Positions 1 to 64,000 of a DNA stretch of 64,000 bases are shown here, in pieces. The stretch covers positions 8,618,657 through 8,682,656 of the forward strand of contig CM057162.1 in the NCBI GenBank assembly GCA_029962745.1, written 5' to 3'. The translations under genes were made by a program, and so were the position numbers. The notes under the pieces were generated by a model that made no database searches, was not told the origin of the DNA, and saw only the letters and a program-made list of their open reading frames with translations. How positions within the stretch are numbered: position 1 is the stretch's first letter; each line of letters opens with the position of its first letter. The DNA is from Echinometra lucunter. Lineage: Eukaryota; Echinodermata; Echinoidea; Camarodonta; Echinometridae.

Positions 1-808
1 CTTCTTCGAAACATCAGAAACCTTTCACAGTTGGAAGTACCAACACTAGTCACCTAAAAATGAGCATAAAAGAAATCCTGTATGAGTAGTAATTTTTAAA
101 GATATTTTTTCTGTATTTTTCATTTGTACCGATTTAGCGAATGTTGGAAATAATTTTTTTCTCAACAATGGACATCAGTATAAAATATATAAATAAATCT
201 GAGAGAGAGAAAAAAACCGACTCGCTTATTTTTAATTCTCATTTATGTGTTATGTTGGTATACTTCCAACTGTGAAAAAAAGTTTTGACCTTCTGAAGAA
301 GGAAAATTGGTTGAATAAAAATCCTCGATGTACTCGAAATCACTCAAAGTGGGTTTAGCGCCTTTTGGAAAAAAGTTCTCCATACATACATTCGCCTGTT
401 ACTTTATGGTTAATCATTTTTTTGTTCATTTATGGTTCAACGAATTTAAGAAATGGTACGAGTATTGCTCGGATCAGTTATGAGAAAAGAGTAAGTACAA
501 CGAAAATTAATGTAGTAAATTTGTTCTTTCCTCATTTCAGCAGAACAATACTTATAATATTCCATAAATTACTTTAAAATTTACATTAGAAAGTGTGACC
601 ATAGATATATCTTTTTCTAATGATTATTTGTCTCGACCATGTCGACAGTCTGTGATGTAGCTAAGGGGCAAGGAAGGCAACCCCGCATCGAATGGCGGAG
701 GAACAAAGAGAGAGAGAGAAAAAGAAAAAGAAAAAGAAAAAGAAAAGAGAAAGTGGAAATATAATGAGAAAAGGATGCTGAAAACCCCCTTCTACGAACC
801 GTCGGGGG

Positions 809-996
809 TAGAGTACCTACATAAAGAGAGTAGCGACATAGACGTCCTACTTCTTGGGAAACAAAATGGCGTTCAAATTCTTTCTATTTCGAACACCCGT
901 TTGCTTATCGGAATTGAATAGAAATGTTGCGTAACAGGGAAACAAAATGGCGTTCAAATCTTGGGTTGTCGCTACTCTCTTTATGTAGGTACTCTA
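809..996. mobile_element. 188-bp MITE with 30-bp perfect TIRs and 8-bp target duplication
   Basis: The termini TAGAGTACCTACATAAAGAG and their continuation TAGCGACA recur inverted at the other end. GTCGGGGG flanks both sides (801-808, 997-1004). An 8-bp target duplication is typical of hAT elements. The right arm of the large inverted repeat lacks this element at the matching point. Confidence 0.88.
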
Positions 997-1429
997 GTCG
1001 GGGGGAGGTGGTAGTGCCCTCATCGTTTTGTTATCCTCAACACATCATGTAATTTGGAAGTAAAGACAAAATCAGATATGTGGAACCAGGGCCGTACGCA
1101 GAAATTTTTTTCGGGGGGGGGGGGGCAAACGTGTACAAATTTTCGATGAAGGCACTTGTGCATTTTCAAAAGTGAAATTGAAGGATTTGGTGCCCACTTT
1201 TCGTGAATTTTGTGAAATTTTCAGTAAATAATGTAAATTTTCAAAAGTAGGGGGGGGGCAACTTCTCCCCACCCCCGCCCCCCCCACTGCGTACCGACCA
1301 TGTGTGGTGCAAACTCCGATGAAGACACCCCCCGATCAAAGACTGAAGAACTTTTCTTGAGAATATTTACTTGTCAGAAGATTATGTAGTAATAATGTAA
1401 CATCCCATTTGATTCTAAGGAAATTGTGA

Positions 1430-1660
1430 AATTGTGAAATAGTGGTGAAGGCTTTTGCTTCTCATACAAGAGGTCCTGGGTTTAATTTTTCACCCAGTGC
1501 TTACATCCTTGGCATGGACAATGTGTTTTGCTCACATGTGTTCCTCTCACCCATGTGTATTAAATGGGCACCTGTTTTTGCTGGGGTAAAGGCCTTTAGA
1601 GCAGTAGTCATGTGGCCACCTTGAATAAATGAAACCCAATTATTATGATTATTATTGGTG
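1430..1660 (+). mobile_element. tRNA-derived SINE
   Basis: Box A-like TAGTGGTGAAGG, then box B-like GGTCCTGGGTTTAAT, then a body with ACCCATGTGTATTAAATGGG. The inverted partner copy at 22925-23148 preserves a better box A (TGGCATAGTGG). Confidence 0.65.
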
Positions 1661-1724
1661 CACTTTTTCCTTTTAAGGTAAAATCATTTCCCTCTCTTCG
1701 GCTCCTCACCGTTTCTATATTTTA

Positions 1725-1893
1725 CACTGTAAAAACAGGTTGCCTAAAATCTTTGAGGCGGTTTCTATATGAACCGACCAACTGTTGGTTAAAGAAATTT
1801 GTACATAAAACACATTGGGATTTTTTTAACCCACAGTTGGTCGGTTCATATAGTAACCAACCCGGTGATTTTAACCAACCTTTTTTTACAGTG
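1725..1893. mobile_element. Palindromic MITE (CACTGTAAAAA termini)
   Basis: Begins CACTGTAAAAACAGGTTG and ends with the complement TTTTTTTACAGTG. Internal inverted segments (GAACCGACCAACTGTTGGTT and its complement) make it a near-continuous hairpin. The partner copy in the other arm is 22701-22869. Confidence 0.8.
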
Positions 1894-1969
1894 TAGAGCG
1901 TTGTCCCAAACCATATTCTTCAGCTTGAAGTCACTGGTCACCTTGATTCTTCCTCACACCACCGGCGTA

Positions 1970-2460
1970 AATCCATTCTGAGGAGTGGGGGGGGGGGGGG
2001 GTGATGATTGACTTTTTGACGATTTTTTTTCTGTCGATCTAACACTTAAGTATAAGCACACACCCTCACTGACCCCCACAGACCCCCTTACACACATTTT
2101 AATATTTATTTTGCGAGCGAGCGAAGCGAGCGAGCCAAAAATAACCACTTTTTTGGTTTTCAATCGCATTTTCAAATAGAAATTCTAAAATATGATGGTT
2201 GTTTATGACAGATATTCAAAGATTTTTACTAACAGATTAATTAAAATATGTTTTCTTTCTTAAAAAGTGGGGGGGGGGGGATATTTGTACACGCCATCCC
2301 CCCCTCTCCAAAAAGTGGGGGGGGGGGGGATATATCCCCCCCATCCCCCCGGGATTTACGCCAGTGCCTCACACGCACGCATTTAACATATGTGTCTATC
2401 CCGGCGGGGGTGGGGGAAGTACCCCCAATATTTCATGCGGGGGGGGGGGGGTTGGCCTGT
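1970..2460. repeat. G-run-rich dispersed repeat
   Basis: Contains GAGCGAGCGAAGCGAGCGAG, repeated long G runs, and GATATTTGTACACGCCATCC with C runs. Related copies lie at 51740-52040 (opposite strand), 55060-55470 and 55860-55985. It has no coding capacity. G runs of ten or more could form quadruplexes and may also be assembly-sensitive. Confidence 0.6.
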
Positions 2461-3080
2461 ATTATCACCCCGAATAATTCATCGTTACAAAGAACATAAT
2501 AAAAATATTGAATGATAATGACGACGAAGAGGAAGACATGGAGGATGAGGATGATGATAATGATAATGATGGTGATGATGACGACGGTGATGATAATCAT
2601 TGGTATGGTTACGATTGACAGCGTCATTTTTTTTTCTTTTTGATTATAGGCTATAATTCGTTCCTTCCGGGATGGTGGTCTACGTATAAATAAAGTCAGT
2701 AGAATTTTCACAATGGGGAACGGGGTTTAATACACCATTCTTCTTGCTCTTGGTCACAACTTAAAAGACAGTGCTGCGATTCAGAAATAAGGTTTTTAAA
2801 AGGATTATTCTTATATCAACTGAGGAAAAGATTATTAAACTGATACAACATTTGGCAGGCACTCGAAAGGGAGGCGTCACGTGACCAAAATAACGGCACT
2901 TAACTGAACACCCACACATTCATACATAAACGTGATAAATCTAGAAGTTTATTTTTGTGTGTTTGAAAAGATGAAAAATGATTTACTATTTCTAGTTATT
3001 AGAAGCTTTTACAACACACCAAGAAAAAAGTCTAATTTTGCACCCTTCAAATGTAATACCAGGAGCTACCAGGGTTCAGT

Positions 3081-3580
3081 NNNNNNNNNNNNNNNNNNNN
3101 NNNNNNNNNNNNNNNNNNNNNNNNNNNNNNNNNNNNNNNNNNNNNNNNNNNNNNNNNNNNNNNNNNNNNNNNNNNNNNNNNNNNNNNNNNNNNNNNNNNN
3201 NNNNNNNNNNNNNNNNNNNNNNNNNNNNNNNNNNNNNNNNNNNNNNNNNNNNNNNNNNNNNNNNNNNNNNNNNNNNNNNNNNNNNNNNNNNNNNNNNNNN
3301 NNNNNNNNNNNNNNNNNNNNNNNNNNNNNNNNNNNNNNNNNNNNNNNNNNNNNNNNNNNNNNNNNNNNNNNNNNNNNNNNNNNNNNNNNNNNNNNNNNNN
3401 NNNNNNNNNNNNNNNNNNNNNNNNNNNNNNNNNNNNNNNNNNNNNNNNNNNNNNNNNNNNNNNNNNNNNNNNNNNNNNNNNNNNNNNNNNNNNNNNNNNN
3501 NNNNNNNNNNNNNNNNNNNNNNNNNNNNNNNNNNNNNNNNNNNNNNNNNNNNNNNNNNNNNNNNNNNNNNNNNNNNNNNN
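3081..3580. other. Assembly gap (500 N)
   Basis: Exactly 500 N, so probably a fixed-size placeholder. It falls within or just past a GGTGCA-type MITE (3010-3080) at the inner end of the left inverted-repeat arm. Confidence 0.98.
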
Positions 3581-5540
3581 CTGGCCATTGTGATATAAAT
3601 GGAGGGGCATTTTCAACAATCAAATTCATAATATGTGAATAAGGCAGTTGAAACCTTGTGTGGTGACAGAAAGTGAATATGCTGTTCTTTCTTACACTTA
3701 CTTTTATAATGTATACATGATTTTGTTACGGAAAGCATTCCTTGACTAAACGTTTACTTTAAAATTGCAAATATTGTAGAAGATACCAAATTGAAAAGTA
3801 CTGATGAGCGCAGGTCTCAAGCCGTGATAAAACAAAAATAATGACACAAAACATTAAGATCTCTAAAACAGTTAGTACAGATTTCATGAAGGAAATAATT
3901 CATCAAATAAATTTTAGTTCTGCAAGCATTGTAGACGATGTCAAATTGAAAGTACTGATAACCACAGGTCATGATAAAACAAAAGTTATGACACAGAACA
4001 TTTAAGATTGCTCAAGCAATTAGTACAGAGGCTTGTACAAAATTAATACAACAAATAAAAATATAACAAAAACATTACAGTCTGACAAGAAACTAGTGGA
4101 AAAGATCTATAGGGAAAACAGTGAAATATAGGAAAGAACTGTTTTGAAATTATTTTGCAGCTCCTACAAATTTCTCTACATGCATGAAACCTCTCCCTCA
4201 GTTTCATTTTCACTAAGTGACATTATTTACAATATCTTTAGATATTCTACAATAGTTGATACCTAATGAGAATATATCAGTCAGGTCTCTTATCGACAGG
4301 GTTAATAGCCGGATGCCTAAGTTAGTTCGCCAATAACAACTAAATCTTCATAAACATCTTTTGTAATAGAATATCATAAGATAAAGCAAGAAATCAAGGT
4401 ATGAACATATAAAGTATGTGTTGGAACCGTGATCAGGTGATTGTTAAAGGAAAAAAACATCCTTACAGCCTGTTCGTGTGAACGGTAGAATTGCCACACT
4501 AATTCTAGAATACATATTAAATATCATAACTAACGTGACATTTACAACAACAAAAAACGCAAACACACAGAAAAATTAAGAGAAATCTTTGTCAGACTCT
4601 TTTTAACTTCTCGTATAATCTTTACATATGAAAAGGAATGAAATGTATTCGAATGCACTCTGTTGACAGTCAGTCACTTGCAAGAGGTATGGACACTCCA
4701 AAGAGAGTCCCTCTCCTCACCTTCCAAATAACTGTAGCAACCTTTGCCCCTGGCGTGTTAATATAGAGTTCCTCCTTGGGAAATTATAAAATATTCAGGG
4801 GTCCGTTACATAAAAAATATCACTAACACGTTGCAATAACTGTTATAAGCTTCTGAAATCGTTGCATCTGATTGGCTGAGAGTAAATTTATCTTTAGATA
4901 TGTGGCAGTAATTACTGATAACAAATCTTATAAAACAGGGCGTAGTTCTGACCTGCCGGTGACCAGTTGATATTTCTCTTAATGATTTAATTGTCTGATA
5001 ATGAATAGAAACAAGGCACTCTTTAATTTCTACCTAAGACACTTCAGTGATTTCCTTTGTGGATGGTATTATTTTTTTGCTTTACAAACTTCAATCTCAA
5101 CAAAACAAGAGTATATGTTTTCATGTTAATCATTTCCTTCACTCTCTTAAATCCTTCGATATTATTGTTTCGTTCAGTAGTTCTTCTATGCCATTTTCTT
5201 CTGCCTCCATTGTAACAGGTTGTAATAGGTGACATGTTTCAGCAACATAACTTTACTTTGTTTAAATTCCTGGAACTGCATGTGCACTTTAAGCACATGA
5301 TGTAGTAACTGTCATTCCAGTGCTTAACTCGTTCGATCTCAAGTGTGCAAGCAAGTATTATTCAATATTAAACGCACGCGTACGACAGGGAGGAGACCAT
5401 GTTTTAGTTACTCGCTCATTTCTTAGGAAAATTTGTGATTTTTTTTACCAATTCCTCACAACTCTGACTCATTTTGATGCAACTACTTGTTGGTCTATAA
5501 CCACTATCTGTTTTTGAGTGAAATTTTGGAACATCATCAT
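3581..5540. repeat. 3'-flank of terminal exon copy 2, homologous to 28450-30720
   Basis: No gene seen. Blocks match the region past the other terminal exon: TTTGCCCCTGGCGTGTTAAT at 4743 against a near-match at 30373, and the stretch at 5040-5075 against 30530-30560. It includes a tandem duplication of about 156 bp at 3765-4070, marked by CAAATTGAAA-x-GTACTGAT. In minus-strand orientation this is the 3' untranslated or downstream region. Confidence 0.55.
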
Positions 5541-5544
5541 GTCT

Positions 5545-7815
5545 ACATGAAGTGCACGTAAAAGGCAAAAAAAGAAGCGAGGACCTTCAAACAAGGATCA
5601 GTTTCTACACACTCCACTAGCCCGGGGCCCCGGGGCAGCTCAGACGTCCGACGAAGATGACCATTTGGTCTGTTCGGCTGGTCAACCAACCAAATCGTCT
5701 CCAACCCCAGGACCTATCCATTTGGACGAATTCAATGAAACTAATCTTAATAAAAAAAACTTAAAAGAGAATATTATTTCTCTAAGTTTAATGAGCATCT
5801 TGGTAATCCTCGCAAAACCTGGAAAACATTAAAGAAAGTCTCATTTAAGAGAAGATCTGGGGATAGAATCGAGTTGATAAGGGATGGACATGCTCTTGAT
5901 GATTCTGAGTGTATTGCATCAATATTTAACGAATATTTCACTCAAACTGCCAGTCGATGTAACACTCAACATACTTCTAATGAATTACATCAATTAACCG
6001 ATGAGATCTTTTTGTGTGATTCTATAACAGAGGATTTTGTATACAAAGAACTATCCAATTTATCTGTCTTCAAATCTAGTGGTGTAGACAATTTGCATCA
6101 ACGTCTATTGAAGCTCGCTTCACCTTTCATTGCAAGACCTCTTACACATTTGTTTAATTGTTCGCTCTCCACTGGTTATGTGCCTGTTGAATGGAAGAGC
6201 GCAAGGGTAACGCCTATTTTCAAGGACGGAGACAAGAAAACTCCGTCCAACTACCGTCCGATTTCAGTTCTTTCACATATTGTTAAGATTTTGGAAAAGG
6301 CAGTGCACTCCCAATTTTATGATTACCTTAATGACAATGGTCTACTTAGTGAGAGACAATCGGGCTTCCGACCGCTTCACTCAACAGGCACAGCACTGGT
6401 TGATGTGAATGATTTCTTAAGAGGAGTAGATAGGGGTCTTATCTCCGGAGCACTATTTCTGGACCTGAAACGTGCATTCGATTCGGTGAATCATGACATT
6501 TTACTTCACAAATTGGAACAGTATGGTATAAAGGGAAAAGAATTAGCTTGGTTTAAAAGTTACTTAAGTGATCGATTACAATGTGTCCTGGTTAACGGTG
6601 TTTAGTCAGGTTTTAAAGGTGTAAAAATTGGAATCCCACAGGGATCAATACTGGACCCCCTTCTTTTTACTGTGTTCATTAATGACCTCTGTAATTTGCC
6701 CTTTTGTAAAAATACTAAAGTAAGTTTATACGCTGATGATGCGGCAATATTCTGCCAAGGAAAAGAAATTGCCCTTGTTGAGAAAACGCTGGAATGTGAG
6801 TTTCAAAAAATAGTCAATCACATTGAAAGAAATAATTTGATGTTGAATATTAAGAAGTGTAAGGTTATGTTATTTGGGACAAGTAAACGAATTAAAAATA
6901 AAACTATATGCTTGAAATACAGAGATAATGTCATTGAAGTTGTAAATGAATTCAAATATCTTGGTGTAATATTTGATAGTTGCTTGAAGTGGAATGTACA
7001 TATATTGAAAATTGTTTCTAGAATATCTAGAACCATAGCATGTATAAAAAGAATTAAATATATTTTGCTGAAAAGAATCTTGAAATTGTTATACGATAGT
7101 CTGATATTATCTCATATTGACTATGGCATTGTTTTATGGGGCAGTTGAGCAAAATGTTATTTAGATAAGCTACAAAAGCTTCAAAATCATTACGCCCGTT
7201 TGATATTGAATGCAGATATATTGACACCCCGTACAATATTATTATCCAGCTTAAGATGGCAATCAGTTGTTGAGAGAGTACAATATCAGTTTCAAATATG
7301 GATGTATAAAGTAATAAATGGTAAGATGCCAAAGTATATTAGTGATATAGTATGCCATCGAACGATAAATTTCAATACTAGATATGCAACTGCCTGTCCT
7401 TTATTCATTTTTAAACCCAGAACCGAATATTTTAAAAGATCTTTTTGTTATAAAGGCTCCCTTATATGGAATACATTACCCCCTTCTTTACGTTCATTAA
7501 ACTCTCTAGATTCATTTAAAAAACACTGCAAACTTCTTTCCCTCACACAGCAATAATTCACTTGATACTTGTATACATATTATTCATCAACCGTTTTTTC
7601 CCCTAATTTCCTTCTCATCCTTTTTTTTTCTTTTTTTTTATCGGTTGTTTCCGTTCGTTTCAACATTGTATTTTGTTTAATTTTTGTTTAATTTTTGCTT
7701 TCATTCTTATGTATATTATGTTTGTAAATATGTTTTTTATCATTTGATACAGGGCCCCTTGGTCGAGCAGTTTTTTAACTGAAAGGGCTACCCTGTTTAA
7801 ATAAACGACAAAAAA
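5545..7815 (+). mobile_element. CR1/Jockey-group LINE copy, decayed and internally deleted
   Basis: The 3' part of ORF2 is followed by a 3' tail ending CTGTTTAAATAAACGACAAAA. The 5' part (about 5553-5833) reads a basic, Ser/Pro-rich frame (KRQKKKRGPSNKDQFL) like an ORF1 start and then runs directly into ORF2 in another frame. The endonuclease region and most of ORF1 are missing, which suggests an internal deletion. The element lies just past the stop of the terminal exon at 7869, in its 3' flank. Confidence 0.8.
5754..7556 (+). pseudogene. LINE ORF2 reverse transcriptase remnant
   Basis: Catalyses RNA-templated DNA synthesis in intact relatives. One frame carries the RT blocks in order: [46 protein letters not shown] (first catalytic Asp), GIPQGSILDPLLF and LYADDAAIF (catalytic Asp pair). 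It then has the CR1-type C terminus with LIWNTLPPSLR. Two in-frame stops (TAG 6603-6605, TGA 7146-7148) break it. PQGSILDPL has Asp where LINEs usually have Gly. The N-terminal endonuclease is absent. Dead copy. Confidence 0.88.
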
Positions 7816-7868
7816 AAATATTCCCTGCTTAGCTCTTACGAGCTCTATTGCAACCCTATGTTGTTCCA

Positions 7869-8005
7869 TCACATGAACGCAAGTGATTTCGCTGTTGCTT
7901 GGGGGTCACTGTCTCTGGACCAGTAGTTAAAATTAGCATTTTCTGTGACAGGGGCTTCAGACTGTCCGTCTTTCACACTCTTTTCTGACTCTTCACGCCT
8001 TCCAC
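7869..8005 (-). CDS. Candidate terminal exon (copy 2)
   Basis: After acceptor TTTCTTTCACAG a phase-1 frame runs 44 codons to TGA (7869-7871): GRREESEKSVKDGQSEAPV, then TENANFNYWSRDSD. It pairs with the exon at 30843-30970. A LINE inserted about 50 bases past the stop has displaced the 3' untranslated region. It may be an alternative last exon of the receptor gene, more than 20 kb further on, or the orphaned 3' end of a duplicated gene. No death-fold exons were seen between the two copies. Confidence 0.5.
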
Positions 8006-8034
8006 CTGTGAAAGAAATGAACAGATAAAATATC

Positions 8035-8205
8035 GAGTAAACAGGAATTGTAACATTGTACATTTCCCTGGTGAACTCGTTGGTGTGTTCATGGAGTCAG
8101 GATGTGGTGATTGTATGTTGCAAGGGAGATGAGATAGAGGGTAGGATGGGATGGATGGAAAGGTGGATGGGGATGGGGACGCACGGTAGATGTACCTCCA
8201 GGTGC
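8035..8205. mobile_element. Remnant of a GACGCACGGTA-ended long-TIR element
   Basis: Segments matching the left-inner part of the 61390-62810 element (GGAGTCAGGATGTGGTGAT, GGATGGGATGGATGG) join directly to its right end GACGCACGGTA. This is an internally deleted copy about 30 bp from the terminal-exon acceptor. Confidence 0.65.
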
Positions 8206-9147
8206 GGATCCAGGATTTCTTAGATGGCCAAATTAGAAATCATAAAGTGAAATATTGGCACGTAATGTAGTGTAGCTCTGGACGTATTCATTAATTGTGT
8301 CCGGAAATCTGATTTTTGCAAAATTTAGGTTGGATACCTTGTGGCATCATTACATATGTATCTTTTTACCGATTTCCTTTCATTATTAAGCTGTTCCTGT
8401 ACTTCTGAGGGTTTTTTTTAATTCCAGCACATGTATCATATCAGTTAGTCACACCGTGTGAGATCAGGGTTTACCCCAGTTGGACTTTCTAGCTAAACCG
8501 CATTGTATGGGGATGATTGAAGTGACAACTGTAATATAAAACATGTAAATGTTATGCTCATCAAATTTTCCGCAAAGATAGATCGATAATTTACCAATAC
8601 AGGCATACCCTGTTCAAGTGACGATTTGATTTAAATTCAGATACAGATTTCCTATTCATCCATATTTTTAAAGAAAAATATAGAAAATTGGCCTCCATTT
8701 TTAGTATACACAAGACGTTCATTAGAGTAAACAAAGACATATACTATTTGGGAACATACATGACACATGTGTCATGTCATATAATTGAAGGGTCTACTGG
8801 AATGAAGTTATTTCAGGTTTTCTTTTTGCTTTTGTATTTCTAGAAGAGAAATCATTATTGATACTCAATTGTAATAGATAGCATACAAAGAATCAAAGTA
8901 ATCACTAAAGATCTAGAAGAACATTATTTTGTAAGTCTTGGTTAATATACTACCATTTCAGTTATGTGAATTATAACCGTTCCTGTTTTGTGCTGTAGGC
9001 ATAATTCGATGCAGCTGGAAGCTCCATGAACATTTTAGATACCTGTGAAATTTATAAAATGGTGTAGATTGAAACTGAACCTTATATTGAACTCAAAATA
9101 TGATAATGTATTCATAACAGAATCTCTCCAGAGAGTTGATTGTAATG
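8196..9147. repeat. Direct repeat of 62806-63845
   Basis: About 950 bp matching 62806-63845 in the same orientation, for example TTGGCACGTAATGTAGTGTA. It starts at the end of a long-TIR element in both places and diverges after GTTGATTGTAAT. Non-coding. Confidence 0.85.
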
Positions 9148-9977
9148 TGCTAAGGAAAGATGTTGTTTACATGCATTCTGGCATAGCAGAGAAAAGTCTA
9201 GATGTTGATTTCACCCAGAAAGGAAAGGTTATTTCAAGAGTATTCTAGATCAGTAGTAGATTTGTACATGTAAGTAAGACTGGAGTTTTCTCAAACTAGG
9301 GTAGCATTTGTTCAGAACTTGTTCATGCACTTGAAGCAGCTTGCAGTTAAAGTTCTAGCTTTTTTGCAGAACACGTGCAGTAGCGAAGCGAGATAATTCT
9401 CAGTCATAGTCGCTGTGCGATCATCAACCTCTTTAGGATGCTTTCAACCCCGTCGTGGAAATTGAAGAGGACCTTATTTTCGGCATCGTTCTCAACATCA
9501 TTTTGATATCATCTTTGACATGGTTATCGGCCTTGTGTCGACATCATTTTGGACATTAATCCCAATTTGATCTATGATTAAAAAATTGAAATTAGTAAAG
9601 TGTGCACGTAATCTCCCAGTCTTTTGATATTCATTTTTGCATTTACTGGTTTTTTGTAAATAATACTAATAAATGTGTAACACATTTTCTCATTTAATTG
9701 GCAATACATTGCATATCTTATCAATCTTCGATATGATGCCGTAACAATTATACATAGGGGAAAGTAAACCAATAACAAAGAGGAAAGATAGCAAAGCAAA
9801 ATCATGAACTACCCAGTATTTAGATATGAAATGTCCAAACAAAAAATATGCCATCCAAGAATCACATCACATTTGAAGATGTAAATATATCATATAAAAA
9901 GTACAATGGAAATATGGAGAACTAGAGAAAGGAACAGACAATGAAAGAGGGAGAAGAGAAGAGAAAAGAGAAATAGA
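9148..9977. other. No gene recognised
   Basis: AT-rich unique-looking sequence between the direct repeat and the long-TIR element. Short open frames only. A CGAAGCGAG motif occurs at 9384. No exon with supporting splice phase was found. Confidence 0.6.
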
Positions 9978-11029
9978 TGGTGTGTCAAAAAAAACTTTAC
10001 ATTTCTGAAATGGCTGCCAAATAAAAAAATATATGATTTGGCGGAAAAGGTTTATATTTATGGATAGCTCATGGATTCAACTTTCACATGAGACCAAAAA
10101 GGCTGACAATAATTCATGCTTGGCTAAGCACTGCTCACTTTTGTAAAGGTATGAAAATTAGGTTGCGCAGGAATTGCGCCTTCCAATTTGTGAGTGGTAA
10201 GTCCTTTGTCCTTGTTATAGAAGTATTATCATTATATTTTTCGGCTGCTACCTATCACCACGATTGTTGATATGTGTAATTTTCCTACCGCTACATCTCT
10301 TAACTATTTATTTCATCCCTTGTTCAAAGTTTTATGTTAATATTAATTTCAACCCTTTATCCACATGTACACCCCATTTTATAATATATAAATATCCTCT
10401 AGTAGTCTGTCTACGACTCGGGTTTATTCTTTCATTGTCACTGGGATTTTGGGGAGGGGGTGGGGGGGCTATAATAACTAATAATACGCAACCTACTAGT
10501 TCACACGACCTTAATATTTCAACTTTTTTATGTTATTTGTTATATTTCGAGACAATGAGCGGCCAGTTTTGTTAAGCTGTTGCCATATTCAGTATTTTGT
10601 ACCAATATCTTGTTTTAATCCTCGTTTATGTTACCCTGCCTGAGGATCTTATACTTTTATTTGTAAACCTCGGTCCTGGGTTTTCTGTGTATCTTCTTTA
10701 TTTCAATGTTGTATGTTTTTTTATAATAAATATGAATTAATAAAAATACAAAATTGAGAGTGATATGATAAATTCATGATCAGTTGTAGTCAGTTTAGGT
10801 TTGCAGAGTGAATTCTATGGTTTATTAAGTCAAAATTTTATGCATGAGTGAATTCATTGCATTCATTGTATTCATTATTGTAGCATTGTACCTTTCTCTG
10901 GTAGACTCAGTGGTGTGTTCATGGGAGTCAGGATTGGGTGATGGTACATGGTGCAGGGGAGGTGAGATGTAAGGTAGGACTTTGTTGGGTAGATGGGATA
11001 AGGGTTAAGAGGACATGCATGCTCCCCAC

Positions 11030-11070
<41 letters not shown>

Positions 11071-12250
11071 TAGGTGTGCTTATGCATATCTTGACAATTC
11101 ACATCCGTTGGTCTCCTCTCCAAAATATCCCGACCACATTCCCTTATCCCGAATTCTACCTGCATTTCCGAAATTGGATTGGGACTGGTATCACCCATTG
11201 ACACCTGAAGTCAATTGCATTCTATCGGTCAATCAATCAATACCATAACTTAGACAATCAACATTTAGGTATCAATCAACTAATCAATGTATCAGTCAAT
11301 CAATTAATCAATCAAGCATTCGACCATTCAGCTGTTTCAATCAATGAATTATTCAATAAATCATAATTAATCAATAACTCAGTCAATCACTCAATCAAAG
11401 TTTATCCAACCAACCAACCAGTCTTTTTAGCAGTTGAGTTTCGGACAAGAAAAACCGTACAGTCTAACACAAATTGGTAAAATGAACATGTCAGTCTTTG
11501 TTTTCAGTGGATTTTCATTCATTTCAATTTTACAACTGTTTCATCTATCTTGTAAGAGAAAAAAGGGGGAAAATAAATGATAAGGGAAACTAAAAATCAA
11601 AGTCTGCTAGTTCAGTGGTCCACATGTCCACAAGGGATAAGGGAAGGTGGTTTGGATATTTTGGAGTGGAAACCAAAGAATGTGAATTGTCAAGATATGC
11701 ACCGACACACAGGAAGCAACAGAGAGAGAGGGGGGGGGCATACTGTCCTCTTGACCCTTATCCCATCTAGCCAAGAAAATCTTACCGTATCTCACCTCCC
11801 CTACTGCCTACAACATGTACCACCACCTAATCCTGACTCCCATGAACACACCACTGAGTCTACCAGGGAAAGGTGCAATGCTACAATAATGAATGCAATT
11901 CCCGTTCACTCATGCATAAAATTTTGATTTAATAAACCATAAAATTCACTCAGCAAACCTAAACTGATTGCAACTGATCATGAATTCATCATATCACCCT
12001 CAATTCTGCAACCTCCAAAGGACTCATCTCTCACAAATTGAAAGGTGCAATTCCTGCGCAACCTAGCTTTCATACCCTTTACAAAAGTGAGCGGTGCTCA
12101 CCCAAGCATGGATTATTTTCGTCCTTTTTGGTCTCTTATGAAAGTTGAGTCCATGAGCTATCCGTACATATAAAACTTTTCTTCCAGAATCATGTATTTT
12201 TCATTTGGCAACCATTTCAAAAGTGTAAAGTTTTTTGGGGGGACGCACGG
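9978..12250. mobile_element. Long-TIR (foldback) element, copy A
   Basis: The right end reads GACGCACGG followed by TA. The left end is a diverged GGTGTGTCAAAAA. Arms of several hundred bases are complementary: GCGCAGGAATTGCGCCTTCC near 10170 against its complement near 12045. It has no transposase, so it is non-autonomous. TA target and termini suggest Tc1/mariner-type mobilisation. It carries an insertion at about 10205-10745, C and CT tracts at 11025-11070, and AATC-rich sequence at 11215-11410. Confidence 0.75.
10205..10745 (+). mobile_element. Insertion inside element copy A, LINE 3'-end-like
   Basis: Interrupts the left arm relative to copy B (61390-62810). Ends with ATAATAAATATGAATTAATA and A-rich sequence, as in a retroposed 3' end. 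No ORF with RT motifs. Family not identified. Confidence 0.4.
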
Positions 12251-12274
12251 TAGAAGCTAGTGGCGAGAGTACTG

Positions 12275-12515
12275 AGCAAGAAAGATAGTAAAGAGAAAAA
12301 GAAGCGAGCATGATATGGAGACGAGAACAGAGGGGAGAGAGAAAAAAGGGGAAGTTGGGCACAGTGAAGGAATGAAAGAGAGAAAGAAAGAGAATGTAAA
12401 TAGAGGGAAAGAGAGAGAGTGAGAGGAGAAAGAGAAAGAGATGGGCCAAGTCGGGAGGTCTGAGAGAGAAAGAAGAAAGAAGGAAGAAGAGGCAGCAGAG
12501 AGAAAGAAAAAACAC
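12275..12515 (+). repeat. Polypurine GA-rich tract
   Basis: About 240 bp of almost uninterrupted A/G on the plus strand. The Ser/Leu/Phe-rich open frames on the minus strand are composition artefacts. Confidence 0.8.
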
Positions 12516-12984
12516 ATGTAAAGAAAATATTTACCATGATTATTGCTTGTTTTAAATATCCAACAGCACCTACAACAACTACATGCACATCTTTAAAATT
12601 GATTTAGAGAGTTGGCTGCAGCATGTTGCATAACATAACAGAGACGGGCTCAGGCGGGAGCTAGTTTGCAGGTGTAGAGTGACGATTATTGCTAACATGA
12701 CTAGTAGTCCATTTTATTAACCTAAAAAAAGATATTTCCGTTTAAGTTTTATTCTTGATCGTAAGAGTTCACAGAACTTTGTTACCAAAGCAATTAGCAT
12801 AATTTGCATGAATATGAAATTGACAGATAGTATGCACATTTTGTATCAAGAGACAACTTTCACCAAATGTATCTGCTAATATACATACATGATATACATT
12901 TCGTCTCAGAAAAAATAAAGGAACCCAATGTCATCACCTCTTACTGCAAATTGAATATATAATATTTCGTGTATGTTCATTTCG
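12516..12984. other. No gene recognised
   Basis: Unique-looking AT-rich sequence between the polypurine tract and the TAG array. No exon or element recognised. Confidence 0.55.
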
Positions 12985-13232
12985 TATCTCAGAAGTGGAC
13001 GTAGCAGCAGTAGTAGTAGTATCAGCAGTGGTAGTAGTAGTAGTAGTAGTGGTAGTAGTACAAGCAGTAGTAGTAGTAGTAGTAGTAGAAGTCATAATAG
13101 TAACAGAAGTGGTAGTGGTAGTGGTACTAATAGTGGAAGTAGTAGTAGCAGTAGTAGTAGTAGTATTGGTAGTAGTAGTAGTAGTAGTGGTAGTGGTAGT
13201 ATTGGTGGAAATAATATTATTATTAGTAATAA

Positions 13233-13265
<33 letters not shown>

Positions 13266-14561
13266 TAGTAGTGGTAGTGGCAGTGGTAGTTGTAGTAATA
13301 TAAGTAGTAGTAGTAGTAGTAGTAGTAGTGATGGTGGCGGCAGTAGTAGCATAAATAGCAATAGTAGTAGTAGTGGAAGTAGTATAAGTAGTAGTAGTGG
13401 TGGTAGAAGTAGTAGTAGTGGTGGTGGTAGTAGTAGTTCTATTAGTAGTGGTGGTAGTAGTAGTGGTGATAGAAGTAGTAGTAGTAGCAGTAGTAGAAGT
13501 CTTGGAAGTAGTGGCATAGTAGTAATAGTAGTGTTAGTGGCAGTAGTAGTCGTGGAAGTAGCAGAAGTAGTATAAGTAGTAGTGGTAGTAGTAGTACTAG
13601 CAGTAGTAGTAGTAGTAGTATTAGTATTAGTGGTGGTAGTGGTAGTAGTAGTGGTGGTGGTAGTAGTAGCAGTAGTTACATTAGTGGCAGTAGTAGTGGA
13701 AGTAGTAGTAGTAATAGTAGTAGTAGTGGTAGTAGTTGTAAGGGTGGTAGTAGTAGTTCTAGTAGTAGTAATGGTAGTTGTAGTAGTGGTAGAAGTAGTT
13801 GTAGTAGTAGTCGCAGAAGTAGTAGTATAGTAGTAATTGTAGTGGTAGTGGTAGTGGTAGTAACAGTGGAGGTAATATTAGTAGTGGTGGTAGTAGTAGT
13901 AGTAGTGGTAGTGGTAGTAGAAGTAGTAGTTGTTGTGGAAGTAATAGTAGTAGTAGTAGTAGTAGTAGTAATAATAGTAATTGTGGTAGTAATGGTGGAC
14001 GTAGTAGAAGCAGAAGTAGTATTAGTAATAGTATTCGTAGTGGTAGTAGTAGTAGTTTAAATAGTATTAATAGTAGTAGTAGTAGTGGTAGTGGTAGTGG
14101 TGGTAGTAGTAGTAGTAGTTGTTGTGGAAGTAATAGTAGTAGTAGTAGTAATAGTAATTGTGGTAGTAATTATGGAAGTAGCAGAAGCAGAAGTAGTATT
14201 AGTAATAGTATTCGTAGTGGAAGTAGTAGTAGTGGAAATAGTATTAATAGTAGTAGTAGTGGTAGTGGTAGTGGAAGTATTAGTAGTAGTAGTAGTAGTG
14301 GGGGTAGTAGCAGTGGAGGTATTTTTAGTAGCAGTAATAATGGTAGTAGTAGTAGTAGTAGTGGTAGTAGTAGTAGTGGTAGCAGTAGTAGTAGTAGTTG
14401 TGGAAGTAAAGTAGTAATAGTAGTAGTAATAGTGGTAGTAATAGTGGAAGTAGTAGTAGAAGTAGTATTGGTAGTAGTAGTAATTGTAGAAGTAGTATTA
14501 GTAATAGTAGTCGTAGTGGTAGTAGTATTAGTAATAGTAGAAGTAGTAGTAGAAATAGTAT

Positions 14562-14595
<34 letters not shown>

Positions 14596-16945
14596 AGTAG
14601 TAGTGGTAGTAGTAGTAGTAGTGGTAGTAGTAGTAGTAGTAGTAGTAATAGTAGTCGAAGTGGTAGTAGTAGTAGTAGTAGTAATAGTAGTAGTGGTAGT
14701 AGTAGTGGTAGTAATAGTGGTAGTAGTAGTAGTCGTGGTAGTAGTAGTAGTAGTAGTAGTAATAGAAGTGGTAGTAGTAGTGGGAGTAGTATTAGTAGTA
14801 GTAGTAGTAGGAGTAGTAGTGGTAGAACTAGTAGTAGTAGTTGTAGTCATGGAAGTAGTAGTATAGTAGCAATAGTAGTGGTAGTGGTAGTAGAAGTGGA
14901 AGTAGTAGTAGAATTATTTGTAGTGGTAGTAGTAGTAGTAGTCGTGGTAGTGGTAGTAGTAGTAGTAGTCGTGGTAGTGGTAGTAGTAGTAGTAGTAGCG
15001 GAAGTAGCAGAAGTAGTATAAGTAGAAGTTGTAGTAGTACTAGCAGTAGTAGTAGTAGTGGAAGTAGTAGTAGTAGTAGTAGTAATAGTAGTGGTAGTGG
15101 TAGTAATAGTGGAAGTAGTGGTAGTAGTATTGGTAATAGTAGAAGTAGTAGTGGAAATAGTATTAGTAGTAGTAGTAGTAGTAGTGGTAGTAGTAGTAGT
15201 GGTAGTAGTAGTAGTGGTAGTAGTAGTGGTAGTAGTAGTAGTAGTAGTAGTGGTAGTAGTAGTAGTAGTAGTAGTAATAGTAGTCGAAGTGGTAGTAGTA
15301 GTAGTAGTAGTAGTAATAGTAGTAGTAGTGGTCGTAATAGTAGTGGTAGTAATAGTGGTAGTAGTAGTGGTAGTAGTAGTAGTCGTGGTAGTAATAGTAG
15401 TAATATAAGTGGTAGTAGTAGTAGTACTGGAAGTAGTATTAGTAGCAGTAGTAGTAGTAGTCGTGCTAGTAGTAGTGGTGGTAGTAGTTCTAGTAGTAGT
15501 AGTAGTCGTGGTAGTAGTAGTAGTAGTAGTAGCGGAAGTAGCAGAAGTAGTATAAGTAGAAGTTGTAGTAGTACTAGCAGTAGTAGTAGCAGTGGAAGTA
15601 GTAGTAGTAGTAGTAGTAGTAGCAATAGTAGTGGTAGTGGTAGTAATAGTGGAAGTAGTGGTAGTAGTAGTGGTGGTAGTTCTAGTGGGAGTGGTAGTAG
15701 TGGTGGTAGTAGTAGTAGTAGTAGTAGTGGTAGTGGTGGTACTAGTAGTAATAGTAGTAGTGGTAGTATTAGTAGTGGTAGTCGAAGTAGTAGTAGTGGT
15801 AGTGGTAGTGGTAGTGGTAGAGGTAGTAGTGGTGGTAGTAGTAGTGGTGATAGAAGTAGAAGTAGTAGCAGTAGTAGAAGTCTTGGAAGTAGTGGCATAG
15901 TAGTAATAGTAGTGTTAGTGGCAGTAGTAGTCGTGGAAGTAGCAGAAGTAGTATAAGTAGTAGTGGTAGTAGTAGTACTAGCAGTAGTAGTAGTAGTAGT
16001 AGTAGTATTAGTGGTGGTAGTGGTAGTAGTAGTGGTGGTGGTAGTAGTAGCAGTAGTTACATTAGTGGCAGTAGTAGTGGAAGTAGTAGTAGTAATAGTA
16101 GTAGTAGTGGTAGTAGTTGTAAGGGTGGTAGTAGTAGTTCTAGTAGTAGTAATGGTAGTTGTAGTAGTGGTAGAAGTAGTTGTAGTAGTAGTCGCAGAAG
16201 TAGTAGTATAGTAGTAATTGTAGTGGTAGTGGTAGTGGTAGTAACAGTGGAGGTAATATTAGTAGTAGTGGTGGTAGTAGTAGCAGTAGTGGTAGTGGTA
16301 GTAGTAGTAGTAGTTGTTGTGGAAGTAATAGTAGTAGTAGTAGTAGTAGTAGTAATAATAGTAATTGTGGTAGTAATGGTGGACGTAGTAGAAGCAGAAG
16401 TAGTATTAGTAATAGTATTCGTAGTGGTAGTAGTAGTAGTTTAAATAGTATTAATAGTAGTAGTAGTAGTGGTAGTGGTAGTGGTGGTAGTAGTAGTAGT
16501 AGTTGTTGTGGAAGTAATAGTAGTAGTAGTAGTAATAGTAATTGTGGTAGTAATTATGGAAGTAGCAGAAGCAGAAGTAGTATTAGTAATAGTATTCGTA
16601 GTGGAAGTAGTAGTAGTGGAAATAGTATTAATAGTAGTAGTAGTGGTAGTGGTAGTGGAAGTATTAGTAGTAGTAGTAGTAGTGGGGGTAGTAGCAGTGG
16701 AGGTATTTTTAGTAGCAGTAGTAGTGGTAGTAGTAGTAGTAGTAGTGGTAGTAGTAGTAGTGGTAGCAGTAGTAGTAGTAGTTGTGGAAGTAAAGTAGTA
16801 ATAGTAGTAGTAATAGTGGTAGTAATAGTGGAAGTAGTAGTAGAAGTAGTATTGGTAGTAGTAGTAATTGTAGAAGTAGTATTAGTAATAGTAGTCGTAG
16901 TGGTAGTAGTATTAGTAATAGTAGAAGTAGTAGTAGAAATAGTAT

Positions 16946-16976
<31 letters not shown>

Positions 16977-18310
16977 AGTAGTAGTGGTAGTAGTAGTAGT
17001 GGTAGTAGTAGTAGTAGTAGTAATAGTAGTCGAAGTGGTAGTAGTAGTAGTAGTAGTAATAGTAGTAGTGGTAGTAGTAGTGGTAGTAATAGTGGTAGTA
17101 GTAGTAGTCGTGGTAGTAGTAGTAGTAGTAATAGAAGTGGTAGTAGTAGTAGTAGTGGGAGTAGTATTAGTAGTAGTAGTAGTAGGAGTAGTAGTGGTAG
17201 AACTAGTAGTAGTAGTTGTAGTCATGGAAGTAGTAGTATAGTAGCAATAGTAGTGGTAGTGGTAGTAGAAGTGGAAGTAGTAGTAGAATTATTTGTAGTG
17301 GTAGTAGTAGTAGTAGTCGTCGTGGTAGTGGTAGTAGTAGTAGTAGTCGTGGTAGTGGTAGTAGTAGTAGTAGTAGCGGAAGTAGCAGAAGTAGTATAAG
17401 TAGAAGTTGTAGTAGTACTAGCAGTAGTAGTAGTAGTGGAAGTAGTAGTAGTAGTAGTAGTAGTAATAGTAGTGGTAGTGGTAGTAATAGTGGAAGTAGT
17501 GGTAGTAGTAGTGGTAATAGTAGAAGTAGTAGTGGAAATAGTATTAGTAGTAGTAGTAGTAGTAGTGGTAGTAGTAGTAGTGGTAGTAGTAGTAGTGGTA
17601 GTAGTAGTGGTAGTAGTAGTAGTAGTAGTGGTAGTAGTAGTAGTAGTAGTAGTAGTAATAGTAGTCGAAGTGGTAGTAGTAGTAGTAGTAGTAGTAATAG
17701 TAGTAGTAGTGGTCGTAATAGTAGTGGTAGTAATAGTGGTAGTAGTAGTGGTAGTAGTAGTAGTCGTGGTAGTAATAGTAGTAATATAAGTGGTAGTAGT
17801 AGTAGTACTGGAAGTAGTATTAGTAGCAGTAGTAGTAGTAGTCGTGCTAGTAGTAGTGGTGGTAGTAGTTCTAGTAGTAGTAGTAGTAGTCGTGGTAGTA
17901 GTAGTAGTAGTAGTAGCGGAAGTAGCAGAAGTAGTATAAGTAGAAGTTGTAGTAGTACTAGCAGTAGTAGTAGCAGTGGAAGTAGTAGTAGTAGTAGTAG
18001 TAGTAGCAATAGTAGTGGTAGTGGTAGTAATAGTGGAAGTAGTGGTAGTAGTAGTGGTGGTAGTTCTAGTGGGAGTGGTAGTAGTGGTGGTAGTAGTAGT
18101 AGTAGTAGTAGTGGTAGTGGTGGTACTAGTAGTAATAGTAGTAGTGGTAGTATTAGTAGTGGTAGTCGAAGTAGTAGTAGTGGTAGTGGTAGTGGTAGTG
18201 GTAGAGGTAGTAGTGGTGGTAGTAGTAGTAATAGTGGTGGTGGTAGTAGTAGAATAGTAGTTGTAGTAATAGTGGAAGTAGTGGTAGTAGTAGTAGTAGT
18301 AGTAGTGGTC
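12985..18310. repeat. 5.3-kb TAG/AGT trinucleotide array
   Basis: Nearly pure (TAG)n with frequent TGG, TAA and TCG variants. The open frames across it give only poly-Ser, poly-Val, poly-Leu or poly-Thr. Variant positions define a hierarchy: a 2381-bp unit repeated once (13501-15881 and 15882-about 18250), and shorter internal duplications of about 180 bp (GCAGAAGCAGAAGTAG at 14007 and 14187) and about 540 bp (ACTAGCAGTAG near 15038 and 15580). Confidence 0.95.
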
Positions 18311-20734
18311 TGACTGCCTGAAGTCTGACTATAGAAGTCTGGCACAAGGATTTTGATGCGCTTACTCAGCTGGGGCGCATCACACTGGCTATGCTTGTGA
18401 TGTCATAACAGAAAGCGGTTGTTGCCTCTTTGTCTGTGCGATCCGAAGAAAATTTGGAGGATTTTTTTACCGAATATTCCATTACAATGTCATACTGCCG
18501 ACCCGTTTTATAAAACAAATAGTGCACAGATTTAATTCGTGATGTTAGTGGCGATGCAGGCATCTCGGCGCCTCGTGCTTTGTTGCACATTGTAAATACC
18601 CTCGAGTGCGCTGCATCGCCACTCACAAACTCACATCTGTGCATTTTTTGTACAATATCGAATGTCATGGGCACAAGATTTGGCTTAACTGGTCCCAAGA
18701 CTACAAAGAAAAAATGCTGTATCTTACAATTCCCTGAATAGAGAACGTCGATATCCAGGCCATTCCATTAACTTTTTTCAGAGGGTTCAAAGGGTCTACA
18801 TGTGCTATCTATGTGTTTATTTGTTGATCGATTTCTTGAGTCCAGGGGCGTTATGGCAACCGGGCAAAATAAAGTCCCCCACCCCCCTGTGAAAATCAGG
18901 TTTCTTTCCGGCTGAACATAGAAGAGATAAAGTCAAGGAAGTGAGGGTTTGCTTTTTATCCATTTTCACCATTATAATGTCCTCTGCATATTCTAGCCCT
19001 AAGAAAAATTCATGAGGAAGCAAAACAGGTGTGCATCGGTATTCTGTTCACAATCAATGCATCACAATTATCAGATACTACAAATGTTATCCTTACCGTA
19101 TGGGCCACAATTAGGCCACCCAATTGCCCAAAACTTATAATGCAAGATTAAGCTTGTTGTATACGTTATACTATATGCAGCCAGTCTGCAGGTCATATGC
19201 TAATGAGCAAATAAGCAGGATTCACGTAAATGCTCTCGTGGCCAAATCTTCCACCATGTCAAATCTCATGAATTATGAGACTTTCTTTCTGGAAAAATTT
19301 AACTACTTTATCATAAAGTAAAATCATTGATTGATACACCACTGAAAAGAGTAAATATCACACTTTCACATTTTTGTATTCATTTTGATAATATACTTGG
19401 GGAAATATGTGTAAATCAAGGTGAAAAAGATGCTTCAAAACATAATTATCTTCCTCTCATTTCTCTTGCAGATTGTGCAAAACTTTTTATTTTGAGCCCA
19501 AATTTTATTTACAGCAAAATAAAGCTGAAAGTCTGTACTTTTTCAAAATACCATTCTTAATGCGGGGCACCTTTTAATCGGATCAAGAGCATACTTTTCC
19601 CAAGGAAGTTCAGGACGAGATTTCTTGATGTTTTGATCAGCATGAGTGTTCTGATTGGCTGAATAAGGCCAGAAACATGCCAGCGCGGTTGTTTGAAAAG
19701 ATTACCTTCAGTGACTCAGTAAGTGACCGTTAGGATTCCAGGATGAGTGTGGGGTCTGAATGGACCAATCACAGAGCAGTATTTATGGTTTGGGGCTGAA
19801 AATTGCACTTGGTCTGTGTAAAGTGTGCTCTTGACCCGATTAAATTACATCATGTGTTAAAATGGGTATTTTCATACAGCATAGACATTCAACTTTGTGG
19901 CCATGTGAAAATTATTTGGGCTCATTTACAAAACGCCTTACAAAATTGCAACTTTTGGCAGGCGAAAAAAATCATTTTTGTATCGTTTTTTGATCAAGAA
20001 TTTCACCTCTTTTCCCAAATGTTTTATTAAATTCAAACACATGACTTAAGAGATTGCTTAATCGTCTTTACATAGATACCAAAAACATCAAATTTGATAA
20101 AGTATTAGAGCAGCAAGGGCAAATTTGAAAGTAGTGTTCTGACAGGTTCAAACTCATTAAATATGCATACCCTGTTCAGTTCATGCATACCAGTTACATG
20201 AAAGAAGCCACTTTGGGGGGACCTGCAGACTGGCTGATATGCTCTACGTAATTATACTCGATGCTTTGTAATAACGTGCGAGACAGGGAGGTGCGAGGAG
20301 CAAGCAGGGTACAAAGTACATAGTCATGGCACCAGTACGAAAATTATTGAATAAAATCGGTGAGGCTAAACGTACATGAGTAATAGCTCCATCGTTTCTA
20401 TTTTTTTCTTTTTCTCTTTCTTTCATTTCTTTCGTGTGGTTGAAATGTTTCCTATTGTCATACTCCATGAGAATAAAAAGTAAACTTCATTTTTCCATTG
20501 TGCTCAGACGCGCCCGAAAGATTCCAGCTCGGGGGGGGGGGGCATACACTGTGGGGTAGCTGGAAATACTCTTTAGACCTATCATGACGACTGGTTTTAA
20601 AGGGTTTAACAGTGGGGAACTTATCTGTCTGTTGAGGAATATATACTTGTTAGCGTTAAAACTTTCATGATTTAGAAGACAGGAAGTTTGCATCAACCTT
20701 GATACCTTCATTTGCTGGAAAACATATGAAAAAC
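18311..20734. other. No gene recognised; two small inverted repeats
   Basis: Contains an inverted pair around 18545 and 18615 (AGTGGCGATGCAG and its complement) and another at 19572 and 19817 (TTTAATCGGATCAAGAGCAT and its near-complement), each probably a MITE core. Ends with a G run at 20532. No coding exon found. Confidence 0.5.
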
Positions 20735-20915
20735 ATATCTTATGCAGAAACTTTCAAAGAACCCTCAATATGCCCCATATTATTTACACATTTGCTGGAA
20801 AACATGTTTTCCAGCAAATGTGTAAATAATATGGGGCATATGTTTTCTAGCAAATGTGTAAATAATATGGGGCATATTGAGGGTTCTTTGAAAGTTTCTG
20901 CAAATAAATGGCTCT
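20735..20915. repeat. Palindrome with tandemly duplicated right arm
   Basis: Arms meet at GGAAAACATGTTTTCC (about 20805). The left arm (AATATGCCCCATATTATTTA and flanks) recurs inverted on the right, where a block of about 41 bp is present twice. Strong hairpin potential; non-coding. Confidence 0.85.
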
Positions 20916-20934
20916 ATAAGAATGACTTCTATTA

Positions 20935-21150
20935 TCATCATCATCATTTGCACCCTTAAGTGCAAGGGTGCATAAACATTGGCATCCAAAAGGGTACATT
21001 TTGTTTACCTTCTTTAAAGTGTATAAGTCTGCGCCTTTAAGGGTGCAAATATGTAGCTCACTGAACCCTTAGTGATGCAAAATGCTTCAGGGGGGTGCAA
21101 CGTCGCACTCATACATTTTAAGGGTGCAACATTAAACTTTTTTCTTGGTG
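20935..21150. mobile_element. GGTGCA-rich MITE (copy in right arm)
   Basis: Repeated GGGTGCAA/TTGCACCC motifs and an end reading TTTTTTCTTGGTGTGT. Related to 60642-60970 and to the fragment at 3010-3080 beside the N gap. Confidence 0.65.
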
Positions 21151-21769
21151 TGTTATAAAAGCTTCTAATAACTAGAAACAGTAAATCATTTATTTTCATC
21201 TTTTCAAACACACACAAATAAACTTTAGATTTATCATGTTTTTGTATGAATGTGTGGGTGTTCAGTTTAATGCCGTTTTTTAATGTCATAACGGTGTACT
21301 GCACCTCTACACACATTAAAACATTAAAGGGGTTTTATCTTTCTTGCCTAAGTTTGATTTTAAGGAAACCAGTCATGGACTGGAAACGATGCCTCGAATC
21401 TGAGCATATCATTTTCGGCAACATCATTCAGGGAAGGAAATCTCTCGACAACCGATATGTTCCGAAGAAAACAGATACATATTCTCTGTTATAACGAATC
21501 ACAAATTGGGAAGTTACCATAATAAACAACAAAGTACATAACAAAGTATATGTCCTGATATCGGAGTGAATATCGCTGAGGCGTGAAGTATAGAAATGAA
21601 ATATGTCGCACAGTCTTTTGTCCTAAAATGTGTTCACTGTTATGGCGCAGTGGAATGTGTGAGCATTATATTAATACTGTGCTTGATATATAACATGTAT
21701 CTACAAATAGCGAGCGAATGAATAAACGTTATAAACGTATGTCTTTCGTTGGAAACACCTCTCGTTTCT

Positions 21770-22390
21770 CTTTCCCTAGTGGCCAAAGAGATGGCAATCA
21801 GATAGTCGCGTGACGTCTCCCTTCGGAGTGCCTGCCAAATCATGTATCAGTTTAATAATCTTTTCCTCTGTTGATATAAGAATAACCCTTTTAAACACCT
21901 TATTTCTGAATCGCAGCACTGTCTTTTAAGTTGTGACCAAGAGCAAGAAGAATGGTGTATTAAACCCCGTTCCCCATGGTGAAAATTCTACTGATTTTAT
22001 TTATACGTAGCCCACCATCCCGGAAGGAACAAATTATAGCCTATAATCAAAAAGAAAAAATGACGCTGTCAATCGTAATCGTCGTTTCTCCTTCTGTAGT
22101 GGCCACAGAGATGGCAATCAGATGGTCACGTGACGTCTCCCTTTCGAGTGCCTGCCAAATATTGTATCAGTTTAATAATCTTTTCCTCTGTTGATATAAG
22201 AATAACCCTTTTAAACACCTTATTTCTGAATCGCAGCACTGTCTTTTAAGTTGTGACCAAGAGCAAGAAGAATGGTGTATTAAACCCCGTTCCCATTGGT
22301 GAAAATTCTACTGATTTTATTTATACGTAGCCCACCATCCAGGAAGGAACAAATTATAGCCTATAATCAAAAAGAAAAAAATGACGCTGT
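21770..22390. repeat. 320-bp tandem duplication in right arm
   Basis: Units at about 21770-22080 and 22090-22390 share AGAGATGGCAATCAGAT and TTTATACGTAGCCCACCATC at a 320-bp offset. The left arm has one unit (about 2590-2900). Confidence 0.85.
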
Positions 22391-22700
22391 CAATCGTAAC
22401 CATACCAATGATAATCATCACCGTCGTCATCATCGCCATCATTATCATTATCATCATCCTCATCCTCCCTGTCTTCCTCTTCGTCGTCATTATCATGCAA
22501 TATTTTTATTATGTTCTTTGTAACGATGAATTATTCGGGGTGAAAATGCAGGCCACCCCCCCCCCCCCCCTCATGAAATATTGGGGGTACTTCCCCCACC
22601 CCCGCCGGGATAGACACATATGTTAAATGCGTGCGTGTGAGGAAGAATCAAGGTGACCAGCGACTTCAAGCTGAAGAATATGGTTTGGGACAACGCTCTA

Positions 22701-22869
22701 CACTGTAAAAAAGGTTGGTTAAAATCACTGGGTTGGTTACTATATGAACCGACCAGCTGTGGGTTAAAAAAATCCCAATATGTTTTATGTACAAAATTCT
22801 TTAACCAACAGTTGGTCGGTTCATATAGAAACCAACTCAAAGATTCTAGCCAACCTCTTTTTTACAGTG
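22701..22869. mobile_element. Palindromic MITE (partner of 1725-1893)
   Basis: CACTGTAAAAAAGGTTGG start and TTTTTTACAGTG end, with the same internal hairpin as the left-arm copy. Confidence 0.8.
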
Positions 22870-22924
22870 TAAAATATAGAAACGGTGAGGGGCCGAAGAG
22901 AGGCAAATGAGTGCACCAATAATA

Positions 22925-23148
22925 ATCATAATAATTGGCTTTTATTTATTCAAGGTGGCCACATGACTACTGCTCTTGCTAAAGGCCCTTACCCCAGCAA
23001 AAACAGATGCCCATTTACTGGGTGAGAGGAACGCATGTGAGTAAAACACATTGTCCAAGCCAAGGATGTAAGCACTGGGTGAGAAATCAAACCCAGGACC
23101 TCTCATATGAGAGGTAAGAGCCTTCACCACTATGCCACAATGCCTTTA
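22925..23148 (-). mobile_element. tRNA-derived SINE (partner of 1430-1660)
   Basis: On the minus strand: box A TGGCATAGTGG and box B-like GGTCCTGGGTTTGATT, followed by the shared body. The minus-strand ORF here is not a gene. Confidence 0.7.
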
Positions 23149-24690
23149 TGGTTCTATTCGAAGGGTAGAAGACATGCTATACCGCTACCGCCCCTCCTCA
23201 TTTATGAACTACTGGCACATAATTGGATATTTTAATTACATAAACATTACATATGCACTTTTTCCCTACCGTCTGGTGGTAAATGTTCAGACATTTATGA
23301 TTAACGGGCCACTGGTGTATAGAGGGCGGCATCCAAAATATCATGCAGATGAAACTTGAGGGATACAGATTTGAAATTTCTTGATAATTTCCTTAGAATC
23401 AAATGGGGTGTTACATTATTACAACATAATCTTCTGACAAGTAAATATTCTCAAGAAAAGTTCTTTGGTTTTTGATCGGGGGGTGTCTTCATCGGAGTTT
23501 GCACCACACATGGTCGGTACGCAGTAGGGGGGGGGGGCGGGGGGTGGGGAGCAGTTACCCCCCCCCCCCACTAATTTTGAAAATTTACATTATTTACTGA
23601 CAATTTCACAAAAGTCACGAAAAGTGTGCACCAAATCCTTCAGTTTCACTTTTGCCTTCATCGAAAATTTGTACACGTTTGCCCCCCCCCCCGAAAAAAA
23701 TTTCTACGTACGGCCCTGGTTCCACATATCTGAATTTGTCTTTACTTCCAAATTACATGATGTGTTGAGGATAACAAAATTATGAGGGCACTACCCCCTC
23801 CCCCCCCCCCATGGTTCGTAGAAGGGGGTTTTCAGCATCCTTTTCTCATTATATTTCCACTTTCTCTTTTCTTTTTCTTTTTCTCTCTCTCTTTCTTCCT
23901 CCACCATTCGATGCGGGGTTGCCTTCCTTGCCCCTTAGCTACATCACAGACTGTCGACATGGTCGAGACAAAAAATCATTAGAAAAAGATATATCTATGG
24001 TTACACTTTCTAATGTAAATTTTAAAGTAATTTATGGAATATTATAAGTATTGTTCTGCTGAAATGAGGAAAGAACAAATTTACTACATTAATATTAATT
24101 TAATACACACCCATGTATATAAAACACATCACCTAATTCATGTGTAATCAGTGTGCCACAATACCACCACAAAATAACTCTTAATTTTTGTTGTACTTAT
24201 GCTTTTCTCATAATTGATCAGAGCAATACTCGTACCATTTCTTAAATTCGTTGAACCATGAATGAAAAAAAAATGATTAACCATAAAGTAACAGGCGAAT
24301 GTATGTATGGAGAACTTTTTTCCAAAAGGCGCTAAACCCACTTTGAGTGATTTCGAGTACATCGAGGATTTTTATTCAACCAATTTTCCTTCTTCAGAGG
24401 TCAAAACTTTTTTTCACAGTTGGAAGTATACCACCATAACACATAAATGAGAATTAAAAATGTGCGAGTAGTTTTTTTTTTCTCTCTCTCAGATTTATTT
24501 ATATATTTTATACTGATTTCCATTGTTGAGAAAAAAATTATTTCCAACATTTGCTAAATCGGTACAAATGAAAAATACAGAAAAACTATCTTTAAAAATT
24601 ACTACTCATACAGGATTTCTTTTATTCTCATTTTTAGGTGACTAGTGTTGGTACTTCCAACTGTGAAAGGTTTCTGATGTTTCGAAGAAG

Positions 24691-27600
24691 GAAGATTGTT
24701 TCACTTCAAATGGATATAGCGTCTTTTGAAAATACCTTTTCTTTACCCATTTTTTGAATAATTTCCTGAAATATTTTTCTATTCAAAGCGCATATGGAAA
24801 AAACGTGCTAATAGCTTGGTTTCGGTGAAAATGCATTTAGCGCCTTTTAGAAATAAGCTCCACATATCATCATAAATGTATAAGTTTCCATACTTCCTTC
24901 AGAACTTGAAAGAATCCGTTATAGGTCGAAAGCTTCGTCTCATGATTTTTTTTTTTTAGGTCCGGCTAAGTCCTCATTCTCCGTTATCTTTCCTCACAAT
25001 CATTCGTTCCCGATCGAGAAACCACAACTTTATAAGAATAAAACTTGTATTGATATTACCTCTACCAGGCAATATTACTTACTATAAGACTTATCGACAG
25101 AAAAGTACAAATGTCAAAGCAATTCAAAGCATCGAAGAAACAACATCAGACATATTTCTATACTATAGTTTCCATACTTTCTGAAATAATTATTTCCCAA
25201 TCAACACGCGTTGTGAGTGGGCACTGCATGCACCATGTTTCTCACGTGGCAAAAGTGTTTCATAACAATTAATACTCTGGAATACGTCAGTCCCCTAAAA
25301 AGAGATGATTATACGTTTATTTGGTACCTATAACATCAATCTATCTTATACCTTTCAAGACCAGAAGACGGAATACATAATAATCGCAATAATGCCAGTC
25401 TTCATTTCAAATTTCATGATATGATTAACAATTGCCTTTAAACTCATAAGCTCCCAATCTGCTTATGACATTAGGAATCTCGGTCTTCTCAGTGCAATCT
25501 GAGATAACTTAGTTCTAGCTAAAGAGGAAACTTGTATATTGATTTAAAGAATAATTGAACGATGGTGCGATGGCCTATGTCACATTCCGGGTCACATTGT
25601 GTTTGATGTGAACTTGACTTATTCGTCTAATCAGGCTTTTTGACCACCCAAGAATTATACTATAAAACGAGTGTACATTTCCAGTCACATCAGATTTATT
25701 ATAATGCAAAATATTGCTTTGACAGAGGCTTACAAGCTGTCATAAGATAAATATCGCATTTGAATATAGACAATCTGCTTCATTTTAGTATCACCTGAAT
25801 AATCTGAAGTAAATGAATAATGAGATACTTTTCCAGTGAAAAAAACATTAATCACTGGATTTATAATCATGAAGATAGTATACCGACTTTGTATTATGGG
25901 GATGTAGTTCAATGTCTGTCTCTACAAGCGTTCGCTCATCACAGGGTATCAGACGTCAAATGTCAATGTCCAAGATGATTCTTCTTTACACGCTGAAGAA
26001 GCTGGATACAGATGAGCTCCAACACGGTGAACGAAGAATGAAGATGCGGGAAGACTCGGAAGCACGAGAAACGGGAGAACCGGTAGAGCGAAGAAACCGG
26101 ATAACCGGGAACGGGACAAAGCCAGTGAAACTGGAGAACTGGAGAAACAGGCGAGACGCCCAAAACGGGGAAACGTGGAAAACTTTAGTCCGACTGGGAA
26201 GAAAATACGCAAGGATTAACAGTCTATGTACAGTCCATACCTTTTCTTCCATATCAAATGCTATAAGCTTATGCTGGATACAATAAAAGTAAAGGATATT
26301 AACCTTTCACCTACTTCAACATGCATTTGCTCTCGAGTACATAATTGTATTGTTTGGAACAGATGAAAAACCGTCTTATATAAAATCACTAATCTTCTCG
26401 GTCAATATTGAAATCAAATTACAAGCTTTCACCTAATGACATCTCTAATATACTAACTGGATGTCTCCCTTAAGAATAAAATACCTCATCCCCTTAAAGG
26501 CATGTATATTAAAGTAGTTATGTCACTTCATCAAAAACAATCATTTCATGGCATACGTAAAGATATACACCTGTATATAGAATTCGTTTCTTTTTTGAAA
26601 ATATGTATGACATAATGTTTGACATCTTTAACTTGTACTTAAAGACTGGTATATTCTTCAAGTTCAATTATTAATTAATCATGTTCATATCTTTAACAAC
26701 TTGGAAAACCTCTCAGTTTCTCAATATTCTTATTAAGACTTTCTTATGGAATATGACATAAAACATCAACTTACAGTTTGGACCTTGGACTCGAACCAAT
26801 GGACCAACCACTGCTGGCTTACATGCCACTCTACATATTCAAGGCGTGGCACCAAAATGGTGGCTTTACCAGCCAAGGAGCTGCTGCAAGGTGCTGCTAC
26901 ACCCTATGCTTGCTTGCTGCAGTCTGCTGAACAATCGCTGCAAGCATTGCCCTGTGCAGTACACACAATATCTATCAAACACAGTGAGGGACTGCCTGCT
27001 CTAGCAGCTAAGTTTGGCCTATTCATAAACAAATTAGGGAGTGAATGGGAGTTACCCATCCATGTAGGCTCTCCTATTTGCTAATAAAATGAAGGTTTTA
27101 AATAAGCTTCTTACAGCCTCCAGGAATATACTATAATCACGTTTAAAATACTATCAAAATACATGAACACTTGCAAAAAAACACAAGAAATAACATATAA
27201 TATGTCAATGAAATGATGGCTATTTCCTTCAAGGCCGAAAATGAAATATGTTTGTTACTCCATGGCGAACCATATCTCTTCTGATAAGTGGAACGGAACT
27301 GATTATCACTGATCACAGTATTTAAGCCAAATATAGCAATTGTTGCTTTCTTATTGTCATACATGTATATAAAAACGTGTTAATTACAGTTTTATCATCC
27401 AAATACATTCTATTCTGCAGTAATACAATGTGGAATCATTTTAGGTTCACTATTCAGCTAGTATTTGCAAAAGTAATTTTCATTGCTGAACACAAACTTA
27501 ATGGACAACAGATACTGGTCCCCTTATCTATTATGTCTATGGAAGAACAAAGCCTTCCAGATGCGTTTAAGGTGGTATAAAACTGTACGTTTCTTAGACA

Positions 27601-28449
27601 TGTTAGAAGTGACATTGTTTGTTTTTCCTGAAATCGATTTCCCTTTTTCACCTAACTACTAACTTCGTGTATTTTATTTGTTCTATAAAGTTATCCAATA
27701 ATATAGGATTCTGAAAGACTCTTGGGATTCATAACTAGTGGACTAGCTTGGCCGAATTCAACTTAAATCAGTGACGACTGATCGATGTAAATTAAGTACT
27801 TGTAATCGTGTTTTAAAAAGGTGCAAATAGTTCATTTCAGATGAGTATAACTTCAAACTTTATCACGAAACACTGTGCAAGCTTATGGCTATGGTGAACG
27901 ATCAGAATCTGAGGCGAAACATAATACTTAAAGATATTAGGTATCTTAACATTTAAGGTATTGCGCATGTGTCTTACAAGCTTTGCTTTTCAGCATGTCC
28001 AGCTGTTTTCTCACTATTATGTGTTGGGTCAAATATGTGCAATTCTGTGATTAATTATTTAATATGAATTATATCGATGAAAAGACATTGTCATTATTGC
28101 TGTCATTACTTATTTCTGTTAATTCTGTTATGCACTGTACTGAAAATTTTATGTTTATGATGACTGAAAACAGTGAATAAAAGTGAACTGATTAACTGAG
28201 ATATGCACAGTGTGGCAACTTTCCTTATGAGGTTACATATCGACGTTATATTTGAGGTTCCAGATGACAAACAAAAGGGATTTCGTTACGAACAGAAATA
28301 TTCCATCAGAACAGAAACCAAGATCAATGTACTTTACAGCAACTCTACCTAGGATTAGGAAACATTAAATTCCGAAAGGAATGTTAGTGCAAACCAGTGA
28401 CCATTCTGCTATAAATTAAATGATACTTAGGAGTAATTTTCAAACACTG
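24691..28449. other. No gene recognised
   Basis: AT-rich sequence. A degenerate purine-rich repeat (AACCGGGA-like, 26035-26190) and a less AT-rich patch with an unrecognised 112-codon frame (26746-27084) stand out. The latter has a box B-like GGTTCGAGTCC on the minus strand but no box A at the right spacing. No receptor exon was found on either strand. Confidence 0.5.
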
Positions 28450-28811
28450 AATTGCTACGAATGGTATACACCACAATGATCCTCTGTATAGATATAGAAT
28501 GAGAATATGCTGTACATTCTATTACTTACTAACTTGTATAATGTATAAATACTTACATAATATGGACTGGCCTTGATAGAGATATGACATATATTGCCCA
28601 CATTAGATCTGAGTCTAATGAGGACAATATATAAAAACCATATCTCGAAAAGGCGAGTCCCTATTGTTATTATTATCTACAAAACACCTTGAGCAAATTC
28701 ATGACAAAAATGAAAGTTGATTACACATGTACTCACAATGCCTTCTGTTTTTTCTTTTGTTTTTTGTTTGTTTGTTTGTTTTTTCTTGACATTATTTTCA
28801 GTGATTTCCAT

Positions 28812-29230
28812 AGAGCACCGAAGCGATGACATCACAAAAAACTTTTTTGGAATTTCCGAATTTCTGATACCATTTGTCGATGGAGCATGATGAAAAACAT
28901 CCACAGCCCAAATTTTATTGGAATCGACTGATGGAGACTCGATATGAGGTCACATGAATACCTACCTACCTTGCCCCCATTGAATTCAGTGTAAATTGGC
29001 CTGGTTCTAAACAGTTCTATTAAAAACCAGGCCAATTTACACTAATTTCAGTGGGGATAATTAGGCATTCATGTGGCCATACCTTGAGCCACTGTCAACC
29101 GATTCACGTCAAATTTGATGTGTTCAGGTTTTTCATCATGCTCTGCCGGAATACAGTCATGAAAATGCTCAAATGCAAAAATAAAAAATAAAAAATAAAA
29201 AAATTGATGACATCACACTTCGGTACTCCA
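28812..29230. mobile_element. Foldback MITE with GATGACATCAC termini
   Basis: Ends read CACCGAAGCGATGACATCAC and, inverted, GATGACATCACACTTCGGT. The centre near 29010 is a perfect 19-bp inverted pair (AGTGTAAATTGGCCTGGTT). The arms are diverged but pair along most of their length. Confidence 0.8.
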
Positions 29231-30053
29231 TTACGCACAGTAATATGCATATTTCATCGCATTCGATCGCGCATTTAAACCAAGTTTGATTGTTTGCGCA
29301 GGCTCAAAATTTCTTGTACGCAAAAAAAACAAAAAAAAACACGTGTGATATGGGAAATATGGGGTTGGCTTTCTGATTGACAATGACTAATATGGACTTT
29401 TCTCGAAATTGGGTCGATATGATTTAAAAATTGACCTGCTCAGATGTCTTGTAAAGATGATAATTACATATATGTAACGAAAATAACTTGCATGAAGTTA
29501 TATCTGCGAACAATTTCAGAAGATAGGCATACCAAATTTTAAATTATAGATCAACACAAGTCTTTCATAATGATATTATACAAATTAATGAACATCTGAA
29601 AAACATTATCCGAGTCACATGAATTTTTCTGCATGTACAGTTTAAAAAAATTCGGTTTGATTTATTTTCGTATGAGTATCATTATTTGAACACTCTAATC
29701 ATGCTAATAGTACTGAATTATATGTCTACAAATGTATGGCGATCATTTGTAATTGCTGATATTTAACATGTTTAACAAGTCTAAAGCATAACTGTCATCT
29801 TATCGATAGAGCAACAGGCAGATGCCTTTATCAAATAGGGAATAGTGTCTAAATTAACATCCGGTATTACAATATGAAAACAAAAAGCAAAGTTCACAAG
29901 TATGCACGATTATTTTATGCATTAAGATTATGATATATCTTTCAAAGAATCATTATCAAAGTTTGTTAAATGGTTAAAATAAAAAATAAAGAATTCTAAA
30001 ACAGAACGATACATAAGCCCACATATATAATCATAGGTATATGACGAAAGGAC

Positions 30054-30184
30054 CAGGGCCTCTTGCATAAAAAGTTGCAATTAAACGCAAGTCCCAAATA
30101 CTCAAATCTGATGGGTTGAAAATCAAGTTGCGTTTAATTTTTCGAGTTGCGTTTAATCGCAACTTTTTAATGCAAGGGGGCCCA
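30054..30184. mobile_element. Short MITE (about 130 bp)
   Basis: Terminal inverted repeats GGGCCTCTTGCATAAAAAGT and the complement of ACTTTTTAATGCAAGGGGGC, with internal TTGCGTTTAAT repeated in both orientations. Confidence 0.7.
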
Positions 30185-30842
30185 AAAAATAATAGTGACC
30201 AAAAAAAATTATCAGCTACTCTTCAAAGTTGTCGTTCAGTATATACATATTAACTGAATCAAATGAAATATAATTCCACTTCATATCTTGGAAGGTTGAT
30301 CATATTCTGCAAGGGGAATGGACATTGCAAGAGATCCCCTCTCACTCTCACCTTCGACGTAAATGTAGTGATCTTTGCCCCTGGCGTATTAATGTTTCGT
30401 TCATCCTCATCAAATTACCGGCGATGTAATATAAAGCCCTGCTGGTGAGGTAATATTTTTCCCCGATGTTTTGTTGGTGTTAGATGATGGAGGGATATAG
30501 GATATTTCTTAGTTTCTATTCTAGACACAAACTTCACTGATTCCCTTGGCGGATAGTATCAATTCTTTGCTTAAGGCAAACTCAAACTCCACTTTGTGCA
30601 TATTTGGGTATTAATCCCTTCCTCCAATGACTTGAAGAATACTGAACTATTACGTTCCTTTTAATATTATTCAATTGCCAACTCTTCCAGCCTCCAATGT
30701 AAAAGTGTGTATGTTTTACTACGAGTACTTTGCTAGTCCCTAAACCTGCATTGTACAATTGTGTTTTATTTGATATTATTCCTGTGCTTATTAACCCCCA
30801 CGCCGTCTATTGCACCACTATTTAGTTACTTCACAAGAATAC

Positions 30843-30970
30843 CTATAATCTCACTATTGCTTTTGCTTTACTGTAGGAACAGCCTTCGATACTGGCATTA
30901 TCTGTGATAGGAGTTTCGGAGTGTCGATCCGGCCCACTCTTGTGCTTATCTGACTCTTCAGGCCTATCAC
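30843..30970 (-). CDS. Candidate terminal exon (copy 1)
   Basis: After acceptor CTTTCTACAG it continues the phase-1 frame for 41 complete codons to TAG (30843-30845): DRPEESDKHKSGPD, then RHSETPITDNASIEG. An AATAAA on the minus strand at 30765-30770, about 75 bases past the stop, fits a polyadenylation signal. It is homologous to the exon at 7869-8005 (shared spaced pattern R-x-EES-x-K, SE-x-P-x-T-x-NA). Conservation between two diverged copies, with splice site and phase kept, is the best evidence that it is a real exon. It is 11 kb from the previous candidate exon. Confidence 0.55.
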
Positions 30971-30999
30971 CTGTAGAAAGAAAAGGTAAAATAAATGTA

Positions 31000-31440
31000 T
31001 CAAGACAAGGTTAAGGATGCAGTGTTAGTAATGTGGTTTTTCATGTGTTTCTGCATATCTCTCTTTTCTCCGTTAACTGGTTAATCATTAGTCCACCAAT
31101 TTGAATATGTTTTCCTAAGCACTCCTTCAGCATGAAAGATAGATATTATTTTTCAATCTTATATGCCCGATATAAACATGGAAATATCAGTCATAATCAT
31201 CTTCAACGAAATTTATGAAGAATGATAAATATGATAACTCCTATGATAACTATAATATGATAATGGTAAAAATACTCTAGTGAAAATAGAAGTACGCCTA
31301 GTAAAAATGATAATCATCATCATCATTATCATAAAGTAATTTTCATACAGAATAGATTTTCTATGCCCTTCAAGATTCTGAAGCAATGAATAACACGTTC
31401 GCCATAAGGGTGCCATATCTACAGTTCGTTACAATTTGTT
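31000..31440. other. No gene; flank captured by the adjacent minisatellite
   Basis: Intron-like. The stretch at about 31313-31376 (TCATCATCATTATC, CATACAGAATAGATTTTCTA) is the source of the sequence repeated inside the 335-bp units to the right. Confidence 0.6.
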
Positions 31441-32490
31441 CTAGGACAACTCCTCCGGAGGACAAATCCCCATCAGGACAACTTCCCGGGAACGACTCCC
31501 ATCTGACAACTCCCCCGGAGGACAAGATTAATGACATGTATCATCATTATCATCATCATAAAGTAATTTTCATACAGAATAGATTTTCTATGCCCTTAAA
31601 GAGGACAGCTCCCCCGGAGGACAAGTCCCCCGAAGGACATCTCCCCCAGAGGACGAGTCCCCCGGAGGACAACTCCCCCAGAGGACATCTCCCCCGGAGG
31701 ACAACTCGCCCGGAGGACAACTCCCCCGAAGGACATCTCCCCCGGAGGTTGAGTCCCCCGGAGGACAACTCCCCCGAGCACAAATCCCCCGGAGGACAAA
31801 TCCCCAGCAGGACAGCTTCCCCGGGAACGACTCCCATTTGACAACTCCCCCGGAGGACAAGATTAATGACATGTATCATCATTATCATCATCATAAAGTA
31901 ATTTTCATACAGAATAGATTTTCTATGCCCTTAAAGAGGACAGCTCCCCCGGAGGACAAGTCCCCCGAAGGACATCTCCCCCAGAGGACGAGTCCCCCGG
32001 AGGACAACTCCCCCAGAGGACATCTCCCCCGGAGGACAACTCGCCCGGAGGACAACTCCCCCGAAGGACATCTCCCCCGGAGGTTGAGTCCCCCGGAGGA
32101 CAACTCCCCCGAGCACAAATCCCCCGGAGGACAAATCCCCAGCAGGACAGCTTCCCCGGGAACGACTCCCATTTGACAACTCCCCCGGAGGACAAGATTA
32201 ATGACATGTATCATCATTATCATCATCATAAAGTAATTTTCATACAGAATAGATTTTCTATGCCCTTAAAAAAGGACAGCTACCCAAGAGGACGAGTCCC
32301 CCGGAGGACAACTCCTCCAGAGGACATCTCCCCCGGAGGACAACTTGCCCGGAGGACAACTCCCCCGAAGGAAATCTCCCCCGGAGGACAACTCCCCGAG
32401 GAATCCATCGGAGGACAAATCCCCAGCAGGACAGCTTCCCCGGAAACGACTCCCATCTGACAACTCCCCCGGAGGACATCCCCCCCCCCC
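31441..32490. repeat. GGAGGACAACTCCCCC minisatellite with 335-bp higher-order units
   Basis: A 15-16-bp motif repeated with variants (AAGGACATCTCCC, GAGCACAAATCCC). Two near-identical 335-bp units (about 31504-31838 and 31839-32173) and a third diverged one include captured flank (CATACAGAATAGATTTTCTA). Pro-rich frames (PPEDNSP) on plus and Gly-rich frames on minus are repeat artefacts. Confidence 0.9.
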
Positions 32491-33362
32491 CCCCTCTCCT
32501 TTGAGGACAAGATTAATGACTGGAGGAAATTGATTTTTTTTTTTACCACGCCTGGCACTTGATGAGCCGTAAAATCTTTCTTTCTTTCTTTCTTTTTTAC
32601 TTTTTAAAATCAAATTTAAGTAAGTGATCAAGTATTTTTATTACAACTTTCCCGGAGGAGAGCAGCTCCTCGAGGATAACAAACGGGGATAGGAAAGGGG
32701 TAGAGGGTTGTTACTCGTTTTATAAGGTATGCGGTAATTTTACACTCTGATTGCTAACATTTTTTGAAAAAAGTTGCACCCTTTTGCTCCCATTTTATTG
32801 TACCCATATTGAAGTACATATTCAAGAAAATAAAAACTCTAGTAATGGGTACGCTTTTCAGTCCAAGAGTGTTGGGTTTGGCAGCTTCAGCGGCACACTC
32901 CCATCGGAACCAAATTTGATCATCAGAAAGGATTAAAAATGAAGAAAGGAAAGTGAGTAGGAAGCTACAAAAGTAGAGAATGGTGTATGTAGTCGTAGTA
33001 TTCAGGAAAAGGGGAAATAGGCCATGATCACTTCGCTCGATCAGCAGCCGTGATTGGGTCCCGATCTTTTTTTCCTAAACGCACAATTTTAGGCAAGATA
33101 TCAAATAAAATAAATTGCTCTTGAGGGGAGAGGTCAACTACCCCCCTCCCCCCGAGATCCGGTATCCACCCCTTCGTTAAACTCACTGAATATAAATGAA
33201 AATAAAACCTTAACGGAATTCTGTTTTTATCACGTAAATGTATTTCATGTATTTTTTTAAGTTCTGTTACTGGAAAATGTTCAAAAAGTGTTTTCAAAAG
33301 AATGTATTAGATATATATAAATGCAAAGCTGTGCAAGAGCAAACACTTGAAAATGTTACTGA

Positions 33363-35545
33363 ATGGCGAAGTCGGATTTTGAAATCTTTTCGAGTCAAGC
33401 TGGACCTGTCCAACCTGGACGAACTGAGCACTTCAACTTCCAGAAAAGTAATGGAAGGAAATTTAGACCAGAATGGTACAATGCATATCCCTGGATGGAA
33501 TTTGCCGCCAGTGAGAACAAAGTCTACTGTTATGTGTGCCGACATTTTTCTGTTGGAGAATGTGCTGAGAAAGCTTTTACTACCGATGAATTTCACACAT
33601 GGAAAAAGTGCACAGGGGAATCAGCAAAGAACAACAAGTTGGTAAAGCACAAAAGCTCAGAAGATCATGTGAACAGTGCAGCCAAATACAAAGCTTACCT
33701 AGAATCTAAGCAACAAAAGAAAACAGTGATGGATCACATCAGTGAGGCCAACGGTCAACTTGTACAACGCAACAGAGAGTACATAAAATCATGGCAGATA
33801 CTCTGCGATTGCTGCGGTTCAGAACATTGCCCAAAGGGGACGTAATGAACATGAGGAAGGGCCAGAGAACAACTGTGGCAACTTTCTAGAAATTTTGAAC
33901 TTCCTCAAGAAGTATGACATACATAAGAAGTTGATAGAGGCAGCTGGAAACGCTAAGTATACACATCACAGCATCCAAAATGCCCTATTAGACATTCTAT
34001 GTGACATTATCTTAGATGAGATTAAAGAGGAAATTGGACAGTGCAAGTACTTTGCAGTCCTTGTTGATGAGACAAAAGATCTGTCCAAACAGGAGCAGAT
34101 GAGTTTCGTCATACGTTATCTTTATGATGAAGAAGTCCATGAGGAGTTCATGGGATTCAGATGCGCCGACGGCCTCGATGCTGCGTCACTCTCAGGGAGC
34201 ATTTTAGACGAATTAAAATCTCTCGGCATCGCCGTCAATTACCTTGTTGGGCAAGGCTATGACGGTGCAAATGTCATGGGTGGAAAGCTGTCAGGTGTAA
34301 AAGAAAGGATCCGTCGTAAGATTCCACAGGCGTTGTATGTCCACTGTTTCGCCCATCGTTTAAATCTAGTGATTGTAGAGACAGTCAAGTCCGTAGTACC
34401 AGTTGCTGACTTTTTCGCTGTTCTCCAATCACCCTACAATTTTTTGAGTGGCTCACATGTACATGAGCCGTGGATAAGATGGCAGCAAAAGATGTACCCA
34501 GATGAGCAACCTGTGGAGTTTAAAGGGATGTCTGACACGAGATGGGCATCTCAAGTTTGAGCCGTTGGTGCCATTCGCAAGCGATTTCACTGCTTTGTTG
34601 AGTTCCTCAAACACACAGACACACATGATGATAACCGTGAGCGTGCATTGAATACAAGATGACTCCTGTCCCAACTGGACCAAACATTCATATACTGCAT
34701 GCTCCGCATGGACGAAGTCCTCAGTTCTGGCAAATCTGCATCAGATACACTGCAGAGTGTCATTTTGGATTATCTACGTGCGGCAGATCTGATAGAGTCA
34801 TTACTAGAAGACTTGGGTACTTTCAGATCGGATACCAAAGCTGATAGCTACTTCAGTGAATCACTTACACTAGCAAAGGAAAATGGACTTAAATGTAGCA
34901 ATAAACGCAGACAAACCAGTGCACCATCAACAATGGATGACTTTGTAGTTCTGTCTAAGCTCGGAAAGCGTGACAAAGTGTCACGCAGCTAGCTTGAAAA
35001 TAGCAGCTAGCTTGAAAATAGCAATACTTAATCCTACAGTGGATCTGTTTTTCGGTGAATTAAATAGAAGATTTAGCAACGAAAATCTGCAGATCTTTCG
35101 TTCACTTGCAGCTCTGGATCCTAAGTCTCATAAGTTTCTGGACTTCGAAACTGTCAAGCCTCTTGCAGTGCACTATAAACTCAATCTTGAGGACATCAAA
35201 AATGAAATGAGACTTGTCAAGAGAATGATTGGAAGGTCTGACACCAAACTAGAAACTTTGATTGATGTCGCGGAACACCTGAAGCCCATTACTATGGCCT
35301 TTGAAGAACTGCACAAGTTAGTGAAAATAGCTGCAATCATCCCAGTAACTACAGCTTCTTGTGAAAGAACCTTCAGTAAACTCAAGCTCATCAAAAATCA
35401 TCTCAGAGCCAACATGACTAACAGCAGGCTCAAAAGACTCGCGGTAATAAGTGTCCACCGAGAAAGAGCTCTTGCTATCGACCTGGAAGAGGTGGTTGAC
35501 AGATTCATCATGAGATACCCAACGACCAGGATAACGCTCAAGTAG
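33363..35545 (+). pseudogene. hAT-superfamily transposase relic (TTF-type zinc finger, DUF4371-like, hAT dimerisation)
   Basis: Resembles the ZMYM1-like hAT transposases. The order is an N-terminal zinc-finger region (FRPEWYNAYPW, YCYVCRHF, KHKSSEDHVNS), a central catalytic region (YFAVLVDETKDLSKQEQMSF, VGQGYDGANVMGG, HCFAHRLNLV) and the C-terminal dimerisation motif (TTASCERTFSKLKLIKNHLR). It is disabled by a frameshift near 33800-33830, TGA stops at 34558-34560 and 34660-34662, and a frameshift near 34985 at an 18-bp tandem duplication (AGCTAGCTTGAAAATAGC). Such proteins cut and paste DNA in the nucleus; this copy cannot. Confidence 0.87.
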
Positions 35546-35991
35546 AAATATAAGTATAAGCCTACAGATGTCAGTAACTTTACATGTGCTTGGAAAATAT
35601 GTAGGCAAGTTGTTTTGCAATTATTTGGTTAGCATTTTCTTTTTTTTTACATTATTACCTTGCATACATTGACAATGCTGTTTGTTTTGCTGCATGCATT
35701 TTTTTCTGATGTGATACAAAAATGTAAAAGTAGAATAGGTCTACGCCTTAAGATTACATATAAGTAAATGTTTAATTCATGATCTAGTTTTGATCAATAA
35801 CTTTGCTCCATTAAGCATTACCTGATTTTACAAAAATTTCTGTCTATATCAAGTGTAACAAAAAATGTTTATTGGGGGCCACTAAAACTGGCGCTTCGGG
35901 CTCGATTTTTTGACTGCCCCTGCCCCCCCCCCCAACATTTTCTTTTGCCCTCCATTTGCCCCCCACTTTGAAAATCCTGGTGCCGCCACTG
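35546..35991 (+). mobile_element. 3' end of the hAT element
   Basis: Sequence after the transposase ends TGGTGCCGCCACTG, the complement of CAGTGGCGGCACCA, a typical hAT terminus. I found no matching 5' terminus before 33363, so the 5' end is probably lost. Confidence 0.65.
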
Positions 35992-36674
35992 GTGTCAGAG
36001 TAGAAAAGTTGAAACTATAAGATATATTGTATTTAGACAAATATAAAGGATAATAAAGGTTGAATTAAGGCCTCACACACACCTACACATACATAAATCG
36101 TCCAGGTGTGAAATGCCAGTTTTTGGATAAGTATAAAACAGTTCTTCTCTATGATGTTACATTCAGTGATGATGATAGTGTAACATAAATATTTGCATCT
36201 CTGACATAATGTTTGAAATGATTTCACTTGTTTTGTTAACGGTTTTTTTTCAAGAAAATAAATACTTAAAAACAAAATCTCGTAGGGATTTTTTTATCAA
36301 ACTTTTGCACCCACTATAATGCATGTTTGTTTTATATGATTGTTGTTTTCCATTCTCAAACTAATACAACTGATGTTGTATAAAACACATTGGTTAATAA
36401 GTTTTATTAGTAAGCCAAAGTTTCACCAAACATAGTTGCAATCGTCATATCATGTTTGATGTTTGTTTATTTTTGTACGCAAACATGGAATCAAATATTT
36501 GAAAAAAATGCACTGGATTGGTGTAATTTTTGATAAGTAAACTAACGTTTTCTCGAAGCTTTATGACTGAAAGATTTCTCTAGGCTCTATATAAAAAGAA
36601 AAAAACAATAAGAACAAAGACATAAATCTCTAGCTTTCAGGTCAGCTGTATGTAGATATTCTAAATTAGAAAAA

Positions 36675-37016
36675 AAAATGATTGATTTCATCAGCGAATT
36701 TAGATATCAAAGCTCAATATGTGTCCAAATTTGTCATATCATAAGAATCTAACGATGACTTTTCCTTTTTATCTTTTACTCTTGAATGAGGTACTTTATA
36801 ATTAATGTTTTCATGTGGTTTCAGCGCAAAGAATTCTATGATACTAATGATTAATTTCATCAGCAAATTTAGATATCAAAGCTAAATATGTGTCCAAATT
36901 TGTAAATCATAAGAATCTGACGATGACTTTTCCTTTTTGTTTATCTTTTACTCTTGAATGAGGTACTTTATAATTAATGTTTTCATGAGCTTTTAGCGCA
37001 AATATTTCTATGATAC
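36675..37016. repeat. Tandem duplication of about 170 bp
   Basis: Two units share AATTTAGATATCAAAGCT and TTGAATGAGGTACTTTATAA. Non-coding. Confidence 0.85.
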
Positions 37017-37829
37017 TCGCACATGCTCACTGGACGCTAAATATGTAGAAGCACAAGTCCTTTACCAAAAATGAAATGAAGAATATGTGCATTCAGTCCG
37101 TTAAGGTTTTACAATGTATTTCCATTTATAGTCAGTGAGTTTAACTAAAAGGCGGATACCGGATCTCGGGAGGGGGGTGGTTGACCCCTCCCCTGAAGTA
37201 AGATTTTTTTGATATGATATCTCGCCTGAAAATTGTGCATTTACATTTTTTTTTAAAGAGAGGCACCCAATCAAGGCTGCTCATCGAGCGAAGTGACTTA
37301 AGCTTGATTGTGCCCCATCTCCCCCTTTTCCTGAAGATTACGACTACCGGTAGATACATCGTTCTCTACTTTTGTAGCTTCCTACTTAGGTTCCTCAGTT
37401 TCCTTTCTTCATTTTATTCCTTTCTTTTCTCTCTTCTGATGATAAGATTTGGTTCCGGTGGGAGTGTGCCGCTGAAGCTGCCAAACCCAACACCCTTGGG
37501 CGAAAAAGCGTACCCATTACTAGCATTTTTTTTTCTTGAATGTGTACTTTGGCGCAAAATTGGGAGCAAAAGGGTGGAAATTTCTCCAAAAGGTTAGAAG
37601 TTAGAGCAACAAATCACCGTAAACCTTATTAAACGAGTAACAACCCTTTACCCCTCGCCCATCCCCGTTTGTCATCCCCAAGGAGCTGTTTCCTCCGGGA
37701 GAGTTTTAATTTTGAAAAAATACTGAATTAATTACTTAAGTTTGATTGAAAAAAGGGAAAGATTTATTTAACAGTTCCTCATGAGCAAGGCGTTGTCATA
37801 AAAATAAATTTTCATCCGTAATTTTGTCC

Positions 37830-37985
37830 TTAAAGGGGGGGAGAGATGTCCTCCGGGGAGTTGTCCTCCGGGGGAGTTGTCCTTGGGGGGGGAGGTGTTG
37901 TCCTCCGGGGGACTTATCCTCCGGGGGAGTTGTCAGGTGGGAGTCGTCCCCGAGGGAGTTGTCCTCCGGGGAGTTGTCCTGATAC
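37830..37985. repeat. Right-tip minisatellite (inverted orientation)
   Basis: GGAGTTGTCCTCCGGGG motif, the complement of the left-tip repeat. Confidence 0.88.
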
Positions 37986-37991
37986 GATATA

Positions 37992-37992
37992 A

Positions 37993-38035
<43 letters not shown>
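37992..38035. repeat. (TA)n microsatellite
   Basis: Pure AT dinucleotide run directly beside the minisatellite tip. Confidence 0.95.
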
Positions 38036-38036
<1 letters not shown>

Positions 38037-38159
38037 CTACATAGCGAGAGAGGTTTGGATGTATGTACCAGCCGGTTGTACCATTTTATATGTATATACG
38101 TGAGATAAAGAAGGGTAAGGTACAAGATGACGCAGGTCTGGACCTCAAGATTGATAAGC

Positions 38160-38182
38160 TTTCGGCTCTAGGCCTTCATCAG
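38160..38182 (-). ncRNA. Hammerhead-like core motif (candidate)
   Basis: On the minus strand CTGATGA, then a short hairpin (GGCC-TAGA-GCC-like), then GAAA: the order of the conserved hammerhead core. Stems I and III were not resolved. The same motif occurs twice in the hairpin at 43103-43245. Hammerhead ribozymes are known from Penelope-like elements and retrozymes, but no such element is recognised here. Confidence 0.3.
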
Positions 38183-38189
38183 ATTTATT

Positions 38190-39185
38190 TGCTATGTGAA
38201 TCAAAACAAAATGAAACAAAATAAATCAAACAAATTATAACAAATTACAATGATGAGCAACTTGACAGGCAACAAAACGGAATCAAGATGATTATAAATA
38301 AAGCAACATTATCATGATTAACGCAATGGCATCAATGTAGATGAATAAATGCCTGGGGTCAACTTCACCCCCCCCCCCCCCACCTCTACCCCTCCTTACT
38401 AATCACTCCCTGCATTCTCTTCCCCCACCAAGTCTTCGGGAGGTAGGCACACTTGGTATTAACACGAAAGTACGTGTGGATAGGCGATGCTTTTTACACA
38501 TAGATAATATACACATCATTCGTGTATAATCATGTGAAAGTATGTACGTCCACGTATTATGTGTGTTGTGTTTTCGTACACATGTACTTCATGTACAAAT
38601 GTACAATTTTTTTTTTATTTTTTGTTATGTTTTTTTTTAAACAGGTATATCCATTCAGGTGCATAAAATATATTTAAGAGCACATATCAGTGCACATGTG
38701 CTTGTTTACCCTCGTGCACATACCTTTTCTCCCCTCGCCCCCCCCCCCCTCTCTCTCTCTCTTTCTCTCCCATCTCCCTTTCTCTCTCTCATTCTCTTTC
38801 TCTCTCTCCCACGTCCATGTATAAGCATACATACATGTATGTTTTGCTGCCATATGATTCCATGGGTATAAAGATTATCATACAGACATATTCCATTTTG
38901 TGCATAATTGTATGTGTACATTTTATGTACCAGGGCAGGCGTAGTATTTTCTGTACCAATTTGCGCATTATGTTACGTGTTTTCTTTCTCCCGTCTTTTC
39001 ACCTCCCTCTCCTTACTTCGCTCTCTCTCTCTCTCTCTCTCCTCTTCCCCCCCCCCCTCTCTCTCTCTCTCTCTTTTCTCTTTCTCTTTCTATTTTAAGA
39101 TGTGTACACATTAAGTGCTGTTACCCGCCAGTGGTTCAATTCTCAATACTATCTCTGTATCATTCACCTTTCCTTGATGTTCCGG

Positions 39186-39237
<52 letters not shown>

Positions 39238-41866
39238 TGTGTGGGCCGTCCTAGTTGTGTTTATTTATGTCGGTACTGCTCCCTGCTCCATCCTCCTTCA
39301 TATCCTGCAGCTCACCTTAGCATAATACATTAAGATATAGGCATATGTGATAATACATGTATTTCAATGTTTCAACCTGTAATCTATACATATGTAGGAG
39401 GGCTTTTTTGTTTGTCATGTATGTGTTCTTATGTAAAATATTCGAATATCTTCGTTGCAGAGCCTTGGGCAAATAGAACAATTTTAAAATCTTCTCATTC
39501 CCTGATGCCTGTTTGCAAGCTTATTTTAGCCAACTCTTCGACAAGTTAGGCCGGATATCCCCTTTTCCTTTCACTTTCCCTATCTAAATAACCTAGCAGT
39601 GCCCCACGTAACATTTCTCGTGAAAATACGATTTACATTAACATCCAAAAAATTGTGTCCCCCTAAAAATATTTTGGGTGGCAAGTGTGCGAGTCGTCAT
39701 ATTGCATTATCATTAAACAACACTGAAGAAAGTCGACAAAATGGTTCCCAACAAAAGGAAAGGGAAAATAATTTAGGGAGAGGGGGTTCTTCTCATCAAA
39801 CAAAGTGCTTAGACTGCAAAATTGGAAGCCAAATAAAAAAAAATCGTAAGTTTTTACAACGCAAAGAGTGGCAAGTGCAGAGTGGTGCATTATTACAATG
39901 ACCATTCAAATGGAGACGGCTAAACCCTTTAGTTCAAAGGAAATATGGTGTTCTTTCATTCCCCATTTCATTTTGATACTTCAATACGAATCAATACTTT
40001 AATCAGTTCTCTAAAATGCAAAAAAATAGAAATTAAGTTTTTTTCTTTGAGAATGGAATCTGAAGGTTAAAACACACACCCCACCCCCACCAAAAAGAAA
40101 AAGAAAGAAAACGAAAATGCAATAATAACCTGCATATGCAATACACAAGGTCTGAGATTGAGTTATTAAAGTATGAAAAACGAAACCAGTACGTGTAATG
40201 CAAGTGGGAATTTGTCTAAATAAAACTATATTTGATTTCAGCTATGAGATGTACGGCAAACTGATACTGAATGAGGAAGTCTATAATGAAAGATGGAGGT
40301 CGTTATGCAATTGGGAATTGGACTGAATAAAATACACTACATGTTTATTTGTAAATTTCATGAATGAGGTTTAGTGAACTGGCAGTTTAAATGATGAACA
40401 CATGCATTACCATCTTGAAAAACAAACCTACTACAGAGGATATCACTATATCTAAAATATTCTACGTATGTGTAGTACACACTGTGTGTATATACATGGT
40501 TAAAATAATTAAGATAGAAATGATAAATAAGTCAACGTATTACCTTCAATCGATAGGTTTACCCAATCTGAAAGAAAAACAGATATTGAAATATATACTA
40601 TATTTACTTCAGGTTATAAATGGATTTTCATGTGAGGGCAGTCTATCATTCATTTATTAATAAGGCACAACACTAGTCCTGTTAGAAACTTTCAAAATAT
40701 TACAAAAAATATCTAAAACTGGAGATAGCATAAAGTGTTTGGATTAATCTTTGCAATGAAGTGAGTCCTTCAACAATTATATACTCAACCTTTTAAGTTA
40801 GTGTATTCGAAAACTAAAAAAAGAATGGAAATTTCATTTTAAAAGTAATTCCCATGCTTCGAAAAAGTTTACCTCATGAAATGAGTGCATAAACCGAAAT
40901 ATATTGATAAAGACTGCAGCCTGGTAGAAAATGCGTAATCATAGGAATTATCCGGCAGTCGAGGCAACCCTGTGGCAAAGAGCTATTTCTTTGAATGGGA
41001 GTACGTATTTAGACTGCTGGTTAAATTGTCCCTCTTCTTTCAATTTGAAGCAAGTCATTTTTTTCAGACTCTGAACAAAAACAGTCACTGTTCGGGCAAG
41101 CATGAATTAAACTTTGTTTTGTGATTAGCACTTGATAGATGAAATCGAGCCCACTATTGAGCCTCTATCAACAGGAGAAACTCTTCGAAATATTTTGAAA
41201 TGTAATTTTTATGATTTTTTCAAAAGTGTAACGTTTTTAATAATGCATCCTGTATATTCATGTGTAATTTTATAGGACTAGACCTAAATGTGTCGTCCTT
41301 TTCAACTACCCTACTACTGCTTCGGGTGTTCAATAATGACGGCCATTCAAAGAACAGTGATTTGGCAGTTGCGGTGCTCTTCCGTCTCAAGAGTTTCTGA
41401 TTATCTTAGTTTTCTCTGTTTTTAATTTATGTCTGATTTTTTTCATGCATTTGAGTATAGCTTCCTGTCATATCAGCATTTTTTTTCTTCTTTGGTGACA
41501 TTTTTATCGAGATAACCTTGGACCCCTTTTGCATTTTTCTGCTGTTTCTCGTGCTCGGCATCTATTTATGAAATTATGTGAGTATATATTCAACCCAGGT
41601 GAGCTACGTGTATTTTGTGAAACGTTAATCATTTTTCTGATTCCCTAATGGGGATAATTTTAGCATTGTTACCTCTTTTTTTTTGTACATGCATACTTAA
41701 TTTACGATTAACTGTAATCTTCATTTTAACATTTCGGTCTTTTCCATTGGGCTAAAATAAATCCACATCATGAACTTTATAACCTGAAAAATGTTACGAT
41801 TTTATGAAATATATTAATGGTGAATGATGATCAGTATTTTTGTCCATACAAATCATTTCACGTTAC
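38190..41866. other. Intron-like region without recognised gene
   Basis: Simple-sequence rich: C/CT tracts at 38738-38812 and 39020-39095, (TA)n at 39189-39234, C-rich sequence at 38366. A plus-strand AG followed by a short frame to TGA and AATAAA (about 40243-40330) was considered and not accepted. No receptor exon identified. Confidence 0.5.
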
Positions 41867-41947
41867 CTTCATCCCTAGTACTTGCGTTATCATCTGCGGT
41901 TGCGTCAATAGTGACGTTGATGGTGTTGTTCTTTTCCTGACTTTCCC
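41867..41947 (-). CDS. Candidate receptor exon: charged tail 3
   Basis: 27 residues (ESQEKNNTINVTIDATADDN, then ASTRDE) between acceptor ACTTTTAAG and donor GTAACG, phase 1-1 like all other exons. The end ADDNAS resembles TDNAS in the terminal exon at 30843-30970, which would follow it. The splice sites are weaker than in the death-fold exons; a chance open stretch cannot be excluded. Confidence 0.45.
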
Positions 41948-42448
41948 CTTAAAAGTATAAGTCGAATACATTATTAACTACAGTAGACATCCACACACTT
42001 CGCTCCAGCAATCTGATTTTTGTTTTTGCATGGCCTTTTATGTAAATCTAATGAATGGAAAGAGTTCTACATATCGAGTCCATCCACTATCATGATAAAA
42101 TTATTTTTTATTAGTAAATGGTAAGGTAGAGAATTAGTAAATATGTGACACTTTTCTCTTGTTTTCTTTCATTTTCTTTTATTTTTTAAAAAAATGCAAT
42201 GCCGGTATATTTTTTCTTCCTTGCTATATTTTTTGTCGCTTTCAAAACACACTGGGACCTATTAAGCCCTTGCTGCTCTCCGGAAGAAACGTACTCTTTC
42301 GGATATCTCACCAATTTATTGCAAAAGTTTCCGGAACTTGACTTTTGAAATATTTAAGAAATATGTTCCGACTCCCTATTTAAAATTTGCAGTTTGAATA
42401 ATAACGTCTTTGGTGAGAGAGTTCTTAAGATTTTAATGAAAAGAAGAT

Positions 42449-42561
42449 TTATTTGTTTTCACCTTCCTCGATAGTTTTGCCTCCGTTTTCTACAGTTTCC
42501 ACGGTAGCGTCTTTTGCTACTGTCTTTAAGTCTGTCTTGTTCTCCTTAACATCCCCTGCGC
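42449..42561 (-). CDS. Receptor exon: charged tail 2b' (downstream copy; internal or terminal)
   Basis: Reads AGDVKENKTDLKTVAKDATV, then ENGGKTIEEGENK and TAA at 42449-42451. Compared with the upstream copy it has small in-frame changes (DATV for DGETV, NGG for NDGG). A GTGAAA donor after 42463 would allow splicing to 41947. An AATAAA overlaps the stop codon, as in the other copy. The in-frame indels between copies argue for selection on the reading frame. Confidence 0.58.
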
Positions 42562-42806
42562 CTGTAAAAAAGGAAAACCCATTCATAATGATCAGTAACA
42601 CAATAAGGTGAATGATCGATTCCGTATAAGGGAAACCCGCAGAGACGTCGTACTTACGAAGAGGCACATAATTATAACCATTATCAGTGTTTACCTTCTT
42701 TATGAATAAACTGCTTTTTATTCCTCGAGGTGCCTTCCTCGTGCCATACATGCCCACCCCTACAACTCCACCTCCCCCATCCTTCAACATTATGTTTTGC
42801 TCTTAC

Positions 42807-42890
42807 CTTCTCTTCCAGTGTTCTCTTGGAGTGTCTTATCTTTTGCGTCTTTTTCCCCAATTTCATTATCCCCTTTATCCTGCTCTGCAC
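42807..42890 (-). CDS. Receptor exon: charged tail 2a' (downstream copy)
   Basis: 28 residues differing from the upstream copy mainly by IGEKD in place of IGGKD. Same acceptor (TTCATGTAG), donor (GTAAGA) and phase. Lies in the second unit of the 1144-bp tandem duplication. Confidence 0.6.
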
Positions 42891-43102
42891 CTACATGAAA
42901 TAGCAAAATAAAGAGACAACAACCGTACCTTATAAGCTTGTTAAATTTATTCAAATATGGTTCAAATATAGCAAATAAACATATATATATTCAAAGGAAG
43001 AAGACCCCTCGCAAAACGTGTGCAGTGCTTCATTTTAGTACACAGTGAAAGAAAATAAATGGAATGAAGCTGACGTAGCTCTCGATCATGCCCTTTTATT
43101 GT

Positions 43103-43245
43103 AATGGCAAGCTTTCGGCCAACATGGCCTTCATCAGGTCTGAACAGATAAGAAACGAACAGGCAAAATAATATACACATAGAAATGATATCAAAATAAT
43201 CTGTTCAGACCTGATGAAGGCCATGTTGGCCGAAAGCTTGCCATT
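43103..43245. mobile_element. Perfect hairpin with 47-bp arms
   Basis: Arms 43103-43149 and 43199-43245 are exact inverted copies (AATGGCAAGCTTTCGGCCAA start). Both contain the CTGATGA-hairpin-GAAA order. It sits at the junction of the two tandem units. Confidence 0.85.
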
Positions 43246-43562
43246 ACTGAAAGAAATGAAAATGGGAGAATAATAATTTTCTTTCGATTTTTTTCTTATT
43301 TTTAAAAAATGCAATACCGGTATATTTTTTCTTCCTTGCCATATCTTTGTCGCTTTCAAAACACACTGGGACCTATTAAGCCCTTGCTGCTCTCCGAAAG
43401 AAACGTACCCTTTCGGATATCTCACCAATTTATTGCAAAAGTTTCCGGAACTTGACTTTTGAAATATTAAGTAATATGTTCCTACTCCCTATTTGAAATT
43501 TGCAGGATGAATAATTACGTCTTCGTGTGAGAGATTTCTTAAGATTTTAATGAAAAGAAGAT

Positions 43563-43681
43563 TTATTTGTTTTCACCTTCCTCGATAGTTTTGCCTCCAT
43601 CGTTTTCTACAGTTTCCACGGTTTCACCGTCCTTTGCTACTGTCTTTAAGTCTGTCTTGTTCTCCTTAACATCCCCTGCGT
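43563..43681 (-). CDS. Receptor exon: charged tail 2b (upstream copy; internal or terminal)
   Basis: After acceptor TTTTTACAG: DVKENKTDLKTVAKDGETV, then VENDGGKTIEE. Two ends are possible. A GTGAAA donor after base 43577 keeps phase 1 and allows splicing onwards; without splicing the frame reads GENK and stops at TAA (43563-43565). The stop overlaps an AATAAA hexamer, so it could serve as an alternative terminal exon. Paired with 43951-44034 and duplicated at 42449-42561. Confidence 0.58.
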
Positions 43682-43950
43682 CTGTAAAAAAGGAAAACAC
43701 ATTCATGATGATCAGTAACACAATAAGCTAAATGATCGATTCCGTATAAGGGAAACCCGCAGGTAACAGTAAAAAAAAAGAAACACAGACGTCATACTAA
43801 CGAAGAGGCACATAATTATAACCATTATCAGTGTTTACCTTCTTTCTGAATAAACAGCTTTTTATTCCTCTAAGTGCCTTTCTCGTGCCATACATGCCCA
43901 CCCCTACAACTCCACCTCCCCCATCCTTCAACATTATGTTTTGCTCTTAC

Positions 43951-44034
43951 CTTCTCTTCCAGTGTTCTCTTGGAGTGTCTTGTCTTTTGCGTCTTTTCCC
44001 CCAATTTCATTATCCCCTTTATCCTGCTCTGCAC
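43951..44034 (-). CDS. Receptor exon: charged tail 2a (duplicated pair, upstream copy)
   Basis: 28 residues of Asp/Glu/Lys-rich sequence (AEQDKGDNEIGGKDAKDK). Acceptor TTTCATGTAG, donor GTAAGA, phase 1-1. Nearly identical to the exon at 42807-42890, 1144 bp away, because a two-exon block is tandemly duplicated. Conservation of frame, splice sites and most residues in both copies supports coding use. Confidence 0.62.
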
Positions 44035-44134
44035 CTACATGAAATAGCAAAATAAAGAGACAACAACTGTACCTCATAAGCTTGTTAAATTTATTCAAAT
44101 ATGGCTCAAATATAACAAACATACATAGATATTG

Positions 44135-44136
<2 letters not shown>

Positions 44137-44176
<40 letters not shown>
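44137..44176. repeat. (TA)n microsatellite
   Basis: AT dinucleotide run in the intron before the tail exon at 43951-44034; absent from the other tandem unit. Confidence 0.95.
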
Positions 44177-44180
<4 letters not shown>

Positions 44181-44414
44181 AAGGAAGATGTCCCCTTGCA
44201 AAACGTGTGCAGTGCTTCATTTTAGTACACAGTGAAAGAAAATAAATGGAATGAAGCTGACGTAGCTCTCGATGTAGACCAGCTGCTGGTCGTTTTAAAC
44301 TGTCACTAATTTGCGAGCATGCGTGCGCGCGCGCTGATGTACGGTATCCCCACGAATTCACTTTGCCCACGAATTCACCTTCCCCGAATTTGGAGTCACC
44401 GAAACCACTGGCCT

Positions 44415-44485
44415 GTCTCTGTGGTCTAGTGGTTAAGGCATTGGCGTTCATAGCAAAAGGTCCGGGTTCGATTCCAGGCGGAGAC
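44415..44485 (+). tRNA. tRNA-like SINE head or tRNA pseudogene
   Basis: A 71-nt stretch with a 7-bp acceptor pair (GTCTCTG with CGGAGAC, one G-U), box A TGGTCTAGTGG and box B GGTTCGATTCC. The anticodon and T stems each have a mismatch. The anticodon loop can be read as TTC (Glu-like, shortened loop) or TCA, so it is unlikely to be a functional tRNA. Followed by non-tRNA sequence to about 44600, typical of a SINE. Confidence 0.5.
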
Positions 44486-44951
44486 ATTTTTTCAGCCTTT
44501 GAAAAAATTTCCAAAATGGTAGGACAGCTCTGGGGAACTTTGATTCATGCTACGCTATTATTCTCTGAATTGCCTCATATATATGAACATATATGAGGGT
44601 AGTCCACATCTAGCAACTTTAAAGAATGAATAGACATACAAATTTCCATGGAGACAGGCGAGACTTAATTTTTCATGGAAAATTGGTAAGGAGACCTTCA
44701 AGGGTAATTTGACATGACATAATCTAACTAATGGCAAATGGAATCTTATCAGCCATGAAATGAAGGTGGTTATTTTTCAATAGAGTATCACAACATCCCC
44801 TTTCCTGGCCCCCCCCCCCCCCCCCCAAAAAAAAAAGAAACGCACTAGAAGTCAGACAAAAAGCGAAGATTCTCTGTTCAACAGAGTTAAACATCTTATT
44901 AAAACATTACATTATGATTCTTAAAAAAATAAATAATGCGGTCTTGTCTAC

Positions 44952-45068
44952 CTTGCTTGTTAGCGGTGGTGACTTCATCAAAAGGCTCCTTAGTGGTCGC
45001 ATCCCCTGTGCCTTTCTCCTGTTTCTGTGCAGCTCTATCTTCTCTGTCTTCTTTACCTCGCCAGGCAC
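44952..45068 (-). CDS. Receptor exon: charged tail 1
   Basis: 39 residues, highly charged and likely disordered (RGKEDREDRAAQKQEKGTG, then KEPFDEVTTANKQ). Acceptor ATGTTGTAG, donor GTAGAC, phase 1-1. It begins the series of short acidic/basic tail exons after the last death fold. No motif recognised. Confidence 0.62.
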
Positions 45069-45158
45069 CTACAACATTAGACACAAGAGCTCAAAAATAT
45101 TAACATAAGAGATGTTGCAGAGTACAAGTAAATATCACACAGTACATCTATCGCGCAT

Positions 45159-45350
45159 AACGCTTCGATATTAGATGTCAGAATGTTAGTACATGAAATA
45201 TATTGGAGAAGGACATTTTAAACTTCAATATTTATCCTACGTTTTACCTGCCGCAACGCTTCGATATTAGATGACAGATTGTTAGTACATGTAATATACT
45301 GGAGAAGGACATTTAAACTTCAATTTTTATCCTAACGATTTACCTGCAGC
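45159..45350. repeat. 96-bp tandem repeat spanning the donor of death-fold exon 7
   Basis: Units 45159-45254 and 45255-45350 share CTTCGATATTAGATG and TTTACCTGC. The second contains the last seven exon bases and the GTAAAT donor; the first carries a donor-like GTAAAA copy. Confidence 0.85.
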
Positions 45351-45592
45351 AATTTCCTGTGCAAAGTCATAAAACCCGGCAGCAAGGAGCTCGTTGCTTA
45401 GTGTTATGGGCTTGTCCATGAATTTGAAGAATTTCTCGTCGCTTGCCCAAGCAGTAATAACATCCTGGCAGTTATGACCCCCTTTGGCCTTCACGCCCAA
45501 AACTTTATTAAGTTCAGACAGTCGCCCCTCCGGGATGGTGTTTGCTAGCAGTTCGGACTGAGGGTTGGTTATCTTTCGCTTCCTATATTTTC
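45344..45592 (-). CDS. Receptor exon: death-fold-like domain 7
   Basis: 83 residues. Basic start (KYRKRKITN), then ELLANTIPEGRLSELNKVLGV (helices 1-2), CQDVITAWASDEKFFKFM with a helix-4 Trp, and SNELLAAGFYDFAQEIAAG for helices 5-6. Acceptor TTTTTTCCAG, donor GTAAAT, phase 1-1. The last bases of the exon and its donor lie in a 96-bp tandem repeat (45159-45350), so a second donor-like copy follows in the intron. Last of the death-fold units; charged tail exons follow. Confidence 0.75.
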
Positions 45593-45987
45593 CTGGAAAA
45601 AAGTCGAAACATAGTATATAGTATACCTATCAATAACAGATTCCATTTGTCATAGCATTATTTGCTCAATTGGAATTTAGTTTTTTGTACTAAATGTTCA
45701 CTTAGAAATACAACTACATACAGTATACGTTTGGCCTGAAAAGATTGCTGCATGAACTTTGTCTAGTCGTATCCATTCTTTGCGATGATCAGAAACGTTT
45801 TTTTATTATTATTATTATTATCATTTATGCTTTATAAATTGTTAAGTTACATTAGATTACAATATTTAAAAATTATCAATTTGACATTGATTATAAGAAA
45901 TAATAAAAACAAAGTGACTAGAAACTTGTATGAAGGTGCATTTGTTTTCAATAAAGATTTGTTTTTCTAAAGTGTAAACAAAAATAC

Positions 45988-46251
45988 CTGATATTATGTC
46001 AAGTGCAAGGGCAAGGTGCTCCTCGTCCATGTTGAACAATGCATCGGCCAAGACCAAGCGCTGGTTGAAGGTTGAAGAACGAACAGTGCCTTTCCATTGA
46101 AGGAGTACGGACTTCTGATGTTCAACGCCATTGGTTTGGTTGTCCTGATTCATCCCTTGGATGTCTTCAGGAACAGAGAGTTGTTGCGCCAGTTGCGCCA
46201 TGTCAACTCGATTTTCGACTTCTACCACATCTCCAAGGCCGATTTCAAATC
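45988..46251 (-). CDS. Receptor exon: death-fold-like domain 6
   Basis: 88 residues with the clearest death-domain pattern in the gene: VDMAQLAQQLSVPEDIQGM (helices 1-3), then KSVLLQWKGTV with the conserved Leu-x-x-Trp of helix 4, then RLVLADALFNMDEEHLALAL (helices 5-6). Acceptor ATATTCTAG, donor GTATTT, phase 1-1. Expected to interact with another death fold. Adaptor identity cannot be read from sequence. Confidence 0.8.
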
Positions 46252-46718
46252 CTAGAATATTTGCCAAAGGAAAACAAAACAACTGTTAATAAAATTTCAT
46301 AATTTCTTGTTAGGCAGTTATGTAATGGATTGTCGATTTAAATTGTCAGTGAATGACAATAGCAGGATAACTACAGGAAACACATTGCTTCAGGTGCACT
46401 CATCGCAACTTCAACGCAGCAAAGTCTTTTCATACCCTCTCTACACATTTTGAATACAAAGTTTCCATAAAGATGCATTTACAAGGCAAATCGGCCTTAA
46501 AATCAGCACGATCAATGGTTTTGCACAGCAAACATCTGCATAAAATATTAACTCTGATTATAATGATACCCAAAAAAGGTAAGTGCAACAGAGAAAGTTG
46601 ACATCCACGATTCAGAATACAGATGAAAGAAGGAGCATGTCATGTCCTTTTTGCTGCATCCGTGATGTTTTTGTTTATGACAGTCCTTATGACATTGCAA
46701 ACTAGGTTCTTGGCTTAC

Positions 46719-46985
46719 CAAAATATATTGCCTTTGCCTCTTCAAGATAACCTGCCTGTTTCAACATTTTGACCATTTCGAATCGGTCATAAGTTTTTAT
46801 GATCCGGACGGTTCCTTGGCCAAGATTGGTACCCCCGAGGTTCGGCTTGTATTGGGTTAGGAGTTGATCGCTTATGCCAAGAGATTCAGCAAATGGGTAG
46901 ACGTCTGACATAATCAGACGAAAAGCTAATTCGATTAGTTCTACGTTGTATATGATCTCTTTTTTTCCCCTAGGAAGGAGACAAG
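46719..46985 (-). CDS. Receptor exon: death-fold-like domain 5
   Basis: 89 residues. YNVELIELAFRLIMSDVYPF followed by AESLGIS fits death-domain helices 1-2 (the L-G-I/L turn is common), then DRFEMVKMLKQAGYLEEAKA fits helices 5-6, where the MLKQAG-x-L-E-x-A-x-x-I pattern is typical. The expected helix-4 Trp is absent, replaced by IKTYDRF. Acceptor CTCTTCCAG, donor GTAAGC, phase 1-1. A second AG (CTTCCTAG) lies 14 bases into the exon and is an alternative but out-of-phase acceptor. Confidence 0.72.
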
Positions 46986-47397
46986 CTGGAAGAGAATGTG
47001 TTACCAGTTAGTTGTATTTCACCCGTCGTTACTAAGAGTACTATATACTATACTTCACCTCTCATTTCAGACAGACGAAAATAACCATATACTAATGATC
47101 ATGTGCTAGTATATAAATGAATATTCTCAAAACATTCTCAAAACAGTCCTCTGAACTTGTCCTCTTACAGTACAAAAGGAGACATTGTGCACTTTTCTTT
47201 CAACCATTTCTAAGACTTTACATGAGTTTTATCACAGATGACATTTTGATTAGTGTTGATAATTTCGGTCTCATTTAATCCTAATATATATCATCCAGGA
47301 CACATGCCCGGGCAACAGTTTGAACTTTTTATTTCCTGCACTAAGCGAAATTGTACTTTCAACCTTTATTCCAACATTATACATAACACTTACTTAT

Positions 47398-47777
47398 TCA
47401 GTAAATTAAAAGTGTTACTCAGTAATCTATGTTAAATAGGTAAATGAAGCTATTTGACGAAATTAATCCCGAGGAACGTGTTAATGGAGAAAATGACGGA
47501 CTACGAAAGACTCACCATACGGAGGATATTTTTTCTCAAGTAACTCTCTCAAAACGTTTCTCGGGGTATGTTTTTGGTCAATTGATTTAAACAAATTAAA
47601 AGTGTTACTCAGTAATCTATGTTAAATAGGTAAATGAAGCTATTTGACGAAATTAATCCCGAGGAACGTGTTAATGGAGAAAATGACGGACTACGAAAGA
47701 CTCACCATACGGAGGATATTTTTTCTCAAGTAACTCTCTCAAAACGTTTCTCGGGATATGTTTTTGGTCAATTGATT
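47398..47777. repeat. 190-bp tandem duplication spanning the donor of death-fold exon 4
   Basis: Units about 47398-47587 and 47588-47777 are almost identical. The right unit includes the last 72 coding bases and donor of the exon at 47706-47975. The left unit is an exon fragment without an acceptor. Confidence 0.88.
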
Positions 47778-47975
47778 TTGTTTGTCTGTCATGTATGGAG
47801 TCTAGCTTTGGTTTGAGCGTATTTATTATCTTGGTTTCGAAGGGAAGTTCTTTCCCGTCTGGTGACTGCTGTCCGGGGACTTCTCCAACTCCGTATCTCT
47901 TACAGAACGCAAGGAGAGTTGCTGGCCCAGCGTAACGACCGATTCGATCAAGTTCGTCTCGCGAAATAGCTGTGA
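47706..47975 (-). CDS. Receptor exon: death-fold-like domain 4
   Basis: 90 residues: helix 1 SRDELDRIGRYAG, then ATLLAFCKRYGVGEVPG, then a long amphipathic stretch FETKIINTLKPKLDSI and a final RNVLRELLEKKYPP. It lacks an obvious helix-4 Trp, so it is the least certain of the seven; a CARD-like or divergent death fold is possible. Acceptor ATTTTTACAG, donor GTGAGT, phase 1-1. Its last 72 coding bases with the donor and adjacent intron are tandemly duplicated just downstream (copy at 47398-47587). Confidence 0.65.
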
Positions 47976-48180
47976 CTGTAAAAATATATATATATAAAAC
48001 AAGGATATTGGTCATAAAGGCTTTAACTGCTTCGGATTCTGAAAGAATTTATTTTTCCACCTGGATGGAAAGTAGCAAAATCTAGATTATAATCGATAAT
48101 AGGCCACACTAGACCATTAAACTTCTAAAGTTTAAAGGATTAGATACAATGTACATTAAAAATGTACTTCACTACATTGT

Positions 48181-48590
48181 GATACAGTAAAGGTGTGTTC
48201 AGATATGAGGAGACAATGTCGCGCCTTATCTCAACACCATTTGCGGCGACAAAAAATCTCGCTGAGGAAGCACACTTTTTTTTTTACTGCCTGCTGGCTG
48301 CACCATTCAAATTCCAAAAAAATGAACGCAAAATATGATGTCATGAATTTGTCTGCCCAAGTTTTGAAGAGAACTTTTTCAAAACTTGCGCGGACAATCT
48401 CATCATGATGACAACATATTTCGCGCTCATTTTTAGGAGCTTAATTGGTTCGATTTTTAGCAGCCGGGCAGCAAAGAAGAAAAATGTGTCCTGTAACTTG
48501 GCGACATTTTTTGTCGTCTCGATACCCCATACACCAAATCTACTCTGTGGAGAGCTCACCGGAGATAAATTTTATACATTTACTGTATGT
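48181..48590. mobile_element. Foldback MITE (ATACAGTAAA termini)
   Basis: Inverted arms meet near 48375 (CAAGTTTTGAAGAG against TTCAAAACTTG). Outer ends ATACAGTAAA and TTTACTGTAT. Lies in the intron between linker 2 and death-fold exon 4. Confidence 0.75.
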
Positions 48591-48906
48591 ATGGATATGC
48601 ATATATCTTGGTGCCATTTTAGTCGGAAAGAATTTATGTCCACTAAAATAAAATTTAAAAAAAATTATTATACTGTGTCAATACTGTAGTTGAAATGGCA
48701 GGTTCCATATGTACAGTATATTTATGAATAAAGAAAACTGGTTGAAGCAATGCATTATGGGAAGCTTTTTTTTCTGCATCCTCCGTTTTTTGTCATGACT
48801 TCACAATGTGGTATCTAAACAGAAACAAAACTAAAGATGGGGAGTGCACATTCTATTTTCATTAGTAGTGGGAAAAACGAAAAGAATAAAAGAAATTTCT
48901 ACATAC

Positions 48907-49023
48907 CAAAGCTAACTTGAGATTCAGCCACATTATGTGTCATGTCTGTGGGCCGAGTCTGTTCCATGTCTTCATGGACTTCCTGTAACACATGTTGTGA
49001 AGGAGTATAATCGCCCAATTTAC
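48907..49023 (-). CDS. Receptor exon: polar linker 2
   Basis: A 39-residue linker (KLGDYTPSQHVLQEVHEDM, then TDMTHNVAESQVSF). The acceptor chosen is CCTTCCTTTGAG at 49024: it follows a good pyrimidine tract and keeps the phase-1 frame open. The nearer GTTACAG acceptor would give an immediate stop in the required frame and is rejected. Donor GTATGT. Symmetric, so potentially skippable. Low complexity, rich in Glu, Asp and Thr. Confidence 0.6.
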
Positions 49024-49239
49024 CTCAAAGGAAGGTGAAATCAAACAGGAGAGAAATTCACATATTACTCTCAAATGACATCCATTATTTTGATGCAAAT
49101 ATTGTTTATTTCACCCACAATTATTTTGTTGTAGTATTATGCTTAATTACTTTGATATTAATGATGCTGTACATATTTATCAAAATTGTACAGCGCATAG
49201 AGATTTTTTCAAGTCAGTATGCGTTATATAAACATTCTT

Positions 49240-49310
49240 ATCATAGCTATTATCATTATCATTATTATTATCATTATTATTATTGTTATTATTATTATTA
49301 TTATCATGTA
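49240..49310. repeat. ATT/ATC trinucleotide run
   Basis: Interspersed TATCATTATT repeats within an intron. Confidence 0.85.
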
Positions 49311-50157
49311 GAAATTATAATTCCATATCGAGCGCTGTGATACATGGTTACTCATTGCAAAAGTGATATATAAATGTTAAATATTGTATTTTTTGATAAA
49401 GGTGATACTTCACCTACCCGTCTACTGATTCGGTATTGTCGAGCATAAAGAACAGTTATAATTATGACACTTTTCCTCCAATTTATGCTACACAAAATCC
49501 ATAATTCATTGGGATGAATTGTAACGAGGGTCGGTATTCTAAAAATTGTTTTATCTTTTATCTTATTTTAATTGTCATGACAATAAGAAATTAGGGTATG
49601 CCATTGGCTTAATACACCGAGTACTTCAAACCAATCACAAGTTCGCCTTAAGACTTTGTTATGACAATCAAAAATAGCTAAGATAAGATAAAAGATTTTA
49701 GAAATCCAGAATGCTGGCTTTAACAAAGAAGTAGTTAGATGTATGATGTATAACAGCAAGTTTTTCTATTTTGATGAATCAAGTATTACATGTAAAAGCA
49801 GAATCAATAAAAATATTGAGTTTTCACATCGCCTCCTTATTTCATGATCACGGTGTATGCCCATGTGAATTGAATTGAATTGTACTGAATATGTTTATTG
49901 TCCATAAAGGAATTTTTTTCTTTTACATCGGATAAGTTTGAAATACAATGCACTTAGAAATTTGCAGGGTCATACAGAGAAATTTAGATTAATGTCTAAA
50001 CATGTGGAACCAATGTTAAGAAAAAAATCGAAGCAAGCTCAGCATATTTGCACTTCATTACAGTAATTAAACACACACGCATGTAAAGCTCGTCTGGACG
50101 AGACCTTGTGGTCCCATACAAGGGTGGATTAAAGTGTGATGTTATGAAGGTACTCAC

Positions 50158-50271
50158 TCTTTTCTGGTGTTCTGGCTTTTCGATTTTGCTTTTCATTCGT
50201 GCATGTGATAGAGACTGACGGCGGCGCGTTGGATGACGAAACTTTACTCTGATCTTCACTTATGAAAATAT
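50158..50271 (-). CDS. Receptor exon: polar linker 1
   Basis: A 38-residue linker: Ser/Pro-rich start (SSSNAPPSVSITC) and basic end (EKQNRKARTPEK), with no predicted fold. Acceptor TTCCACAG, donor GTGAGT, phase 1-1, so it can be skipped without a frameshift. It separates death-fold units 3 and 4 together with the next exon. No kinase-site or adaptor motif is assigned with confidence. Confidence 0.65.
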
Positions 50272-50565
50272 CTGTGGAAGAATTTCCCATTTTTATGACA
50301 CACATTATCAACGTTACTTGCTTCCTGTTTAACAATCCAAAAGGTTAAAAGGGCAGGTATGTGCTGTGGGTGATTTCTAAGAGAAAGTAGATCCTAATGA
50401 AAATCGGAGATAAAGTCCTGCAGATATGCATAACCGAGATGATGTTGCATATCAAAGTAAAAATAGCAATACATATTCTAAGATGAATTCTGTGATTAAG
50501 GTGAAATATATAAACAGAGCTTGGATGATTTTGTTCCATAATAAGGCAGGGATTTTCCCCTAAAC

Positions 50566-50745
50566 AGAGGTATCGTGATCAAGAGGATACGTCGGCAGAC
50601 TGTAAATCACAAGGTTGACGGTTAGAGTCCCGAGGTGGCACAAATGTCTTTTGGCAAGAAATTTATTTACAGTTGCCACTCTCACGCAGGTGTAGAAAAT
50701 GGGAACATGGTAGGAATAATTTCCTTGAAAGGTTAGAGTGACTCA
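50566..50745 (+). mobile_element. tRNA-derived SINE
   Basis: Head GTATCGTGATCAAGAGGATA with box B GGTTAGAGTCC, then a body with TTGGCAAGAAATTT, CACGCAGGTGTAGAAAATGG and ACATGGTAGGAAT, a pattern common to animal tRNA-SINE tails. Lies between linker 1 and death-fold exon 3. Confidence 0.7.
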
Positions 50746-50894
50746 ATGAAACCATTCTAAAACCGGGGTAAACCGTGTAAACAGTGGGGCGCCAGGAGTG
50801 TCAGTTCTGACAGAAATGTGCACTATACCATGTATGCAAGAACTCACTATTATTACTAAAATTACATAGGAAAATCCATCAGAAAGGTCTATAC

Positions 50895-51161
50895 CTGCTA
50901 TGTCCTGACGGTTACACTGTTCTGCTGTTGTTCTCAGCTTGCACCTGATTTCGTAGTTACTGCACCTTTGATCCAACACCCACGCTTTGAGCATGATATC
51001 TGTCCGGAACATCACAGTGAGGTCTTCTTCATTCTTGGCATCAATATCTCGCTCGTGAAGATTTAAGGTGTTTCCAAGTCTCTGGCAGTGTATTTTGGTA
51101 ATACTGAGGGCAAACTGCTTCAGGACTTCGTCTTTCAGTTCGCTCTTGTACTCATCTCGAA
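50895..51161 (-). CDS. Receptor exon: death-fold-like domain 3
   Basis: 89 residues. Pattern: a first helix DEVLKQFALSITKIHC, then LGNTLNLHERDIDA (the usual region of helix 2/3), then MLKAWVLDQRCS with the conserved Trp-type position, and a final helix around CKLRTTAEQCNRQDIAG. The AW-V-D motif after a hydrophobic run is one of the better death-domain signatures in this array. Acceptor ATTGTAG, donor GTATAG, phase 1-1. Cys-rich for an intracellular domain (five Cys). No catalytic motif is visible, so a scaffold role is inferred. Confidence 0.75.
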
Positions 51162-51739
51162 CTACAATTTGATGAATATGATTCAATTTAATTTCTATCA
51201 AATTCCTTTCTTTCCATTCTTAGCTATTCATACGCCTCGAAATAGAATACGATTATACTTCGCCTTGAAAGTTTCTGGTTTAAACTATGGAGAAAATGTG
51301 ACCCCGAAATAGTACTAATATAATACAGAAATTCGAAAGTGTGGCGGAGTATATTTGTTTAATATTTTGCATCAAATGTTTGTATCATAGAATCAAATTT
51401 ACAATGGCTGACTTTTTATTCCCTCATGCCAGTTATTGTGGTCTTGTGCTCATATTCTTAATTTCAGATTTATGTTTTATCGAAAATTCCATGGCACTAA
51501 TACAGATAACTTCAAAGCGATCCGAAATCGAGAAACGAAGTAGCAGTGACACCGTGAGAGTTGCCCATCGTGCGCACTCGAGCTCTCGTATGCCCGCTAA
51601 AATTTTAGCGTATAGATTTTGCGCATTGTGACGTGATTTCACAAATAGTGTAGTATTTGGAAAATGTCTTCATAAAAAGTGACATCACTTTCAAAATGGT
51701 ACTGCATGCATGCAATATTCTGGGATAGAAAAAAAAAAT

Positions 51740-52040
51740 AAAAATGCATAAATCCCAGGGATGGGGGAATATATCACCCCCACTTTTTCGGGAGGGGGAG
51801 ATGGCGTGTACAAATATCCCCACACACTTTTTAATTAGTCAGTTTAAAAATCTTCTGTTAATTTGTCAAAAACGACCATCATATTTTGAAGTCCATATTT
51901 GAAAATGCAAATTAAAACCAGAAAAAACGGTTATCTTTGGCTCGCACGCTTCACTCGCTCGCAAAATAAAAATCAAATGTGTGTAAGGGGTGTGGGTGAG
52001 GGTGTGTATTCATACTTATTCCCCCTGTCCCGTTTAATAG
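51740..52040 (-). repeat. G-run-rich dispersed repeat (minus copy)
   Basis: Complement of the 1970-2460 family: GGGATGGGGGAATATATCAC, GGCTCGCACGCTTCACTCGC. Intronic. Confidence 0.6.
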
Positions 52041-52442
52041 GGAGGAAGTTTGTCCCTTTCTGTTGTCGCCACTGTTAGACAGTTAATAAACAGGACTTTT
52101 ATCTGCATGTGCCGTGCATGTAGAGACAATGTGAGAAACTTTAGATGTTAGAATTAACCTGCACTTTTACACGACTAGAAAGCTGATCGCCGCTCACCGC
52201 AAATCGTATTGTATTTCAGGGGGGGAGCAAAAATCTCGCCGCACCACCCCCCCCCCCCCCCTCATGAAGCACGTATCTGCCCCATTTTTCATAGATGATA
52301 GACCGAATGTTTAAAAACTGAGAAACATTGCATCTAATTAGCGTAGCGACCGGGTAAGAAAATTGTTGATATTTTACTAATGATAATAATAATATTAATA
52401 ATAGTAATATTAATAATAACAATGGTAATAATTATAATGATG

Positions 52443-52494
<52 letters not shown>

Positions 52495-53252
52495 TAATTA
52501 ATCAGATTCATAAAGCGTCAAATCAACTCCGTAGGAGTGTTCTAGGGGCAGTGTAAGAGAAAGAAATGAAAGGAGAGAGTAGAAATACAAGAAAAACAAA
52601 AAAGAAAATCAATGAGAAGCATTAAATAAGTAGGTTTTTAGACAGTTTTCTAATCCGGAGAACAGTTTTTTTAGTCCGGGGAACTGCAGTTCCTAATAAC
52701 TAAAGACCGACGTGGGCTAAAGCTCGTTCCCCTGGGTTTTAGCGATTGAATGGAAGCTCTGTTAACTTGATGAAGACGTCCCCCCCCCCAAAAAAAAAAA
52801 AAATCACTCATATATCTAAACAACATACAAATATGTATAATAACTAATATCATGAATATATATAATATGACATGTGGGCAGGTAGAAGGGGGGATGGGGG
52901 ATAAAATTTTAAAGAGAATCATAGAGAGAAGGGTACTCTACATCATGAATGTCTTGTAAAATCTATACCAATTCAAGAAGGAAATTCGGCAATGTAAACT
53001 AAAATTAACCGCCATAACAGGTCATTTTGATCGGTTCAATGATATAACAAGGTAGCGATAAATATGGCATCAGTGAATGAAGGCAAACCATGTACTGACA
53101 GCATTAGGCCTGCTATCAATATTTATAGAGGAGGGCATTCTCTACTTGCCTCTTGCCTCTGTCTGTATCTGTGCTTCACTTTATATTTCTTTTTCTGGAA
53201 ATAAATTTCAAAACAAATTTTACATCACTTTTTATAGCATGAATCAACTTAC
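52041..53252. other. Intron with simple repeats
   Basis: C run at 52243-52262, (ATA)n at 52378-52500, C/A runs at 52780-52803. No exon recognised between death-fold units 2 and 3 in this stretch. Confidence 0.6.
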
Positions 53253-53690
53253 TCTCATAAAATGTTTTGGAGAGCTGAAGATAAACTCCGCCATCGCTGT
53301 TGCCTGTTGCCTTCCCGGCTTTCTCAAGGGCACGACAGAGTTTGATCATCTGGTTTGATGGCAATTGTTTTTTGTGTTCACCTTTGATATCTAGCTTTTC
53401 TGATTTTGTATGAAATGTTACTGTCTCGTCACTGTCTTCATCTTCATCTTGGTACGCTTTCTCGACTGACTGTGCTTGCCAATTCTTCATCAGATTGAGG
53501 TCCTCCCAAATTTTTTTACACCTGGATAAAGCTAAGAATTGGTTGTTTTTTGCAACCTTATCAGTGTTTTTGAATGGAAATTTTAACGATCTTAATATGG
53601 GCTTCACTGTCTCCCTGCAGCCCTTGACGTGCCAGCATATGTGTTCCAAGTCTTGATCGGAAACTTCATCATTTTCGTTTGCAAGGAACG
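53253..53690 (-). CDS. Receptor exon: death-fold-like domain 2 with acidic insertion
   Basis: At 146 residues this is the longest cytoplasmic exon. The first half looks like a death domain (DQDLEHICWHV, TVKPILRSLKF, then LALSRCKKIWEDLNLMKNW). A strongly acidic segment follows (YQDEDEDSDETV), and afterwards LPSNQMIKLCRALEKAGK resembles a helix 5/6 segment, so the fold may carry an insertion of roughly 35 residues. An alternative is one death fold plus an unrelated helical tail. Acceptor TTTCTTTCAG, donor GTAAGT, phase 1-1, frame intact. The exon sits immediately 3' of the transposon-filled intron. Confidence 0.72.
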
Positions 53691-53756
53691 CTGAAAGAAA
53701 TCATTAAAAACACCTGAAAATGATTAATAATCATCTTTCGTGCTTTATGTCAAGTA

Positions 53757-56700
53757 CAGCGCGTCCCACAAAAATGTACCTCTGATTGAGCGCTAAATTA
53801 ATTCTAAAATATGATATGAGTCCCAATTCGATCTTCATATCTTGAAAGCCTATTTAATCCTGTAAATTATGAGAAAATTTCATCGGTCTCACATCAGTGG
53901 TTTGAACAGAGAGTCTGTTATGTAAAAGCAATGCATTTCAGTCCATTCCAAGTTTGCAGTGCTCCAATTTTCTGCACGGTCTTTATGTTTTCAATCAACT
54001 GTAGTGTTTTTGCCTTCTCTGCTCCCTTTCATTTTAAAGTTTTGTTTAACAGAGAACATTTTGTGGACTTTCGGACTTTCATCATCAGTGGTGTCCAAGA
54101 GTGAAGCACATCTACCAACTCTCATAGTGCAAGATCTTGGATAGGAAGGAGGACCATCCAGGTTAAAGTTTGCTGTCTCCTTCCCAGGCAGCCACTCTGG
54201 GAGTATGTTTCTTGTCTGTTATCATTGACTTTCTGTTGTATATCTTCATGTATTTTGTATTGTTTTGAAATGGCCAAATAAGGAATAATGATAATTGTAA
54301 TGATAATGATGATAATAATGATAATAATAATAATAACAACAATAGTAATAATAATAGTAATAATAATAATAACAACAATAGTAATAATAATAATAATAAT
54401 AATAATGATGATAATAATAATAATAATAATATGTAAAGCATGAGCAAGTGTACAGCCTCCTTGTATGCCACTCAGCATGCATTTCAAAGGTACCAAACTC
54501 TTGATACTTCAGGTAGTTCCTCATGGTGGTGGTTGATCGAGGTATCGCCTTTGAAATGCACGTTGAGTGGTAAGCAGGCTGTGCGGTTGTTCCTTCTTTA
54601 AGACAAGCAAAGCCCTTTGACGGGCAGTAAGCTGTTGACCAACCATATTGAAGTCAAAGACAAATTAACTAAAAGGTGACCAAATTTTCCACCAACATAA
54701 ATTAACTATGAAAGAAAGACAAGACATGAAAGGAACAAAAATCTATTCATTTCATTCTTACTTTAATTTCTGAATTTAAATTTCTCATTGAGCTGGACAC
54801 CTGTTCATTTCTTAAATATTTATTTCCTTGCTTAACACTGCTGAAGCTCTTACATGAATCTTAAAACCTTGTTTTAATTTATCCGGTAGCATTTTGTGTA
54901 AATTTCATAAGTTATGAATTCGCAGAGCTCAGAACACCTATTCATATTTCTTTTTCTTTATGGTCTCAACAAATTTTATGATTATTATTTATTGTTATTA
55001 TTATTATTATTATTAGTTTTATTATTATTACTATAATTATCAGTGGCGCAGACAGGTTCTTACACCTTACACACATTTCAATTTTTATCTTTTTATAAAA
55101 AATTATCACTTTTCTGGTTTTCAATCGCATTTTCAAATAGAAATTCTATAATATGATGAGCGAGCCAAGCGAGCGAGCCAAAAATAACCACTCTTCTGGT
55201 TTTCAGTCGCAATTTCAAATAGAAATTCTAAAATAGGATGAGTGAGCCAAAAATAAGCGCTTTTCTGGTTTAAATCGCATTTTCAAATAGAAATTCTAAC
55301 ATATGATGGTTGTTTATGACAGCTTATTAAAAAATTCATTAAAGATTAATTTAAATATCATTTCTTCCTTTAAAAATGGGGAGATATTTGTACACGCCAT
55401 CCCCCCTCTCAAAAAAGTGGGGGATATATCCCCCATTCCCCCTGGGATTTACATCAACGATGCACAGACATAAATAGACGATATACGCACCGTGATAAAC
55501 AAATATAGAATATGGACTGACACACTTTATTGCATATTTGCATCACACTATTTATCTCTTTTTTCATTTTGTTGTTACACCACTTCAGAAAAACTATGAC
55601 AGCGACAAAATCACCCAAAAGTAATATAAATAACTACAGAAATCAGAATAACGATAGAAATCGTCATTTCAGTCACATTAACGATGATGATGATGATGAT
55701 AACTATTATTATTATCATAGGCATAATAATAATGATACATTACCAATTATTATCATTATTATTATTATTATTGTTGTTATTGTTATGATAATAATAATCA
55801 TTATCATTATTGCTGTTCCTATCATTTCTAAACATGTTAACTCAGTTTAATTGTAAGCAAACATCCTTCCCTAATACCTGGGGGGATGATTGTACATGTC
55901 ATCCCCCCCCCCACCTCACAAAGTGGGGGATGAATACCCCTCATCCCCCCCCCCCCCCCCCCCCCGCTGTCTACGCCCCTGATTATTATTAGTAGTAGTA
56001 GTAGTAGTAGTAGTATCATTATTATCATTATTATTATCATTATTATTATCATTATTATTAATATTATTATTATCACAAGTATTATAATTATTATCAGTAT
56101 TATTATTATTATCATTATCATTATTATCATTATCATTATCATTATTATCATTATTATTATTCTTTATTTGGCCATTTCAAAACAATACAAAATACATGAA
56201 GATATACAACAGAAAGTCAATGATAACAGACAAGAAACATACTCCCAGAGGGCTTTTACTAAACACTCGGGTCGCGTCGCGGCGCGGCGCGCTGGAAAAC
56301 ACACGGGTCGCGGCTCGCTGAGCCAATTTTTTTTTATATAGTGTCTTCAAATCGGCCTACACGATGGAAAAAAATTTATTGAAAATTATCGATTTCTTTA
56401 CAACCCTTTTTCAATGTTGTCTTCAAGGCGGGTGCGAGAGGAAATCTACTATATGGAAAAGTTGAAAGTTGCCCTTCATTAACTGATGGAAAAATAAGAA
56501 GACATGAATTAGGATTGACAATACGAAAGAAAGAATACGAGGTAGATAAACTGAACTTTAGAGAAACTGTAAGCCTGCAAGGAAGGGAATAGTGGAAACG
56601 AGGAAGAATGGAACGAGTGCGAAGATGAACTGTGGGAAATTAATGTTAGAGAGGAATACAAAACAATGAAAGAAATGAATAGTACGGAATGATAGGAGTA

Positions 56701-57175
56701 AAAGTGTAAAATTGAAAGACTATTGGCCAGGTTAACAGTGATAAAGTTTTTTTTTTTTTTTGCTAAATCACATGATAGAAAAAGAGAAGGTAAATAAAGG
56801 GATAGAATAAATTGTAGAATTTTGTTGTTTTTGTTGGACACCACTGATGATGAAAGTCTAAACATCTACAAAATGTTCTCTGTTAAACATAACTTTAAAA
56901 TGAAAGGGAGCAGAGAAGGCAAAAACACTACAGTTGATTGAAAACATAAAGACTGTGCAGAAAATTGGAGCACTACAAACTTGGAATGGGCTGAAATGCA
57001 CAGTACATGATAAACTCTCTGTTCAAAACCAATGATGCGAGACCAATGAAATTTTATTCATAAGTTACAGGATTGAATGGGCTTTCACGATATGAAGATC
57101 AAATTCTGACTCATATTATATTTTAGAATTAATCTAGCGCTCAATCAGAGGGACAATTTTTAGGGGGACGCGCTG
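53757..57175. mobile_element. Long-TIR element, 3.4 kb, TA-flanked
   Basis: Ends CAGCGCGTCCC and GGGACGCGCTG, each next to TA (53755-53756, 57176-57177). Arms of about 500 bp pair along 53757-54280 and 56165-57175, apart from an insertion at about 56245-56820 in the right arm. The interior is ATT/AAT simple repeat (54280-54432, 54978-55030, 55680-55810, 55980-56165) and G-run repeat copies (55060-55470, 55860-55985). No transposase, so non-autonomous; TA target and ends suggest Tc1/mariner-type mobilisation. It sits in the intron between death-fold exons 1 and 2. Confidence 0.82.
56245..56820. repeat. Insertion in the right arm of the long-TIR element
   Basis: Absent from the left arm. Begins with a CpG-dense patch (GGGTCGCGTCGCGGCGCGGC) in otherwise AT-rich DNA and continues as A/G-rich sequence. 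Origin not identified. Confidence 0.5.
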
Positions 57176-57673
57176 TACATCAAACCATTCCAGCCCTACA
57201 CTGTGGGGGAAAGGAAAAGGGAGGCAATTTACCCCCCCCCCCCCCCCCAAAAAAAAAAAAAAAAAAAAATGTCCTTACTTTTTTATAGGAAACTTTACAA
57301 ATTACACGAAAGTGTGCACCGGAACCTTCAATTTCAATTCTAAAAACGCAAAAGCGCCCTTGTATCTGCTCGGTCGCTTCTCTCCCTATAGCTGTGTGTT
57401 TCTTCAAACTTTCTTTACTTGCCTTTCCCTCCCACGGAATTTTTGCTTACGTCCCCGCATTAAACTCTCCATCAATTTATATACTTGCATTCATGATAGA
57501 CAGTAGAAATTCCTTTATTCCACAGAAGTTTGTATTCCGTTGAATTTTCATTTTATTTCTCCTTAGGTGGCATTGTAGATACATGTACATTCATGCAAAC
57601 GTCTATTTAATTGGTCTTGTGACCAATATCTTAAAGGAAAGTGATGTTTTGTTTTTTTTTTACAAAGAAATAC

Positions 57674-57907
57674 CTTCCATTATGTGAAGTTCCTTTTCAA
57701 GATTATGTTTCTCCATGGCGCAATACAGTAGATTGGCATAGCCAGAGCTATTCCCCTTCCACTCGCATAACTTTTGATGGAAATCCTCTTTCAGTGTTTC
57801 CTCAGTGGAATCTATGGATTCTCCCATCAGCTCACTTACAATGAGACTCAAAGAACCAATCTCTAACATTTCGACAAGTTTCTTCAACTCATAATCAGAT
57901 ATCTTCC
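57674..57907 (-). CDS. Receptor exon: death-fold-like domain 1
   Basis: A 78-residue exon placed directly after the membrane anchor. The spacing of hydrophobics and a Trp in the fourth-helix position (KLCEWKGN, followed by GYANLLYCAMEKHNL and EKELHIME) matches the death-domain pattern of helix 4 to helix 6; EDFHQKL precedes the Trp. Acceptor TTTATGCAG, donor GTATTT, phase 1-1. Death-fold domains act by homotypic packing to build signalling scaffolds. Which subfamily this is (death, DED or CARD) cannot be decided by eye. The following intron is about 4 kb and holds a 3.4-kb inverted-repeat element. Confidence 0.72.
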
Positions 57908-58395
57908 CTGCATAAAAAGAACCATTATAACGTCATTGTTGTATGCACCAACTTTGAACATAGGACACGCAAACATGGAGATGGCTAAATGTTATTTTTG
58001 TTCAGTCATGGATTTTTTTTTTTTTTTGAGGGGGGAGGGACACCCAACTCGCCGCTCAACTAACAAGACTAAGAAACCCTGGTAGCCAACCTTTAGCAAG
58101 ATAAATACACAAACTAAAGCCCCCCCCCCCATTTTTTTCAATTGTCGCAAACAATTAAAATGCGTTTAATAATAGTGTCATCATTTATTTTACAGCTTTC
58201 AAAGAATATACCTTATCAAATTAGCACTTATGCTACTACTGTTAATGTGGTGGGATATCCCCTTCCCACATCCTCTCCCTCTCCCTCTCCCCCCCTCCCC
58301 GGTCGCTTCGCTCCCTCGTCTTAGCCCCCCCCCCCCCCCCCCCCCCTGTTGAAAATTCCTGGTTACGCCAAAGATATCACACTAACTATATTTAC
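57908..58395. other. Intron with homopolymer runs
   Basis: Holds long C runs (58119, 58325-58346) and CTCCCT repeats. No exon seen. Confidence 0.6.
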
Positions 58396-58515
58396 CTTTG
58401 TCCATAAGCTGATACCGCCTTAAGTTGCGGTATCCGTCCCTCTTCTTTTTCATCCGCATAATGTATAGGCCTACAAGGACCACTAAAATGACAACGATGA
58501 CACTGATGAGTATGA
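58396..58515 (-). CDS. Receptor exon: transmembrane helix and stop-transfer
   Basis: A 40-residue exon after acceptor ACTACCAG. With the hydrophobic end of the preceding exon it makes a helix of about 25 residues (VILISVIVVILVVLVGLYIM is its main part), followed by a strongly basic cytoplasmic anchor with RMKKKR and RNLRRY. This orientation puts the Ig domains outside and the rest inside, as in a type I receptor. It ends MDK with a GTAAAT donor in phase 1. A longer open frame upstream of the acceptor is also hydrophobic, but its polypyrimidine tract is better explained as intron. Confidence 0.83.
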
Positions 58516-59070
58516 CTGGTAGTGGGTGCAGAAAAAGATAGAGTAACGCTAATGATATCATCATGCTTAAAACTGTGTGATAGGTCACGCTACGAACTAA
58601 ACACGCCAAATGAAATACATTTGCATTAATCAGTTGATATCCTAGTCCGGGCATTTAAATGACATTTTATTCAACCCAACAATATCGCTTAAAATACTAA
58701 CAATTTACACCTACCATACTTTAATACACGTTACCATGTAAGTGGAAATCGGTAGTGCTTTCAAGTGATATTTTTGGTTGTATGAATAAACATGTAATGT
58801 TTACAACGAATAATTCCCTTTGGTTTATTATTTGATGGACAATTTTGGCAACTGATATTTTAGGCATTTATTCTAGGCATCTTGAAAAGAATATCATGGT
58901 GGATCTACATCACCTATCCATTACATCTTCTAAAATTTAAAGATAATCCACATAGAAAATTCTGCGCTTTTCTTCTTCTTATTATCTCTTTTTTATCTTC
59001 TCCTTCTCCAGTGTTCTCTGTTTTCTTTTTCCACTTCGTATTTTTCATTTTCTTGTTCTTGTCAACTTAC

Positions 59071-59493
59071 CAGCAATAAAAATTGCCTTAATGCCATCCG
59101 GATCAGGAAGGGACCTCGTGGCGTTTGTAGTCATAAAAGCTTCAGGGGTTGTACCGACCATAGCTGGATTTACAGTGACGCTAGTTTCTTCTTCTATGCT
59201 TGTACTGGCGGACAGTGTGGCGACACAAACATAGGGATCGTCGCTCGGTGTTGCAGTAATAGTCGTTATGACCTCTTCTGTGACGCCATCCATACTGGGT
59301 GATCTCCGGGGTGCTTGGTGAGGAACAGGCGCACCCCCATGGGTCCAGAAGAGTGATACCAAGCCACTGGTAGCATCCATCGTTCTGCATGTTAGGTTGG
59401 TGGAGTCCACTCCTGTTTCTAGTGTCAGGATGCACGGTTCTAACGCACCTGTTGAGCAAGTGTCTATCTTTGGGAATGGTCTTTGGGGTGGAA
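59071..59493 (-). CDS. Receptor exon: second Ig domain plus juxtamembrane stalk
   Basis: About 141 residues. The Ig core shows Cys in NLTCRT, Trp in LFWTHGG 14 residues later and the second Cys in DPYVCVATL. NLT and NAT are N-glycosylation sequons. After the domain comes a Thr/Ser/Pro-rich stalk (PAMVGTTPEAF) and then the hydrophobic start of the membrane helix (IKAIFIA), so the helix is split between this exon and the next. Acceptor TTCTGCAG, donor GTAAGT, phase 1 at both ends; the upstream T plus TT gives an uninterrupted Phe codon at the junction with the previous exon. The next splice keeps the hydrophobic run in frame, which supports the join. Confidence 0.85.
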
Positions 59494-60175
59494 CTGCAGA
59501 ACGTATTACAGAAAAACAAACGAAAAAAAATGTGTTGATATGCAATAAAAGATGTCGTGTAATTTGAATGAAATTCGAAATTGATAGATTTGGTTTCACT
59601 TTTTCCAGAAGAACAGAACTATTCTACCAAATAATGAGTAAATAAAACCTAAGTAAAACTGAAGCGCTTACACAAGGTTCAACCGATTTTCATCATAGAT
59701 TGATGAGTTTTAGTTTTTTGTAATGCAATGTGATATGCATCTCCTTGTCATGTCTGTTTGAGTTCAATTTAAGTGAACATTTTTAAACTGATTCATTTCG
59801 TCTTAACCACATTGTATTGGAAGAAATTTACTTTGAATTTACCCTCAAGAACCTGTTTAATGGTTTTTTTAAGGAATCAAATTGAGCGAGTGAGTTGACC
59901 GATAAATAATTCAGATGTTTCACATGCTCACAATATTTACTGAAAAAGGTTGCTACTTCTACCATCTGTGAATACATGAAGGATTTTTTTTTTTTTTTTT
60001 TTTTTTTTAGGGCGCATTTGGGATTAAACCCCATGTGAACCGGAACTTATTTCGCGAGCAGGGTGCATATTCAAATTCATTTGCAGGTTTAAAAGTTTTG
60101 CTATTTTCATGGATTATGATATTTAAAACAATATAGCTGGAACTAAGAATAAATTGAATTCATGATAATTCTTAC

Positions 60176-60523
60176 AAAACACACTGATGTCGGTAAAGTT
60201 GTGTATCAGTATCCCTTTGTAGCTTGAAACTCTGCAGATGTATCTTCCCTGTTCGGCTATGCTGACTTCTTTGATGATCAATGAGAAATCTTCATCCATC
60301 TCCATGATCTGACAGGGCCTTTCACCTTCACATAAACCAGTCACCGGGTCTCCTGGAATCCATGAGACCAGGTTGGGTGCTGTTCTTGGGTCATCTCCTT
60401 TCTTCCAGTAGACAGCTAATGGTGTCCCACGGAACCGACATTTTAGAACCACACTGTCTCCTACTCGGACCGTTTTGTCTGGACTGGTGTAAACAACATC
60501 ATCTGGAACTTCGCCAGAAACTC
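60176..60523 (-). CDS. Receptor exon: Ig domain (membrane-distal of the two seen)
   Basis: Encodes about 116 residues forming one immunoglobulin domain. The canonical Cys pair lies in VVLKCRF and GRYICRV, and the core Trp in AVYWKK is 11 residues after the first Cys. The GRYIC element is the usual strand-F motif (D-x-G-x-Y-x-C type). A second close Cys pair (CEGERPC) may add a loop disulphide, and NFT near the end is an N-glycosylation sequon. The exon opens after an AACAG acceptor with two bases completing a split codon, and ends at a GTAAGA donor after one base of the next codon, so it is a symmetric 1-1 exon as is typical for Ig domains. It is the most 5' exon in the window; upstream exons and the signal peptide are not visible. 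Ligand unknown. Confidence 0.85.
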
Positions 60524-60641
60524 CTGTTCATGACAATTACGATTTCCATTGGTATTTCTCTATCAAAACATGAGTGTTAATTAATTTCATAACTAAGTCG
60601 CCTTGAGTCAACTACTTTAGATTTCCATGTAGACCTGTTTT

Positions 60642-60961
60642 ACACACGCAAAGAAAAAAAGGTGCAATTTTGCACCTTTCAAATGCAACACTGGGAGCTT
60701 CTATTTTTGGTGCAACTTTGCACATTAATAATGTACCTCTAAGGGTGCAGTTAGCTACATTTTGCACCTAAAAGATGCAGAGTTGTACCCTTTTAGAGAA
60801 GGTGCAAATTAGGACCTTTTTGTACGCAACATTTCTGCACCCTACAAAATGCAAAGTTGCAACTTTGAGGATGCAAACGGGCATTTTCGGGTGCAAACAA
60901 GGACAAGAGGGTGCATTTTTGCACCTTTTTTATGTTGGGTGCAAACTTGCACCTTTTTTTC

Positions 60962-60970
<9 letters not shown>
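60642..60970. mobile_element. GGTGCA-rich MITE
   Basis: Starts ACACACGCAAAGAAAAAAAG and ends with the near-complement CTTTTTTTCTTAGTGTGTGT. The interior has more than ten GGTGCAA/TTGCACC motifs in both orientations. Related to 20935-21150 and to the stub at 3010-3080. Confidence 0.75.
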
Positions 60971-60996
<26 letters not shown>

Positions 60997-61140
60997 AACT
61001 CATTACTATCAAACAGCACTAATTTATGCATAAATGAGGAAATTTTGCATGTGTGTGTGTGTGTATGTAACTCATTACTATCAAACAGTACTGATTTATG
61101 CATAAATGAGGAAATAGACCACACTGTACTAAATTTAGTA
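60965..61140. repeat. (GT)n runs with a 74-bp duplication
   Basis: Two GT runs, each followed by ATGTAACTCATTACTATCAA and CATAAATGAGGAAAT, so the run plus its flank is tandemly duplicated. Confidence 0.85.
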
Positions 61141-61389
61141 CAGTGTGGTACTTGTAAAATATTATCAGAACCCTTGCTAACAGAATATCATTATTCAAAC
61201 TTTATATCCAATTTAATATGTCCAAGAGAAGAATCATTTGATACGTTATTTTAAGATTCTACGAAAGCACTCGGTCATATTTTTCAATTTAATTCAATTC
61301 AATTCAAAGTTTATTTCCACTCACGTTGAAAAATACTCATAGTACAATAGATATACATAATAAAAAGGGAATAAAAACAGACAATTATA

Positions 61390-62810
61390 CCGTGCGTCAA
61401 AAAAAAAAAAACTTTACACTTTTGAAATGGCTGCCAAATAAAAAAAAAAAACATATGATTCTGGCGGGAAAGGTTTATATGTATGGATAGCTCATGAACC
61501 CAACTTTAACTTGAGACCAAAAAGGCAGAAAATAATTCATGCTTGGCTGAGCACTGCTCACTTTTGTAAAGGGTATGAAAATTAGGTTGCGCAGGAATTG
61601 CGCCTTCCAATTAGTGACAGGTGAGTCCTTTGGAGCTTACGAAACTGAGGGTGATAAATTCATGATCAGTTGCAATCAGTCTGAGTGAATTTTATAGTTT
61701 ATTTAATCAAAACTTTATGCATGACTAAACAGGAATTGCACTGATTATTGTAGTATTGTACATTTCCCTGGTAGACTTAGTGGTGTGTTCATGGAGTCAG
61801 GATGTGGTGATGGTACATCAGTAACATGTTGCAAGGGAGATGAGATAGAGGGTAGGATGGGATGGATGGGAAGGTGGATTGGGATAAGGGTCAAGAGTAC
61901 ATTCCCCCCCCCCCTCCCCCCGCCTCTCTCTCTCTCCTCTCTCGTTTTCTGGGTGTGGTTTTGCATATCTTGACAATTCATATGCATTGATCTCCTCTCC
62001 ACAGTATCAAGACCACCTTCCCTTATCCCAAATTCATCATGCCCCATATTTGGTCTTATTGCTCTCACCCACTGACCTGAAGAATAAGTAGCCAACATTC
62101 TGTGGCATTCCTTTTTCTCTCTCTTACAAGATGGATGAAAAAGTTGTAAAATTGAAGTGAAAATCAACTGAAAAGAAATACTAAAATGTTCATTTTCCAA
62201 ATTTTACAGTATTTCTTGTGAGAAACTCAACTGCTAAAATGACTGGCGGGTTGGTTGATTGAGTGATTGACTGAGTTACCAGGAAAAGGGACAGAGAGGG
62301 GGGGAGGGGCATACAATGTCCTCTTGACCCTTATCCCATCCACCCAACAATGTCCTACCTTATGGTACATCTCACCTCCCCTGCACCATGTACCATCACC
62401 CAATCCTGATTCCCATGAACAAACCGGGGAAAGTAGTACAATGCTACAATAATCAATGCAATTCCTGTTCACTCATGCATAAAATTTTGATCGAATAAAC
62501 CATAAAATTCAATCAGCAAACCAAAACTGATTGCAATGGATTATAAATTCATCATATCCTCCTCAATTTTGTAAGCTCTAAAAGACTCACCTCTCACATT
62601 TGGAAGGCGCAATTCCTGCGCAACCTAATTTTCATACCCTTTACAAAAGTGGGCAGTGCTCACCCAAGCATGCATTATTTTCGGCCTTCTTGGTCTCAGT
62701 AAAGGTTGGGTCCATGAGCTATCCATAAATATAAATCTTCTCCGCCAGAATCATATATTTTTTCATTTGGCAGCCATTTCAAAAGTTCAAGTTTTTTGGG
62801 GGACGCACGG
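61390..62810. mobile_element. Long-TIR (foldback) element, copy B
   Basis: Ends CCGTGCGTCAAAA and GGGGGACGCACGG, with TA on both sides (61388-61389, 62811-62812). Arms of about 500-600 bp pair (CTCACTTTTGTAAAGGGTAT near 61557 against its complement near 62635). No transposase. Same family as 9978-12250 and the remnant at 8035-8205. Confidence 0.87.
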
Positions 62811-63845
62811 TAGATGTACATGCATTAAAACATTCATCAATTTAAAACGATTTAACAATACACTATTTATGTCCATGTGAAGTAAAGTTTTGCCACATGT
62901 TTTCTAAACCCACTCCCCCACCCCCCCCCCCTCCTCCAGGTGTGGATCCAGGATTTCTTTGATAAATCATAAAGTGGAATATTGGCACGTAATGTAGTGT
63001 AGCTCTGAATGTATTCATTGATTGTGTTCGGAAATCTGATTTCTGCAGAATTTCAGCAGTGGATACCTTTGTGGCATCATTACGATTTCCTTTCATTATT
63101 AAGCTGTTCCTGTACTTCTGAGAGTTTTTTTTAATTCAGCACAGGTAACATATCAGTTAGTCCCACCGTGTGAGATCAGGGTTTAGCCCTGTTTCTGGAC
63201 TTTCTTGCTAAACTGCAGGTGTATGGGGATGATTGAAGTGACAACTCTAATATAAAACATGTAAATGTTATGCTCATCAAATTTTCCGCGAAGATAGATC
63301 GATGATTTACTAATACAGGCATACCCTGTTCTAGTGGCGATTTGATTTAGATTCAGATACAGATTTTCTATTCATCCATATTTTTAAAAAAAACATAGAA
63401 AATTGGCCTCCATTGCTAGTATACACAAAACGTTCATTAGGGTACACAAAGATATATACTGTTTGGGAACATACCTGACAAATTATGTCATATAATTGAA
63501 CGATCTACTGGAATGAAGTTATTTCAAGTTTTCTTTATGCTTTTGTATTTCTAGAAGAGAAATCATTATTGATACTCAGTTGTGATAGATAGCATAAAAA
63601 GAATCATAGTAATCACTAAGCATCTAGAAGAACATTATTTTGTAAGTCTTGGTTAATACACTACCATTTCAGTTATGTGACTTATTATGCTGTAGGCATA
63701 ATTCGATGCAGCTTGAAACTCCTTGAACATTTTAAATACCTGTAAAATTTATAGAATGGGGTAGATTAAAACTGGACCTTATATTGAACTCAAAATATGA
63801 TAATGTATTCATAACAGAGTCTCTCCAGAGAGTTGATTGTAATCC
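62811..63845. repeat. Direct repeat of 8196-9147
   Basis: Same orientation, high identity with small indels. Adjoins the right end of the long-TIR element as at 8196. The match ends at GTTGATTGTAAT. No receptor exon here. Confidence 0.85.
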
Positions 63846-64000
63846 AGGGGGGGGGGGCACTCAGTATATAATGCGTGGTGGGTATGTGCCGCGGAGAAGA
63901 CCCCCATTTTTACACCCAAATTTCCGTTCCAAAGCATAGCATTTTTATCTTATTGAGAAAAAGAACAAAGAAAACTGTTCCAAAGCATAGCATTTTCTTC

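Follow-up and report, generated by a model that had tools for sequence, protein, structure and literature searches.

The window, a 64,000-nucleotide stretch of Echinometra lucunter DNA, contains exons from which an initial annotation had predicted an undescribed surface receptor with two immunoglobulin (Ig) domains, one membrane helix and about seven tandem death-fold units. The locus raises the question of whether these exons form one gene, whether the tandem units are death folds, and whether the product stands alone. The explanation that we favour, with moderate confidence, is that the gene belongs to a multigene family of echinoid type I Ig receptors carrying an ordered array of mostly death-fold modules, which would signal through clustering.

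Organization of the gene

The gene was modelled as 19 minus-strand exons that join in frame, designated Ig1, Ig2, TM, D1-D7, L1, L2 and T1-T7 (Table 1). The Ig1, Ig2, TM and D1-D7 exons all have an AG acceptor and a GT donor, are a multiple of 3 nucleotides long, and begin and end in phase 1. The D exons comprise 78 to 146 codons and are spread over 57907 to 45344 (-), while the tail exons following D7 reach a TGA at 41473. Coordinates, splice signals and phases agree with the predicted order of intact exons (Ig-Ig-TM, then seven exons of 78-146 residues), and the tryptophan motifs named in the prediction are present, i.e. KLCEWK in D1, MLKAWV in D3, LLQWKG in D6 and VITAWA in D7.

Table 1. 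Modelled exons of the window gene (positions in the window)
Feature	Position	Strand	Evidence or remark
Ig1 exon, subtype A Ig domain	60176..60523	-	Pfam I-set; 78% identical to S. purpuratus P0014; breakpoint between Ig1 and Ig2
Ig2 exon, subtype B Ig domain	59071..59493	-	Ig2 of relatives 43-55% identical in most B-type rows; Pfam Ig in P0010, not in window
TM, membrane helix and juxtamembrane exon	58396..58515	-	hydropathy; exon also in left copy
D1, death-fold unit	57674..57907	-	
D2, death-fold unit, long insertion ahead of its last helices	53253..53690	-	
D3, death-fold unit	50895..51161	-	hhalign 95.7%, reversed control 0.6%; P0024 exceeds the Pfam Death cut-off at its D3
L1, linker exon	50158..50271	-	phase and splice signals; tblastn marginal, E 0.04-0.5
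L2, linker exon, AAG acceptor, least certain of the exons	48907..48978	-	phase and splice signals only
D4, helical unit, weak death-fold support	47706..47975	-	hhalign 1.8% / 18% / 39% (see text)
D5, death-fold unit	46719..46985	-	hhalign 95.3%, reversed control 1.2%
D6, death-fold unit	45988..46251	-	Pfam Death 23.1 bits (joined array); hhalign 93.7%
D7, death-fold unit	45344..45592	-	
T1-T7, seven charged tail exons, ending in TGA	41473..45068	-	phase and splice signals
T1	45068-44952	-	
T2	44034-43951	-	
T3	43681-43577	-	
T4	42890-42807	-	
T5	42561-42463	-	
T6	41947-41867	-	
T7	41561-41473	-	

A tblastn comparison with 17 relatives gave clear matches to 9 of the 19 modelled exons (Ig1, Ig2 and D1-D7) and marginal matches to two (L1 and T7); eight (TM, L2 and T1-T6) were without a match. 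The exon model goes beyond chance because of these matches, because the exon phases and splice signals are repeated in an inverted neighbouring copy (the left copy), and because the D arrays of the two copies differ with a dN/dS of 0.33 over 656 codons.

Pfam recognizes Ig1 as an Ig domain (I-set, 37.1 bits against a cut-off of 23.7). No Pfam Ig match was obtained for Ig2 of the window; Ig2 of the relative P0010 has one (residues 156-222). The outer region can therefore be placed in the immunoglobulin superfamily through Ig1, which exceeds the Pfam cut-offs, and through Ig2 only by way of its relatives. The membrane helix stands out clearly, with a mean hydropathy of 3.77 over 19 residues.

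The inverted copy and the breakpoint

The left copy is readable from a signal-peptide-like exon through to a stop, and it shares with the window gene the TM exon, T1, T2, T3, T5, T6 and part of T7. As regards the features of a type I receptor, the window gene has one membrane helix and the left copy a signal-peptide-like exon; no family-like exon of that kind was found for the window copy up to a gap at 66081 (window numbering). Since the segment 24169-59861 repeats one place in inverted orientation and the segment 60145-63349 another, a rearrangement breakpoint lies between Ig1 and Ig2. Moreover, Ig1 of the window is of subtype A, whereas the remaining three B-type loci with a visible Ig1 carry Ig1-B, and the window copy has the appearance of a hybrid, with a subtype A Ig1 on a subtype B body.

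These observations would also fit a real family whose copy in the window does not work as a receptor, the gene having been broken between Ig1 and Ig2 by inverted duplication, or two copies having been joined by misassembly, to leave a hybrid without a signal peptide. We consider this rather unlikely, given that all modelled exons are open and have splice signals, that no N run occurs from 3581 to 66081, that the D array shows the dN/dS reported above, and that P0014 of S. purpuratus likewise has Ig1-A ahead of B-like D1-D3, although its Ig2 is different. Ig1-A, compared with two paralogues, gave dN/dS values of 0.11 and 0.14; by this measure, both the D array and Ig1-A are under purifying selection.

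A multigene family in echinoids

Protein searches yielded 24 relatives, those named being uncharacterised echinoid proteins. Ten of them, from Strongylocentrotus, two Lytechinus species and Diadema, are predicted as single proteins that contain Ig, a membrane helix and D units. The D1-D7 order is kept among the relatives, in which extra D1, D2 and D7 units occur; the search of echinoderm proteins proposed in the initial annotation thus recovered the same arrangement. The D-unit order of the window gene is found in (i) LOC105439723 (S. purpuratus) and LOC121419542 (L. variegatus), both with Ig and TM and with 40-50% identity over the array, (ii) LOC129267038 (L. pictus), with the same range of identity over the array, and (iii) LOC105437304 (S. 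purpuratus), which has Ig, TM and a second D7-like unit, and shares 38% identity over part of an A-type query.

The genome contains 141 Ig-exon matches, many of them clustered. A same-strand Ig exon is located upstream within 30 kb at 25 of 53 distant D places, versus 4 of 53 when strands were flipped. The relatives and the clustered Ig-exon matches speak for a multigene family, and the idea of a single novel receptor was rejected. Judged by its sequence, the window gene belongs to a large echinoid family that is clustered and has at least two subtypes (A and B). No name or description of the Ig-Ig-TM-tandem death-fold layout was found in the literature searched. The family may still be unnamed because single-sequence Pfam searches miss most D units.

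Such proteins might instead serve adhesion or the cytoskeleton, the Ig pair binding neighbouring cells and the death folds forming a plain protein-binding scaffold, as in ankyrins, with no cell-death or immune output. We hold this to be improbable in view of the large clustered expansion with exchanged ectodomains, a pattern more usual in recognition families. Quite improbable, in our view, is a wrong joining, in annotation and gene model, of separate genes or isoforms, one encoding an Ig protein of the membrane and the other a soluble scaffold of death folds: P0002, P0005 and P0008 do begin at D1, without Ig or TM, and P0006 has Ig with no helix above the threshold, but the ten combined relatives come from four species, and the TM and D1 exons are neighbouring and in phase in both the window and inverted copies.

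Support for the death-fold units

In profile-profile comparisons (hhalign) against 28 death domains of the same genome, D3, D5 and D6 were strong (92-96%, with low reversed and shuffled controls), D1, D2 and D7 were middling (53-67%, over partial length), and D4 was weak (1.8%; 18% with paralogues added and 39% with paralogue rows alone). Likeness to death domains therefore assigns the array to the death-fold superfamily in a graded manner, and it is not the case that most of the seven exons lack a death-fold profile match. Single-sequence Pfam, also suggested as a check, recognized Ig1 and, within the window, a single Death match at D6 (23.1 bits; cut-off 22.6), which appeared in the joined array only; the separate D exons had no match. 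Death was over the cut-off at D3 of the relative P0024.

When the predicted folds of D1 and D7 were compared with known structures, death folds were top-ranked with middling Z. The predicted structure of D1 is near the death domains of TNFR1, Fas and DR3, and the structural rows for D1 and D2 include the vFLIP DED and the RIG-I CARD. The seven units are strongly unlike one another (at most 8.4% across 21 pairwise comparisons). That several of them are another helical bundle or repeat would agree with the unmatched separate exons, the weakness of D4 and the helical-repeat rows that the P0005 model gave in its D6 part, but is made very improbable by the profile scores and controls of D3, D5 and D6 and by the predicted folds of D7 and D1. 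Overall, the layout is borne out by profile and fold comparison and by the relatives in the four species.

Proposed mode of action

In the favoured explanation of a clustering-driven receptor family, the two Ig domains would face outward and probably bind a ligand. The sequence itself shows the one helix that spans the membrane and, for the cytoplasmic part, the ordered and dissimilar D1-D7, mostly death folds at the graded support given above, with the charged tail behind them. Ligand binding would cluster receptors at the membrane, each offering several non-identical death-fold surfaces that could seed assemblies with death-fold proteins of the cytosol such as adaptors, kinases or caspases (of the FADD, MyD88/IRAK or caspase-8 type). 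Several partners could fit because the D units differ so strongly. Few receptors might then suffice for a switch-like response, probably immune or cell-death; a putative function may be the sensing of microbes or damage.

Because each module lies on its own phase 1-1 exon, the exchange, duplication or loss of a module could leave the reading frame intact. This would account for the existence of two subtypes, for the additional D1, D2 and D7 units seen in relatives and for the window's hybrid Ig1. We tentatively go further, at slightly less than even confidence, and propose that sea urchins possess a large, as yet unnamed family of immune-type receptors whose Ig-ectodomain exons and whole ordered set of death-fold exons, all phase 1-1, become mixed through tandem and inverted duplication. 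Exon shuffling inside clusters would give rise to new receptor/signalosome combinations, e.g. an A-type Ig1 on a B-type body, and every receptor would bring its own multivalent death-fold platform.

To our knowledge, known death receptors carry one death fold each and need adaptors for multivalent assembly. If the proposal is true, a receptor carrying about seven dissimilar death folds in cis would constitute a built-in, possibly multi-adaptor signalling platform, and with it one could ask directly whether multivalency in cis is able to stand in for the polymerisation of adaptors. Expanded TLR, NLR and SRCR families are known in sea urchins; the present family, which is large, clustered and built from interchangeable exons, is a further candidate for a diversified invertebrate recognition system.

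Comparison with known systems

UNC5 netrin receptors resemble the window gene in having Ig domains outside, one membrane helix and a death domain inside, but they contain thrombospondin repeats, ZU5/UPA and a single death domain in place of about seven dissimilar tandem units. Pfam returned no match to thrombospondin repeats, ZU5 or UPA for the exons of the window or for their joined array (up to E 10), and neither thrombospondin repeats nor ZU5 were among the families listed for 16 relatives at E 1; by this measure the gene falls outside the UNC5 group. Death receptors of the TNF-receptor type (Fas, TNFR1, DR3) share the predicted type I layout with a cytoplasmic death domain, to which D1 is structurally near, but their outer part is made of cysteine-rich TNFR repeats and their inner part holds one death domain; these repeats had no Pfam match in the window exons or joined array and were not listed for the 16 relatives, which by the same measure places the gene outside this group as well. 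The tandem DED of vFLIP/caspase-8 and the tandem CARD of RIG-I are also death folds in tandem, but they comprise two units and are cytosolic, with no Ig or membrane helix.

A sponge gene that changed after microbial signals combines Ig domains with a death-fold domain, for which the accessible part of the report lists one CARD (PMC6208332); the likeness noted here is one of domain content. The sea cucumber AjNLRC4 differs in its NACHT domain and two transmembrane structures, with no death-fold array described in the accessible part of the report, but is likewise an echinoderm membrane receptor, and its outer Ig domain binds microbes (PMC8699970).

Gene model of the candidate receptor

The Ig-Ig-TM-D layout of the window gene is real; the gene is a variant among death-fold receptors and not an entirely new type. 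Its minus-strand model joins 19 exons encoding two Ig domains (Ig1, Ig2), a membrane helix (TM), the candidate death-fold exons D1-D3, two linkers (L1, L2), D4-D7 and seven tail exons (T1-T7), 1241 residues without the first exon. All exons have an AG acceptor, and all but the last also a GT donor and phase-1 boundaries on both sides, which upholds the initial annotation of two Ig domains and a TM running in frame, with splice signals, into seven D exons. The domain exons were placed by similarity; in the choice of L2 and of the tail exons, fit to the phase played a part, and their phase is therefore no independent evidence. In tblastn of 17 relatives against the window, matches reached Ig1, Ig2 and D1-D7, were marginal for L1 and T7, and were absent for TM, L2 and T1-T6.

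Features of the window gene and its surroundings (window = C12:8618657-8682656, contig CM057162.1)
Feature	Coordinates	Strand	Remarks
Candidate receptor gene	window 60523-41473	minus	TGA stop at 41473
Duplicated tail exons	window 42162-42988 and 43277-44132		T4-T5, tandem duplicate of T2-T3; 91% identity
tRNA-SeC (anticodon TCA), ARAGORN call	window 44414-44487	plus	74 bases, inside tail intron; perhaps a tRNA-derived repeat
Partial duplicate of D4 exon 3′ end	window 47517-47588		just downstream of D4
Inverted repeat, overall	window ~1-59861 and C12:8582850-8619180		arms ~36 kb, spacer 24 kb
Gapped inverted repeat of left arm	window 24169-59861		87-98% identity by piece
Second inverted repeat	window 60145-63349		repeats a stretch to right of window
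N run (assembly gap)	window 3081-3580		in inverted-repeat spacer
GTA trinucleotide array	window 13001-18306		5.3 kb, ~1770 copies, 73% matches; in inverted-repeat spacer
Signal-peptide-like exon of left copy	C12:8574579-8574657	plus

Relatives in other echinoids

Protein searches with the window family returned 24 relatives (P0001-P0024) from Strongylocentrotus purpuratus, Lytechinus variegatus, L. pictus and Diadema antillarum; only candidates with the most shared words were scored, so the occurrence may be wider. The closest full-cover relative is P0001 of S. purpuratus (50% identical), followed by Lytechinus proteins. All named relatives are annotated as uncharacterised, and P0020 has no name. 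The layout was recovered in other echinoid proteins: 10 of the 24 (P0001, P0010, P0014, P0016, P0017, P0019, P0021-P0024) combine three or more D units with a membrane helix and a Pfam-matched Ig domain. Ig, TM and D1-D7 are all present in P0001 and P0010, of the B subtype of the family, and in P0022 and P0023, of the A subtype. Other relatives, many of them partial models, speak against a joined layout: three (P0002, P0005, P0008) begin with D1 and have neither Ig nor TM, in P0006 an Ig domain is accompanied by no membrane helix above threshold, and Ig is also absent from P0004, P0007, P0011, P0012, P0013, P0015, P0018 and P0020.

Mapping of D profiles on the 24 relatives revealed an identical unit order throughout the B type, two D7-like units each in P0022 and P0023, and extra, alternating D1 and D2 units in P0021. 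Between TM and D1, P0014 (S. purpuratus) carries five near-identical repeats starting GIYMDATVV, which the window gene lacks.

Relationship of the D units to the death domain

Searched singly with Pfam, none of the D exons matches Death; in the joined array, D6 narrowly exceeds the cut-off (23.1 vs 22.6 bits). Death was matched at E 1 or better in 6 of 16 aligned relatives, and in P0024 both domains exceed their Pfam cut-offs within a single protein, Ig together with Death, the latter scoring 23.8 bits at D3.

An independent profile was built from 28 Death-matching exons located elsewhere in the same genome, out of at least 85 matches. Compared with it, D3, D5 and D6 reached 95.7%, 95.3% and 93.7%, respectively, vs 0.6-1.2% for the reversed controls; 60 column shuffles of each scored at most 18.7 vs 37-44. 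D2 (27.7%) and D1 (13.4%) exceeded their own column shuffles; D4 (1.8%) and D7 (1.4%) did not. With rows of a diverged paralogue type added, the values rose to 57% for D1 (34 columns) and 67% for D2 (33 columns), in both cases covering approximately the second half of the domain, and to 53% for D7 and 18% for D4; D4 of the A and B types match each other at only 11%. For the seven units of the initial annotation, death-fold support is strong in D3, D5 and D6, middling in D1, D2 and D7 with the paralogue rows, and weak in D4.

The compact D2 of the paralogue rows shows where B-type D2 carries its long insertion: after the Trp helix and ahead of the last two helices. Lytechinus D2 insertions (P0005, P0006, P0008-P0012) contain a Cys-rich stretch (ICCCHK or similar), possibly a lipidation site; that of the window gene has none.

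Family size and predicted function

The family is of more interest than the single window gene. Searching the whole genome (743 Mb, 2266 contigs) yielded 141 hits with the Ig pair, 63 with the D array and 28 with an A-type D5. Of the best 61 Ig places, a stretch of C12 (8.5-9.6 Mb) holds 27 and contig C7 holds 8. A same-strand Ig exon occurs within 30 kb upstream of 25 of 53 distant D places (4 with strands flipped), and within 60 kb of 30 (8 with strands flipped). None of 39 other Death exons tested has a same-strand Ig exon upstream within 60 kb. The genome's Pfam Death matches outside the window, at least 85, indicate a large death-domain set apart from this receptor family.

Domain order, helix, open exons, conservation and clustering are read from the sequence. 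The Ig pair would bind a ligand, receptor clustering would bring the D arrays together, and the dissimilar death folds would recruit different adaptors. The D units are too unlike each other for the array to be a simple repeat, and this dissimilarity suggests several binding partners.

As the initial annotation had supposed, no description of an Ig-Ig-TM-tandem death-fold layout was found in the literature searched. A membrane receptor of a sea cucumber is described as binding microbes by its outer Ig domain (PMC8699970), and a gene of a sponge, encoding Ig and CARD domains, as changed after microbial signals (PMC6208332). The sea cucumber receptor, together with the family expansion, suggests a predicted immune role.

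Neighbouring copies and a probable hybrid

Within the 304 kb examined around the window, an inverted, plus-strand left copy comprises a signal-peptide-like exon, a two-exon Ig1 of subtype B, Ig2, TM, D1-D7, tail and stop. The ~36-kb inverted repeat may be either a true duplication or an assembly effect.

The window copy appears to be a natural hybrid, with the Ig1 of the A type on a B-type body. Its Ig1 shares 97% identity with the lone Ig1-A exon at 8698461 and 78% with the Ig1 of P0014. Where an Ig1 is visible at other B-type loci, it is Ig1-B in all three cases: 8549589, 8580593 and C2130, the last by the same partial match. The gapped and the second inverted repeat copy different places, which sets a breakpoint between Ig1 and Ig2. 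That the copy is broken or misassembled is less likely. The breakpoint, the subtype A Ig1, the Ig1-B of the other B-type loci and the absence of any family-like signal-peptide exon upstream of its Ig1 up to the gap at window coordinate 66081 speak for this reading; the lack of an N run between 3581 and 66081 speaks against it. In P0014, too, an A-type ectodomain is followed by D1-D3 that are B-like, though this gene model may be wrong. The A-type genes to the right of the window have three D1-like and two D2-like exons, then D3, D5 and D6.

Between the window gene and the left copy, dN/dS is 0.33 for the D array (656 codons), 0.51 for Ig2 and, from six changes only, 1.3 for the tail. The window Ig1-A gave 0.11 and 0.14 against two paralogues, and all three changes separating it from the lone exon alter an amino acid. 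The strong GC skew at window 12-20 kb is due to the GTA array.
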